A stretch of DNA of 64,000 bases, from positions 806,001 to 870,000 of the forward strand of contig MQVO02000004.1 of NCBI GenBank assembly GCA_001986395.2. Direction: 5' to 3'. Each line of letters starts with the position of its first letter. Position 1 is the stretch's first letter. Positions 1 to 64,000 of the stretch are shown in pieces. The position numbers and the translations under genes were made by a program. The notes beneath the pieces are model-generated. The model made no database searches. It was not told where the DNA came from and saw nothing but the letters and a program-made list of their open reading frames with translations. The stretch comes from Irpex lacteus (taxonomy: Eukaryota; Basidiomycota; Agaricomycetes; Polyporales; Irpicaceae).

Positions 1-598
1 GTTTTTATCTGTAGGAGATACCAACCTCCTTCCGCTCCTAGAGCTAGACAAACGCCACCATCGTCACAACCTAGCCCGTGGCGATTTCCCCGAGTCGCAC
101 GTCTACGCGTTGATCAGCACCTCTCCCTACGTCAAGAACAAGGACCTCAAGGAAATAGAGATCGTCATCCCTATTGGCCCTATTCAAATCATTGTTAGCA
201 TACGCGTTCTTGCCTGCAATTGACACCAACTTACTGATTATTCTCTCCTGAACAGCTCCGTGGACAGGCGGATTTCGCGTCTCTCTATGTTGACATCAAC
301 GTGTACCTCAAGGTCCCCATCCTTCCCGAGATCCACATGGGCGAATTCAAGGGGTCGTTGACTGATGGTATCACCATCTCAGTTGGCTTCCCAGGAATCA
401 TCAGTGGTTCCTTGACGCTCTATGTCAACGAGGAACGTGTACTCCACCTCAAGGGGACACTGGAGATCTATACCAAGGAGTACACCTTTGACATTCCGCT
501 GTTCCCCATCCCATTCGCCAGGTACGTTTTCACTGCGATTCCCATTTCACATCCGATGATGGTCTCTGACAACTGCTCATAGTGATGACCTGGCTTGA
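1..598 (+). CDS. Small beta-rich protein of unknown function, paralog A (5' truncated)
   Basis: The window opens inside an intron; an acceptor ends at base 14 and the exons are 15-193, 256-521 and 583-598. The last exon adds only SDDLA before the stop at 596-598. The visible protein has alternating hydrophobic residues suggesting beta strands (EIEIVIPIGPIQI, then LTLYVNEERVLHLKGTLEI) and ends near PLFPIPFA. I do not recognise the family. It is a clear paralog of the convergent gene at 1418-2278: LLPLLELDKRHH matches LPLLELNNKHH and NVYLKVPILPE matches DVFVCIAVPLLPQ, and the first two visible introns lie at identical positions. The start codon lies left of the window. No membrane segment is visible. 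The exon structure is well supported; the function is unknown. Confidence 0.7.
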
Positions 599-1417
599 AT
601 CGGATTCGGAGAACCACTACTTGGCAGGGCACCGCAATACTACTAAGTACGATGGCTAACTTCGTACCTTCCTGTAACTAGTTAGCTCGTGTATCGCGAA
701 TATGCCAAATATGCCATGATGTTCGTTTGTTTTAAACTGTGTGCCAAGTCCGTGTTAAACGTTAGTGCGTCTTGATATTCCTGTTTCTTCGATGTGTTTG
801 CTATTCTTCTCAACCTCCTGGAGAATAATAGTGGAAGTGGAATTCGAATTTAGTATTCCAGTCATCTGCTCAGTGCCCTTATCATCCTTCAAGTTTCAGG
901 CGGCGACGATCGAACTACGGAGTGCCGACCTGATATCCTCTCATCATAATACCGTAGCGAGGAACTTTGACGTTATGTGACTCAGATCAGGCTGAGATAC
1001 ACAGTGTCTAGCTAAGTACCACTGCGCCATGGCTATAAGTACTAGCCTAGTGATGGGATGTCGGTACCGTTGTCGGGAAGGGTGGGGGAGCAGAGTAGAT
1101 CCCAAAGGTATGTACCTCGTAGCTCATGGAAGTAACTTTACACCTTGCCGGCTCGCTGCATGCAACTCGGAGTGCGCTGCATCATGGCATACTCTGTTCT
1201 GCTGAGCTACGTAGCTCGTATTTTTAATTTCCAAAACGTGTCTACAAATACATGCCACCCATATATCGATCCCTATGGTTCCCATGCTTCCAGTCGCTCA
1301 AAGCCCCAAGCTCGCCTAGCAAGCCTTCCTTCAGAACAATACAGATCAGTCCCACCTGCTCAACTGGAATGCCGCCATACATTGTGGAGTAACTATGGTT
1401 GGAACAATCATCGTAGC
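599..1417. other. Intergenic stretch between two convergent paralogs
   Basis: This stretch separates the 3' ends of the two related small genes. I see only short unsupported frames, no RNA gene and no strong repeat. It probably holds both 3' untranslated regions. Confidence 0.5.
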
Positions 1418-2278
1418 CTAGTTAACGAAAGTTTCGATCTTCAAAGCACCTATGAGAGCGCTATGGTCGTTCTTGGGCCAGCTGGCGAATTCCACCTCAA
1501 CTTTATGCTTGTGAATGCTAACGTTCCAATCAGTAACCTAGTATATCATAGATTTAAGACTCTAAGTGGTACTTACCGAGGGATAGGAAAGAGGTTGATT
1601 TTGAAGAAGTGCTCCTTTCCAAGCAGTTCCATGTTTGCACTGAGGCTTACCCAATCTTGCCGCGGCTCGGTCTTCACAGTCGGCGCCGACGTGAAGAGTG
1701 TTAACGTGCCCTTAGTAATTCCCGGTTCAATGCACTCAGCAGTGAAGCCCTTGGTATAGTCGCCCTGAAGCCTCCCGACCTTGCTCTGGGGCAATAAGGG
1801 AACTGCAATACAGACGAAGACGTCGATGTGGTGGTTCGAGAAATCAATATTTCCCAACAGCTGTGCGATAAAACATTTGAGTCAATTATCATACAAGCCA
1901 GCGGGTTATGTGGGCTACTGACCCGTATTTGTAGGGGCTCTATAGGAATGATGACTTGAAGCTCGTTCTTCTGCTCAGCGTCATAAGGAGAAGATGATAT
2001 TAGTGAAAACACATGGATTTCTTTCTTCTGGGTTTTGTTCGGGTGATTAATCAGGTGGTGTTTGTTGTTAAGTTCGAGTAGTGGTAAACCATCGTCGTGA
2101 CTAGCTGCATATGAGTATCTTAGTTGACTCGTACAGGTGATGCGACAAAGCTCGGGCTGCATTATGACCTACCAGTGCTTTTCCCAATTTCATGACCTTG
2201 AAGTCCATTGGGAGTGAGAGGAGTCATGAGTGATGTGTCTGGGTCATCAGGAGGATGAGTATAGGTAGCGGTGAGCAT
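1418..2278 (-). CDS. Small beta-rich protein of unknown function, paralog B
   Basis: The gene reads leftward with four exons. The start ATG is the complement of 2276-2278 and begins MLTATYTHPPDDPD; a GTATAA stretch lies about 80 bp upstream. Exon 2 carries DDGLPLLELNNKHH and IIPIEPLQIR, exon 3 carries LLGNIDFSNHHIDVF and FKINLFPIPR. Exon 4 after the donor near 1575 is the least certain; the chosen acceptor gives an open tail ending ALIGALKIETFVN with its stop at 1418-1420. The intron positions before DDGLPLLEL and before LLGNIDF match paralog A, so the two genes arose by an inverted duplication. About 215 residues are predicted. No known domain is recognised. Confidence 0.6.
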
Positions 2279-3130
2279 TGTAATTTGTCGTCAATCAAGA
2301 ATAAAAGCGGGGTGAGATTGGAGTTGGGGAGAGGACACTGAGTGATAGACTTCATGAAACCCTCTCTTCTTATACCGTGCATTATCGGCGTACAGGGACG
2401 CTAGTTTGCTGTGCGGTCACTCGGGGCATGGCGGCGTTATTCCCCCCCCCCCCCCCCCAAGGTGAAGCATCGACCCACGCCGTTCTTTACTGTCGTGCAG
2501 AATGTGATCAACTGTATACAGAGGGAAGGTTTCACCCACCTTGGTCTCCTACGACTGGGAAATTTCTCACAAAACGGCGCCAAAAGACCCTGTACGGAAA
2601 CGATGAGAGTATAAACCACCCTTCATTGCATACACATACCAATGACAGTTGGATAATAGGACAAAAGTACGGACTCTGTAATTCAAACATCATAAACGTG
2701 CACACAGCGTGGTTCAACTAGCTTGACAAGACCCATCGCATAACCGTTCATTGCACTCGTACTTGAATGAAGGTTTCCGCCACTGGCACCTGTACCCGCT
2801 CTGAGTCGCCGCTGACAGCGTTTGATTTGGCATTAGATGTTAGTGGCACTCAAAGACAGGGAAATCTCTACCGAGTGCAGATAGCTTTGCAAACGGGCAA
2901 CATGAGATAGTGCGTTTGAACGAACTGGACTCTTGTAATGGCGGCATCAGCAAAAGTGTCTCGTCTCAGTGGTCAAGTGTAGTCTGGTCTGGGAGAATAC
3001 CTACCTAAGTAAAGGTCATTGCACTTGGCGCAATGCAACTCGCGATAAAGCGAAGATGTCGGTGAAGGGCCGCTTTGTCCAGACTAAGTAATATCATCAT
3101 GATCAAGTACAAGTCGTGATCACGGCCAAA
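2279..3130. other. Intergenic stretch with a 17-base C tract
   Basis: No supported gene is visible. The one distinctive feature is an uninterrupted run of 17 C at 2442-2458. Frames crossing it (for example 2377-2721) are proline-rich or glycine-rich only because of the run and are not credible genes. Confidence 0.5.
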
Positions 3131-3975
3131 GTTACTCACGAACAGCGCCTATAGAACGCCACAACGAGAGCGCTAAGAGTGCAAGCCACGGCGGTAGTAG
3201 CTGGTGGCCATCCCGTTTTCCACGACGAGTGATGATTGCATACACATACGGTACCTGGTGCGGATAATATTTAGCTTGAGAAAAAGCTGTGTCAACGACT
3301 GGTAGTATTAAGAGCACGTAAATACTGTGTCTCTCACCAGTTAGCGTCAGGACCAACTTGAACTTGAGCTTAGTGACGTTCAAGTCGATGTTAGCCTCAT
3401 TGGCTGCAGACTATACATACGCATACAGTACCAGCAGTGTATAGCAAAACAAACACTGGTGAACACGTTGCTGGTTGACGTTCCCTCTTTTCTGTCGCCA
3501 CACGAAAACCAATGATTCCAGCGCGGCATTGTCCAGAACCCTTGGCAGGTCACATAGAACCGTGTCGTACAATTGCAACTTGCCCACCAGTAATCAGTCT
3601 TGAAATATATCCCGAAGGCTCCGTCGAACCATCTACGATAAGCAATCAAATTAGCTTCAGATAATTTGGGGTACGTGTCGATCACGATCACCTTCTAACG
3701 TAGCCTCTGACCGCAAAGACGATGTCAACTGCACCCGTGTGGCGTGTCAGTCTAGAGTCCACCGTACGATTTGACAGCTGAAATGTTGCTTACTGTAATG
3801 TCGTCGACGGTGTTTGAGTCCCCGTTGTGTTCGACGTCGACACGCGCAAAGTGGGTAAAAATGATCGTAAGTGTAAGGCCGGATTCATAACCAAAGCGTG
3901 CATAGTCACAGATACGATCATTACATTCACGTACAGTAGCGCATATAACTAGTGAAGTCCACACCTGAAACAACC
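3131..3975 (-). other. Coding-like stretch, unresolved gene or gene remnant
   Basis: On the minus strand several consecutive open blocks read like protein and are bordered by splice-like sites: an acidic block around 3790-3900 (HFARVDVEHNGDSNTVDD) with a GTAAGC donor, DGSTEPSGYISRL near 3600-3660, and NEANIDLNVTKLKFKLVL near 3345-3410 followed by GTGAGAG. The last block weakly resembles the NVYLKVP strand of the paralogs at the left edge. I could not join the blocks into one uninterrupted model, and two frames compete in 3480-3640. This could be an intact gene with introns I misplaced, or a decaying copy. No function can be assigned. Confidence 0.3.
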
Positions 3976-4200
3976 GATGAGAAAGACGTGCGAGAAAAAT
4001 GAAGTCGTAAACCAGGCCTGTGTGGTGAAACTCGACGCCCCGAAACTAGAAATGATGTGTCACTTCCCTCCCCACCGTCAGTCACACTCTGCTGACGGAA
4101 AGACTAGAAAAGTGAAGAAGCTCCACTGCCAAGCCAAACCGCACCACGGTACCGAAAGTGCGCTGTAACCCCAGTTCCACAGAACCTTCGAAACCACCGC

Positions 4201-7200
4201 TTAGTCCCTACGAGAATGTGGCTGGGGCAACTGCTCTTGAGGCACGACGTCGTATCCACTTTGACCGAGATCGGACGGAAGGGCGGCGGTTTCATCGAGG
4301 GCCTCGTGGGCCAGCAGAGCACGGTCTTCGTCTGGGTGTTCGCTGTCAATGCGGGGACGCAAGAACGACGGGGGTTGGACGATGTTGTTGAAGACGAAGG
4401 TGCCGTAACTATTATGAATAAGGTGCAGCGGTCAGGTCTGTCCGGACGTTCCATAAAAATAACTCGACACTTACATCAATAACGAAAACCCGAGTACTTG
4501 CACGAGGGAGATAGGGAACACAAGCAGTTCCCAGCCAAGCAGCAGACTGATGATCCAGATCGTGAGGGTCCTGCACATATCCGTGAGACTCCTCGCCACA
4601 GAGCTGACGTGTCTCGTCATGCTCAATCCGAAGAAGTTGAACGCGCTGATGCTGCACATAATCGCAATCCCGCTCCAGAGCACGGTCGGAGTGTGGATCA
4701 TCTGGTCCCATCCGCGGCCAACATCGAAGAAGGACTCAGTCGACTCGGGTACATATGGGCGGAGGAGAGGGAGGAAAGGGAACATAATCAGGATGCTGAC
4801 GGCGCCGAAGAGACCTTCCCAGCCCACTGCGACAAGAGGCGTGACGCTGTACCGAGACATAATCTTCTCTGTAAATTCAATACGAGCATATCAGCCGTGC
4901 CGTTCCCGCGCGCATGCGATTGTAAAGCAGACGGGAGGGTATACTCCGTACGCACCTTCCACAACGAACTGAGTTGCCGCACTGGGAACAAGGATGTGAG
5001 ATAGATATCGTCAGCGTCTGTTTCCTTCATCGTAACAAGATCCGATCAGATTGAAAGGAGACAACAACTGCCAGTTGGTTCTGCATCAGAGGACTGTCCC
5101 ACACACCGCGAACAACGGCGTGTGTGACAACTGCAGGTGGCCAGAACATGCGCCGCTCTAAAAATCGGATGGTCTGGCCAGCGGCGCGACACAGCTTTAC
5201 TAGAAACGGCAACAACCACGGTAAAAGAAGAAGCTCAGCTTCTTGCCTCGTGCCCTACTAAACTGACACGCTCACTCGGTGCTCGTGAAGGAGCGAGGGA
5301 GAGAAGCTCGAGCTACGATGAGCTATCCGGGTGGATAGTATATCCGCTGACATGGGCACACCGGAAAGCTGCGGCCCATGCTATTCTCGGGCGTCGTCCC
5401 ACTGGGGTGAACTCCACGGGAAGGAATCGAGACAGCAAGGGAGGAACATCTGCACTCACAAGACTGTAGAGATCAACACGAGGAAGACACCTGTGGGGAA
5501 ATTGCAGATAAGTACGACGCCAAACAAGCGATTCGATATCCACAAGTGAAGCCAGGAATCAGGTGCCACTTACCAAGAAGTACCCTGGTAACCTCTGGTT
5601 CCTCCGCGGTGGGCGTTGAGGGGACAGTCGAGCCTGGTTCGCCCAAACTAGTCATCGATGTTAACAAGTGAACAGCGGCGTCCTTGACTGCATCTTTGAT
5701 CATCGAGCCGCTAAGGCCCACGAGGCCAACACCGAACATGACGGTCACCAAGGAAAGCCACCTATTCGAGATTCATATCAATAACCTCGTCATGGAAGAT
5801 GCGAGGTGTGACAGTAGGAGAATGTTTGATAGACGCACTGATATAGGTAGAGTTTGCGGTGCAAGAACATGACACTGAGGATTCCGACAAAGAGAACGCT
5901 GGCACCACGGGTCATCTGGTAGATGGAAACGGGTGTATACAATAGTCCGATATTCAGAAGCTGGAGGAGAAAATATGACATCAGCATACGATTCGTTTGA
6001 GAGTCGAACCCTGGAGAGAGAATTGGAAGACGACAGAAGACCGTGCCCAAGCACCCCTTTCGAAGCTCAGGAGCCCACTTCGAAATCCCACTTCGAGAGC
6101 CTCAATGGCATTACCTCAGATAGGCTCTGCGACTTGCACAATTCATGTAGGTCCACTCGCACAGAGGGCCGCCACAGGATCGGCATGCTACGAAACTCGG
6201 TCGAATAATCAAGTCGAGTGTGCAGATAGACTGCGCACTTCCCGTGAAATTATACAGTCATGCCTCGACGGGCCAATCACTGTCGTCGAAATTTGGCCCA
6301 AAAGGAGCAAACTGCAGGGAAGTGAAGAGTAATAGAACGAGAAGCTCAGGCGGACTACGCCACATATGCATATAGCCCCATGGGAGCAGACCAGAAGAGC
6401 AGAATGCGTACTCACCGTCGTACCAGTAAGATCACAGAAGGAGGGTAGCCAAAGCAACAAGTACGCCCATCCGCGCATAGGCTTAAGTCTGTGGCCGGCC
6501 TTCGGTGCGTCCAGATCATCTTCATCGTCGACAAGCGAAGAAGTGAGTGCAGGAGCCCGAAGGTCTGCATCGTCTGCGTCTAAATGTACCGGCGGCCGGC
6601 GCGAACGCTTGAAGGCTTCATAACGCGCCTTCGCGACGGTGTATATAACAGGGAGGAAGCCTGTTTGGTGAATGGAGAGAACCGGGTCGGCATGAATACA
6701 TGAAGCAGGCGTGCAGAGGCGTATTCCAGAATGCGGAGAGCGAAACCAATACAAAAAAGAGGTGTTGTGAGTGCGAGCCAGTGATAATTAGACGTTTCGC
6801 AACACGTACACAACATTTCTCCGACTAGTTCGGCCAGATGACGGAGATTGTGATGGGGTGATGTTGGGTCGAAAGTTGAAGGTGGTCATGACGAATCAGT
6901 GAGGTTGCAATAGATGGAAAGTAGAGATGAGCGATCAGGATAGCACGCCGCAGTATGAAGAGACGCACTGAACATCTGCAGCGTTTGCCACACAGGTTGT
7001 TCGTAAAGAACGTGGCGACGCGGATTCGGATCGTCGCAGTTCTCAACGCATTGCATGTCCTGCGATTAAAGCCTACCGGTTCAGCATGTATTCGTCGAAA
7101 CAGACGGCTACCGCACCTGCCATTTGGTCCACAGCGAATTACTGGAACCCTGCATCGAGGACATTAATATAGGGCTATGGGTGAGATAGGAGTATACGCA

Positions 7201-7252
7201 CAGTTATCAGCATTCCAGCTATCAGTATTGGAATGTAGAGAGCGGGCGGCAT
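4201..7252 (-). CDS. SLC35F6-like multi-pass carrier (drug/metabolite transporter superfamily)
   Basis: Eleven exons give an uninterrupted 467-residue reading frame with every junction in phase: 7202-7252, 7117-7149, 6969-7059, 6810-6824, 6416-6660, 5839-5960, 5574-5761, 5460-5490, 4956-4981, 4475-4868 and 4201-4408. The protein starts MPPALYIPILIAGMLITGS and carries the family signatures SLWTKWQDMQCVENC, EQPVWQTLQMFIGE, YQMTRGASVLFVG, FVVEEKIMSRY and AVGWEGLFG, with about ten membrane helices and an acidic cytosolic loop around residues 85-125. Homologs are 10-helix carriers of lysosomal or vacuolar membranes; the substrate is not known from sequence. Three introns are long for this window (478, 455 and 149 nt). 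The start is chosen because it precedes the first membrane helix and fits the family N-terminus. It is divergent from the arrestin gene. Confidence 0.9.
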
Positions 7253-7944
7253 GATGACTAGCGACCTTCGTTGATGTTGACGACGACGAGTTGAGGGATA
7301 GAGTCGGCACTGCCGACGTTGAGGACGAGGTCGTTGGCGTCGCAGTCGAAGACGTGGACAGGCGCCTGCCGAGTAATAGGCGGGAATGATGAGAGGCTAA
7401 CCAATTTGGACATGGGCCGGCTGCAATAGAGAAGCGGTTTGATCGCGTCGTGGCGCATGGAAGGTGGGGAACCGTGACGCGATCGAACCATGTCACACGG
7501 TGACAGGATGCGGCATATGGATGCGTGGCAAAAGAAGCACGCCGGGCGCCCGATGTGACTTGCCAGTTTCGGAAAGTGCGAGATGCGACAAGTCACCGCT
7601 CCCGGAGCGACGAGCTGGACATGGCCACCACCGTCGGGCGCATGGACGGGCATATTCTGGCTGGGAAGTGGGAGAGGCGGGGTAGTTGAGGGCAGTGGAA
7701 TTTCCTGGATATTTTAGCAATTTTTGGTTGCGTTTTAGCCGGCATCGAAGCACTGTTAGTGTACGGCGGTTCCATCAAAGTAGCCATCTTGCTTCTCAAT
7801 CCTGTTCATCCGTTAACCTCTTCCCATAAAGATACTCTCACATGTAGCCTGTCCTTCCTCTCCCCTCCTCCGCTTCGTCCCCTCCACCGTCACCAGTCCT
7901 GTCCCCCGTCGCCGACGTTCTCGACGTCGCCCTCGACGCCGGAC
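7253..7944. promoter_or_regulatory. Divergent promoter region, carrier gene / arrestin gene
   Basis: About 690 bp separate the two divergent start codons. The right part is rich in C and T (around 7850-7935), as is common before fungal start codons. Open frames in the left part (7258-7653 and neighbours) have no family similarity that I can see. Confidence 0.45.
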
Positions 7945-10469
7945 ATGGTCCACCTCATCCTATCCACCACCAAGGGCAACTCCAGCGTGCGGCCCTTCCC
8001 CCACCAAGGCTACCTCGGCCTGACCCCAGTGCGCGTAGATGGCATAGTCAGTGTCCGCCTCGACGAAGATAAAAAGCCTATCAACGCAAAGGTTCTCACT
8101 GTCTCGCTACGGGCGTATGAGGCTCGACAGGGTCGCGTCGGCGGCGCTCCCCACTCGCGGCTCCTCGTTGACTACACCCAAACACTCTGGCGCAAACCGG
8201 ATGGCGAGGAGTATGCAGAGCTGTCCGAGCTTAACCGACCATTCAAGATCACACTACCGAAGCGTGTTGCTGGATTCAGTACAGTCAATCTATTGGACTA
8301 CAGGACATATTGGAGATTGGAAGTCGGTGCGTATAGTCGTGCCACGCCTGTCCCGCCACAACTGACCTTGTCTCTCCTTTCCCCCAACAACAAACTCCAT
8401 TGGCGCCATACACAATCCGTTACGTTGTGTGTTCATCTGTCAAATGTATCACTGGATATCGTCGGGCCGTATATCTCCCGCTTGACGAACGCTACCTGAT
8501 TGCGCTTGGCATGGATTGCGGAACTCTTGGGTGTCTTTTCCAACTCCAGTCCTGGAGCATGAGTCCTTAGCTTCGGTGGGGTCGAGACTGCTGAAGCACG
8601 CTGACATCCTACTCGTACGTCACGACACACCACCACCTCTTTTGTCACCATCCGCTACCCCCCAAACCACCCTACCGACGCTCTCTCATGCCACCAACAA
8701 ACCACGAGCACCTGTATTGCATTACAATCTATCAACTCCTACATTCCCCATCGGACCTAGTGACATCGTCTTCACCTCTGTATTCATTCAACCGGTGGAT
8801 CCTACCGTTTCCATACGTAGTGCGTCGTTGCTCGTCGAGAGGCGCATTGACCTTCACGAAATCGAAGCGCCGACGTTTTCTAATGTTTCCTCACCTGCCT
8901 CACCATCACCTTTTGCGTATCAGGCAAGCGGGTCTCCACTACCAATATCTGTCTCGAGCAGTGCACCGGAATCCAGAGAGAACATGCACGACAGACATGG
9001 TTTGGCTTCGAGAAGTACCATGACCATCGACTCAGACTCTAATGCCTCGAGTATTACCATCACGTCTCGCACTCCTCTGGTCAGCTCACCCTCAGCAGAC
9101 TCCCAAACCAACTTGCTCGACTATCCATCACCACCTCCGATCACTCCTATCTCGCCGTCAACTCCGTCGGAATATGGTCAACCTCGCAAGTCACTCGTCA
9201 CGACTGTCGCAGCCGCTGAAGGAGCTGGTTTTGCTTTCGACAAAGAGAACGGTGTGTGGAGCAAGACAATCTCACTACCATGGCCTGCAGCGCGTAGCCA
9301 CTGGAGGTGGGGTATGGGAGAGTCTATGCGGGGAAACTTAGCCGCCGTCAGCTTTTGGGTCAGGGTGAAGGTGCGTATTGCTTGCATGCTAATTGTATGC
9401 GCATATACTCAGCCGTCTCATTATGAAGGTCATTGTTACTTCGTCCTCCGGTACTGAGTCTATTGAACTTGCGCCGTCCGAGATCCTCGTCGTACCTACG
9501 AACGACGCTGAGCGCCGGCAAGCTGCAGCTCGCTACGCTGAGGCGCGTGCTTCCTCGAAAGCTCGTTCGTCCAACTCACGAGGCGGAGAGACTACTGAGA
9601 GTTCACACGGAACGTCGAGTACTGATCCCGAAAGGCCGCGCACTCCGTCAGAGATCGCATACTTCCGTTATGCGCCTCCTAAGTCTGCAGAAGTTTCATC
9701 TTCCGCTCGCGAACCGATCTCGTCGAAGAAACACCCGCTGCCTGCTACACCGCCAGAGACGACATCCAACTCCGTACAGTCCGGCTCGAGCTCATCTGGC
9801 AAGACAGCGTTGGCATCCTTCAGCAAGGTAATCCCTTCAAAGAAGAAGTCTCGACGTCCACATACGTCAGCTGGCCCTCGAGACGGTGCGGACATCCACA
9901 TGGGATTAGCTATTCCGATTCCTGTGCCGGTGCCCAATCCGAAGGTGCCCATGGCAAACAACGGATATCTGTCAAGTAGCTCAAGCTCATCTGCGGACAT
10001 GCCGCCGTCAATCACATCAACCAGACACAAGCGTCGGTCGTCATCCAACAAGCTCTTCCTCAGCAGATCTCCCGAGCGTGAGACGCATTCTAGCTCGTCC
10101 TCAGCGTCAAGAAGTCCGCCCTCACAACCGTCTCCTCGTTCCAGCGGTGGACACCGCGTTGCGCCCAGCCCCGATGAGCATTCATTCAAGACTCTCAACA
10201 CCAACTTCACCGGGATGAACGGTATCGGTGGTCCCGGCGCGATGGCGTTGGTGTGGAACCAGCATCAGCAACGCCTGGATGTCGAGGAATGGGAGCGCGA
10301 GCGGGCGAGGGAGCGGGACGAACAGTCGCGGGAGCTTGTTCGTGCGTGGGAAGAAGAGTTGGCGCAGATCGAGAAGCTCAACAAGCGGCGCGAGAACAGC
10401 AGTGGCAACAACGTCCTCGGCTTCTTGGGCGTTCTCGGTAGGAGGAAGACCAAAGCCGGCGCTTCTTAA
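7945..10469 (+). CDS. Arrestin-domain protein with long disordered tail
   Basis: Three exons, 7945-8326, 8550-9370 and 9429-10469, give 747 codons in phase. Residues 1-165 form an arrestin N domain: VRVDGIVSVRL, SLRAYEARQG, RPFKITLP, and the hallmark YWRLEV joined across intron 1 to VLEHESLASVGSRLL and ILLVRHD. Residues about 185-420 look like a divergent arrestin C domain (SDIVFTSVFIQP, AVSFWVRVKVIV) with a serine-rich insert. The final 300 residues are low-complexity S/T/P-rich with a basic, charged segment rich in RERDEQSRELVRAW. Arrestin-like fungal proteins commonly act as adaptors for ubiquitin-linked endocytosis of plasma-membrane transporters; that role is inferred here. The ATG at 7945 (GACATGG) is preferred because upstream codons are C/T-rich leader and the arrestin fold starts directly after it. 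Confidence 0.88.
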
Positions 10470-13400
10470 CGAGGCTGCGTCGGCCTCCGCTCGCTGTTTC
10501 TCGCCACTGTCGGCGACTCGGACTGACGCTGGCGTACTCTTCGAAGCTCTCGGCTGGCGAATGTGAAGACGTGACTGAAGCGTCACTGGTCGTTCGTCAG
10601 CTATGCTTCTTCCGTAACAGCCGTCCAGCAAACCACCGAGCTGGGAGACGTTTATCCCAGATTCTTCGCCGCAACTCTGCCACCAGACTATCGACAGATG
10701 AGATGTGCCCGGTGCCTTCTGCTTCCCATCGCATAATGCACCGTGCTTCTCGGTGTGTCCTTAATTGGATCACGGATGATCTGATTTTGCCCCCATTGTT
10801 TGCAAGTCACACCCGTCTCCATCCAATCAGTCCATTCATTTTCCCATTTTCATCTTGCCTCGCATGTCCTCCTCTTACTTGAATTCCCCGTCCTATTCTT
10901 CCTTGACACATGAACACTGCATCATCCATCCACCCATCTTCACTCACATCGGCAAGTTTCGGTTCTCTTCATCCTGTCTTTATTATTGACACCATCGCAT
11001 CGGTCTCTCGTAATATTCGTTTGTGTTCACAAGCACGCTGGTTCAGTCAGTTGTTTTGTCTCTCTCAGCCATCCGGCAACCCTGTAGCATTATCGTAACA
11101 ACTCTAATAGTATCTACTTACCCACGCGGTATATCGAACAGACTACCGACTCGTCTTCGACTTCCTCATACAGATTGCGGCAAGTGGGTCATAGACCCAT
11201 GGAGCTTCCTTTCGGGGCCGCACGCGCTTCGGTCCTAGGCCCTCGTTGTGTATGTACACACGGGTACACGTACTCGCTGTATTTGGTATACATACCCGTG
11301 CTCGGAGGCATGGGATCACCCGCAGCAACAAAGCTTGTTGGAAAATGAATGCGAGACGTGTTCTTGGTGTCCGAGCTCACCGAGAGAGTCTCGCGCCTCG
11401 TGGTGTTCGCAGCACACACCTTGTTCCCTAAACATACTTTACAGTTCCGAGGGAGCACACCTGGGAGTTGCTATTCGACCGTTGCGGCATGTGCGTGTGT
11501 CATACACGTAAATGCACGGTTGCGTTGTGTGCATTCTACGGGGAATACTCCCTTGTCGACGAAGTCACAAGTCACGCAACGGCGTATGCACTGGCAGGAG
11601 CTGGCAGGTCGTGGTCAATTGCAAGAGAGCAGGGAGATCAAGAATTTGTGATCGTGTTCATCTCATCTCGTTGAGCGCTTGATCAGTGATTGGCCACCAT
11701 CAATTTTGTATGTTGTCTATCTTTCGTCAACGTGGGCATGGGCTGATTTCAGTTTGTACACCAACATCTCCAACGACATCAGGATGGTTGGTGTATATTC
11801 GGGTCATAGAGAAAGCCAAAAATAGGACCCACAGAGGATGCTATTCGGCGTTGAGCCCTTCCCGTGAGTCGTTGTTTTACCATCTTCCAAATCGTAAACG
11901 CTAACCCAATCCTTCTTTCCAGCACGGCGGCCGAGGACTTGAAAATATGGCAAACGTGAGTATTTCCACATATCAAAGCCGTAAGTTCTCATTCACACAA
12001 ACGTCAACAGCAGCCACCGGTGACCACAACGGCTGATCTCAACCATCACACGTACGCAGACTATCTCTCTCTGCAGATACAGATAACCAGCAACATCTGT
12101 TTATCCTCCTCTCCAAGACTTACTTCGGGCAACCGCAACATGAAGCCGAACTCGGTCCCGAGATATGTTCTCAGCCTTCGGGTCTCACGTTCACTTCACG
12201 TATCGCTAGTTGGCTGGTTCCACTCGATCGCGAGTGGGAACCCTCATGAGACAACTACGTGACACGTCACCCATCTCACCAGCCTACACTCAAATAAGTT
12301 CGACCAAACCTGTGGAAACGCCGGAAAGGCCACGGCGGATGCAGATAAGTACCGTGCCAGGAGTACACTAGTACACTGCTAAGTGGGACCGGTGATCTAC
12401 GCGCTCCCTTTACTTAAGGAGGCTGTTGGTTATCGGGGGCCGATGTAAGTACGACCTCACCTTCTGCTCCTTCACAGATGCCCACGCCGTGACATGGACC
12501 AGAAAGTCAGAAAAACCTGTCCAAGGTGGATGCAGCAGTGACCGTGACTGAAGCCAACTCAAATTCATCGACGCTCTTGGATTTCATCTCCTCCTCGACT
12601 CGGACATCTCGAAACGACCCCGGGACGGCGATCTGCCATAAAACGAAGTGTGCCGCGGTTCCGGTGCGCTGTACGCCCTCGCGTCTTGCGGTGCTCACCT
12701 CAGGTGCGAATTACATGCAACCTCTGGCGCAATCCACGTTGTACATTATTTGAACCCACGTTTGAACTGTAACTAGTACAAATCCTGCCACCTGGATTTG
12801 TTCTGGTTACAAATCATCTGCCTGCTCATGATGCATCCCTTTTACTTTGCTGACGCGCTAGATTGAACTACCTTTCCTTCATGATACGCACGCATAGCAC
12901 AGTGAGCTGGGGGCTTCAGATGGAGTTATTATCATGTATACACGCGTCTTCAGTAACACGAGTATATGGTCCATCATTATGCGCACTGATCAGCGCACTT
13001 TTCTATTTACAAGCGTTGTCCGTCTCCCAATCGACCACTGTAAACCATACAGCCACACATCCTGCTCACAGTCGCCGCCACATCGTAACTCACAGGCGTA
13101 CGCGGCCCAACAGTTCATCACACTGCCCTTGCACTATCCCTCAAGATTGTCGTGTCGAATTCCGAATACCAGTGGCATTTCCCAAGTCTTCCACGTACAT
13201 CCTCTTACAGGCATTTTTAATTATCTGACGATTGCACGAGGAGCGGCGCCCCTCGTGTTCCCGCAGCGTCCCCGATTTCGCGTCTTTTTACGAGTACATA
13301 CATGCATACACGCGATCTCCATTCCTCTTGCATTTTTTTCATTCATACAAACGGCCGACTTGCTCCAGATCGACGGAGCTCGTCAGGTTGACCCTGCGTC

Positions 13401-13887
13401 GTCACGTCTACGACCCTTCCGCTGCACGCTGTAACAGCGGCTCATAAGAAGCACGTTGTTTCCATTTGTTTGATAATTTGCTATGCATATATGCACATAA
13501 ACGTCCAGAGACACTAATTATCCGTGTTTCGTCGGACCTTGCAGCACTAGCGTAGCTGAGCACGCGAGTACATGAATGTCTGTGACGATCAATTCGCATT
13601 CACATTCCGAGTTGCACTGCACGAGTAGAACTCATCAGGTAATTCCGATTACGCTAGATATTGAACACGTTCACAGGTATCGAAGTCTGTATCTACGTGT
13701 AAAAGCTCATAACAATACTTAGTACGGCGATACATTACAAGTGGGATGATTGGTCGATAGAGGAAGTGATATGAGGTAAGGTGAGGTTCTGGGATGGGGA
13801 GGGATGACCGAAGGGTTCATGGATTCTATACCACTGAGACCACGGAAAGGAGATGAAGAACGAAAAGTAGGGCATGCCTCGCCGCGT
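10470..13887. other. Long gene-poor stretch between convergent genes
   Basis: The arrestin and calcium-pump genes converge on this 3.4-kb stretch. I find no frame with a recognisable family and no chain of exons. It has C/T-rich segments just after the arrestin stop and a small inverted repeat CACGGGTA / TACCCGTG near 11257-11300. It may hold long 3' untranslated regions or a non-coding RNA, which sequence alone cannot show. Confidence 0.4.
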
Positions 13888-17558
<3,671 letters not shown>

Positions 17559-18380
17559 TTAATGTTGGCGTGTCGTTATGCAAGATAAAGGTACAACAGG
17601 CCGCGAGGATGAACGAAGGAGGGAGGGAGGAAGGTGGACAAGACGAAGGTGGAAGCCAGGTATACTTATGGGCGCGTACCTAGCGAAAGTCGCAGACAAA
17701 ATTCGAGCCAGCTGACGTGGCAGATTCACCGGTCACTTCACCCGGAATCGAGGACGTACCCACGGGCAGCACATACGCTTGAGAGAATATGTCGAGCGAG
17801 TCGTTGGCATTGAGCAGAATGAAGGCTGTATGGGAAACTGCAGCGCGGTCGATGAGCAGGCGAGGGAAAGTACGCGGACACTATGGCGCAATCCACCTCG
17901 TCCAGAACACCTTCTATTCCCGCACATGTCTCGGTAAATTACAGTCAATAACATCCTCTGATTCTGTGCTGTAAATACCCTGGGAGACTTGAGAGCAATC
18001 CTTGTGCATCGATTGGACAACGTCGGTCAGAATTCTCGAGTGTGCTGGTAGTATTCGAAGTACAGAACACGTTGCTTGTGAGGTAAGGGATGTCGACGTC
18101 GACGTCTAACACGCATATCACCAAGTAAGTGTAAAGCAACTACCCCAGCTTACTACTCTAAAGTTAAATCAAGACCGGGGTGCAGTCAATACGTCTCGGT
18201 CGTCGAGGGTGAGTGCAAACAGGCGCCGGGTCTGACCAAGATAGGCACTGGCGCCAAATCAGCCGGCGGTGACGCTTTCTGACCGCAACCGTGAGCCCGT
18301 CTGACTCCCGCCCTCGTCCTTGACGTCCCCGACATCACGTTCTCGACGTCCTCGGAGGCAGCACCGGACTATTGCCAGAA
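17559..18380. promoter_or_regulatory. Divergent promoter region, calcium pump / SIP5
   Basis: About 820 bp between two divergent start codons. No open frame here has family similarity. Bases 18300-18375 are C/T-rich directly before the SIP5 start. I see no named binding site that I would defend. Confidence 0.45.
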
Positions 18381-20510
18381 ATGGGAAACGCATCCTCATC
18401 AGGGCGCGCACATCAGGAAGAGACCGTAGACTTTGGATATCTCACGCCCCAGGGTGTCTACACCGGACCTCGAGATTGGAATCACACTATTGTCACACAG
18501 CTCATCGTCGACCGCAAACTAGCTCCGTTCTACAGACCATTAGAAGACTATGAAGAGGACTGGGACGATGAGCAGATTCTGGCACATATGAAAGAGCCTC
18601 AGCCCCAGGAGGGTGCTGAGGCAGAGGGTAATGGTACACGAGCAGATGCAGCATCTATAGTATCCAGCTCCTCGCGGACACACCATAAACGGCCAAGTGG
18701 CTCAGCGAGGGAGGCCCACGAGAACAACCAAAGCATCCGGAGCTGGGTATATATCGAGGGGCAACAGATTGTCCTATATGTTTCCTGGTATGTTATATTC
18801 CATCTTTCACCCTTCACCCTTTCTCATGTACTTCACAAGTATTATCCCTCAAATATCAATCACTCGCGGTGCTGTGACCAAGCCATCTGCACCGAATGCT
18901 TCGTTCAGATCAAGCGCGCCGACCCGACAACAACCCACCTCGTCTCGGAACCCGCCTCATGTCCCTACTGCGTACAAGAAAACTTTGGAGTAGTCTACAC
19001 ACCTCCATCCTGGCGAGCGGGCATAGGCAGCGAAGGCTGGGTCAGTCGTCTATCTTCATCGCCACATTGTAGTATTCTGATATTCGGAATCCCCCAAACT
19101 GGCTCATGACATGCCGTGCACGCGTCTCACTGCGGTCTCTCCTATCTCCTTACGCAGCCTCCACCACAGCTGTCTGATATCACCAAGACGACACCGACAG
19201 ATCCAAGCGCGGCAATGAAGAAACGACGAAAGAGCTTCGGAGCTGATGCGCCTGAGGTCGTCACAATTGGTGCGTACATGCGTTATTGTATTGGATGATC
19301 GCGCGAGACGCTGTATTCACTTCTTTCGTATCGTGCGTAATAGATCAAATCCGACCGGACTGGGAGGCGAAGCTCGCTGCTGTACGCGCAACAGTGCAGC
19401 GTCGCGCGAATCGTCGTATTGTCATGCGTCAAGTCGGCGATCGTCTCATTCCCATTGGGATTACCAGTGGGAGAATTCAGGCGCTGCCGGCTGAGGAGGG
19501 CCAGGGTGAGCAAGGAGAGGGAAGCGGTGGTAGCGCCGATAGAGGAAGCAGGAGGAGGCAGAGGAGACCACCTAATGCTGAGCTTGGACAGTTCCTCGGT
19601 CAGATGGGTTTGGGCGGACAGGATTTGGAAGAGGTATTGTCTTCACGTTCGCGATCGACATGGAGTTCAAGTCTGACACCCTCTTTAGCTTATGATCATG
19701 GAAGCTATGCGTTTATCGTTAATTGACCAAGAGGAGCATCAACGGAAACAGAAAGAGGAAGAAGAGAAGAAGAAACGCGAAGCGGGCGAATCTGCTACTC
19801 CTACTCCTACCACTACCACTACCGACACCCCCAACTCACCGGCAGCGAATACAACAACCCCCACGGCTCCTCCTGTGCCGTCCCCTACACTCCTCTCTCC
19901 ATCATCCCCAACCTCCGGTGCTACCTCCAGGCATCGTTCCTCGTCTTCACTGTCACGAAATTCTCAGGATGAAGGTAGACGGTCGCCTGTAGGTGCGTTG
20001 GAAGCTGCTTTGAGGAGCGCGACGAATACTGTGCACGCTGTGGCTACTCCTCCGTCCGAGAGATCGCCCGAACCTCAAGCACAAACACAAGCACAAGTGG
20101 TGGAGTCTGCACCTACAGTCAACGTGGCTGTTCCGCAGATCGTGCACCCTGACGAGTCGACGGTTGAGACGTCGACGCCTACTGCGCCTTCATCCGAAAG
20201 CTCAAGCACTGTCCCAGCAGTGGAGGCTGCAACGACTGCATCCGCACCTACATCCAACTCTACCTCAAATGCAACCGAATCCGCATCAGCGGCCCCAGCC
20301 GTCACAAGCGACTCTTCAAACCCCACCCCCACACTCACCACACCTCAACACATCCCAGCAGCCCGGACGACGTCCTTCAGCTCGTCAGTGCTCAGCACAG
20401 AGACGACGGAGACACAGAACCGTGAGGCATCGTATGATTATTTGCCGAGTGAGCCGTCCTCATCGACTTCGTCGCTTGTTCGACAGGGGCCTTTGGCGGC
20501 CGATGAGTGA
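18381..20510 (+). CDS. SIP5: SIP5-like protein with RING-type zinc domain
   Basis: Starts MGNASSSG, which offers an N-myristoylation signal (MG at the start). The hallmark zinc domain is CPICFLYYPSNINHSRCCD followed by AICTECFVQIKR and CPYC, spanning an intron between CFL and YYP. Downstream come RPDWEAKLAAVR, a long basic-acidic segment, LEELMIMEAMRLSLIDQEE (which looks like a ubiquitin-interacting helix) and a low-complexity S/T/P tail of about 200 residues ending PLAADE. In yeast, Sip5 links the Snf1 kinase and Reg1/Glc7 phosphatase in glucose signalling; whether that holds here is inferred. Between REAHEN (near 18720) and IYRGATDCPIC (18747) the reading frame changes without a clear standard intron; either a short intron at about 18660-18700 or a frameshift explains it. 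The remaining introns are clean. Confidence 0.85.
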
Positions 20511-21071
20511 GCGTGTGGGTGGGTGTTGGACGAGGGAGCCACATGGCCCACCGGTGGTCAATCGTTGTATCGAGTGGGTGGGTATGGCTTGGGAGTTGGT
20601 CTCGCCGCGCCGATGAAGCTGGGACATCATGCCCCGGTTTGCTCATATTTTTCATGAAATTCATGTCTCTGTCTTTGTACCTTCCATTTCATTCCAATTC
20701 ATAGACGGCCCCTCCTCTTTGACCCTTGTTTTCTTGCTCTTCCCTTCACGAACTCAATTACAGTAATGTGTACTTATATATCTGACAAGACAATTTGAAC
20801 GCTGTTTAAAGTCGCTGTATCCTCACTCGTGGAATGGATGGATCCTCATCAACCAAATGCCATGCATGGCCTTTCGCATGGCAATACTGAAATGCATACG
20901 CCGCGAATCGCGTGGCTCAGAAATTCTCCTGCCTGAACGTTGAGATGTTGTGAAAAATAGTTAGTAGACCAAATTTCGTAGCATATAGCACGTCCTCAAA
21001 CAAAAACAAAAAACAATCGAAACATCAGCGGTATCAACATCAACATAGCCAGTCACTCCTCTACGCCTTCC
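20511..21071. other. Intergenic stretch between convergent SIP5 and CAF-1 genes
   Basis: The two genes converge here. I see no supported gene, only T-rich sequence near 20640-20800 and an A-rich patch near 20995-21015 that could serve 3' end formation on the two strands. Confidence 0.45.
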
Positions 21072-24000
21072 TCATGTAGCACCGCTGCCATACAACGCCT
21101 ACAGCAAATAAACCATTCATCAGCACCACCACCAAAAACCCAGAAGAAGACGTCTGCTCATGAGCATGAACACGCACCTTGACATCCCCCCGAACAGTCC
21201 AAACCTTCTTCCCCCTCTCCTTCGAGTCCTTCTCACAAACCTCCCTTACACGCGCCTCGATCGCGTTCTTCTTCACCACTCCTCCTCCTCCCCCTCCTGC
21301 ACCTCCTCCACTGCCCGCACCAGTCGCGCCAGTAGGTTGCTGGTGTTGGAGAGTGAGATGAGAGAGATCCTTATATATAGACTCGACGATGAACGCCAGA
21401 TTCCCCGTGTCGAGCTCTGCGATCTTGGCGATGAGGAAGGGCATGTGTGTATCTGGGAATGTCGTCTTTGGGGGTGCGAGTTTCTTTGGTTGTTGTCCTG
21501 TACCTGTCTGCGTAGGTAGTGCTGGTGCTGCTGGGGAGGTTGGGGTGGAGGTGGAGGCGATGGTTGGGAGGTTTAGACGAGATGGAAGTGGCGGGATGGC
21601 GAAGCCGGAGTGAGGATGCAGTGGTGCTTTGCCGGTGCCTGTGTGCGAAGAGGGAATGGGTATGTCGTCCATTGGTGATGCTTGAAAGGTGAATGGGTTT
21701 ATCGGGAACGGTGTATCTATTACACCGTCAGCGAGTCGTAAGTCAGCATATGCATATGATCAAATGCAAAGAAAAGAAAACGCACCATTAAACAAATGTA
21801 TCCGATACGCACTAAACGGCTCATACACACACTCCCCAATCCTACTCTCCCAACACGGCCCCTTAGTAAACGGCACAAGCGGCACCACAACCTTCCTCTT
21901 CTTCTCCCTCTCCTTCCCACTCTCCGCCTCCCCAGCACCCTCTTTCGCCTTCCTCTTCACCGGCAGCGGCACAGGCACAGAAGGGAACGCAAAGAACTCG
22001 GGCGAGCCCATACGATCGTCTATGGGAGTCCCGGGGTCCTCGACCTCGTCGTCGTCCACAAGCCAACTATCCAAATCAGAGTCATGTTCATCCGTCGCCC
22101 CTCCCTCCTCCTCATCCCCATCCCCCTCAAGTACATCCCCCTCCTCCTCATCCTCCCACTCCTCCCCACTATCAACCCCATAATCCAAACTCACCACGTC
22201 CCTCCCAAACGGCCTCCTCCCCCCGACCTCCTTACTATTCCTCGTCCACGTACCAAAGTATCCTGGCCTTGCGTCTTCGTGGAATATGAGGACTTTGGCG
22301 GGGAAGACATGGCGGTTTTGGAGGCGGGAGAGGAGAAGACGGACGGTGGGGACGTCACCGGATACTTCGGCTTCTGTGAGTGCGTGGAGGGTTGAGCGGA
22401 CGCTTTGGGGGTGGTGGGTGCGGAGGGTTGGGTGGCGAGGGGGTGGGTAGGGGAGGAGGGGTGGTTTTAGGGAGGGTGGTAATGAGGATAGAGATTCTCG
22501 TAACCGGTCTGCGGAGGAAGCAAAGTGTTAGGTGTATGTTGAATGCGGTGTACCAATAAAGAATCAATCATAACTACCTTGAGCGGATAACTGAGCACGC
22601 TCAACACTATCACCGTCACTTGAACCTGGTGCATCAAGCATAACCACATCCTCATCGTCCGGTGCCTGCGGAAGCTGCTGCTGGTCATCATCAATCACAA
22701 TAACCTCCTTCCCCGCCCTCTTCTCCCTCCTCTCCTCTCTTGCTCGCACATCCCTAAACCAATTCCCCGATTGCGACGCCATCTCCGCGTCCTTCTTCAA
22801 CACGAACGGTCTAAACACCCGCTCGAACTCTCCTGTCACCTCCTTCCCTTTCCCTTCCTTCCCCTCTTTTCCCTCCTTGCCCTCCTTGCCTTCCGTAGTG
22901 GTCTCGTTAGCGGTATTGGAGTTAGTGGTGTTCCCGACAGACCCCGCCCTCGACCCAGAACCCGACGCTACAGCTTTAGGCTTGGCGAAGAAGCTAGCCA
23001 TGAGGTTCCTCGACTTCGTCTGTGCGTCCTGCGCTTTTTTCTCTTTCTCGAGTTTGGCGAGGCGTTTTTCCTCGCGCTCTTTCTCCTACAACACAACGGC
23101 ACGTCAGCCAGCCTTGTCAATCACTGACCAGTATAGCAGTAAAGAGGTATAGAGTGGAAATTATTGAGGTACCTTGGCAGCTTTCTCTGGGTCTACAGGT
23201 TTCTTAGGCCTACCCACCCCAGTCTTCGAGGGCGTACCACTGCCCTCCTTATCCTTGTCCTTCTCCTCCTTCTGCCCGTTCTCGCTCGCATTGGCATTCT
23301 CCGAAGCCGTAGCACTCTTCTTCGCCTTCGGAGATCCCGTCGCCACATCCGCAGACACCTCCTTTTTCGTAGCGGTGGTGGAAGGCTCGCCGGCGGACCC
23401 CTTAGCCTTGACTTTCGACCCTTTGCCAGCAGTGGGCTTTGTACCCACGAGAGCTTCGCGTTCAGTTTCTGGGAGAGCTTGGAACAGCGCTGCGATATCT
23501 AGCTTCGCCTACGCAGTCCCATTGTGGTGAATCACCATATAGAGGCGCCCAAATAATAAAACACGACGCACCTGCTGCCTCTCCGCCAACCGAACTCCAA
23601 CCTTCTCCCTCGAAGCCTTAGGCAACCACTCCCTACACTCCTCCTTCACCTCCCACCTCCACACCTGCCACGACGCAGGTATCCTTCCATTCGGTGCCTG
23701 ACTTACTTCCAATCCATAGTTCGTACGCGTCGCGACGGACTTGATCGCTTTCTCGATGATGTCGAGGGGGAGGGCGGACGAGATTGTCTTGCTGGCTTCT
23801 TCGTCGTCTTCGTCTTGGGCGGGGAGGAGCTCGTGTTGGATGTGTTTGGAGAGCGCTTGGAGGGTTTTGTCGCTACATCGGCGGGTACCCATGGGTATCT
23901 CAATCTCATCTATTTGTTGGGTTGTAATAGGTGAACCACGTACCTCTCGTGTACCATTTTGGCGATTAGTGGTCTGTGGTCCTCTGGAAACGCGTCTAGG

Positions 24001-24403
24001 GGGGTCTCCCCGCGTTCGATCTTCTCTTCGAGCATCTCTCTGAATTTGACGATTTCTGAATATCATGGCGTTGGAGAGAATCGTGTGTGAGTCGCGCCGC
24101 CACGTAGGCAGCTGTATGGGTCGCACCTTGCATGGTCTCGGACATCTTCTCGAATGCCAAGGGCTTCTGCTTGAGCACCGGCTTTCCATTCTTGATCTCA
24201 GCGAGTAAAGGACGGTCTGGTTTGTCTTCTATATATCGAATGAACGCGTTTAGAGTCAGTTTCATATATCCCGTTAGTGCAGGGTGTAGATTGGTACTGC
24301 ACCTGTATTAGCAGTACGAATCACTGCTATATAGACCTTCATTAGTGCTTGTTAACTTGTTAAAGTAGATAAGCTTACTTATAGTGGCATTTGCGTCTGT
24401 CAT
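21072..24403 (-). CDS. RLF2: Chromatin assembly factor 1 large subunit (CAF1A/Rlf2-like)
   Basis: The first exon encodes MTDANATI and splices to KDKPDRPLLAEIKNGKPVL, giving the family N-terminus KNGKPVLKQKPLAFEK. A lysine/glutamate-rich, coiled KER-like region follows (VDPEKAAKEKEREEKRLAKL) and then FFAKPKAV, which fits a PCNA-interacting motif. The acidic histone-binding block contains the signature HEDARPGYFGTW and LDYGVDSGEEWEDEEEGD. A C-terminal winged-helix-like part ends VWTVRGDVKALYGSGAT. CAF-1 deposits H3-H4 behind the replication fork. Low-complexity KEGKEGKEG repeats lie in the middle. The ATG at 24403 is chosen because it splices in frame to the conserved segment; the in-frame ATG at 24265 would lie inside the intron. 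It shares a short divergent promoter with RFC2. Confidence 0.88.
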
Positions 24404-24590
24404 GACGGGCATGACAAGAACCAGATCGTCGTCGCTGTGAAGCCTGCTCGGAACGCGTCTCGCAGAGGTCGCCGTGACATCTGCCAGTGTGACATGCGTT
24501 ACGGTACGCGACTCACTTGCGTCACACCCGTGTTTCCCAGCCTGACGCGTAGTGAGAAGCGCTGAAGCCACCTCTTCCTCCTCACTGACG
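24404..24590. promoter_or_regulatory. Bidirectional promoter with MluI cell-cycle boxes
   Basis: Only 187 bp separate the start codons of the CAF-1 and RFC2 genes. Within them lie two exact ACGCGT boxes (24453-24458 and 24545-24550) and one near match ACGCGA (24506-24511). ACGCGT is the established binding site of the yeast MBF factor (Mbp1/Swi6 family), which drives G1/S genes. Both flanking genes act at the replication fork, so joint G1/S control is a natural inference. Confidence 0.65.
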
Positions 24591-26131
24591 ATGTCCTTCT
24601 TTCAGATCCAGCCACCGCGACAAGCTGCTAAACACGACGCTGTAGATAATGCACTACAACCATGGGTTGAGAAATAGTAGGTATTTGTTATCACGGTTTA
24701 TGACTGCTCTTACTCTTTTGTATACAGCCGGCCTCAGACTATTGAAGACGTTTCGTCACAAGAACATACCGTAGCTGTTCTACGAAGGACACTCACCTCT
24801 ACAAATGTGAGACCACAAACACAGTTAACTGCATACAAAAACTGATTGTTTGAAGCTTCCACATATGCTCTTCTATGGGCCTCCAGGAACAGGAAAGACA
24901 TCTACGATCCTAGCTCTCGCCCGCCAGCTCTTCGGGTGAGCCTCCTCCCTCCCTCCCTCTCCTCCCTGCCCCTTCCCCTTCCATCCACTAATAACCTGAA
25001 CGCTACCTCCCGCAGTCCAGACAACTTCCGCTCCCGCGTCCTCGAACTCAACGCCTCAGACGAGCGCGGCATCTCCATCGTCCGCGAAAAGATCAAAGAC
25101 TTCGCCCGGCAGACCCCCCGCGCGCAGGTCGGCGTGTCCTCCGACGGGAAGACGTATCCGTGTCCGCCGTACAAGATTATCATACTTGACGAGGCGGATT
25201 CTATGACGCAGGACGCTCAGGCTGCTTTGCGGAGAATTATGGAGAACTATGCGCGGATAACGAGGTTTTGTCTTGTGTGTAACTACGTTACGAGGTACGC
25301 ACCAATACTCTCTTATCATCATATTTCATAATCATAATTCAAACGTGTAACCAGAATAATCGAACCCCTCGCCTCCCGCTGCTCCAAATTCCGCTTCAAA
25401 CCCCTCGACACAACCTCCACCGCAACCCGCCTCACACACATCGCCTCCTCCGAAAACATCTCCCTCTCCCCTTCCGTAGTCCGCACGCTCATAGCGACAT
25501 CCCAAGGCGACCTCCGACGCTCCATCACGTACCTGCAGTCTGCGAGCCGGCTGGCGAATAGCACGAACCCGCCGATGGAGATTACGGAGGAGGATGTGCA
25601 GGAGATCGCGGGGGTTGTGCCGGATGGGGTTGTTGTTGGGTTTGCGGGGACTTTGGGGATTGATGTGGATAGCGGCATGGATGTAGACGTTGATGATAGT
25701 GGGAAGGTGAAGGCGAAGACGTTCGATGATGTACGGAGGAAAGTGAGACAGATCGTACGGGAGGGGTACTCCGCATCCCAATTATTCTCCCAGGTACGTC
25801 TCCCTCCCTTCTCTCTTCTTCTCCTCGCCCCTCCTCGCCCCTCCTCCTCCCTCCTCCTCCTCCCTCCTCCTCCTCCCTCCTCCTCCCCTTCCTCCTCCCC
25901 TTCCTCCCCCCCTTCTACCTCCCCAAAGCAAAAAAGCAAACCAAAGCTAACTGACCTCAAACACAGCTACACGACCTCATTGTATCCCACCCCACCCTCC
26001 CCGCGCTACACAAAGCCAAAAGCGCACTGGCCCTCGCAGAAGCTGACAAGGCGCTGTGCGACGGCGCGGACGAGGAGTTGTGGATTTTGGAGGTCGCGTT
26101 GAGGATACATAAGGCTGTGGCTGTTTCATAG
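24591..26131 (+). CDS. RFC2: Replication factor C subunit 2 (clamp loader AAA+ ATPase)
   Basis: Starts [19 protein letters not shown] and continues into [16 protein letters not shown], the RFC box region. Walker A is [10 protein letters not shown], Walker B is IILDEADSM, the Arg-finger motif SRC appears in [10 protein letters not shown], and [11 protein letters not shown] is typical of this subunit. The predicted length is about 370 residues, normal for a small RFC subunit. RFC loads PCNA onto primed DNA using [22 protein letters not shown] points to the yeast Rfc2 / human RFC4 group rather than Rfc3, Rfc4 or Rfc5. The last intron (about 25794-25966) is a nearly pure pyrimidine tract of CTC and CCT runs. 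The stop is TAG at 26129-26131. It is divergent from the CAF-1 gene. Confidence 0.93.
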
Positions 26132-26440
26132 TCATAATCATAAGTTGTTCAAGTCACTGCTTTCTTATAGCGTCACATCCATATGCGTATGCGTCCACTG
26201 CCGCCGCTTGCTCCTGCTCACTTTGGCTGTGTTACAGACAAAGCCCTTTGAATGACACTGTAAACATGGAAAGCAGTTTCCAGAGCCTAAGGTTTGTTTC
26301 CTTACAGCATCATACATGGTTCTCGAAATCATACACTGATCATGGCATTGCCCGTTACAATAGCATTCGATACAGTATTCCTGGAGGGTGTATACTGGGT
26401 ACCAATACTACTGGTCGAGGGTTCCATTCTTCAATCGAGC
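26132..26440. other. Intergenic stretch between convergent RFC2 and aldo-keto reductase
   Basis: About 310 bp between two stop codons. No gene or RNA is visible; it should carry the two 3' ends. Confidence 0.5.
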
Positions 26441-27949
26441 TCAGCCCCACAGACGGAGCTGCTCGGGGGGCCTGCCATCGTACCTGTCACCCTTGACTTC
26501 GAAGGAGTTCACAATATCCCACACGGCCTTCTTCTCCTCCTCGGTAAGCTCAATGTCGCTGGCGAGAGTGTTCTCGATGGTGCGTTTGGGGTGGCTGTTC
26601 ATATGCAGTCAGCGATCGTCCGAATGGATTCCCAGCGGAAGAAAACGAAAAGCAACACTCACGAAGATCCGGGAATAGGAACAACAAGCCTCGGGTGGAG
26701 GTTCGCAACCCATGCAAGGGTGAGTTGCGCCGGCGTGACACCCTTCTTCTCCGCGACGGCCTTGAGGTTGTCGACGAGCTTCAAGTTGTGTGCGAAGACC
26801 TCGGGGTTGTTGAACCGCGTGAAACGTGACCGCATGTCGCCCTGTGGGAGGTCGTCCAGAGTCTTGATTTGACCGGTTAGGAAGCCGCGGCCAAGAGGAC
26901 TATTTATTGCGTGTTCGTAAGGTGAGAACGATGAGATAGTTGGTCAAGGATTGACTTACGAGTAGGCGGCTACGGTCACGCCGAGCTCGGCGGCAGTGGC
27001 GAGTACCTTCTTAGTTTCTTCCTCGATACTCCAGGGGCTCACTTCGATTTCCACAGCAGTGATGGGATGAACGGCGTTCGCCCTCTTCAGGGTCTCCGCG
27101 TTTACCTCAGACAGACCGATGTGGTCAAAGAATCCCTCGTCGACGAGAGTCTTGCAGTTGCGGATGACCTCTTCTATCGGACGGTTGTTGTCGACACGGG
27201 CCAGCTCGTAGAGGTCGATGTGCTTCTTGTTGCGCAGGGCTGCGTTGCATTTGTTCAAGCTGCGTTTCAAACCTTCCAGGCTGTTTATAGTGAGAGTACT
27301 GCGTTAGAAACGACCGGCAGTGGACTCCATCTGGCTAAAGACGTACGATCCGTTGAAGTCGAGGTGCCCGGAAGACATATCCAAGCCTCCCTAGTAGTGG
27401 AGCGTGTGAGACTAACATTCCTTGAGTTGATGACGGTGGACTATGAACGTACCTTGACAGAGAGGAAGGTCTTATCTGCATACTCAGGATACTTCTCAAA
27501 GAACCGAGAGAGCAGCTCGAGGTTGGCAGTTCCGAAGTCTTGCGCATAGAACTCGCCTGTCATGCCACAGCGCGTCACCCTTCGTTTCTAACGCTCGAGT
27601 AGATCAAGAAGCCGTACCACTGTTCAACATCATCTTCACGCCAGGAGGCAGAAGATCGACGCCAGCCTTGATGGCCTCGAAGCACTGCTCATCGGGAACA
27701 GGGGTAGGCGTCCATCTACAGTATACAACGAAGTTCAGTTCGAGCTTATCTGGCAGCGTCCCGGTGGAAGAGAACACTCAGGATAAGTCGTACGCACGTC
27801 ATCATCATCAAGCCATGCTGGTGTACAGTACTGCAGTGAGCAAGTCGATAGGAGAATGACAGTGATTGTGTACTTACTGCGACCTTGGCGACTTTGACGT
27901 TGGAGGCGGTTCCGCCAAGCGTTGTGATATTCTTGATCTGAGTAGACAT
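26441..27949 (-). CDS. Aldo-keto reductase, pyridoxal reductase type, copy 1
   Basis: Exons join [18 protein letters not shown] to [119 protein letters not shown] and a C-terminus ending PPEQLRLWG. These are hallmarks of the AKR8-like group (fission yeast plr1), NADPH-dependent enzymes that reduce pyridoxal or similar aldehydes. The catalytic Tyr (GEFY) and Lys (SVKGG) are present, and the PIPGS coenzyme loop is intact. The length is about 330 residues, as usual for the family. The ATG at 27949 is chosen from the conserved start. A paralog with the same intron layout follows upstream at 28821-30363. Confidence 0.92.
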
Positions 27950-28820
27950 TGTGCTCTGAGGGTGATAAACAGTTAGGAGTGCTGCAAAAAGTTTGTGGTA
28001 TCTGGCACCTTTTTATAGTCTGCTAAACACTACTCAGGCTGTGAGGGTTGTGAGAATGTTGGCGTAGCTTCCTACGTAGTACGTACGCCGTCGTGGCTGG
28101 ATCGATATCACCTGCCGTGAACGCGTGAGCTATTGATAGTAGTGCGTATACGTATGCCTTATGCCGATTCCCGAAGGACCACGCAAGCCCATTCCATTGA
28201 ACGTTCTCCAAGAGTCTCCGCCCCCACCGGCAACGGCAAATGTACTACTGTAGGTAGCCTTCTTCTCGCCACTTATCGAAGTGAGCATAAACTTACTACA
28301 TTGACCGGTATTGAATATGGACCGAGTAAGTAAACCTGGAAAGGCCTTGCGACTGCCTTGCGCTACGTACGCCCTGTGAGCGCCTATTGCTCTATCTTTC
28401 CGAGTCGGAATTCGAGTCCTGCCGGTGGAAATTTCAAACTTTCTGTTCAATTTTCTATACCACATACTTAAGTATGTGCATGAGTACTTACACTATCTTG
28501 TAATGTTTCGGTCAATGTCGTGACCAGGCGTGGTAGTATGAAAATTGGTCGGACACTTTCCAGGACCCAAGCAGCCTGGTATTATAGCGCGGCGAGGATG
28601 GCCACAGCCAGTTACGCTGCCATGGTGGTTAAGAGTACGGGCTCCGGGGACGATATTTGCAAACCGAGTGACTACACGGCAGTTACTGTATCAAAATATC
28701 ACACACTGGCATGCAACCTGAATAAGTATCCGACATCGTAATTCATTAGGGAAGAGGGCACTCGGATTGAAACCTGGCGTTACTACGGACATTTCGGATA
28801 TTTATGCAGCAAATCTTCGT
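27950..28820. promoter_or_regulatory. Region upstream of aldo-keto reductase copy 1
   Basis: About 870 bp lie between the two reductase genes. The part next to copy 1 (27950-28100) includes TTTTTATAG near 28010-28018, which reads CTATAAAAA on the coding strand and is a TATA-like box about 65 bp upstream of the start. A related arrangement lies upstream of copy 2. Nothing else is supported. Confidence 0.45.
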
Positions 28821-30363
28821 TCAGCCCCACAAGCGAAGTTCTGCGGCTGGCCGGCCGAAGGACCTATCACCCTTGACATCGAAGTGATTCACGATATCCC
28901 ATACAACCGCCTTCTCCTCCTCGCTCAGCTCAACATCGCCCGCGAGAGTGTTCTCAATGGTGCGATTAGGATGTCTGTCCATGTGTGATGCGCGAAGTGG
29001 TCAGCATGAATTCAAGTCCTAGGCCATGAGGACATTGAGAGCGAATACTCACGAAGAGCCGGGGAGAGGAATTACGAGCCTCGGGTGGAGAGACGCAACC
29101 CAGGCAAGGGTGAGCTGTCCAGGCGTGATACCCTTCTTCTCTGCGACGGCCTTGAGTTTGTCGACGAGCTTCATGTTATGAGCGAAGAATTCTGGGTTCT
29201 TGAATCGCGGGAAATTGTGGCGTATGTCACCCTCGGGGAAATCATCCACTGACTTGTATTTGCCAGTAAGGAAACCGCGACCCAGAGGACTATATGTATA
29301 TGTGTTCGTAAGGACTGAAAAAGATGGCTCGCTAGGGATTAACTTACGAATATGCTGCCACAGAGACACCAAGCTCGGCAGCAGCGGCAAGTACTGCAGC
29401 AGATCATTCAAGGTTCAGTAAATCAGCTGCCAGGTCGATAAATTGATAAGGAAATGTATGCGTACCCTTCTTGGTTTCTTCTTCGATGGCCCAGGGGCTC
29501 ACTTCGATTTCAACAACACTGATCGGATGAACGGCGTTTGCTCGCCTCAGAGTCTCCGCACTGACCTCGGACAGACCAATGTGATCAAAGAGGCCACGGT
29601 CGACGAGAGTCTTCATGTTTCGTATGACCTCCTCTATCGGACGACTGGTATCGACACGGGCTGTTTCGAAGAGATCAATATGCTTCTTGCCACGAAGGGC
29701 CCCGTTACACAGATTTAAGCTGCGCGTGAGGTTCTCCACCCTGCAAAATATTCATTCAAAGACGTTTTGATACTTTGAAATTGGGGACGTACGATCCGTT
29801 GAAATCGAAGGGGGTACTCGAAGTCCTGTCCATACCTCCCTAGCAGAGTGTAAGTCTAACATGGGTGGAGCCAACAAAGATCAACCATAACGTACTTTAA
29901 CAGAGAGGAAAGTCCTATCTGCGTATTCGGGATACTTCTCGAAGAAACGAGAGAGCAGCTCGAGGTTGCCAGTTCCAAGGTCTTGGGCATAGAACTCGCC
30001 TGCAGCTCGCATTAGTACTTAATTCCCAGCACTTAGATAGTAGATCATAGAGCTTACTGCTGTTCAACATCATCTTCACGCCAGGAGGTAAGAGGTCAAT
30101 ACCAGCCTTGATGGATGCGAAGCATTGTTCATCGGGAACAGGGTTGGGTGTCCATCTGTACATAGAGCTTGTGTTCATTGTCGAAGAGAGGTTGACAGAA
30201 GCTACACGCACGTCATGTACATCAACCCATGCTAGTGTATAGTGAGCAAGCATCGTCATGAGAATCAACATCGCTGTGGCTGTATACTTACTGCGATTTT
30301 GGCCACTTGGATATGGGAGGCGGTCCCACCGAGTGTTGTAAAGTTCTTGATCTGGGCAGACAT
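28821..30363 (-). CDS. Aldo-keto reductase, pyridoxal reductase type, copy 2
   Basis: Tandem paralog of copy 1 in the same orientation: [107 protein letters not shown] and [18 protein letters not shown], ending PAAELRLWG. The catalytic Tyr and Lys and the coenzyme loop are kept, so it looks functional. One intron (after EEETKK) is placed where copy 1 reads straight through to [14 protein letters not shown]-like CTATAAATT (complement of 30429-30437) lies about 66 bp upstream of the ATG at 30363. The same reduction of aldehydes by NADPH is expected; substrate differences cannot be judged. Confidence 0.92.
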
Positions 30364-30929
30364 TCTGAGCGATACACGATACACGATCAGAGGGCGTTGC
30401 AGAAAGAACGTCAGTGATCTCCCCACCAATTTATAGTCCGTTGAAATTGCTGTCGTTGTCAGAGCGTTGTAGCTTTCTACGGGTGTTGTCGCCGGTGAAT
30501 CACCTGCCGTGACCTATCGATAGTACGTATGCCCTGTGCCGAAGCACCACACGATCCCATTCCAGCTCTCGAGATGTCTCCATGACCACCCGGTACTGTA
30601 GATCCCTGTGAAATCGATTCATTGATGATAGCTAATGGAATCTAGCATCAGTAACGTTCCAAGTCGACGACTGAATTGGATGTCGCGCATAGCGGATACT
30701 GGGAGTTGCGGATGCAGGTGGGGCAACTGGCACCGCGTGGAAGGAATCACCGGAAGGCGATGTCATACGTGCTGGAAACAAATAGCCATCCGGTTGTTTC
30801 CAAGCCTGATAATGTTCACAGCAGGTACATGCGAGGTAGTAGTACTCATGGCCGACTCCGAGTCGGACATTTAGGGGGACATACCATTCCGTATCACAAT
30901 ATAGATTATAGTAACCACTCCTCTTACAT
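30364..30929. other. Stretch between aldo-keto reductase 2 and the split tRNA
   Basis: Contains the promoter of the reductase at its left edge. Two overlapping frames at 30635-30975 have no family similarity, and one of them runs into the tRNA half, so I do not accept them as genes. Confidence 0.45.
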
Positions 30930-31003
30930 GGTGAGATGGCCGAGCGGTCTAAGGCGCCAGACTAAGGTTATTTGAACTCATAATCTGGTTTACGTAATCT
31001 GGT
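30930..31003 (+). tRNA. 5' half of a split tRNA-Leu(AAG)
   Basis: The acceptor strand GGTGAGA is followed by TGGCCGAGCGG (A box, D arm with GGC closing) and the anticodon arm CCAGA-CTAAGG. The anticodon is AAG. After base 37 there is a 15-base intron (TTATTTGAACTCATA) at the canonical tRNA intron position, then A and the 3' stem strand TCTGG. Sequence then passes through a possible variable arm (TTAC paired with GTAA) and reaches AAGAGC at 31004-31009. No T arm or B box follows here; the matching 3' half lies 20.6 kb away at 51584-51608. It cannot make a tRNA as it stands. Confidence 0.75.
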
Positions 31004-31009
31004 AAGAGC
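31004..31009. repeat. Left copy of 6-bp junction repeat AAGAGC
   Basis: This is identical to 51578-51583. Flanking bases differ on both sides (GGT before and AAG after here; GACC before and GTG after on the right), so the shared core is exactly six bases. It is interpreted as the target duplication or crossover core of the element. Confidence 0.6.
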
Positions 31010-31100
31010 AAGGGACCAATGACGTCTGCATATACTTTTCTTTCTTATGGCCACCGACACTAGTACTCTCACCTCATCTCCCACCATACAAGCTCACTAA

Positions 31101-32564
31101 ATGCCCACAGCCCCAGAGAAGGATATTGGTATACTGCGCGCTGCGCGGTATCTCAACCGCTATCTGAAGGACTTTCGCAGCGACGGCTCCGAGACTCACT
31201 CTGAGATTGAGGACCAGATCCGGAAGCTGAAGACGATGATTTCGCAGGAGGCAGAAGACGATAACGAGTCTGAACCTGGTAAGCTGCTTGGAACATGGGG
31301 GCCTAAAGTCATGACACTGATAGAGCATATTACCAGAAAATCGTCCTGCTGCAGTCAAAGGAAAAGCCTGCCCAAGAAAGAGTGTGTCGATAGATGCGGA
31401 GGAGCGTCAGGCTGTGATTAACCCCTGTTCCTCTCAACTCTGTGTCAAGGACTATGTTGTGGCTGATTAGTATCATTGCTAGAAAGCAACGGCTTTAACA
31501 ACACAACGCTTGGACGGCATCCTTTCCCACTTTCAGAAGGACCCGGTCGTTGTGGCAGAGTTAGCGGGAATATTGACAGGTTCATTGACCCGTGACATGC
31601 AGCACGCCGAGGCAGAGGACACTGCTTTGTCGATTCTCTGTCGTGGCTATTCGTTGGAATCATCAAATGATTATGTACGTGGTCACAGTCTGAGTATGCG
31701 AATGAGTATACCTACCCTGCTGATGCCTTCAAGGTTCAAGCAGTCCGTGGATTGTCGTTGGCTGTATTACATGGCTCGAAGCATTGCCAAAACGCCAGAG
31801 ATCGGTCCATCGTTACCGACGCACTAGTTGATCAAAACCGCAGGATTCAGAGCAGGCATGAGGTACTATCCCCCACTTAAGCTTCATGGAATGACAGATC
31901 GTTCACTCAACAATGATAGCATTTGGGCTCTCTTGCAGGACACCTCCAAGCCGGTTCATGGGTTCTGCGAACAGTGCATCAGATTGAAGCTCTCAAGTTC
32001 GCTATAGATTGGCGGGCTTCCACTGCAGATACAAAACGTCGCTTTCATGAAGATGCCTTCTGTGCCCGCGAGGAGGTAAAAGAGCTGGTAGAGAATCTAG
32101 AACCAGATGAGAGAATGGCTCTCCTGCGCAAGGAAGGTGAATTGGTGGACGAGTTTCGCAGGTGGAAGCGTGCCAACGAGCGAGTGGTAACTGGTAGGAA
32201 CCGTCTTTGGATGCTCTATAACCTGGTATGGAGTCTAGTTTCATTCTCAGTCTTGACTAGCCTGCTCAAATGCTGGCAGTTTGGCGCAGCCGTCTTGATC
32301 GATCCCACCTGGAGTGTGGATACTCTGGGAGTGAGGTGCTCTCGCACTTTTGGCCACGTTCTTGAACAGCTGGCTTGCTCTATTCCCAAAGACTTTGACC
32401 CTGCTACTGACACTCATTCTGCACACATGTACCTGGAGCGGTTATACCGGCGTGGCGAATACGCACTGAACTGTATCACTAAAGGCGTATATCCTGAGCC
32501 AGTATTTGGCACGTATCTTGCAGAGTTCCTCGATAGCAACCCGCCTGGCATAGATATCGAATAG
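31101..32564 (+). CDS. Unknown cargo protein at the element's left end
   Basis: Six or seven exons give roughly 420 residues: MPTAPEKDIGILRAARYLN with a charged start, a middle containing RLDGILSHFQKDPVVVAELA and LAVLHGSKHCQNARDR, then SRHEHLGSLAGHLQ, a strongly charged helical stretch (REEVKELVENLEPDERMALL, DEFRRWKRANERVV), and a C-terminal part ending NSNPPGIDIE-like at the stop 32562-32564. The exact joint is GAG|CATTTGGG after an intron with acceptor near 31920. One 39-nt intron near 31444 is short and uncertain. I recognise no family. Helical charged content suggests a structural or DNA/protein-binding role, but this is only an impression. It is the outermost cargo gene, reading into the element. 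Confidence 0.6.
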
Positions 32565-32645
32565 TGGTCATGTAAATATCGAAGTGTATTCATAATTTGA
32601 GGGCATCTCTCTCAGAGGATACCATTGAATGCGTGGTATATGCAC

Positions 32646-32660
32646 CCACGCATTGCGTGG
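32646..32660. repeat. Palindrome CCACGCATTGCGTGG, copy 1
   Basis: A perfect inverted repeat CCACGC-ATT-GCGTGG, preceded by GCAC. Identical copies or near copies are at 38599-38613 and 46198-46212. This copy lies 298 bp upstream of the acidic-tail gene at 32958. Confidence 0.65.
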
Positions 32661-32856
32661 ATGACACTGGCATAAGTACGGGCTGATGCATGGGCTCTAT
32701 TGTAGAGCCTGGAATGTATAGTATAATTAGTTAATGTCAGCGTATCGACAAAATCATGTAGTGCGATGACCTCTAGTAGCTCTAGATGTAGGATTGCATG
32801 TACGCTCGCAATGCAATCAAATTCTATATGCCATGCAAGTCCGGCGCTTGGCGGTC

Positions 32857-32864
32857 TATAAAAG
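32857..32864 (+). promoter_or_regulatory. TATA box of acidic-tail gene 1
   Basis: TATAAAAG lies 94-101 bp upstream of the ATG at 32958, within TCTATAAAAGT, the same context found before the basic-protein gene at 34384. Confidence 0.55.
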
Positions 32865-32957
32865 TAAACGGTGCCGATCCTCTGGTCCGCACGTCTTGCC
32901 TTCTGCGCTCACCTTCATCTTCCTTCACTTCGCACTTTTTCTTTCTTTCTCAATCAG

Positions 32958-34089
32958 ATGTCCCAAACTCCTGCTCGCTCCTCAGTCAACCCAAGCACTG
33001 ACACCATTGCTCCTCCAGCCAACACCGGTGAGTGGACAGCATATAGTCTTATGTTTTGTTCTGTGTTCCAGGTACTGATATCCTTTTTATTGGGGATGAC
33101 CTTAGGTGCTGTCAGTGGAGGCGGTGGAAACGATATCGCTACCGCAGGCCAAGCCCTGCCCCAGGGGGCTGCACCAACTGTTGCTCACGGTGTCAACGGT
33201 GAGTGCATATATGCATGATCTCTTGCGGTTATGAAAACTAACATGGACCACGGTAGCCGCACCTCCCGCTGCACCCCCCGCTGCACCTCCCGCTGTTCCC
33301 GCTGTTCCTCAAGGACTCAATGGTAAGCGCATACATTTAATGTTTCTTGACAGTTTGCAAGATGACAGGGCACACTGTATTCATCTTAGCAGCTGCTCCC
33401 GCAGTCAACGGTCTAGGTCCTCTTATCCAAGGGCCTGCATTGGGTGTCAACGTTGGTGCCAACGGTGAGCGCATACATCCACTCTTTATTGCTGTTGTAC
33501 TCAGTGATCTCGAACTTGGCAGGCATGGGGCCAGCAGTCGTGGGAGGCACGGTATTCCAAGCTTTCCCCGGGCCAGTTTATGCTACGCAATGCAGCCTCA
33601 CCATGGCCAGTAAGGAATCTTGATCTTTTACATACTTGGCGCACTTCTCACTGTCTCAACAGAAATTGTTATGCATCACTGTCCACTGGGAGCTCTATCC
33701 GATAACTCTACTGCTGCCTACCATCGCTACTATACTCCTGGCACTGCGCAGATGGTGAGTGAGAGTATATGGCATTAAAGTATGAATGTGACTTAGGTCA
33801 TCTCAGAATCCTTGGCCTTTTGTTCAGATCAGGGACACGGTGACTGAGGTGTGTCACTGATCTATTATAGCATATATATAGTTCCATGGAGCTGACCATA
33901 CCTTATCTGCAGGCTGTACAGCCCATGCCTGTCACTGCGTATGATCAGGAGGCCGGCAGTGACTCGGGGTATGACACTGACTCTAGCATGCCGTCATTGA
34001 TGGATGTCAACGATACTATTGACTCTGAGGTAGGAAATGATAGTGATGGTGGCGAAAACGAATCTAGTGACAGCTTTGATGACGAATGA
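32958..34089 (+). CDS. Acidic-tail low-complexity cargo protein 1
   Basis: Nine small exons give about 265 residues. It begins MSQTPARSSVNPSTDTIAPP, has a Gly/Ala/Pro-rich middle built on repeats (PPAAPPAAPPAVPAV; GLGPLIQGPALGV), then SLTMAKIVMHHCPLG, YHRYYTPGTAQM and NPWPFVQIRDTVTE, and ends with an acidic Ser/Asp tail (SDSGYDTDSS, DSFDDE). No known domain is seen. The gene at 45011-46030 is a paralog: it shares the exon order, the exon starting with AV before the acidic tail, and the block corresponding to YYTPGTAQM. A TATA box and a palindrome lie upstream. Most introns are phase 1 with clean GTGAG/GTAAG donors. Confidence 0.65.
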
Positions 34090-34309
34090 GCGCCTGTAGT
34101 AGAACTAGAAGTAGCACTGAGTACGATTGCCCGATTAGGAAATTTTGAACTGGACTCTATTGCAGGTTAGATCACATGTAAAATATTGCAGGGATATAGA
34201 AAAAATTGCATTTGCAGCAGATCAGTAGCGTGAATGAAAGAAGGCTAGTAGAGACTGGTGAGCATATGCGGAAATGGCCGGATTATATTCATTAAAGTTC
34301 ATAGAAGTC

Positions 34310-34317
34310 TATAAAAG
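34310..34317 (+). promoter_or_regulatory. TATA box of basic-protein gene
   Basis: TATAAAAG lies 67-74 bp upstream of the ATG at 34384, in the same TCTATAAAAGT context as the box at 32857. Confidence 0.55.
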
Positions 34318-34383
34318 TCAAATCACCTCCTCTTAGCTAAGATCCGTTCCTTACTCCCTTACCACCATCATCTCCCAGGAATT

Positions 34384-34929
34384 ATGCCACCCAAGCGTAA
34401 ATCGACTGACGGAGAATCTGCTCCAGCAAAGAAGGCAAAAGGCAAAGAAAAGGTTGGAGCTGTCAAGAGCGCAATGACAGAAGAGGAATGTAAGCCCATG
34501 TATTCCTCATTCTTAACGTCCCTCTGAAATTTGATTTTAGTAAAAGCCGAAGTACAGGACTACATCTTTGATTACATGGAAGCACTTGCGAGCAGGGTTA
34601 TGCAGGGCAAGCGCAGTGTTGAGCAACCAGGTGCGTATTGCAGGCCACATCGTACACTGCGGCAAAGATTGAACCACATGATGTGTACAGCCGAAAAAAG
34701 CTTAGGAAATCCCATAGATGACTTGACCGGAGATGATAGTGGATTTTTCGAGCATGTCAACCCAACAGACCTCGGTAGGTTTCATATTGTTCAGTTCTCA
34801 GCGCATATACTCAAGCTAATAAAGTTCTTCTGCACACAAAATGAAGTGGCAGCAAGCTCTGCAGGATTTCAGCGTAACGTCTCAGCAGCTGGCCCCTCCA
34901 CCCAGGGCTCTGGTGCAAATTCATTGTGA
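34384..34929 (+). CDS. Small basic cargo protein, probably nuclear
   Basis: Four exons give about 115 residues. The N-terminus MPPKRKSTDGESAPAKKAKG is a strong candidate nuclear-localisation region with two clusters of Lys/Arg. A helical segment follows (LKAEVQDYIFDYMEALASRV), then DDLTGDDSGFFEHVNP and a short S/G-rich end GPSTQGSGANSL. The first intron follows EEE with donor GTAAGC. No family is recognised. It may be a small chromatin or DNA-associated protein, by composition only. It lies between acidic-tail gene 1 and the convergent JmjC gene. Confidence 0.6.
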
Positions 34930-35192
34930 TTATTTCGGTTTCAGATTGTTGTCTCCATAAGTAGTTTCATCAGTGGATCATGTGTATAATAGACAATACA
35001 GCGGTCTCTTCAATGTCCCTGCGTGAGTCGGACATTAGAGTGGGGTGTTGCGCACGAGAGGAAATGGATGGATTAAACAATTAAAGGATAGTTTGTATGT
35101 AGTTTAATTTGGGAAAATGGACATGGTTGACTGGTGCTGGAGTTTGAAACCTTGTATCATGATGAGGAGTATAGGATAATCATCATACTGAA

Positions 35193-38100
35193 TCACAAGC
35201 CTTGGAACGAAGTGAATAGAGATCTCATGTCTGGCACCCCAAGTCGCACTGTACCAGGGTCCCTCCAGTCCTCCCAGTCCTCCCCTTCTCCCAGAGTGGA
35301 CAGCCACTCTAGCTGCGTCAGATCTCTGGGGCGGATGTCGTCCAAAGTCAGGTTGTTGTGCTTGAGGATGGCTTGCACAATCGCCTGAGCAGCAACAAGT
35401 TCCGCAGTGGCTTCGTCACTCTGACTCGCAATCTTCTTGGCATCCACTTGAGGCTCGTCGCCCGGCGCATATAAATGGGCCCATAAGATGCATCGAGCCA
35501 AGGAGACGAAAGGCTTTCGGAGAACTGAACAATGGTGAGTCCGTACATCCGCAAGAGACGTAGTCAAATAATACCTGAATGTTCTGGCCCAAATGCGATA
35601 GCGATGGCCATTCTGCAGAATATGCGTATACATGCCGGATGCGACGCGTTTGTGGCGGATTGGGAGTTGTGGGCTGCGCATGCACGTACAACCTCCGTCA
35701 AGTGCATGGCCTCAAAGAGAAAGAAGTGGCCCCCAGAGAAAATACTGTTCTCTAGGGTATAAACCTGATGTACTAGTCCAGGAGGCTGAATACTATGAAA
35801 CGGGTCAAACTACAGTACTATGAACAAAAAAAAATGCTTACAGAAGTGTTCCCGCCGGAAGGATAATGTTGAACAGCTGGGCATGTTCCTTTATTTCATA
35901 ACACTGGTTTGCATGTGTTACTATGTCGTTGAATCCTTTCATTGCTGCTGCCAAAGTCGAGGGTGCATCCTTTGGTACCAGATAGCTCCATACCTTCAGA
36001 CCAGTCTCACCCTTGACGTAAGTTGCGTACCCGCCGCTATCATAGTGAGGGTACGTAAACGCTCCACTGGATGCTAAAAGAAGCCAGGCCATAGAGCGTA
36101 TAGCGTCGGCCTCCAACTGGTTGAACCCGGCACTGCCGTTCAGATCTTCCAGGCACATGGACAACAGCTCCTCCACAGTCCGCTCTTGTTCGTGTGGGAT
36201 AGAAGGCTCGCCATCGTCTTCAGGTTGCTGATGGTCTGTGGCGGTCTTCTCCGCACCCTTCCGCTTCTTGCCAGATGCTAAGGATGGGTAGACATACCAT
36301 ATGTCAGATGACGGACGTCTGCACAAGTTATTGAATGACATTACCTTTGCCCAAAGAGTTGACACTTGCGGCTGTCTTCGACTTCTTTGGTGGGGGCGCA
36401 CTAGTATCTTGTTCCAGTACACGCTTGGCATTGCGTGTTGTTCTCTTCCGAGTCGCAGTGTCGATAACCTGCGCTTCGTCTGTCCCAGAAGCACTGTATG
36501 CATCTTGTCCTAATGATGAGTTAGCTAGCACTTCGGGGTGTCTGAGTGAACCTACCCTGTGCCCGGTCAAGAAGCCCTGGTGCAGTAGGCGGCTGAGGTG
36601 AAGGCATGGCAGTGCGATGCTGAGAAGGTTCGATGTCAGACTTTGCAAAGTTGACATCGCTCGTTCTCTTCATTGCTTGCAAAGAAGAAGAGAGAGCACT
36701 ATATCAAGTTAGAAGAGGAATAGTCACTGTAAGCCTCAAATCTCACCGAATGATCCAAGGGATCTCTCCTCCATAGTCTGCCATATCCAGGCAGTTCACA
36801 CTATCCTTTGGGTTGGACGCAGCCTTGAGGAACGCCTCAATGGTACCCCATACATTTTTAACGGCTAGCATGATTTCAATAAGCTATGAAGACTGAATAC
36901 AAAAGGTACTCTACTGACCTTCATTCCGTCTCTCGAACTCCTCTGTGTTCAGTGCGGCTGAAAGCGTGAAATAAGCAAATGGTAATAGAGTGATTGATAC
37001 CGAAACACTTACACTGCCATTCTAGAGGTGTGGCGTCCTTGCGTCTGTCCGTCAAGAGAACCAACGACTCCTCATCCCATGTATATCCCGGACCGTCCAC
37101 AACACCCCTCAGGATTGCCACAGCACGTCCACGTGAGAGGATATCCCTGACCTCATCTCGATGTTTTATCCACTCGGAAGATGGCGCTCCTGGTCGCGGG
37201 CTTTGCAACAGAGAGACCATGGGAGTGGGGTTCGCAGGGTCAGATGCGGTGGCATCCTGACCATTTGCCAGCCACTTGATCATGACTACGTCAGAGTGCT
37301 ATAGGAATATCAGCAAAAGCCTAAAATATAGCCTAATCAGTACTCACATCACCTGTCACCTCTGGATCTGGTGGCATGGACGGCAGAAACACCTCCATAC
37401 CATTGGCGAACTTGACGAACCCAATATGCTCCCTATTATCCAGAGGTACCTTGTACTTGTCGAAGGGAATCGGTGAATGCACTGGCTGGGCACTCGTGAC
37501 ACAACCTATTGCTCATGAAATGTCAGGTCCAGTCAGGAGTAGCTCTTGAACGTTGACAATTACAGCTTACCTTCTGTTCCTTCCGACTTACCACGCTCGT
37601 GATCAAATGCAGCGTTGCAAAGCACAATACAGTCTGCTTTAGTGAGATCACGGTATGGCTTGTTGATGGCCTCATGTACTGCTCGGGCACCTTGTCGGGC
37701 GGAAGCTGGGATGGCAGACAGGGGCGGTCCTTCTGCTCATTGTGAGAAATGCACTGGTAGCTATAGAGCGTACACACCTGTAGGTCTCCAGTTTCTACGT
37801 TCCTTTTTGAAAGTTTCATGATTGAGATACCGAAAGTGACCTAGGGTAGACCAGTCCAGTACCCGAAGGCTATCGTAAGGGCATTCATATATCGAGCCCT
37901 TGTTCCAGCTGTTCCAAGTTCCATTGTTGTCCTTCACAAATACGTCCTGCCTCGTGAGCCATAGGTCTCCTGTAAGGCCCAGCGTGGTCATCGGCGTTTG
38001 GTCTGACTGATAGGTCACGAAAAGAGCGGTGGAAGTTTTGCCTGTAGAAGCCAGATGAACACGGTTGGAAGGCCAGTTTTCTGGCTGCTTAATAATGTGG

Positions 38101-38277
38101 TGGTTGATCCAGAATACATGAATGGGAACAGGAGAAGACGAGATTATTTCGCGCTCCTTGGGATCTAAACAGTGATGAGTAGAATCAAGCATATAATTCG
38201 CCCTAGGGCTAAAATATATGCTCACCTAAGGCAATTGCCTCACGAGGATGCCTATCATAGTACACGAACGTGGCCAT
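35193..38277 (-). CDS. JmjC-domain 2-oxoglutarate/Fe(II) dioxygenase (cargo)
   Basis: About twelve exons give roughly 800 residues, from MATFVYYDRHPREAIAL to the stop complement of 35193-35195. The N-terminal 450 residues hold DYGGEIPWIIR and basic, probably nuclear segments (RKRTTRNAKR, PPKKSK). The JmjC fold carries the iron ligands H and D in TYPHYDSGGYATYV and the distal H in PPGLVHQVYTLENS, with the strand GLKVWSYLVP between them and SGGHFFLFEAMH after. All three metal ligands are present, so activity is possible. JmjC enzymes hydroxylate or demethylate proteins, classically histones; the substrate here is unknown. The helical C-terminus includes QSDEATAELVAAQAIVQAIL. Two copies of the GGGTACCCCC-type repeat lie upstream. 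Confidence 0.8.
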
Positions 38278-38336
38278 GCTAAGCCACCGCTATTCTAGGC
38301 AAGGATTGGAAGGCAGTGTTTGCCAGCAAGACGACG

Positions 38337-38419
38337 GGCGCCCAAACCTAGGGGACCCCCCGCCGGCTCTATCAGTCAGAGGCGCCTAAGCACAGGGTAC
38401 CCCCCGCCGGCTCTGTCAG
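38337..38419. repeat. Tandem pair of GGGTACCCCC-type units
   Basis: Two adjacent units of about 44 bp: GGCGCC-N-GGGGACCCCCCGCCGGCTCT-N-TCAGTCAG (core 38351-38375) and GGCGCC-N-GGGTACCCCCCGCCGGCTCT-N-TCAGTCAG (core 38395-38419). Diverged single units are at 44785-44811 and 46154-46176. The pair lies 60-140 bp upstream of the JmjC start codon, a fitting place for a promoter element. Confidence 0.6.
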
Positions 38420-38598
38420 TCAGCGGGTGTAGGATTGGGACAACTCTCGCATTCAACATATTCGTATGTAAGCACAGGGCAATACAGTTCACAGCAACGA
38501 CATGTAGCAAGGAATATATTGTATTTGTTTGGAGTCACACATTAGTTTACAATAAAGAAAGAATATGGATATACTGGACGGTGTAGATACTGATGCAC

Positions 38599-38613
38599 CC
38601 ACGCATTGCGTGG
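38599..38613. repeat. Palindrome CCACGCATTGCGTGG, copy 2
   Basis: Identical to 32646-32660, including the preceding GCAC and following three bases (TGG then A). It lies 322 bp upstream of the JmjC start codon and at the left end of the decayed transporter region. Confidence 0.65.
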
Positions 38614-38619
38614 AGGACA

Positions 38620-40900
38620 AAATTACCAGATAGTTCTACGTCAGAGGGGTAGCAACCTTGTTCGACCGCGCCCTCTTCCTCACACTCGCAGGCGACCTCC
38701 CCCCCCCCTCGCGCCCCTCCTCCTCCTCTTCCACCTCCTCAGGCTCCTTCACCCAATTCACCACCCACACACGCTCTTATACGCGCTCAAAAACGGCACG
38801 AGGGGCATAACTGCCATACTTGCCGCCTGGACGACACGTGCGGAAGCGAACATAGCGAATATGGGCCGCCAGAGCGTGTGGGACATGTATGTGCGTGCGG
38901 CCATGGTTTGGAACATCGTCTTGTGGTCGCATGCGCGGTTTAGTGAGAGGGAGTGCAAAGAGGAGAGGGGGAGGGCGCGGAGGAGGGCGAGGAGGGGTCC
39001 CTCGAGTCGGAGGGAGTGGTCGCGCATGAGGGTGTCGGCTACACGCTGCTGCGCAGCAGCGCATCCATCCTACCGTCCGTCACGGACCTTCGCATGCACT
39101 TGGTGCGGTCGCCGTTACATCTTGACCCAATGGATCCACTTCCCGCGACCGGGGTCACGTTGTCGATGACTTGGTCGCAGCCCGGCACCAATGAGGTACG
39201 TTCTGCCTTTGTTAGTAGTTTTAACACCGTCCCCGCCTCCGTTATACGATGCTGGCCGTTCGCGCGCATCATCGACGTCCACGCCACACCTTGACGCCAT
39301 GTATCGACGTCCCGCGACCGGGGTCCCGTCGTCGACAGCTTGGCGATGGTCTCGCACCCGCGCGGTGCGTTTGTACCTTCGTTCATCTTGTATGGACTCC
39401 CGACAAGCCCTCGTGCGTGATTCTATCACCTCCACCACTCGATCCTGGCCTTTCGCATGTCAAGGCCTCCCTTGGGTCTTGATGATATGGATCGCCATCT
39501 GGTCACCGGGGTCGCCTCGTCGACGCCTTAACGATCTTGGACGGGCTCAGGCACGTCGTATCTTCGTCGATCTTGGGTCCACTACTGATGCGCCTCTTGT
39601 AGACGTACACCGTCGTTCTCTTCCTTGTGCGATGTGGTGTGGACCCGCTGGATGCTCTGAGGGAATTCAAAGGTGAGTCAGCCTCTGTTCGAGCATAACG
39701 GAGTGAGTACTCACAGCAATGCAGTGCTACTGCACAGCAGCAGCATCCCTCGCCTCCTGCGGCCTCTCCTTCCTCGTACGGTTGCTCGATGGAGTTCGAG
39801 TCTTGTAGCGGCTTGTGTGGGTCGTATCACGCTCTTATCGATTTCGGCGTCCGCGTGGGACTACTGCAGATATCGTGAGTGTGGTGCGCTTCCATAGAGT
39901 TAAAAACGACTTACTGAATGTGTATTTCGACTTGGAGGGTAATTTGAGGGCAATCCGGGTCGAAGCCGTTTGGGACACTGAATAGCCGTTGTAAGCCATC
40001 TGCGTACTGTAAAGACCCGCATGCATAAGACTCACCAAAACTGCTTTTTGATTATCCAGGGTATGAAACTCCCATACGCAATCGCATACGCAACCATAAT
40101 CGGCACGAACGCCAACCCCGTCTGGGACGGTGAAAACCCCACTGAGAGAATATGGGGCCGTGGGACTCGAGGACGGCCAAGATGAGGGCGTCGGAGAAGC
40201 CGGAGAGGAGGGAGAGGAAGAGGGCGATAGGTTCGGTTAGGAAGATGTAGAAGGGGCGGGACCAGGTTGTTAGGATGTGGTGCGGGTGTTAGCGTTGTGC
40301 GGGAGAGCTTGGAGGTGCTGTAGATGTTTTTGTTGGAGGAGCGAGAAGAGGAGGAGGGGGAGGGAGCGGAGGCGGCGGGCTTCGTGAGTGATGAGGAAGG
40401 AGGTGCGGGTTTTGGGGACGAAGAAGTGGGCGAGTTCGATTGCAGCACCTGCGACGAGTTCGATGTAGAACTACATTCACTTTTGTCAGCGAACGATCCA
40501 CAATCCTCTCCATCAATCAAACAACTCTATCGAACGCACATTCCAATGCCAACTCAAGTTCTCCTGGCTGAAACGACCAAAGATAGGTCCCACAGCGGAG
40601 CCACCAACGGATGAGAGGACGATAAGGGCGACGGCGCATCGCTCGTCGTGTTGTTCCCACATGTCTGCGACCATGCCAAGGGTCACGACCCCCTGCGGAG
40701 GAGAGGCCGCCGAGTGCGCGGCAGACCATGATGCTGGCGAAGTTGGGTGCCAGGGCGCATGGGATTTGCCAAACTTCAAAGTATAATTAGTGGAGGGACT
40801 AATGACAGTGGAGAAGGGACAAACCTACTGAGAGACGACGGCGTTAGCCCGTCTATGGCCAAAGAACGAGCGAGGAGTTCGAGAACGAGGTAGTAATCGA
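38620..40900 (-). pseudogene. Decayed MFS transporter with foreign insertions
   Basis: Reading leftward, clear major-facilitator pieces appear in order: FASIMVCRALGGLSSAGG and then, one base out of frame, VTLGMVADMWEQHDERC and GGSAVGPIFG (40780-40580); YIELVAGAAIELAHFF with VPKTRTSFLITHEARRLR (40500-40380); RPFYIFLTEPIALFLSLLSG with a following ALILAVLESHGPIFSQWGF (40255-40130); and SQTGLAFVPIMVAYAIAYGS (40110-40050). This matches fungal polyamine-type MFS carriers from helix 3 to helix 8. Frameshifts and stops break it, and bases 39118-39800 replace the region where helices 9-11 should be with tandem repeats. A last membrane-like piece and a charged tail (NWVKEPEEVEEEEEG) lie at 38640-38950. 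It is a relic, not a working gene. Confidence 0.65.
39121..39540. repeat. Three diverged tandem units of about 170-190 bp
   Basis: The phrase CTTGA-N-ATGNATC-N-CCCGCGACCGGGGTC followed by a CGTCGAC-like and TTGG stretch recurs at 39121, 39290 and 39478. The second half of each unit (a GGCCNTTCGC stretch) recurs too. The unit lies inside the decayed transporter region. The copies are diverged, so the duplication is not recent. Confidence 0.5.
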
Positions 40901-40933
40901 AGCGGGGAGGTGAGGTTGCGAATGAAGGACGAG

Positions 40934-41183
40934 GATTCTGCGAAGTGTTTAGCCAGTCATGTCACACGGTTGCGCCTGCCGAAAGCTTCAAGACATGAGC
41001 GCGGTTGTGTGGACGACGGCCGCACGCTTCGGGTCAGAAGAGGGGGCCTTGGTAAACGGGGAGCGAGGTCGGCGATTCTGCGAAGTGTTTCGCCCGTCGT
41101 GCCACACGGTTGCGCCTGCCGAAAGCTTCAAGACATGAGCGCGGTTGTGTGGACGATGGCCGCTCACTTCGGCTGAGAAGAGC
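40934..41183. repeat. Two 110-bp direct repeats, period 140 bp
   Basis: Both units begin GATTCTGCGAAGTGTTT (40934 and 41074), share CACACGGTTGCGCCTGCCGA and the stretch through GAGCGCGGTTGTGTGGACGA, and end near CAGAAGAG / GAGAAGAG. They are nearly identical in the middle with about ten differences visible. They sit 40 bp upstream of a TATA box that faces the TET/JBP-like gene, so they may be promoter elements. Confidence 0.6.
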
Positions 41184-41639
41184 GAGGTTGTGGTTTTGCG
41201 CTAACCTTTGAAACCGGCCCTTTATATAGGGCAGAGCTCGACGCGACGCGTTTGTCACGCGTATCTTTGTGACCTGTCGCGTTGGTAACTGTCTTGATGT
41301 TTCTCAAGTGATCATGACCCTGAGCTTCGCGTTCCTGGCTGGTTCGGGCTACACTCACCGGAGGATCTTGAACATTGCCAGCCAAAGTCCACATCACAAG
41401 CGGAACAGTGACTATAGTGCGTTCGGTGAGTGCGTGATTTATCAAACTGAATACAAAAGATACTTTCTATCGCTGACTGATGGTTCTGTTCACTTATTGT
41501 GGCGCATTTTCAGGATCTGCGGGGCATTAGGCCGGTAAGTCCGATGTGACAGCAAAGCAACACTTTTGCACAGTGTTCGCTCACAGCCCGATAGGAAGCA
41601 TTTACAGAACGCTCAGCTAGAATTGTGGAGCATCACCGC
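41184..41639 (+). promoter_or_regulatory. Promoter and 5' leader of the TET/JBP-like gene
   Basis: A TATATA box lies at 41223-41228. Downstream are a short upstream frame (ATGTTTCTCAAGTGA near 41297) and a possible first exon beginning at the ATG of 41314, ending at a GTGAGTG donor near 41417. A possible 21-base exon between acceptor TTTTCAG (near 41512) and donor GTAAGTCC (near 41535) would put a stop in frame with the 41314 start, which is why I prefer the later start. Confidence 0.45.
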
Positions 41640-43852
41640 ATGGACTCCCATAGCGAAGAGGATATTCCTCTTGCTCAGGTGAGTGGTAGTTCTGCTTGTG
41701 AGCGCAGCAGGACCTCCATGGACTTAAAACTGACTGGAAAAGTAGAGTCTGAACAGAAACGTTCGCGTTCTTGGTGCTGCACTGGAGCTTGCCATTGACA
41801 ATGCGTAAGTACTTCTTAACTATGGCTGAACCCGTGGCTATACTCACCTTCATGCTTCTGTCCTCTTTTAGTATGCCTAGAGTAGAACGTTATGCTCTCA
41901 AGGCTAAAGGTTCACTTCAGGAGTGGGCGTTAGCGCATATGCTGCAGGAAGATGAAGACGACACTTGCCAGGATCCTGCCATCGACGAAGCCTATCTTCA
42001 ACTTCTGCGCGAGAAGTGGCATTCTCTCACCCCTGCACGTTTCACAGCAGCTTCAAGTGACTGCAACGCAGACTCTGGCGCTGACACAGGAATTCAGTAT
42101 GGCACATTATTGTGCTATGAGACACATCTGTGAGTTTCTTGTCTACTTTGTTTTGCAAGTTTGCGCTCACCTGTCTCAAGTCCTGGGTCGGCAAATCACC
42201 CTGCTAAGGGCCTGAGCAGCGCCACAGCTACTGCTACAGCCCAGGATGATGTTTCGGAAATGGAGTACCTTGCTCAATATCGGTGAGTTCGCATCCCACC
42301 CTTTGCGATTCTACCCTGTCCACAGATGCTAACTATGAACCAGGAACAAACGGAAAGCAAGCCGGATGGCTAGAGGGCTCAAGCACAAGAAGACTCGCTA
42401 CGACGCTGAGCATTCGGTGCTCATTCAGGCTCAAGAATGGGACATTGCAGATGCTCCCATGAGCTCTGAGGGATGGCAGGGAAAGGATGCCTTGAAAAGA
42501 GAGAGGCTGCGGATCAAGGACGCACTTGAGCGCAAGAGCGCAGAGCTCATGATGATCCTAGCTAGATTCACCCTTGTTTGGTACGATGATAAGTGAGTTT
42601 TGTCTCTGTTCGTCTCTTACCTGGCTTGTTAATAACTATATCCTAGTGCCTGCGCCCCAACCCGTATTGTTGACAGTCAGGGTCGTTTATTCATCTTCCG
42701 TTCAAGAGTTACCCAGTGGCAGAAGGATTGTCTACCCCAGCTTGCATCTGCAATTGAACGCTTTGCTAAGGCAACTCAACAAAGCGTTCAGGATCGGCAG
42801 AAAAACAGAAGGGGCATGCATGAGTTCTGTATAGCTGGTCATGATAGGCAAAGGAAGTCTGTGCGTTCACTTCCTACCTATCCAGTTTGCCTTTCCATAA
42901 TTGCTAATCATCAATGATTCCAGACGCCGACTGTGTCAAGCTGGCAAACACAGCAAGGGCATGAAGAGGCTTTAGATGAGCTCTTCGAGGATACAGCCAT
43001 GTGCAAATTCAAGTACGTTTGCTTACTTCTCTTCCATGGGACAGTTTCACTCACAGCATCATTATTTGTTTTGTCAGTAACTGCGCTACAGCTATGGTGT
43101 GGGAACACTTCCCTGGGGCTGCAAAACGCATGGAGAAGGGCGCAGAAGTGATGAAAAGAAAATACGGTATTTGTACTGGGCGTTTCGGCCTGTTTTTCAA
43201 CTTTTGCATCAATTCTCCTGTCTTCAAGGAGCTTCAATTTGATGTCTTCACTCTGCCCCATAGCGACGCAAAAAACGGTGCGTTGCTGGTATGTGTGGTT
43301 ATGGTATATTACTTCGGGAATTGTGAGTACACTTCTCCTATTGCTCCAAACTTGGCTTACTTTGTTTCTAGGCAAGACAAATGCAGATGAGCGCATCTGG
43401 CTTGTCTTCTGGGAGGCTGGGATCATTGTACAGATTCCAGCTGGGACATTCATTATATATCCCAGCGCTTTGCTTCTCCACTTCAATGTGGACATCAACG
43501 GTAAGCCTTATCTCTTGTTTACTCCTTGTTCTAACTTCTAACTAACACTCTTACATGTCCAGATGTCCTTGTAATCACAAAAGATGGAAGCAAGCCCACC
43601 AAAGACAACAGCATACCATTCCGCCCTTCAAGTGAGGCTAATGGAGGCCGGGGGAGCATAGTCTGGTTCACTCAGGCCAGTATGCTCCAGAGCGCGGAAT
43701 TACCCACTGACACCATCGCACAAGCCAAGCAGCTCAACAAGAAGGCTAAACGCACTGGTGCGGCCTTGATTGACACAGCATATGATGCGCAGAAGGCGCT
43801 TGAAGATGGCATGTTTACCTTCAACACTAATTCGTCTTCATCTGCTAGTTAA
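41640..43852 (+). CDS. TET/JBP-like 2-oxoglutarate/Fe(II) dioxygenase (cargo)
   Basis: About ten exons give roughly 535 residues, starting MDSHSEEDIPLAQ (GCATGG context). The N-terminal half has charged helices and a basic patch (RNKRKASRMARGLKHKKT). The catalytic double-stranded beta-helix follows: GRFGLFFNFCINSP, LPHSDAKNGALLVC with the HxD iron pair, WLVFWEAGIIVQIPAGTF, and YPSALLLHFNVDIN with the distal His. The C-terminal part carries RGSIVWFTQASMLQS. This pattern fits a fungal dioxygenase family that I associate with TET/JBP enzymes, which oxidise methylated or free pyrimidines in DNA; that family is expanded in mushrooms and often tied to DNA transposons. The assignment rests on motif order only. 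An upstream in-frame start at 41314 is possible if exon 1 splices directly to 41608. Confidence 0.6.
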
Positions 43853-44118
43853 AGTCTCTGTCTAGCCAGGATAGCATTTGATAATAGTAGCACCCTGCTG
43901 TTATTGCAGCTGTCATGTGACAATGTTTTGCTTGTAATATACCCTTCATACAGGTGTACTGTGCATAGAAACTCTAGCGCGGGTGAGTTTGACAAGGACG
44001 GACTGAGTCATGATGAACAGTGCAAAGCGCATGGCTCACAGGCAGGGACTGTGCTTGCAAGTTCACTACTGGCAAGTTTGAGTGTGTCGACGTTCCAATT
44101 CATCGTGTCATAAGTGAG
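43853..44118. other. 3' flank of the TET/JBP-like gene
   Basis: I see no gene or repeat. A frame at 43904-44113 has no supporting features. Confidence 0.4.
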
Positions 44119-44700
44119 TACTGTAACAAAAATAAATACACGGTATAATAAAGCGTTCAAGTCAGGGCCAATGGAAGGAGCATGAACTTGGCGTAGCGAA
44201 CTCTGACTCCCAGCAGAAGAAAAAGGAAAGAACTCGACGAACGGACAATGAGTTGGCGTCATAGTAGGTGAGGGTGAGGCTTCTGGTGTAGGACAACGTA
44301 CAGTCGACTGTGCATCCAAAGACAATGGATCTTGGAATCGCATCTGAACGGCGCGAGGTCCTCCGTTCAGGACCGTCGCAGACGTTTTCAATGTTCATCT
44401 CAAGCTTCAATGCAAGTAGGTTGGATTGACCGTGTACATATTACAGCGCCATGACACCGCGCCGTACTGTAGTATCCGCTCTCAACTGTATCGAAACGAA
44501 CATCGCAAAGGAGTATGCTCACCTGTACGTCACGTACTGCGTAATGACCTCCGCCCCTCCAGGTGTCGTCCTCCTGAGGCTGCGCACATGTCCTCACGAT
44601 GTTCTACGCGTAGTTAAAATGCTGCTGATGATTACTTGAGAGACCATACCTGTGCTAGATTTCCTCTCAGCACGTAACGCGAGCAACGCGTGTGTTGGAT
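44119..44700 (-). other. Possible small minus-strand gene, model unresolved
   Basis: A TATA box on the minus strand (TATAAA, complement of 44749-44754) and a GGGTACCCCC-type repeat at 44785 precede this stretch, in the same layout as the acidic-tail gene 2. Downstream are an intron-like segment (GTATGG...TAACTACGCGTAG), then short open blocks with donors GTACGT or GTGAGC near 44522 and a frame containing MRFQDPLSLDAQSTVRC at about 44300-44350. I could not fix one exon chain. The promoter layout is the main evidence for a gene. Confidence 0.3.
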
Positions 44701-44784
44701 GTGGAGGAAAGACGGAAGCTCAGAGCACGACGTAGGCGCGCAGCGACCTTTATACATAGTTGGCGACCGAAGCGCTGGACGGCC

Positions 44785-44811
44785 GGGGGTACCCCCAGGC
44801 GGCTCTGCCAG
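44785..44811. repeat. GGGTACCCCC-type unit, single copy
   Basis: GGGGGTACCCCCAGGCGGCTCTGCCAG. The core GGGGGTACCCCC is a perfect palindrome. It sits 31 bp from a minus-strand TATA box and is related to the tandem pair at 38337-38419 and the unit at 46154. Confidence 0.6.
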
Positions 44812-45010
44812 AAATCATCAAAATCATGCTCGTTCTTTCCCCTCAATACAACACATTATATCCATCCATATTTGCATTCTGACTTGTACTGATTGTCTAA
44901 TGTAACTATTATTAACATGGCACAAGTGTTATGTCCGTTGACAGTCCATGGTCCCTTCTCATGACAAAACTGCCTAAAAAGGCAGTTGTTGTGATACACC
45001 TCCGGAGTCA

Positions 45011-46030
45011 CTAGTCGCTGTCAGTGCTGAAACCGCTATGAAACCCCTCATCAGATCCCTCCTCGTATTCACTTGAAGTGTTCACCATGCTGTGCATGCT
45101 GTGCACGCTCTCTTCATCACTATCAGGCTCACTGGATTCCTCACTATTGGATGCGGAGTCGGAGAAGTGATCTCCAACATTGGTGACAGCCTGGGGCTAC
45201 GCAGTACTCAGCAATGTTTGACGTTCGAGTTCTTTATTACTTACCTGGATGTGAGTGACCAGGAGGTTTCCATACTGGATGTACTGTAGTGTGAATCAAG
45301 GAAGGTCAGCAGGCTGCATATACTGGTGCATCTCCACTCACCGGCATTGGTGCACTCCCAGTTGGATCGTAGAGCTCAGTTGCAACTCCTGGGCGAGAAT
45401 CGGGCATGTAAACGCTCAATATCATATCTGCTTGTCCTGTCAAGGTCAACCGTGGTGTGATAGTAAGGCAGAGGACTTACAAACAGCTGCTTGCATACGC
45501 GATGCTGCTACCCTGCGATTCCCAACAGGCAGTGACAGAAAATGGAGCACTAGTAGTGGTAAGGACCAGGGTAATGCAATCACAGTGAGTTTTGACTCTT
45601 ACTATCGTTCGCTGAGGCTGAGAGAGGGAGGGGAAGGTGCATGACCAGACCGGATGTCAAAACACCATCTTGATCATTGGCAAATACAAGGGGATTGGTA
45701 CGGTCTTGTGGTGCCAGGGTCTGAGTTGGAGGTTCGTCTGTGGTTAATTTTCCAACATGGCTGAGTATCAGACAATGACCTGAATTGGAAGCAAGCGCAT
45801 ACACACACCTGCATTTTCCGGGAAAGCCACGAGGCCTGCCTCTGAAGCGGGATGATTTGCTGCAAGGGACTCTGCTGTAAATGAACCATCAGCTTTGCCC
45901 GGACACTCGATGTATTATAAACTTGACTATATGCGCACTTACCTGAGGTTGTGAGCAAGACAGCAGTGGCAGCGTGTGTACTTGCATCTTCTTGAGATGC
46001 CCTAGCATTGTCGGTGGACTGGTCAGACAT
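45011..46030 (-). CDS. Acidic-tail low-complexity cargo protein 2
   Basis: Seven or eight short exons give roughly 215 residues. It begins MSDQSTDNARASQEDAS, has ESLAANHPASEAGLVAFPEN and KLTTDEPPTQTLAPQDRTN, then APFSVTACWESQGSS, MILSVYMPDSRPG with ATELYDPTGSAPMP, YIQYGNLLVTHIQ, and ends in an acidic Ser/Asp/Glu tail from AVTNVGDHFSDSAS to GFSTDSD (stop complement of 45011-45013). The exon-by-exon match with the gene at 32958 (same last-exon start AV, same preceding short exon, same type of tail) shows that they are paralogs in inverted orientation at opposite sides of the element. Its function is unknown. A TATATAAG box, a GGGTACCCCC unit and a CCACGC palindrome lie upstream in that order. 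Confidence 0.6.
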
Positions 46031-46126
46031 CAGGAGGCTTGAGAGAAGGAAAGAGGTTTAAGAAGGATAGAAAATAAGGGAGGGTCAATGACCGTTCAAG
46101 ACAAGCAGGGTGCCTCTGAATTGAAA

Positions 46127-46134
46127 CTTATATA
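46127..46134 (-). promoter_or_regulatory. TATA box of acidic-tail gene 2
   Basis: TATATAAG on the minus strand, 97-104 bp upstream of the start at 46030, with a GGGTACCCCC unit 20 bp further upstream. Confidence 0.55.
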
Positions 46135-46153
46135 GACGATTAGGCGCCCATGC

Positions 46154-46176
46154 GGGTACCCCCAGGGGCCTCTGCA
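46154..46176. repeat. GGGTACCCCC-type unit upstream of acidic-tail gene 2
   Basis: GGGTACCCCCAGGGGCCTCT followed by GCA, preceded by GGCGCC as in the tandem pair at 38337-38419. It is 124-146 bp upstream of the start codon at 46030. Confidence 0.6.
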
Positions 46177-46197
46177 AGCCTGAGGTCAAGTGAGCAT

Positions 46198-46212
46198 CCA
46201 CGCATTGTGTGG
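46198..46212. repeat. Palindrome CCACGCATTGTGTGG, copy 3
   Basis: One base differs from the two other copies (GTGTGG for GCGTGG), and it is preceded by GCAT rather than GCAC. It lies between the recombinase stop (46318) and the start of acidic-tail gene 2. Confidence 0.6.
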
Positions 46213-46317
46213 GTTATTTACCGCTGATTGTCGTAAGCCATAATGTCAGTTTCAGCTGACTGGTGCAATTTGTGGGTGGTAAATGATGTTATTTCTCCAG
46301 CTGCAATGGAACATAGC

Positions 46318-49300
46318 CTACAGTCTACTGATGGGCACAAAATAAAACTCTTCAGACTCCCAGGCGCACTCGGACAACTCGCGCAAAACACGGAATGCGG
46401 CCAGCTTGGCCGCGCGAGCATGTTCTGGGAGCTTCCCAGACTAAATGCAAAGGTCACTGCCAGTCCTTCGATGTTCGAAAGGAGCGGACGTACCTCGATA
46501 CGTTCGTTGATCATCTTGGTGATGTCCCAGTTGCGGATATTCAAGACGCCCTCGCGGAGAGCATTTGAGACTTGCTTACTTGTGTCTGCAAATGGGGTGA
46601 TCAGGCGATGAAATGTCTGACTGAGCTAAGGCTACTGACCGTCTGCTTGGTGGATTCTCTCTGAGAGGGTGGTGGGCTTGAGCAAGCAGTCACTAAAGCG
46701 AAGAGTGAAGCACACTTACCATCTTCCTTGATCTCCAGGTTTTTGGGGCGCCTGTTGCGGTTATGGTGGATGGTCACCTCCTGATGAGCGACCTGCATAG
46801 CCTGATACTGCTCCTTGTTTGGGCAGTGTCGGACGAGATGTGGTCTGAGAGACTTCTGGCTACGCTTACTGTTGACCGTAGTGAATCAAGAGCCGCCTTA
46901 TATGCAGAGTGAAATGCACGTACATGACCCCGCATGAGGGGCACTTCCATGTGCCATCCTCTTGGATCAAGTCCAGCTCTAGGTCGTGCCATGGAGTGTG
47001 GATACGCCTGTGACGAATATGTAACAAGAGATCACAGATCAAATGGCAAACACTCACATATGATGCTCTAGCACAGCACGACTAGGGTAGACCCGATCCC
47101 GGTCATCGGAATGCGTAAATTCGACACACTTCGGACAAATCCACTTATTGCCATTTGCCTAGGACAAAAGTCAGTCGTTTCGAACTGGGAAAGGGGACAG
47201 AGAGGGAGTACCTTGAAGAATGCATCAATGACCGCCTGCCTGAGCAAAGGATCTATAATGTAGCGTGCTAGGAAAGCACGTAGGATGGGGCAGGGCAAAC
47301 CGATAACATCCACTTCAGTCGCTGACGGGTCTCCAACATCAGGGACTTCTTCGTCGACTGCAGGTACGCTCGGGTCTTCACTACCAGGCTGATGCACGCT
47401 TTCCTCTACAGCGACATTGGTGGTTGTGTCCGTTGCCGCTAGGTCTGGAACGGCCTTGGAAGAGCGGTCAGAAAGATGAGGTACGCCTGCCTCGTCCATG
47501 AGCCTGTGTAAAATAGCGCTGGGGCCACCCTGGGGAGCAGAGGGCGGCACCTCCCCTGGTGCCTTTGGCATATACGACTCTATGAGAAGCAAGTCATCTG
47601 CCACAGTCAGATCATTTGCAAACGCATACTCTTCTTCGTAATTCCCCGCTCTACCAGCAATGTCCTCGCCTGCACTGATCAAGTTGTTCCTCCAATCGTC
47701 CCAAGCCTGCGCATCAGTTGGCTGGTCCCAGGGTGCGACAAGGGAGTTTGGGTCTACAGGCGCAGCCAAGTGTGGCAACTGAGGCTCCCCCCCTCCCTCG
47801 CGCCCGACGGCCGCACGTCCGGCGGCCACGCCTTCAGCGACCTGGTCATTGGCCGCCTCAGCTGCTGCAAATCGACCCAAATGTTACTGCATCGGGTTAG
47901 ACAGGAGATTCAAGACGGACTTACCAGCAGAAGCCTGAGCCGGAGTCTCAGCGGGCATGTCACTAGAGCTGTTGGCAACTCTAGCTGCTGCAGCAGCCAG
48001 GTGACCTGCCGGACGAGAAGGCGCGCTGGTGGATGCCCGGAGTTGACCCTGGACAGCCTCGGTGATGATCCTTTGCCCCTCGTTGTCAAGAACCACTTGG
48101 GCGTTTTCACGATTCTTGTACGTATTGTGGGCACGACTGCTGCCAAACGCAGGAAGGGTTGGGCCGGACGGGTGGACAGCAGTATCTACTGGGAGAGTCG
48201 CCTTCTGGCGGCGGATGTCCAACTGAGCGAGGGTTATGCCGGCCTTGAGCGCATCTCTGGCCCTCCGGACAACGTTCTTCCGGGTGTTGTTGGCTACAAG
48301 AATGGCTGCGCGGAGGTCGGCGGTATGCTGGGCGATGTGCATTGATGAGACAGTGACAAAGACTGGGAAAGGCGAGCGACAGAGCCTACCTCATCAGTGA
48401 TCTTGGGAGACGTCATGCGACGAGGATAATTTTCCAGAATCCTCTCGATATTAGCGGTAGACCTTGAGTTGGCGTGCTGATAGCCCGTAGCAGCTGAAGG
48501 AAAACAACCGAGAAAGTTTTTCCACTCCGTCTTGACCTCTTCTCGGGCGTCAAACATGCGTTTATAGGTCTGCGTCAAGGACTGTCAGTGAGCGATCGCT
48601 TTCCTTGGATCGGGAACACATACCACGACCTCCAACTGATATGCAAAGGGTAATGTGGTGTTTGCAGAGAACATGTTGGCGATTTCCTCCAGCTGTTCCT
48701 CGGTTGCCGCTCCGGATGTCACCTCCCTGTCTGCTGGTGCCTGCGCCACAACCTGTGTGGGCTGTAGCTGCGGACCGAATTTCAAGTTGACTAGGGCATC
48801 GAGAGCCGGTTTCAAAAAGTTTCGCTGACGGAGTTCAGCCTGGAAGAAAGGACGCATCAGTCCGGAAAGACAACCAGAGGACAAGACGAGCTTTGTCAAA
48901 GACGTCACATACCATTGTGACCTCGTCAGTCCTAGATTGGATTTCGCCGTTGCGGACGGGGACAAAGGCCATCTGGGCAACTCCTACTGCGTAGTACTGG
49001 TCAAAGGTGTTTGACTTTGTACGATTATTGTCCCCAGCGCCCGGGTTTCGGTGGCCCATCGTAGATTGGGCCATAATGACGCCGACCTTTGTAGCATACT
49101 ATCGCAGCCACATTGAGAGGGATTCCCGTAAGCTGTATATTCAAGGAAGAACTCACGTCATTCCCACCGTCCCTGCGAAAGGCGTACATTGATGCGGGTG
49201 GTAGGCCTGCTCCCACTGCTGCATTTGTGACAGCGTGGGAGAGGGCCACAGGAGTTGCCGCTTTGCCAGGGACAAGGTCATGCCCTCCCTGGGTAGCGGC

Positions 49301-50985
49301 TAGAAAGCTAAGGGATAATGGTGAGCGTTCAGCACGCAAGTGAGATGACAGAGGCTCACAAAGGCTCATCACGCTTCTCATGGACCACCTCCAATGTTGC
49401 AAGCTCGCACGTTTCCAGGTCTTCTAGGGTCTAAGAGTGGTGGTCAGGGCGTTCAGGTGATCAAGCAAGACGGCAAGCAAGACTCGGCGCAACTCACCTT
49501 GTATTGGGGGCCAAACGCGCCACGGTATAGCATGTAGGTGATGAACCATACGGTCGGATCAACGATAACGTTGTGAGACATGGTGACAGAGTCCAGGAGG
49601 AACTCTCGAGCAGTTGCGTTGTGGATGAGATATTGTCCCTGCCGGGGTGTGAGAGTTGTGTACGCAAGCCGGAGAGAACGGAGAGGACTGACCTTCCAGG
49701 CCTTGACGGTAACGGAGAGTTGACATCCCCAGAGACCCCGGATGAGGTGCAGCTTGATGTCGCCGAGGGTCAAGAGCTGAGATGGATTAGCGGTGAGACC
49801 AGTCTGACCAGGAGAGTGCTTCGCTTACCAGTCCACGCTTGAGCATGTCTTCGTTGAAGGGAGCCAGAGACCCTGGGCGGGATAGAATATAGTAGCAGAG
49901 CATTAGGAGACAAGCTAACTGCATTTTGACCAGGCGCTCGTTGCCTGCGCCGTTCTCAGAGGACTTCAGGAGCCAGGAGAGCATGAGGAGAAGCTCCCAT
50001 CTGCCGTAGTAGATCTTCTTGTTTTGAAACCTGCAGAGGTTGTTCGTTATGATCACTATATGCGTGCAAAGTGCATCAGCAGGGGACTGCAGAGAGAACA
50101 GTCGAAAACTGACCGTTGGTGACCATGGCACGGATGGAGGCATGGAGTCTCTGCTGGATGAGGACGGCGGTGCCGTCGGGATTGCCGTTCGCGTCGCGAG
50201 AGTATCGAATGATACCTTTGATGAGAATGGTGGACCAATTGAAGACGGTCACCGCGCGGACCATTCCTCCATTACGCCCATGGACCATATGGACCTAGCA
50301 ACCACGGTGGAGAAGGTCAGAGGTGATGTGGGAGTGGTAGAGAACGCATACACTTACCCTCATGGCAATGAACGTGGTGGCGAAGTGGTTCACCCACCAC
50401 GACTCCCAGAGCTCTTTGTCTGTTAGGTCTGGTTCCTCCTCTCTCGAGAGTGTAGCCCAGTCACGAATCAATGCTTTGATCGCGAGTTCAAGACGGTGAT
50501 GCTGGGGGGGAGGGTTCTTGCGGTTGGCCTCGGCTTCAGCGTGAGCTCTTTGACGGATGAGGTCGAAAGCGCCGCTCTCTTTGTGACGAGCGACGAGCTG
50601 TGCGGTGCGTGTGTTGGCCAGGTGTTCGTATTCCATCGTGTTTACCTCATACTGGGGGTTCCACTTCGTGAGTCCTCTGGCCTTGACCTGAGCCAGGCGG
50701 CTGAGGGGCGGTGGCCTAGGTACCGGCTCTGAGAATGGGCACCGTCAGAGGGCGATTGACTGTTATTGGAGCGCACGACATACCTGGCAGGCGCCTGTCG
50801 ACCTCATTGGCAACACTCTCGCGAGTTGGTTCCAAGTTGACCGGGTTGTCGTCTTCGTCATGATCTGGGGGGAAGGGAATATTAGTCTGCGCTGTAGTCT
50901 GCACTGTCGAGGCAAGGGTAGGGAACGCACAATGACCCCCAACAGGACGACGTCCAGTGCTGGGGTTTCCCTCTGGAGGGGGCAT
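46318..50985 (-). CDS. Captain-like tyrosine recombinase with C-terminal zinc fingers
   Basis: About twenty exons give roughly 1190 residues, starting MPPPEGNPSTGRRPVGGH at 50985 and ending EEFYFVPISRL. The recombinase fold spans about residues 230-500: box I Arg in CYYILSRPGSLAPF, a candidate beta-hairpin Lys in VTVKAWK, box II in SMYAFRRDGGND, the His of QSTMGHRNPGAG, and the Tyr nucleophile in FDQYYAVGV. This order (R...K...YxxRR...GH...Y) and the YYILSRPGSL segment fit DUF3435-type recombinases (Starship captains) and Crypton recombinases. An Ala-rich and acidic linker follows, then zinc-finger-like units near residues 990-1090: CPKC with HHM-RRIH, and WKCPSCGVM with RPHLVRHC. It should catalyse excision and integration of the element. 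Introns are 50-66 nt with clear branch sites. It lies just inside the element's right end, reading inward. Confidence 0.82.
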
Positions 50986-51577
50986 GGCAGGAGTGGGAGT
51001 TGAGGGGAAGAAGGAGGTGAGGGAGAGAAGACGGTCCTGCCTGGGTTTTTATACGCAGGAGGAGGGGAGGAGCAGGCAGAGGCATGATATCGTGCCTGGT
51101 CCGTGCGCGCGTTGTGGGTCGAGGAGGTGTGCATTATGTGGCGACGGACGCGTCGCTGCGTCTGTGGACGCGTCGACGCGACTGTGGCCACAGAGGCACA
51201 GAGGGCGATTCTTCTCCGGAGAGGCGGGCCGTCATCACGCGTCATTCATCTTGCAAGGCTGGACTGGTTTGGCAGGAGCCAGCTGGCAGGTACACTGAGT
51301 GACTGAGCCAAGCATCACAGAGACAGAATGGGTGTCACCTTGTTCTGAGAGTACTTGGGAGTAGTTTCGTGCACTGTGGTGGACAACGAAAGAAATAAAG
51401 GGGGACACGTACAGGGGCTGTCAGTTTGTACCAGTGATAGAGGAGGCGAGCGGAGGGTGATCCGGAAAAACGGTTGTCGGGTTTCCCCGAGTGTTGCCGG
51501 CCACGTTGACCGTGTGAGTTTGTTACCCGTTTAGGTCAGGCGCCGGGGTGTGGGACTCGAACATGGCTAATTTGACC
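50986..51577. promoter_or_regulatory. Recombinase promoter and right terminal region of the element
   Basis: A minus-strand TATAAAAAC box (complement of 51045-51053) lies about 60-68 bp upstream of the recombinase start. The sequence GGACGCGTCG occurs twice (51146-51155 and 51166-51175), partly as GCGAC...GTCGC and CGCGTCGACGCG palindromes. The last 30 bases carry GGGACTCGAAC (51552-51562), which mirrors the tRNA T-arm GTTCGAATCCC just outside the element. Confidence 0.5.
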
Positions 51578-51583
51578 AAGAGC
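51578..51583. repeat. Right copy of 6-bp junction repeat AAGAGC
   Basis: Matches 31004-31009. It directly abuts the T-stem GTGGG of the 3' tRNA half, so it would belong to the variable-arm end of the uninterrupted tRNA. Confidence 0.6.
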
Positions 51584-51608
51584 GTGGGTTCGAATCCCAC
51601 TCTCATGA
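51584..51608 (+). tRNA. 3' half of a split tRNA-Leu
   Basis: GTGGGTTCGAATCCCAC is a perfect five-pair T arm containing the B box, followed by TCTCATG and A. The TCTCA part pairs with TGAGA of the 5' half at 30930, with a wobble next; the terminal pair would be G-G, so one base has changed or the target was slightly different. No D arm or anticodon arm precedes it here. It belongs with the 5' half 20.6 kb to the left. Confidence 0.7.
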
Positions 51609-52128
51609 CTCTCTTTCTCTATTCTTCTCTCCCTTCATGCATCATGATCAAGCCGTTTACGCTGAGTCATCATAGGTCCCTAGACTTTAGCAGGCATGAC
51701 AAAAGATGACAAAGTGCAGAGGCTGTATGCTACCGACGGTGACAAAGCGATCAGAAAGCCCGGCTTTCGGGGTATGCATGAGCGCTTGAGCACACGAATA
51801 AGGTAAGTCTGGTAAGTCAGCTGTTTACGACGCTACGAGTCGCTCGAGATGCGCTTACGGCATCTGCGTAACTGCTCGATACGCTGACAAGCAGGCCCGT
51901 TATGGTATGCCTAGTGGTGAGTCCCTGCGCACTGGCAGCCGGTAGAGGCCCTATGCCGACTGCAAGGGTGAGCTGCTCGCTGGGTCCTTGATCTCGCTCG
52001 ACCGAATCCAAGAGCGGATTGCGCAATGATGAATGAGCAGCTGGCCCCTGATCTGAATATAAATTCAGCTCATTTGGCTGGAGAAGGATGCATCACCAAA
52101 TCATCCAGCAGCATCTTCTCAGAATATA
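51609..52128. other. Stretch between the split tRNA and dehydrogenase 1
   Basis: No gene is supported. The last 60 bases before 52129 should hold the dehydrogenase promoter; AATATAAATT at 52056-52065 is a possible TATA box about 65-75 bp upstream of the start. Confidence 0.4.
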
Positions 52129-53171
52129 ATGTCCTCTACATCGACTCCCCGAGTTGTGCTCAGTGAGTCAAACTGTTTTACCCCCACTTTCTGCACACAC
52201 TGACGGACGCTATTCGTCTTAGTTACAGGCACGTCATCAGGCTTTGGCAGGCTACTTACGGAGATATCGCTGGCCCACGGTGACATAGTTGTTGCTACAC
52301 TTCGCAAGCCTGAGGCTCTCAAGGACCTACAAGATGCTACACCAGCCGACAGACTTCTTGTCCTGAAGGTTGACGTAACGAAGCACGAGGATGTCATCGA
52401 TGCTTTTGCGGCAGCTAAGAAGAAGTTTGGACGCGTAGATGTTGTATACAATAACGCAGGCTATGCCATCAACTCGACTGTCGAGGGCACGCCCGACAAT
52501 GCAGCCCGTGCAGTCTTCGAGACCAACTTCTGGGGCGGCGTTCGTGTTAATCAAGAAGCCGTTCGTTTCTTCCGCGACGAGAACCCGAAGGGAGCAGGTG
52601 GCAAACTGATTGTCATTAGCTCCTTGGTAGGGCTGGTTCCTTTCCCCAGTGTGGGATTTTACTCTGCTACGAAACATGGTGCGTTCTTCAATCTTCATGT
52701 TGTCGTTCCCTGTGCTCACGCCCTATAAACAGCATTGGAAGCCGTCACGGAGGCCTTGGCCGGTGAAATCGACCCGAGCTGGAATATCAAGGTCAGTCGA
52801 GTCCCTTTCTCACTTTGTTACACAGCTAACTCGAACGTTCTATGCAGATTTCTCTGGTAGAACCAGGCAACTTCCGCACCAAGGATCTCCGAGAGATTCA
52901 TGCATTCCCATCTCCCGAACCCTACTCAGCTCCCACTTCCGGCCTGTCGAAGGCGAGAGCGCAATTTGCTGAGATTGCGAGCCCCGACTTCAAGATGGGC
53001 GACGCACGTAAGGGTGCCGAGAAAATATACAACCTTTCGACGCTGGAGAGTCCTCCCTTGAGGCTTCCTCTCGGAGAGCAGGGCGTTACCTGGGCACGGA
53101 GTCATCTGGAAAGTGTTCTTGCTGAAATCGCGCAGTACGAGAGCTGGTCGGCTGATGTTGGCGAGGACTGA
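52129..53171 (+). CDS. Short-chain dehydrogenase/reductase, copy 1
   Basis: Exon 1 (MSSTSTPRVVL) splices to the cofactor motif ITGTSSGFGR, then VVATLRKPEALKDL, LLVLKVDVTK, VVYNNAGYA, the catalytic Ser in LIVISSLVGL and YSATKH with the YxxxK pair (Tyr/Lys), followed by ISLVEPGNFRT. It ends YESWSADVGED with the stop TGA at 53169-53171. The length is about 285 residues, standard for classical SDRs. It probably uses NADP(H), since Arg/Lys follow the second strand (ATLRKPE). The substrate is unknown. Three introns lie at conserved places shared with the next gene, so the two are tandem duplicates. Confidence 0.9.
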
Positions 53172-53816
53172 AGTAAGTGGGGTTGAACAGAACTAGAGCA
53201 CGGTGAAGACTTCCTGTGAACTCGCAGATGGCTTAATTAGAATCTAGACTCGGACAGGCGAGAATAACTACATGGTTTACGTGTGGTCAATATATAATAT
53301 GTGTCTTGTTTTGGTCTCAATATGATATTTCACAATAGGTCTGTATACATCGGTTGCAGTAGAACGTGTATCGTGTGAGTACTACCCCCTTCGGCGCTTA
53401 GCTTGTTGATCGTCCCAGTCACTTCTTCAACGGCCAGACATGACATGCATGACATGTCCATGCATACATATGCTTCCCATGGCCCAGATTCGGAACTTTC
53501 AAACCAAGTGCGCACCAGCGGTCTGAAATATCACATACCTGGAGCATCTTTTCCACCTCATTGAGCCTCGCGGAGAATTCAAAGTGATGCGCTCAGGTGG
53601 CACAGCAATGTGCAACACATCCTCGAGATTATTCATCATCGATAAGTAGCCCTCTGCCTCAGTTTCACGCTACGATAATCTAAAATCAGTTGGAATATTG
53701 CAGTCCAAGAGGTAGTATCGGTCCCGAGGTGGTCGTGATATTGTCGCAACGTTGGCGAGATAAAAGGGCAAGTTGCCGGTTCTTACAAGCCCACCTCCAC
53801 TAACATAAAGCCCATC
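53172..53816. other. Stretch between the two tandem dehydrogenases
   Basis: Holds the 3' end of copy 1 and the promoter of copy 2. A minus-strand frame at 53330-53515 has no supporting features. GAGATAAAAGGG at 53757-53768 is a TATA-like box about 55 bp upstream of the start of copy 2. Confidence 0.4.
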
Positions 53817-54876
53817 ATGTCCTCCTCATCGTCACCGCGTGTTTGGCTGAGTGAGTGCAGCTCCGTTCAAGGGTACTTATAACATACTGATTCGTGTGAC
53901 GTTGGAAGTCACTGGATCCTCCTCAGGATTCGGTAAAGTTCTGACAGAGCTGGCCCTTAGCAAGGGTGACATTGTCGTCGCTACGCTGCGCAAGCCAGAA
54001 GTGCTCAAAGACCTTCAAGATCGCACACCCGCCGAGAAGCTACTTGTACTCAAGGTCGATGTCACAAAGGAAGGAGACGTTCTCAACGCGTTTACCCAAG
54101 CCAAGGAGAAGTTTGGCCGGATCGATATCGTAATCAACAATGCCGGTCATGGAATGGGCTCGTTCGTCGAAACGAACCCTGAAGATGAGGCTCGGTCCAT
54201 GTTCGAAGTGAACTTCTGGGGTGCTACTCGCGTTAATCGCGAAGCTGTGCGTGCATTCCGCGATAGCAACCCTCCTGGCGCCGGTGGTCGGTTGGTAGTA
54301 ATTAGTTCGTATACTGGCTTCGCTGCCTTGCCGTCTTTGGGATATTACTCGGCCACGAAGCATGGTTCGTTCACACACCTCATAACTCTGACTTCAGTAG
54401 GAAATGCAACTCACCTATGACTATTCTTTATAGCTCTGGAAGCCGTTACCCAATCTTTGGCTGAAGAGCTCGATACGAACTGGAATATTAAAGTACGTCA
54501 GTGACGTTCTCTAAAGCAATTTTCGTTTTCACATGAGTCTCGGTTTTACCAGGTGTCTATCGTAGAGCCTGGTGCCTTCCGTACTTTGGCAATGCAGTCG
54601 GCCCCACGTTTCCCTATTCCTGAAGTGTACTTGACACCTACTTCTGGGATAGCGAAAGTACAGAAGATTTTCGGACATTTTGAGAGCCCAGAAACGAAGT
54701 TTGGCGATCCCCAAAAGTTTGCAGAGAAGATTTGGCAACTGCTGGCTCTTTCCGACCCTCCGCTCAGGCTTCCTCTAGGTCAAGATGCTGTTGAATTCGT
54801 TGAAGATCAGCTCAAGATCGTGTCAGCAGACGTTGAGAAATACAAGAGCTGGTCGTCGGATGTTATCGAGCAGTGA
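53817..54876 (+). CDS. Short-chain dehydrogenase/reductase, copy 2
   Basis: Tandem paralog of copy 1: MSSSSSPRVWL splices to ITGSSSGFGKVLTELAL, then VVATLRKPEVLKDL, VLKVDVTKEGDV, VINNAGHGMGSF, LVVISSYTGFAAL, YYSATKHALEAV, VSIVEPGAFRTLAM and an end at SWSSDVIEQ (TGA 54874-54876). The Ser-Tyr-Lys triad and the TGxxxGxG cofactor site are intact. Introns sit at the same places as in copy 1. It is an NADP(H)-type oxidoreductase by motif; the substrate is not predictable. The start at 53817 is fixed by the match with copy 1. Confidence 0.9.
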
Positions 54877-56074
54877 TCCGCTACTCATGAGAACAGACAC
54901 AGTGTAAGCGATGTTGCAACACTGATGTTTTATCAGTACGCTGATGAATCCAACAGAATGTCCTCGGAGCGGACTGATTCCGTATGTGATATCCCAAGCA
55001 TGCCTGCTCAGCTATTCGAACGTCTTTAAATGTGACTGCACTCGTACAAGGTAGAATTTAAGTGTTGAAATAGCGTATCTCTGGCAGTGTTTGTTACGTG
55101 GCCCTTCAGCTTAAGACGCCTAGAAGGACATGTGAGTCTTTCTTTCTATCTTTCACTCTGCCCACCTACTCCTTCTCTAGAGATCAGATATTTCGCAGTG
55201 CGCGGCTGGCGTATCTTCGCGTCGGCCAAGGCTGATAAAACTATTGTACCCTTGCAGATTGAGTGCTTTCGCACGTACAGTGAAGTATGACTGAAAGTTG
55301 AGAAGATACATGTGAGTGGGTAAAATTTCCTAATCTTTTTTGCAGTAATGTGATGACGAGTCTCAAACTCCATCGGGGGACCATGAATGGGTTTACTTAA
55401 AGTTGGCCGTGAGTCTGTACTCGTAAACTTCATCTTGATCTCGACGTCCGTATCATGAGCTCAACTATCATTTTCGCATAGGAGGCTTTCTAAATCAAGC
55501 ATGGAATTCACACTCTTCGATCACACGCGTGCAAGTTAAGTTCGGTTGAATCGGTTGCATACCTGAGCTTCTCACAGCCAGTCAATTTATGCCCATTCCT
55601 GTGCCTGTGGTATGATTCGTATTGGTGCTCGGGATAAACCTCTGATAGGATCTCTTGGCGAAGTAACAAGTGTGAGAGTTAGTCTCCCATCTATTTTGGA
55701 ACCAAGAGGTACTATCGTTTCGGTGCGTGTAGGTATCAGTAAGAGCTGATGTCCTCCTATTCGCACCCTAGATTACACACAGGATCCTTGTTGCCCGGGT
55801 CTGGGATGGGCAGACATGTGCGGGCTCTCGTTAAATCCGATATCCATTACCCTTCCACATCATGATAACCCCTTCTCACATATATTCACACTAGCATTTT
55901 CAACAGCACGTTCTTGTCTTTCGTGCCTCGATATCAAGCTGGACATCATGACTTGTTCAGCAGTCAAGATGTGGAGCCAAATTGCAAAATTGCAATTTTC
56001 GTTGACGGTATTATATACACTCCTACACCATGAAGGCCTCCTCACCACGCCGTGGCCCTCCGTGAATAGGTGAA
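54877..56074. other. Gene-poor stretch between dehydrogenase 2 and a membrane protein gene
   Basis: About 1.2 kb in which I see only short frames, none with a recognisable motif. The C/T-rich part near 55840-55925 may be the leader of the next gene. Confidence 0.4.
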
Positions 56075-57481
56075 ATGTCGTCCGCCACCCCTAGCCCTAT
56101 TCCCAGTTTCCCCGTCAGCTCCATGAGCTTCAACAATCTTTCAGTCATCGGTGTCGTCTTCTCCGCACTCAGTGCACTGTTTGGTGAGCGGATAAGACAT
56201 ACTATCGCGATCCTAGCTTACAGCCTTCAGGGGCATATGTTATTCTGTTCGGACTCGCGATATGGTCAACGTACCGAAGATCTGGTACGGCTTATCGAAG
56301 ATTGAGGATTATCACAGTCGTGCTGTAGGAATTTCCACCTCTTCGACACTTACCCTATAGCTTACCAATCGGCAACTGACAGGTTCATTAACTTACTCAT
56401 TCACTACATTTGCCGGGGCATCACCTTCGGGAAGGCTCGACTTATCAAACCACCCGAGGACGAGGCACGTATGGTCATGATACCCATCGTCTTCATTGGA
56501 GCGTAAGTGCGGTCTGAGCTAATGAACGAAACACCTGCTCATTCGTCTTTCTTATTCAAGTATAACATGTACCTTTGCGGTTCGTTGCCTCGTATTTTCG
56601 AACTCACGTAACTCTCCTTTAACAAAGGACCTCAGGGCTTTCTGTCTGACAGCCTTGTTGCTTGGAGGTTTTATGTTGTGTACGGGAAAAAGAAATGGGC
56701 ATTATATATGCCCGCCACCGCCATAGTCGTGAATGCGCTCCTGGGATTCTCGGGTGACTTCCAGCACCTCTCTTTCTATCACAGTACTTGGTTGTATACT
56801 GTGACGTTCAAGCTCGATGCTTTCAAAATCAATGCCGCGTGGGGGTGGTTTACGTTCGGAATTAACACAATTCTCAGCGGAGCTATCATTGGGAAGATTA
56901 TGTACGTCACCACGCATTCACCATCAGTACTATAGGCCACTCATCGAGTTACAGATATATATCTCGCAGCACGAGCAAACAAAACGCAGCAAAACCATAC
57001 GGCGGGAGCCGATACAACACAGCATTGGCAGCTGTCACTGAATCAGCCTTCGTTACATGGATAGGCCTTCTATTATACGAGATCGCATCGTTGGCGCCCA
57101 CGGGCCACATAACGGTAGCTTCACAGCCAACTTCTTAGTGTGAATATAGTCTCATACTCAGACTGAACTTACTTCTAGAGCGCATGGAACGTTGGATACG
57201 TTATGATCTGCATTATACCCATATTTTTCGTACGTTGAGCAGCACTCATCTTTGATGTATTGAACTTATAGCGATCTATACAGGGCATTTCCCAATGTCT
57301 CATTGTGGCCAGACTAGGGCTTGCAAATGATGTCTTCGATCGACAAAGTAAGTATGTCATCGGCGTACCACTCGGAGGGGAGATGCAACATGGTACAAAC
57401 GAAATTGCCATTACGGTATCTCGCGAGACGGTTATTGATGTTGAGAAGGGGACTCTCACGAATGAGGGTACACAGGCGTAG
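56075..57481 (+). CDS. Seven-helix membrane protein of a basidiomycete family, function unknown
   Basis: Eight or nine short exons give about 330 residues with an extracellular-like start (MSSATPSPIPSFPVSSM) and seven hydrophobic helices: VIGVVFSALSALFGAYVILF, VVLLFINLLIHYI, MVMIPIVFIGAITCTFAV, TAIVVNALLGF, FGINTILSGAIIGKII, FVTWIGLLLYEIA and YVMICIIPIFFGISQCLIVA. WRFYVVYGKKKWALYMP between helices 3 and 4 is a hallmark of a large mushroom-specific family of seven-helix proteins. It ends in a hydrophilic tail (ETVIDVEKGTLTNEGTQA, stop at 57479-57481). A receptor-like role is conceivable from the topology, but nothing in the sequence shows a ligand. Confidence 0.7.
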
Positions 57482-57812
57482 TAGCGTTGAAAGTACCCCA
57501 CATCGGCGAGGGGATAGTTCTCTGCCGTATACAATAAGTACCGTAGCTCGGTAGTGCAGTTTTGAGTGTCAACACTATAAGCACACCCCTTAGTTTCGAG
57601 CTGAGTTGCGAAGCTCCACAGCACTGATCACGAAGATTCAGGCCGCCCGGTCGTAGGGGGGACGAGATTGGATACAAGGTGGCGCAGAGATCTCGGGTGC
57701 CTTACGGTATTGTCCCCAAAAGCAATTGCAATAAGACAAGATAGGACATAGTAGTGTCTCTAGTGCTTAGCCGGGGTGGCACTGCCTATAATGGGAGTCG
57801 CGATCGATATCT
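57482..57812. other. Intergenic stretch between convergent genes
   Basis: About 330 bp with the 3' ends of the two neighbours. Nothing else is visible. Confidence 0.4.
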
Positions 57813-59170
57813 TCAAACTATCCTTTCAGTAGAAGAAGCAGATAATTGTGCCCGTAACAGCCCAGCCACTGCAATAGAAGCATGTGCTTCGCCACCTCTT
57901 CGGATGAGTCGCCGTGGTATAGGAGGATGGCGCAGCACACTTATGGACAGAAGCTTTGCTATGTTAGCGTTGACTATAAGTTTAACATTGGTCTGGAAGA
58001 TGGTCAGATACGGAATCTGGCATGAGATGACGTGACATACCGTGCGGACTGCTGGGTGGAGAGCTTCTAGGGGTATACCTGTAGTCCTCGAGCTCCATGT
58101 CACCCTCCCCACCCAACGAACGTCGTCGCAAGGTGGGAGGCGCAAAAGTGAGCCATCGAGCTCGCCATGTAATCCAACGTCGTTGCAGTACAACCGCATA
58201 GTCGACGTGAAAGAGCCATTTTAGGCGAGGTGGTTCAACGGTTTCGTACAGTCCAAGCCAGTACAAGCTATGCTAATCGTTAGGGTCAAGAACAATCCGA
58301 AGGTTGACAACTCACGCGATGGCTAAAAAGACCCCCAATATTATATCCAAGGTATTAGATATAACAGCATCACCGCGGTAAGATGCCACGCCTTTCCAAG
58401 TGCCAAGTACAATAACGAGTACGGTGTTGAGAACACGATACCCAGTAACCTTGACCAGTATTGGCGGCCGCGGCATGTGCTCATCGGATCCGTGAGGAGT
58501 TGCTGGGCTGTTTGCGCTATGAGCTGCTGCCACCTGCGGCGGCAACTCAAGTCCAGCCACAGCTGGCTGTGCGCGGTTGCGCAGCCCGCTAGGCATTGTA
58601 GATAAATTGGCAGGTATGTCTGCCTGCCTGGTCTCAACCGCAGTCGTTATTGACTGGTCCCCATGTCCTTCTCCAGCATCAGTAGTAACGGGCAAGTCAA
58701 TTGCGGCGGACAGAAGTTGTGCGGACGGGTTGTTAGGTTCAATTGGGGGCTGTAGTAGGGGGTCTGGTAGCCCAAAATCGATAAGTAGAGGAACTGTGTC
58801 CTCATCCACTACTAAGCCTTCACCGTCAGCTTCATTGATACTGGAGTGTTCATCTTCGACTAGCGTCTGCTCCTGTACCTCTGGAGCAGGGGAGATGCGA
58901 TACTGAACAGCGGTACTTTGGCCAGAGGGCACAGCGGTGGGAGGTTTATCGTCCAATCTGGGCTCTATCCCCTCTATTTTCAGTGCATCAGTGCAGGCAA
59001 CCATGTAGCAAAATCGACTCCGTCGACTCACTTGTAACGTACTCTTTAACAACGAGCCGTGCTTGCTCGAGAATGATTTGCCCCGCGGTTTTTATTTCGG
59101 GACGAACTTCTCTCTCACGTTCCCGAAGCCCGTCTTGAATTAACTGCCACACATATCTGGGACCACCCAT
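57813..59170 (-). CDS. Membrane-anchored protein of unknown function
   Basis: Starts MGGPRYVWQLIQDGLRER at 59170, with a charged helix, and splices after KEYVT to a long acidic, proline-rich exon (DDKPPTAVPSGQS, LLIDFGLPDPLLQPP). That exon ends in two hydrophobic segments, YRVLNTVLVIVLGTWKGV and NTLDIILGVFLAI, which continue across an intron to ALYWLGLYETVEPPRLKW. So the long N-terminal part is followed by a membrane hairpin and a basic stretch (RRWITWRARW). Similar layouts are common in mushroom genomes, but I know of no function. The 3' end is uncertain: exons after MELEDY near 58090 can be read in two frames, ending at 57813 or a little further right. Confidence 0.55.
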
Positions 59171-59897
59171 TATCGCTAAAGGACGCGTGCAGCCTGAAGG
59201 TGATTGTAGTACGAAGTCGACCGTAGAAAATGTTGATGCTGGCGGAGTGTGAAGTGGGTTGGGCAGAACTTCAGTTCACAGTCCGTATATACGAGGTCCA
59301 GCAAAGCCTCGATCGCACATGCAGTAAGCCATGTCTACTAGGAGAAGCACGAAGAAGCGTTCCTAAACACATGGTAGGACTTCGTCGCAGTGGCTGTAAA
59401 CCCAATTAGTCGGGCATAACCGAGTATGATACGTCTCTTACCTGAGTGCCATGCAGGCTTTAAAGAAGCAGAGATATATTGTGGGAATTCTAGGTCTGTA
59501 TATCATCGGTATGTGGCCTGTAGCAGCACGAGGCGGTGAAATGAGTTGCACAGCACATAGCATCTCACATGTTAAGGCCCAGGGAAGATGGACATGCGTT
59601 AGGGGTATGCTGCAAGCAATACAATATCTATTAAATCGATGTTCAACTGAGAGACTGCGATCTTAATTGGGGATGCTTCCGCACCTTACGTTTTCCACGA
59701 TTTCCGCCTGTGGGCTGTGTTACACAGTAGTCCAGCACTTGCCTGCACATAACGTACACAGCCACTGTGGCAGTATCGATGCAGCAGACTTCAGGCTTCG
59801 CGGTTACAATTATTGGAGTTCAAATACGGCGCCGAAACCTTCTCCCTGTTGTACATGGTTCAAATTCCCAGAATGAATAAATTGAAAGAAGATCACA
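59171..59897. other. Intergenic stretch upstream of the membrane-anchored gene
   Basis: About 730 bp with no credible gene. Short frames at 59451-59876 carry no motif. The part next to 59170 should hold the promoter of the leftward gene. Confidence 0.4.
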
Positions 59898-60705
59898 TCA
59901 TGACGACGCGAGCTGCCATGCCTCCTGAACGCTCTCGTAACTTGACTTCTGTGAGTCATTGAACGTCAGACAATGTATATCACCCGATTGAGCCCCTGCA
60001 CCGCACGCGTCAGAGTTGTTGTTAGGCACGCCTGTCGAATACGTACGGATAAGCATCTTCTTCATCTTGCCAGTTCGATCCATGACAGGTTCGAAACCAA
60101 GTCCCTTGTATATCTGCAACCTCAGACTGGCATCATACATTGGAGTTAGCATCATGGCCTGAAAAGCTTATATCCAGAAGGCAGACTTACGCAGTCGCAT
60201 TGAGCTCATGTTCGGCTGCGGGATCTTCTTCCTCTAATTCGTGTAACTCTTCCTTTAGCCGTGCGAGTTCGGCCTCTTTGCTTGCCAAAGAACTCTCCGC
60301 TTCGTTTATCGCTTTACCCAAAGATACTTTTTTGTTGTCCAGCTCTTCCAGGAGAGCTGCATGTTTTCGTTGTGATGGAACTGAGTCAGGCCGTCGAGCG
60401 GAGTGTTGTGCTGCTTCGAGGATATGTGCCCATTCTATATAATTATTCAAGTTAGAGACTCCCTAGAAAGGGAAATAATTGACAGTCAATCACCCCGTTC
60501 TTTGGCTCTGAGCTCGTCTATCTCCTTCTTCCTTGCACTTGCGGTGTTCGACATAAGCTCCTCCGCGGCAGCCACTGTCAGAAAGTCTTCTCCTGCATCA
60601 ATAACCTCAGCAGCACCGCGAATAGCTGCGCTAGTAAAACTGTTAGTTTATGCTGTTTAAAGCTTTACTTTGGCATTACATTGTTTCTCTAATGTCTATC
60701 GACAT
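59898..60705 (-). CDS. SPC24: Kinetochore protein Spc24
   Basis: Exon 1 encodes MSIDIRETI and splices to AAIRGAAEVIDAGEDFLTVA, matching the basidiomycete Spc24 start. The centre is a coiled coil of about 100 residues (LLEELDNKKVSLGKAINEAE, KEAELARLKEELHELEEE). The C-terminal globular head follows after an intron: LRLQIYKGLGFEPVMD, KMKKMLIRTYSTG and SGDIHCLTFND. About 210 residues are predicted, normal for the family. Spc24 pairs with Spc25 in the Ndc80 complex, which links kinetochores to microtubules. The start at 60705 is chosen because its short exon gives the conserved N-terminus in phase. Confidence 0.85.
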
Positions 60706-62053
60706 GATATTTCAAGTCTTGGAAGTCGAGGTTCAAGCACAATTAGGCGCACGTGTACAACGCGTTTACTGCAAGTCGCGTTACGTCACGCGCAGTGATA
60801 GTCACGTTGGTGTCACATATAAGTAAATGCTTACCTAATCCGCGAGGCTTCAGTTGAGCACTGAGCGTAAGCCGCCACCTGAGGAGTTGACTGTGGCCAT
60901 TTCGGAACACAATATGTTCTTAAGGATACGCCATATAACATGTTCACAAGCTAGTAGTAACGGGGAGTTTGAATTTGTACTCAGCATCATATACTGACAT
61001 CCCAGCGGCCTAAGTATCAAGTACTATATATATACATCCCATTTTTTACAGAGTCACCGCTCCTGGGTTCTGGAAAGAGCATCTGGTTCGTAACGTCTTA
61101 TGTTTGTCATTCATTTATGTCTGATAAGCTTGATTTATAGCTCTGTCGCGTCTTTAGCGAGTGGACTGAGAGGCGTCCAAAAGTGCTCGTCCGTCCTCGA
61201 GAGTATGATCGAGATTCGAGGGACTGCAAACTTAGGATGATATTGGTTGACACCGCACACACTTCCAGGATTCGGGCAGTCGAGCAACATCCCGTAAGGT
61301 ACCCGAGCTCTTTTATGGTTCATATCTCTCACAGTTTTATGCAGGAAGGACTCGGACTTCAATTTGTCAAAACCGAAACCTTTTCGAAGTGGGATCGGGT
61401 GAATTTGCCAGTAGCGATGATTGACGACATGAGATGTCTTCCCCCTTCCAGGAACGTTTAGATGACAGTGGACGAAACGCTATCCGTGCAGACCCCGTGA
61501 GCAAGCTCACATCTTCTGTAACAGATGGCCTTCCTTGTTGAACTTCGCTGATACTCCGAGTTCGCCTGTGAGATTATTCCATCACATCTGCTTCTTCCTA
61601 ATATACTGACCAGGCATCCGCACGGCGTTACCTAACAGATATGGCTGCGAGCGCTGTCATGAAGATGCCGAAGTATGCTGCTTCGCCTCGTTCTGTTCCT
61701 CCAGAACTCTCGCCATTTCCACCATACTCACTTGAGCCACTTCGTCTCACGCTCCCAATATACCCTCCGCTCATCCTATGTGTAATGTCACATCTTCGTA
61801 TGTCTCTATGCGCCGATACCACCTCTGATGAACAAGTGAACTCGGATGGCCGTGGCCCGTCTCACACGCAGCCTGATGATTATGTATTATTGGTCTTGCC
61901 ACTAATTTTCCAGGAGATCATTGATGTCACCACGGTAATAGAGTTTTGACCCAGATGCGCGCAATACCTGTCCTGCGGGTGTCACTCCAGCCTCCAGCGC
62001 TGGGGTAGAAATACAGGATCTGCCCATCGAACTATCAACTAACGCTTTGCCTA
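60706..62053. other. Divergent region between SPC24 and an FAD monooxygenase
   Basis: About 1.35 kb holding both promoters. Frames at 61183-61461 and 61641-61949, and one on the minus strand at 61628-61822, show no family similarity. A tiny gene here cannot be excluded, but I cannot support one. Confidence 0.4.

Positions 62054-64000
<1,947 letters not shown>

What the first reader, a model, noticed from the sequence alone, without database searches (positions are those of the whole stretch)
31004..51583. Starship-like mobile element in a basidiomycete
Seen: a 20.6-kb block bounded by AAGAGC repeats, with a captain-type tyrosine recombinase just inside one end reading inward, and cargo genes, repeats and gene relics behind it. 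Known: Starships (DUF3435 captain at the 5' end, large cargo) are described from Pezizomycotina; Cryptons are small and carry few genes. Inference: this is a large cargo-bearing recombinase element in a basidiomycete, which would extend that biology to another phylum or be an independent origin.
Basis: partly seen in the sequence, partly recalled or inferred. Interest (0 to 1): 0.9.

Follow-up and report, generated by a model that had tools for sequence, protein, structure and literature searches.

The report
Mobile element splitting fungal tRNA genes
A 20.6-kb stretch of a fungal chromosome looks like a mobile element whose own recombinase inserted it into a tRNA gene and cut that gene in two; two relatives in the same genome sit at two other kinds of tRNA gene, much as bacterial genomic islands do.

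Summary
The flanks are two halves of one intron-bearing tRNA-Leu(AAG) gene. Joined at AAGAGC they give a tRNA that ARAGORN calls at default; the window alone gives none. Just inside the right end is an open 20-exon, 1199-codon gene reading inward, with recombinase-like motifs, a DUF3435 match just below the curated cut-off (24.5 of 25.8 bits) and purifying selection against a paralogue.

Two diverged captain-like genes were found elsewhere. C1 lies between the halves of a tRNA-Pro gene, 9.9 kb apart, with the same polarity. C6 starts about 1 kb from a degenerate tRNA-Lys T-arm, with an intact tRNA-Lys beyond it. The three captain-side ends share a reversed T-arm-like motif. Displaced tRNA 3' ends beside intact tRNA-Leu and tRNA-Lys genes look like older scars.

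Best reading: captain-type recombinase elements that integrate at tRNA variable loops/T-arms. It works like a small Starship; membership is unproven. Starships are already reported in a basidiomycete (Tremella, PMC13066641), so the phylum claim is not new; my searches found no report of tRNA targeting. No strain-level empty site was available, and one cargo gene is multicopy.

The parts
30930..31003 (+). 5' half of a tRNA-Leu(AAG) gene with intron, broken after AATCTGGT in the variable arm
   Evidence: its first 38 nt differ by 1 from intact tRNA-Leu(AAG) genes; at default ARAGORN calls a tRNA only when joined to the right half
31004..31009 (+). left copy of the AAGAGC direct repeat (putative crossover core)
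31101..32564 (+). left-end multi-exon gene of unknown function; no second copy found in this genome
   Evidence: start by eye; no Pfam match; 2 matches, both the gene itself
32646..32660 (.). 15-bp near-palindrome CCACGCATTGCGTGG, upstream of a cargo gene
32960..34089 (+). acidic low-complexity cargo gene (b1)
   Evidence: reading by eye
34384..34929 (+). small predicted gene, unknown
   Evidence: no Pfam match for its ORF
35193..38280 (-). multi-exon gene with a JmjC-like stretch; exon structure not modelled
   Evidence: Pfam JmjC_2 E 0.027, 14.4 bits against cut-off 22
38599..38613 (.). second copy of the near-palindrome
38606..41200 (.). GC-rich stretch of broken frames with duplicated segments (possible gene relics)
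   Evidence: three ORFs without Pfam match
41640..43852 (+). multi-exon gene resembling a 2-oxoglutarate dioxygenase by eye; relatives at 9 other places in this genome, so possibly a nested repeat rather than true cargo
   Evidence: (no Pfam match)
45011..46030 (-). acidic low-complexity cargo gene (b2), similar to b1 in composition by eye only
46198..46212 (.). third copy of the near-palindrome (1 mismatch), upstream of b2
46318..50985 (-). captain-like tyrosine recombinase gene, 20 exons, 1199 codons, no stop; C-terminal zinc-finger-like motifs
   Evidence: Pfam DUF3435 E 1.5e-5 on a 216-aa piece; motifs shared with C6 and C1 paralogues. First intron only 27 nt, so the N-terminus is uncertain
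51533..51577 (+). 45-bp right terminus, also found before displaced tRNA-Leu 3' halves at C54, C58 and C20
51550..51562 (-). reversed T-arm-like 13-mer inside the right terminus (12 of 13 bases match the target's T-arm)
51578..51583 (+). right copy of the AAGAGC direct repeat
51584..51608 (+). 3' half of the tRNA-Leu gene: T-arm, 3' acceptor strand and next base
   Evidence: the only T-arm with a perfect stem in the 64-kb window

Best explanation
The block 31004-51583 is an integrated mobile element of about 20.6 kb that entered a tRNA-Leu(AAG) gene by site-specific recombination catalysed by its own captain-like tyrosine recombinase (50985-46318, minus). It belongs to a small family in this genome; each of the three members found has a different tRNA family at its captain-side end (Leu, Pro, Lys). 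Inferred mechanism: an excised circle brings an attachment site whose captain-side end carries a reversed T-arm-like sequence; the recombinase pairs it with the T-arm and variable region of a tRNA gene and exchanges strands at a short core (AAGAGC here). The tRNA 5' part is left at the far end and the displaced 3' part next to the captain. In one member the tRNA stays whole (C6, tRNA-Lys), in two it is split (window, C1). Excision or internal loss leaves displaced tRNA 3' ends as scars. Shown: the split tRNAs, the captain-like genes, their shared polarity, the shared terminus motif. Inferred: recombinase chemistry, circular intermediate, reversed T-arm as binding site, scar origin, and whether the element still moves.
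For: Both halves match the same tRNA-Leu(AAG) genes. Acceptor strands GGTGAGA and TCTCAT- pair with each other except at the outermost pair, while the four intact paralogues read GGCGAGA/TCTCGTC. Joined flanks give a default ARAGORN tRNA, with the same Thr(agt) miscall that it gives three of the four intact tRNA-Leu(AAG) genes; left flank, right flank and whole window give none at default. The captain-like gene is open over 20 exons. Against the C6 paralogue, differences by codon position are 34, 14 and 80 of 142 each. C1 repeats the architecture at tRNA-Pro: 5' half 31 of 36 identical to an intact gene (2.9e-9 expected in 140 kb under equal base frequencies), acceptor GGGCCAA/TTGGCCC fully complementary, captain-like gene between and reading away from the 3' half. 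C6 has the same polarity at a tRNA-Lys-type T-arm; its end matches a unit of a tRNA-Lys T-arm array at C58 over 38 bp at 92%, 19 of these outside the T-arm region. The captain-side ends align across the three loci. In 291,850 bases scanned, 20 T-arms pass the filter: 11 in intact tRNAs, 9 displaced, none unaccounted for.
Against: Joined halves lack four bases (CCGA) of the intact variable arm and end in a mismatched outermost acceptor pair, so the empty site is not an exact intact tRNA-Leu. At a lowered ARAGORN threshold the separate flanks also give (odd, long) tRNA calls. The left junctions of the window and of the C54 mini-insert differ in sequence. No strain without the insert was available. 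The 45-bp right terminus also sits next to intact tRNA-Leu genes at C54, C58 and C20, so it could be an old tRNA-locus feature rather than element DNA. C58 and C20 show no 5' half within 10 kb or in the genome search. The core at C1 could not be fixed, and the C6 displaced T-arm is degenerate with no acceptor match. Recombinase identity rests on motifs read by eye and a sub-threshold DUF3435 match; the full-length protein and the pieces of both paralogues gave none, and the profile search of solved structures gave no recombinase. C1 and C6 are about 9.9 and 7 kb; beyond the captain-like gene and tRNAs their content was not annotated.
Confidence: 0.72

Rival explanations
1. tRNA-locus rearrangement: tRNA-Leu loci in this genome ancestrally carry a 45-bp spacer and an extra 3' half, and ordinary rearrangement separated the 5' half from them; the captain-like gene is incidental.
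For: Spacer plus extra 3' half occurs beside intact tRNA-Leu at C54, C58 and C20, and a tandem array of T-arms follows tRNA-Lys at C58:505.1-505.6k, so tRNA 3' ends do multiply here.
Against: It does not explain why the C1 and C6 captain-like genes also start near a displaced tRNA piece with the same polarity, at other tRNA families, nor the shared terminus motif, nor that C54 and the window break at the same base after AATCTGGT.
Confidence: 0.13
2. It is a Crypton-type recombinase transposon, not a captain lineage, that picked up neighbouring repeats.
For: Cryptons have 4-6-bp terminal direct repeats and no terminal inverted or long direct repeats (PMC3212892 passages); C1 and C6 are short elements of 7-10 kb.
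Against: For the recombinase pieces of the window gene the only recombinase-type family listed is DUF3435, at E 1.5e-5 to 1.5e-4; HMMER's filters drop most weak matches, so this is not strong. The block is 20.6 kb with several genes.
Confidence: 0.2
3. The captain element is real but small; the 20 kb is a captain element swollen by nested repeats (such as the dioxygenase-like unit), so it carries little or no true cargo.
For: The dioxygenase-like gene has relatives at 9 other places in the genome, two pairs of them with identical best scores; the C1 and C6 elements are too short for much cargo.
Against: The left-end gene has no other copy, and a 15-bp near-palindrome recurs three times inside the block and, at one mismatch, nowhere else in the 292 kb scanned, as if several genes share one regulatory unit.
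Confidence: 0.35

Closest known systems
Starship giant transposons (DUF3435 captain), e.g. 5S-rDNA-targeting Osiris of the Enterprise family
   Same: Recombinase as first gene inside one end reading inward, short direct repeats from the target, other genes behind; some Starships insert into and fragment the 5S rRNA gene, also a small multicopy RNA gene (PMC12153272, passages)
   Different: Targets are tRNA genes; 7-20.6 kb rather than the 15-700 kb quoted for Starships (PMC12289983, passages); DUF3435 score below cut-off; host believed to be a basidiomycete; no terminal inverted repeats found
Starships reported in Tremella fuciformis (PMC13066641)
   Same: Captain elements claimed in a basidiomycete (passages)
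   Different: 42-606 kb, found by Starfish; the word tRNA does not occur in the held main text
Cryptons (CryptonF)
   Same: Recombinase DNA transposons with 4-6-bp terminal direct repeats, first found in a basidiomycete and several pathogenic fungi (PMC3212892, passages)
   Different: The word tRNA does not occur in that paper's main text; this protein's weak match is to DUF3435
Bacterial and archaeal genomic islands and integrative elements at tRNA genes (recalled)
   Same: Tyrosine recombinase, tRNA gene as attachment site, displaced tRNA 3' end marking the far junction, tRNA sometimes kept whole
   Different: Eukaryotic host with introns in both captain and tRNA; break in the variable loop; no evidence of transfer between cells
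Dada transposons (PMC8869645, search listing only)
   Same: Insert into tRNA and small nuclear RNA genes
   Different: Recalled to use a DDE transposase; I recognised none here, but did not search for one specifically

Membership tests
Starship | DUF3435 (PF11917) tyrosine recombinase captain | tested here: inconclusive
   24.5 bits against cut-off 25.8 on a 216-aa piece, 21.3 and 23 bits on two longer pieces, no report on the full 1199 aa, none in pieces of the two paralogues
Starship | captain is the first gene at one end, reading inward | tested here: met
   window; same polarity at C1 and C6, where other genes were not annotated
Starship | short direct repeats matching the target site | tested here: met
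   AAGAGC at both junctions inside the split tRNA; the hexamer alone is at chance frequency, and no repeat was fixed at C1 or C6
Starship | terminal inverted repeats (often, not always) | tested here: not met
   no shared word of 5 or more bases between the outer 60 bp of one end and the reverse complement of the other; of the 25 longest of 29 inverted repeats, the nearest to both ends is a 16-nt pair at 31176/51145, not terminal
Starship | large cargo, at least 15 kb | tested here: inconclusive
   20.6 kb here, but one gene is multicopy; relatives about 9.9 and 7 kb
Starship | empty site or insertion polymorphism between strains | not testable with these tools
   no related fungal genome held; only paralogous intact tRNAs were compared
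Starship | captain groups with known captains in a tree | not tested
   no reference captains or Cryptons were obtained; the protein searches gave only a window ORF and a 103-aa relative
Crypton | Crypton-type recombinase domain (Pfam DUF3504, name recalled) | tested here: inconclusive
   no such family among the Pfam matches listed for recombinase pieces, but weak matches are mostly filtered out and I did not check that the model is in this copy
Crypton | 4-6-bp terminal direct repeats, no terminal inverted repeats | tested here: met
   6-bp AAGAGC
tRNA-integrating genomic island (by analogy only) | both junctions lie in one tRNA gene | tested here: met
   window Leu, C1 Pro; at C6 one junction only is clear

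The most novel reading that the evidence does not exclude
A eukaryotic counterpart of tRNA-integrating genomic islands: a family of captain-type tyrosine recombinase elements in a fungus that use the variable loop and T-arm of tRNA genes as attachment sites, shift between Leu, Pro and Lys tRNAs by carrying a reversed copy of the target's T-arm at the captain end, sometimes keep or carry an intact tRNA (tRNA-Pro inside C1, tRNA-Lys at C6, tRNA-Leu in the C54 mini-insert), and leave stacked displaced tRNA 3' ends as a fossil record.
Probability: 0.5. Interest if true: 0.82.

Novelty: new variant of a known kind. Interest (0 to 1): 0.66.

Why it matters
If true, captain-type recombinases reach beyond 5S rDNA to tRNA genes and solve the same problem as bacterial islands: a conserved, multicopy landing site. 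Split tRNAs and displaced T-arms would give a simple, sequence-only way to find such elements and their exact ends in any fungal genome, without needing an empty strain. It also makes target choice by captains testable, since three related recombinase-like genes with three different tRNA sites lie in one genome.

Tried and rejected
AAGAGC as a boundary by itself: rejected, at chance frequency. DUF3435 by family search of the own genome: no match, and the control rang nowhere, so uninformative. Rfam on the window and six loci: no match even where ARAGORN finds intact tRNAs, so the result is not evidence of absence. tRNA family search of the genome: 63 of 2461 candidates were scored and none lies at the tRNA-Leu places, so I could not enumerate tRNAs. 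Full-length protein search: nothing among 7994 scored candidates. Profile search: 2 hits among 7996, one identical to an ORF of the window (118 aa), one a 103-aa relative with the RPGSL motif on a 741-base contig, without Pfam match. PDB profile search: 5 hits, all named Cake (recalled as designed proteins), taken as spurious. A tRNA-Leu passenger inside the window element: only matches of 10-16 bases. Identification of cargo by Pfam: no family over cut-off for the element's ORFs tried. The C187 match to the tRNA-Lys T-arm does not look like a tRNA and was not pursued. Structure prediction was not used because the spliced protein is not a letter-for-letter reading of the window.

Controls: T-arm scan over 291,850 bases; these stretches were fetched because they held tRNA or captain matches, so they are not a random sample; overlapping loci and L049 (251 b) were left out. 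Dinucleotide shuffles for AAGAGC and the near-palindrome.

Full report
What is there. At 30930-31003 the window holds the 5' part of an intron-bearing tRNA-Leu(AAG) gene, ending ...AATCTGGT, followed by AAGAGC. At 51578-51583 AAGAGC recurs, followed by a T-arm and 3' acceptor strand. ARAGORN finds no tRNA in the window. Searching the own genome with the joined halves gives 9 matches: the two window halves, four intact tRNA-Leu(AAG) genes (C54, C58, C20, C124), a further 5' half at C54, and two tRNA-Leu genes of another anticodon on C1. The four intact genes read GGCGAGA/TCTCGTC in the acceptor stem; the window's halves read GGTGAGA and TCTCATG, which pair except at the outermost position, so they fit each other better than they fit any intact copy. 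Joined at the repeat, they give a tRNA at ARAGORN's default threshold, miscalled Thr(agt) as three of the four intact genes are (C54, C58, C20; C124 is called Leu), while left and right flanks separately give none; at a lowered threshold the separate flanks too give long, odd calls. The joined gene is four bases shorter (CCGA missing) in the variable arm than the intact ones, which I cannot explain.

The recombinase. On the minus strand, 593 bp inside the right end, a gene of 20 exons runs from 50985 to 46318, 1199 codons without a stop, all 19 introns GT...AG, 27-73 nt; the first, 27 nt, is doubtful. It shows RPGSL, FRRDGGND, GHRN and TFDQYY in the order expected of the Arg, Arg, His and Tyr of tyrosine recombinases (motif reading recalled, not computed), and zinc-finger-like motifs near its C-terminus. 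Pfam gives DUF3435 at 24.5 bits (cut-off 25.8) on a 216-aa piece and 21.3 and 23 bits on two longer pieces. It gives none on the full protein and none on the pieces of the two paralogues. A genome search with the window protein finds C6:424.8-425.7k and C1:315.7k besides itself, and a search with the C1 protein finds only the same three loci; the tool scores only its best candidates. Tblastn extends both over most of the gene, motifs and C-terminal region included. Between window and C6, over 142 codons of three exon stretches, differences are 34, 14 and 80 at codon positions 1, 2 and 3, so the protein has been under selection.

Independent copies at other tRNAs. At C1 the captain-like gene lies between two halves of a tRNA-Pro(TGG) on the minus strand: 3' half at 311181-311205, 5' half from 321091. 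The first 36 bases of the 5' half match an intact tRNA-Pro in 31 of 36, a match expected 2.9e-9 times in the 140 kb searched under equal base frequencies, and the acceptor strands GGGCCAA/TTGGCCC are fully complementary. An intact tRNA-Pro lies inside this 9.9-kb stretch on the opposite strand. At C6 a tRNA-Lys-type T-arm, degenerate, lies about 1 kb before the captain-like gene on the opposite strand, and an intact tRNA-Lys on that same strand lies beyond it, 7 kb away. The C6 end, GTCTATTTTGCTTCATTCC plus T-arm, matches a unit of a T-arm array following tRNA-Lys at C58:505.1-505.6k over 38 bp at 92%; that array has 7 T-arm-like copies at up to two mismatches, counting the tRNA's own, at steps of 146, 62, 62, 62, 52 and 55 bp. 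In all three loci the captain-like gene starts nearest to the displaced tRNA 3' end and reads away from it.

Termini. The last 45 bp before the right AAGAGC occur at three other places, C54, C58 and C20, each followed by a displaced tRNA-Leu 3' half (degenerate at C20) and each just downstream of an intact tRNA-Leu. They contain a reversed T-arm, GTGGGA(C/T)TCGAAC, 25 bp before the window target's own GTTCGAATCCCAC. The C1 and C6 ends align to this motif, and C1 and C6 also share the 9-mer CCTAGGGAC. The C1 version, CCGGGATTTGAACC, is the exact reverse complement of part of the T-arm of the tRNA-Pro at C308. C54 and C58 share about 354 bp at 93.5% covering this terminus and an intact tRNA-Leu, with unrelated flanks; at C54 it sits between a GGTGAGA-type 5' half and a TCTCATC 3' half. 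I read these as mini-inserts or scars; C58 and C20 lack a 5' half within the 10 kb fetched on either side and in the genome search, which is a weakness. No terminal inverted repeat was found at the window's two ends.

Control for chance. Over 291,850 bases of this genome held locally, both strands, T-arms with five pairs (G-T allowed) and a closing G-C number 20. Eleven belong to intact tRNAs (one of them a tRNA-Cys found by ARAGORN), nine are displaced, and none is unaccounted for. The window holds exactly one T-arm with a perfect stem, at 51584, the block's end. The regions were not random: they were fetched for their tRNA or captain matches. tRNA-Lys loci at C62 and C185 also show an extra 3' piece about 180 bp downstream, but I have coordinates only.

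Cargo. Between the ends lie a left-end gene without another copy found in the genome, two acidic low-complexity genes, a JmjC-like gene (E 0.027, below cut-off), a dioxygenase-like gene (by eye; no Pfam match) with relatives at nine other places, one of them marginal (27 matches in all, the window's own included), and a GC-rich relic region. A 15-bp near-palindrome occurs at 32646, 38599 and 46198; at one mismatch the window gives 5 strand matches at these 3 sites against 0.01 expected, and no site at one mismatch was found in the other 228 kb scanned. Whether the cargo travels with the captain is open: in the tblastx comparison the C1 and C6 stretches share essentially the captain-like gene with the window, and their other content was not annotated.

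Literature. Starships are described as 15-700 kb elements of Pezizomycotina with a recombinase as first gene (PMC12289983 and PMC12134995, passages); some insert into and fragment 5S rDNA (PMC12153272, passages). Eight Starships of 42-606 kb were reported in the basidiomycete Tremella fuciformis (PMC13066641, passages); its held main text does not contain the word tRNA. Searches for Starship, captain or tyrosine recombinase with tRNA, basidiomycetes or Crypton returned no paper that I recognised, from listings and passages, as describing tRNA-gene targeting by captain-type elements. The library holds only open-licence papers and no preprints, and two founding Starship papers were not held.

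Verdict. A captain-type recombinase element integrated into a tRNA-Leu gene, with two relatives at tRNA-Pro and tRNA-Lys, is the best reading (0.72). Calling it a Starship is not earned: the DUF3435 test is inconclusive, terminal inverted repeats (optional) were not found, the empty-site test could not be run, and the two relatives are short. What it works like is a tRNA-integrating island.

Noticed in passing
window 32646-32660, 38599-38613, 46198-46212: A 15-bp near-palindrome CCACGCATTGCGTGG occurs three times, all inside the block, two of them upstream of the acidic genes; a possible shared regulatory site.
   Followed up: partly
C58:505100-505700 (L050): Intact tRNA-Lys followed by a tandem array of six more T-arm-like copies at mostly 52-62-bp steps; its intron carries a reversed T-arm-like stretch.
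   Followed up: partly
C54:777160-777575 (L002, L006): A roughly 350-bp insert carrying a whole tRNA-Leu inside another, split tRNA-Leu; a similar copy at C58 has unrelated flanks.
   Followed up: partly
C124:158598-158614 (L005, L032): A displaced tRNA-Leu 3' end about 180 bp beyond an intact tRNA-Leu, without the 45-bp terminus; perhaps a scar of another element.
   Followed up: no
window 41640-43852: Dioxygenase-like gene family with relatives at 9 other genomic places, two pairs with identical best scores (C187/C181, C37/C308); possibly its own mobile unit or duplicated contigs.
   Followed up: partly
window 52100-54420: Two neighbouring short-chain dehydrogenase genes outside the block, apparently a tandem duplication by eye; the second has a Pfam match.
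   Followed up: no
window 38351, 38395, 44787, 46154: GGGTACCCCC-type repeats with GGCTCT-CAG near cargo gene starts.
   Followed up: no
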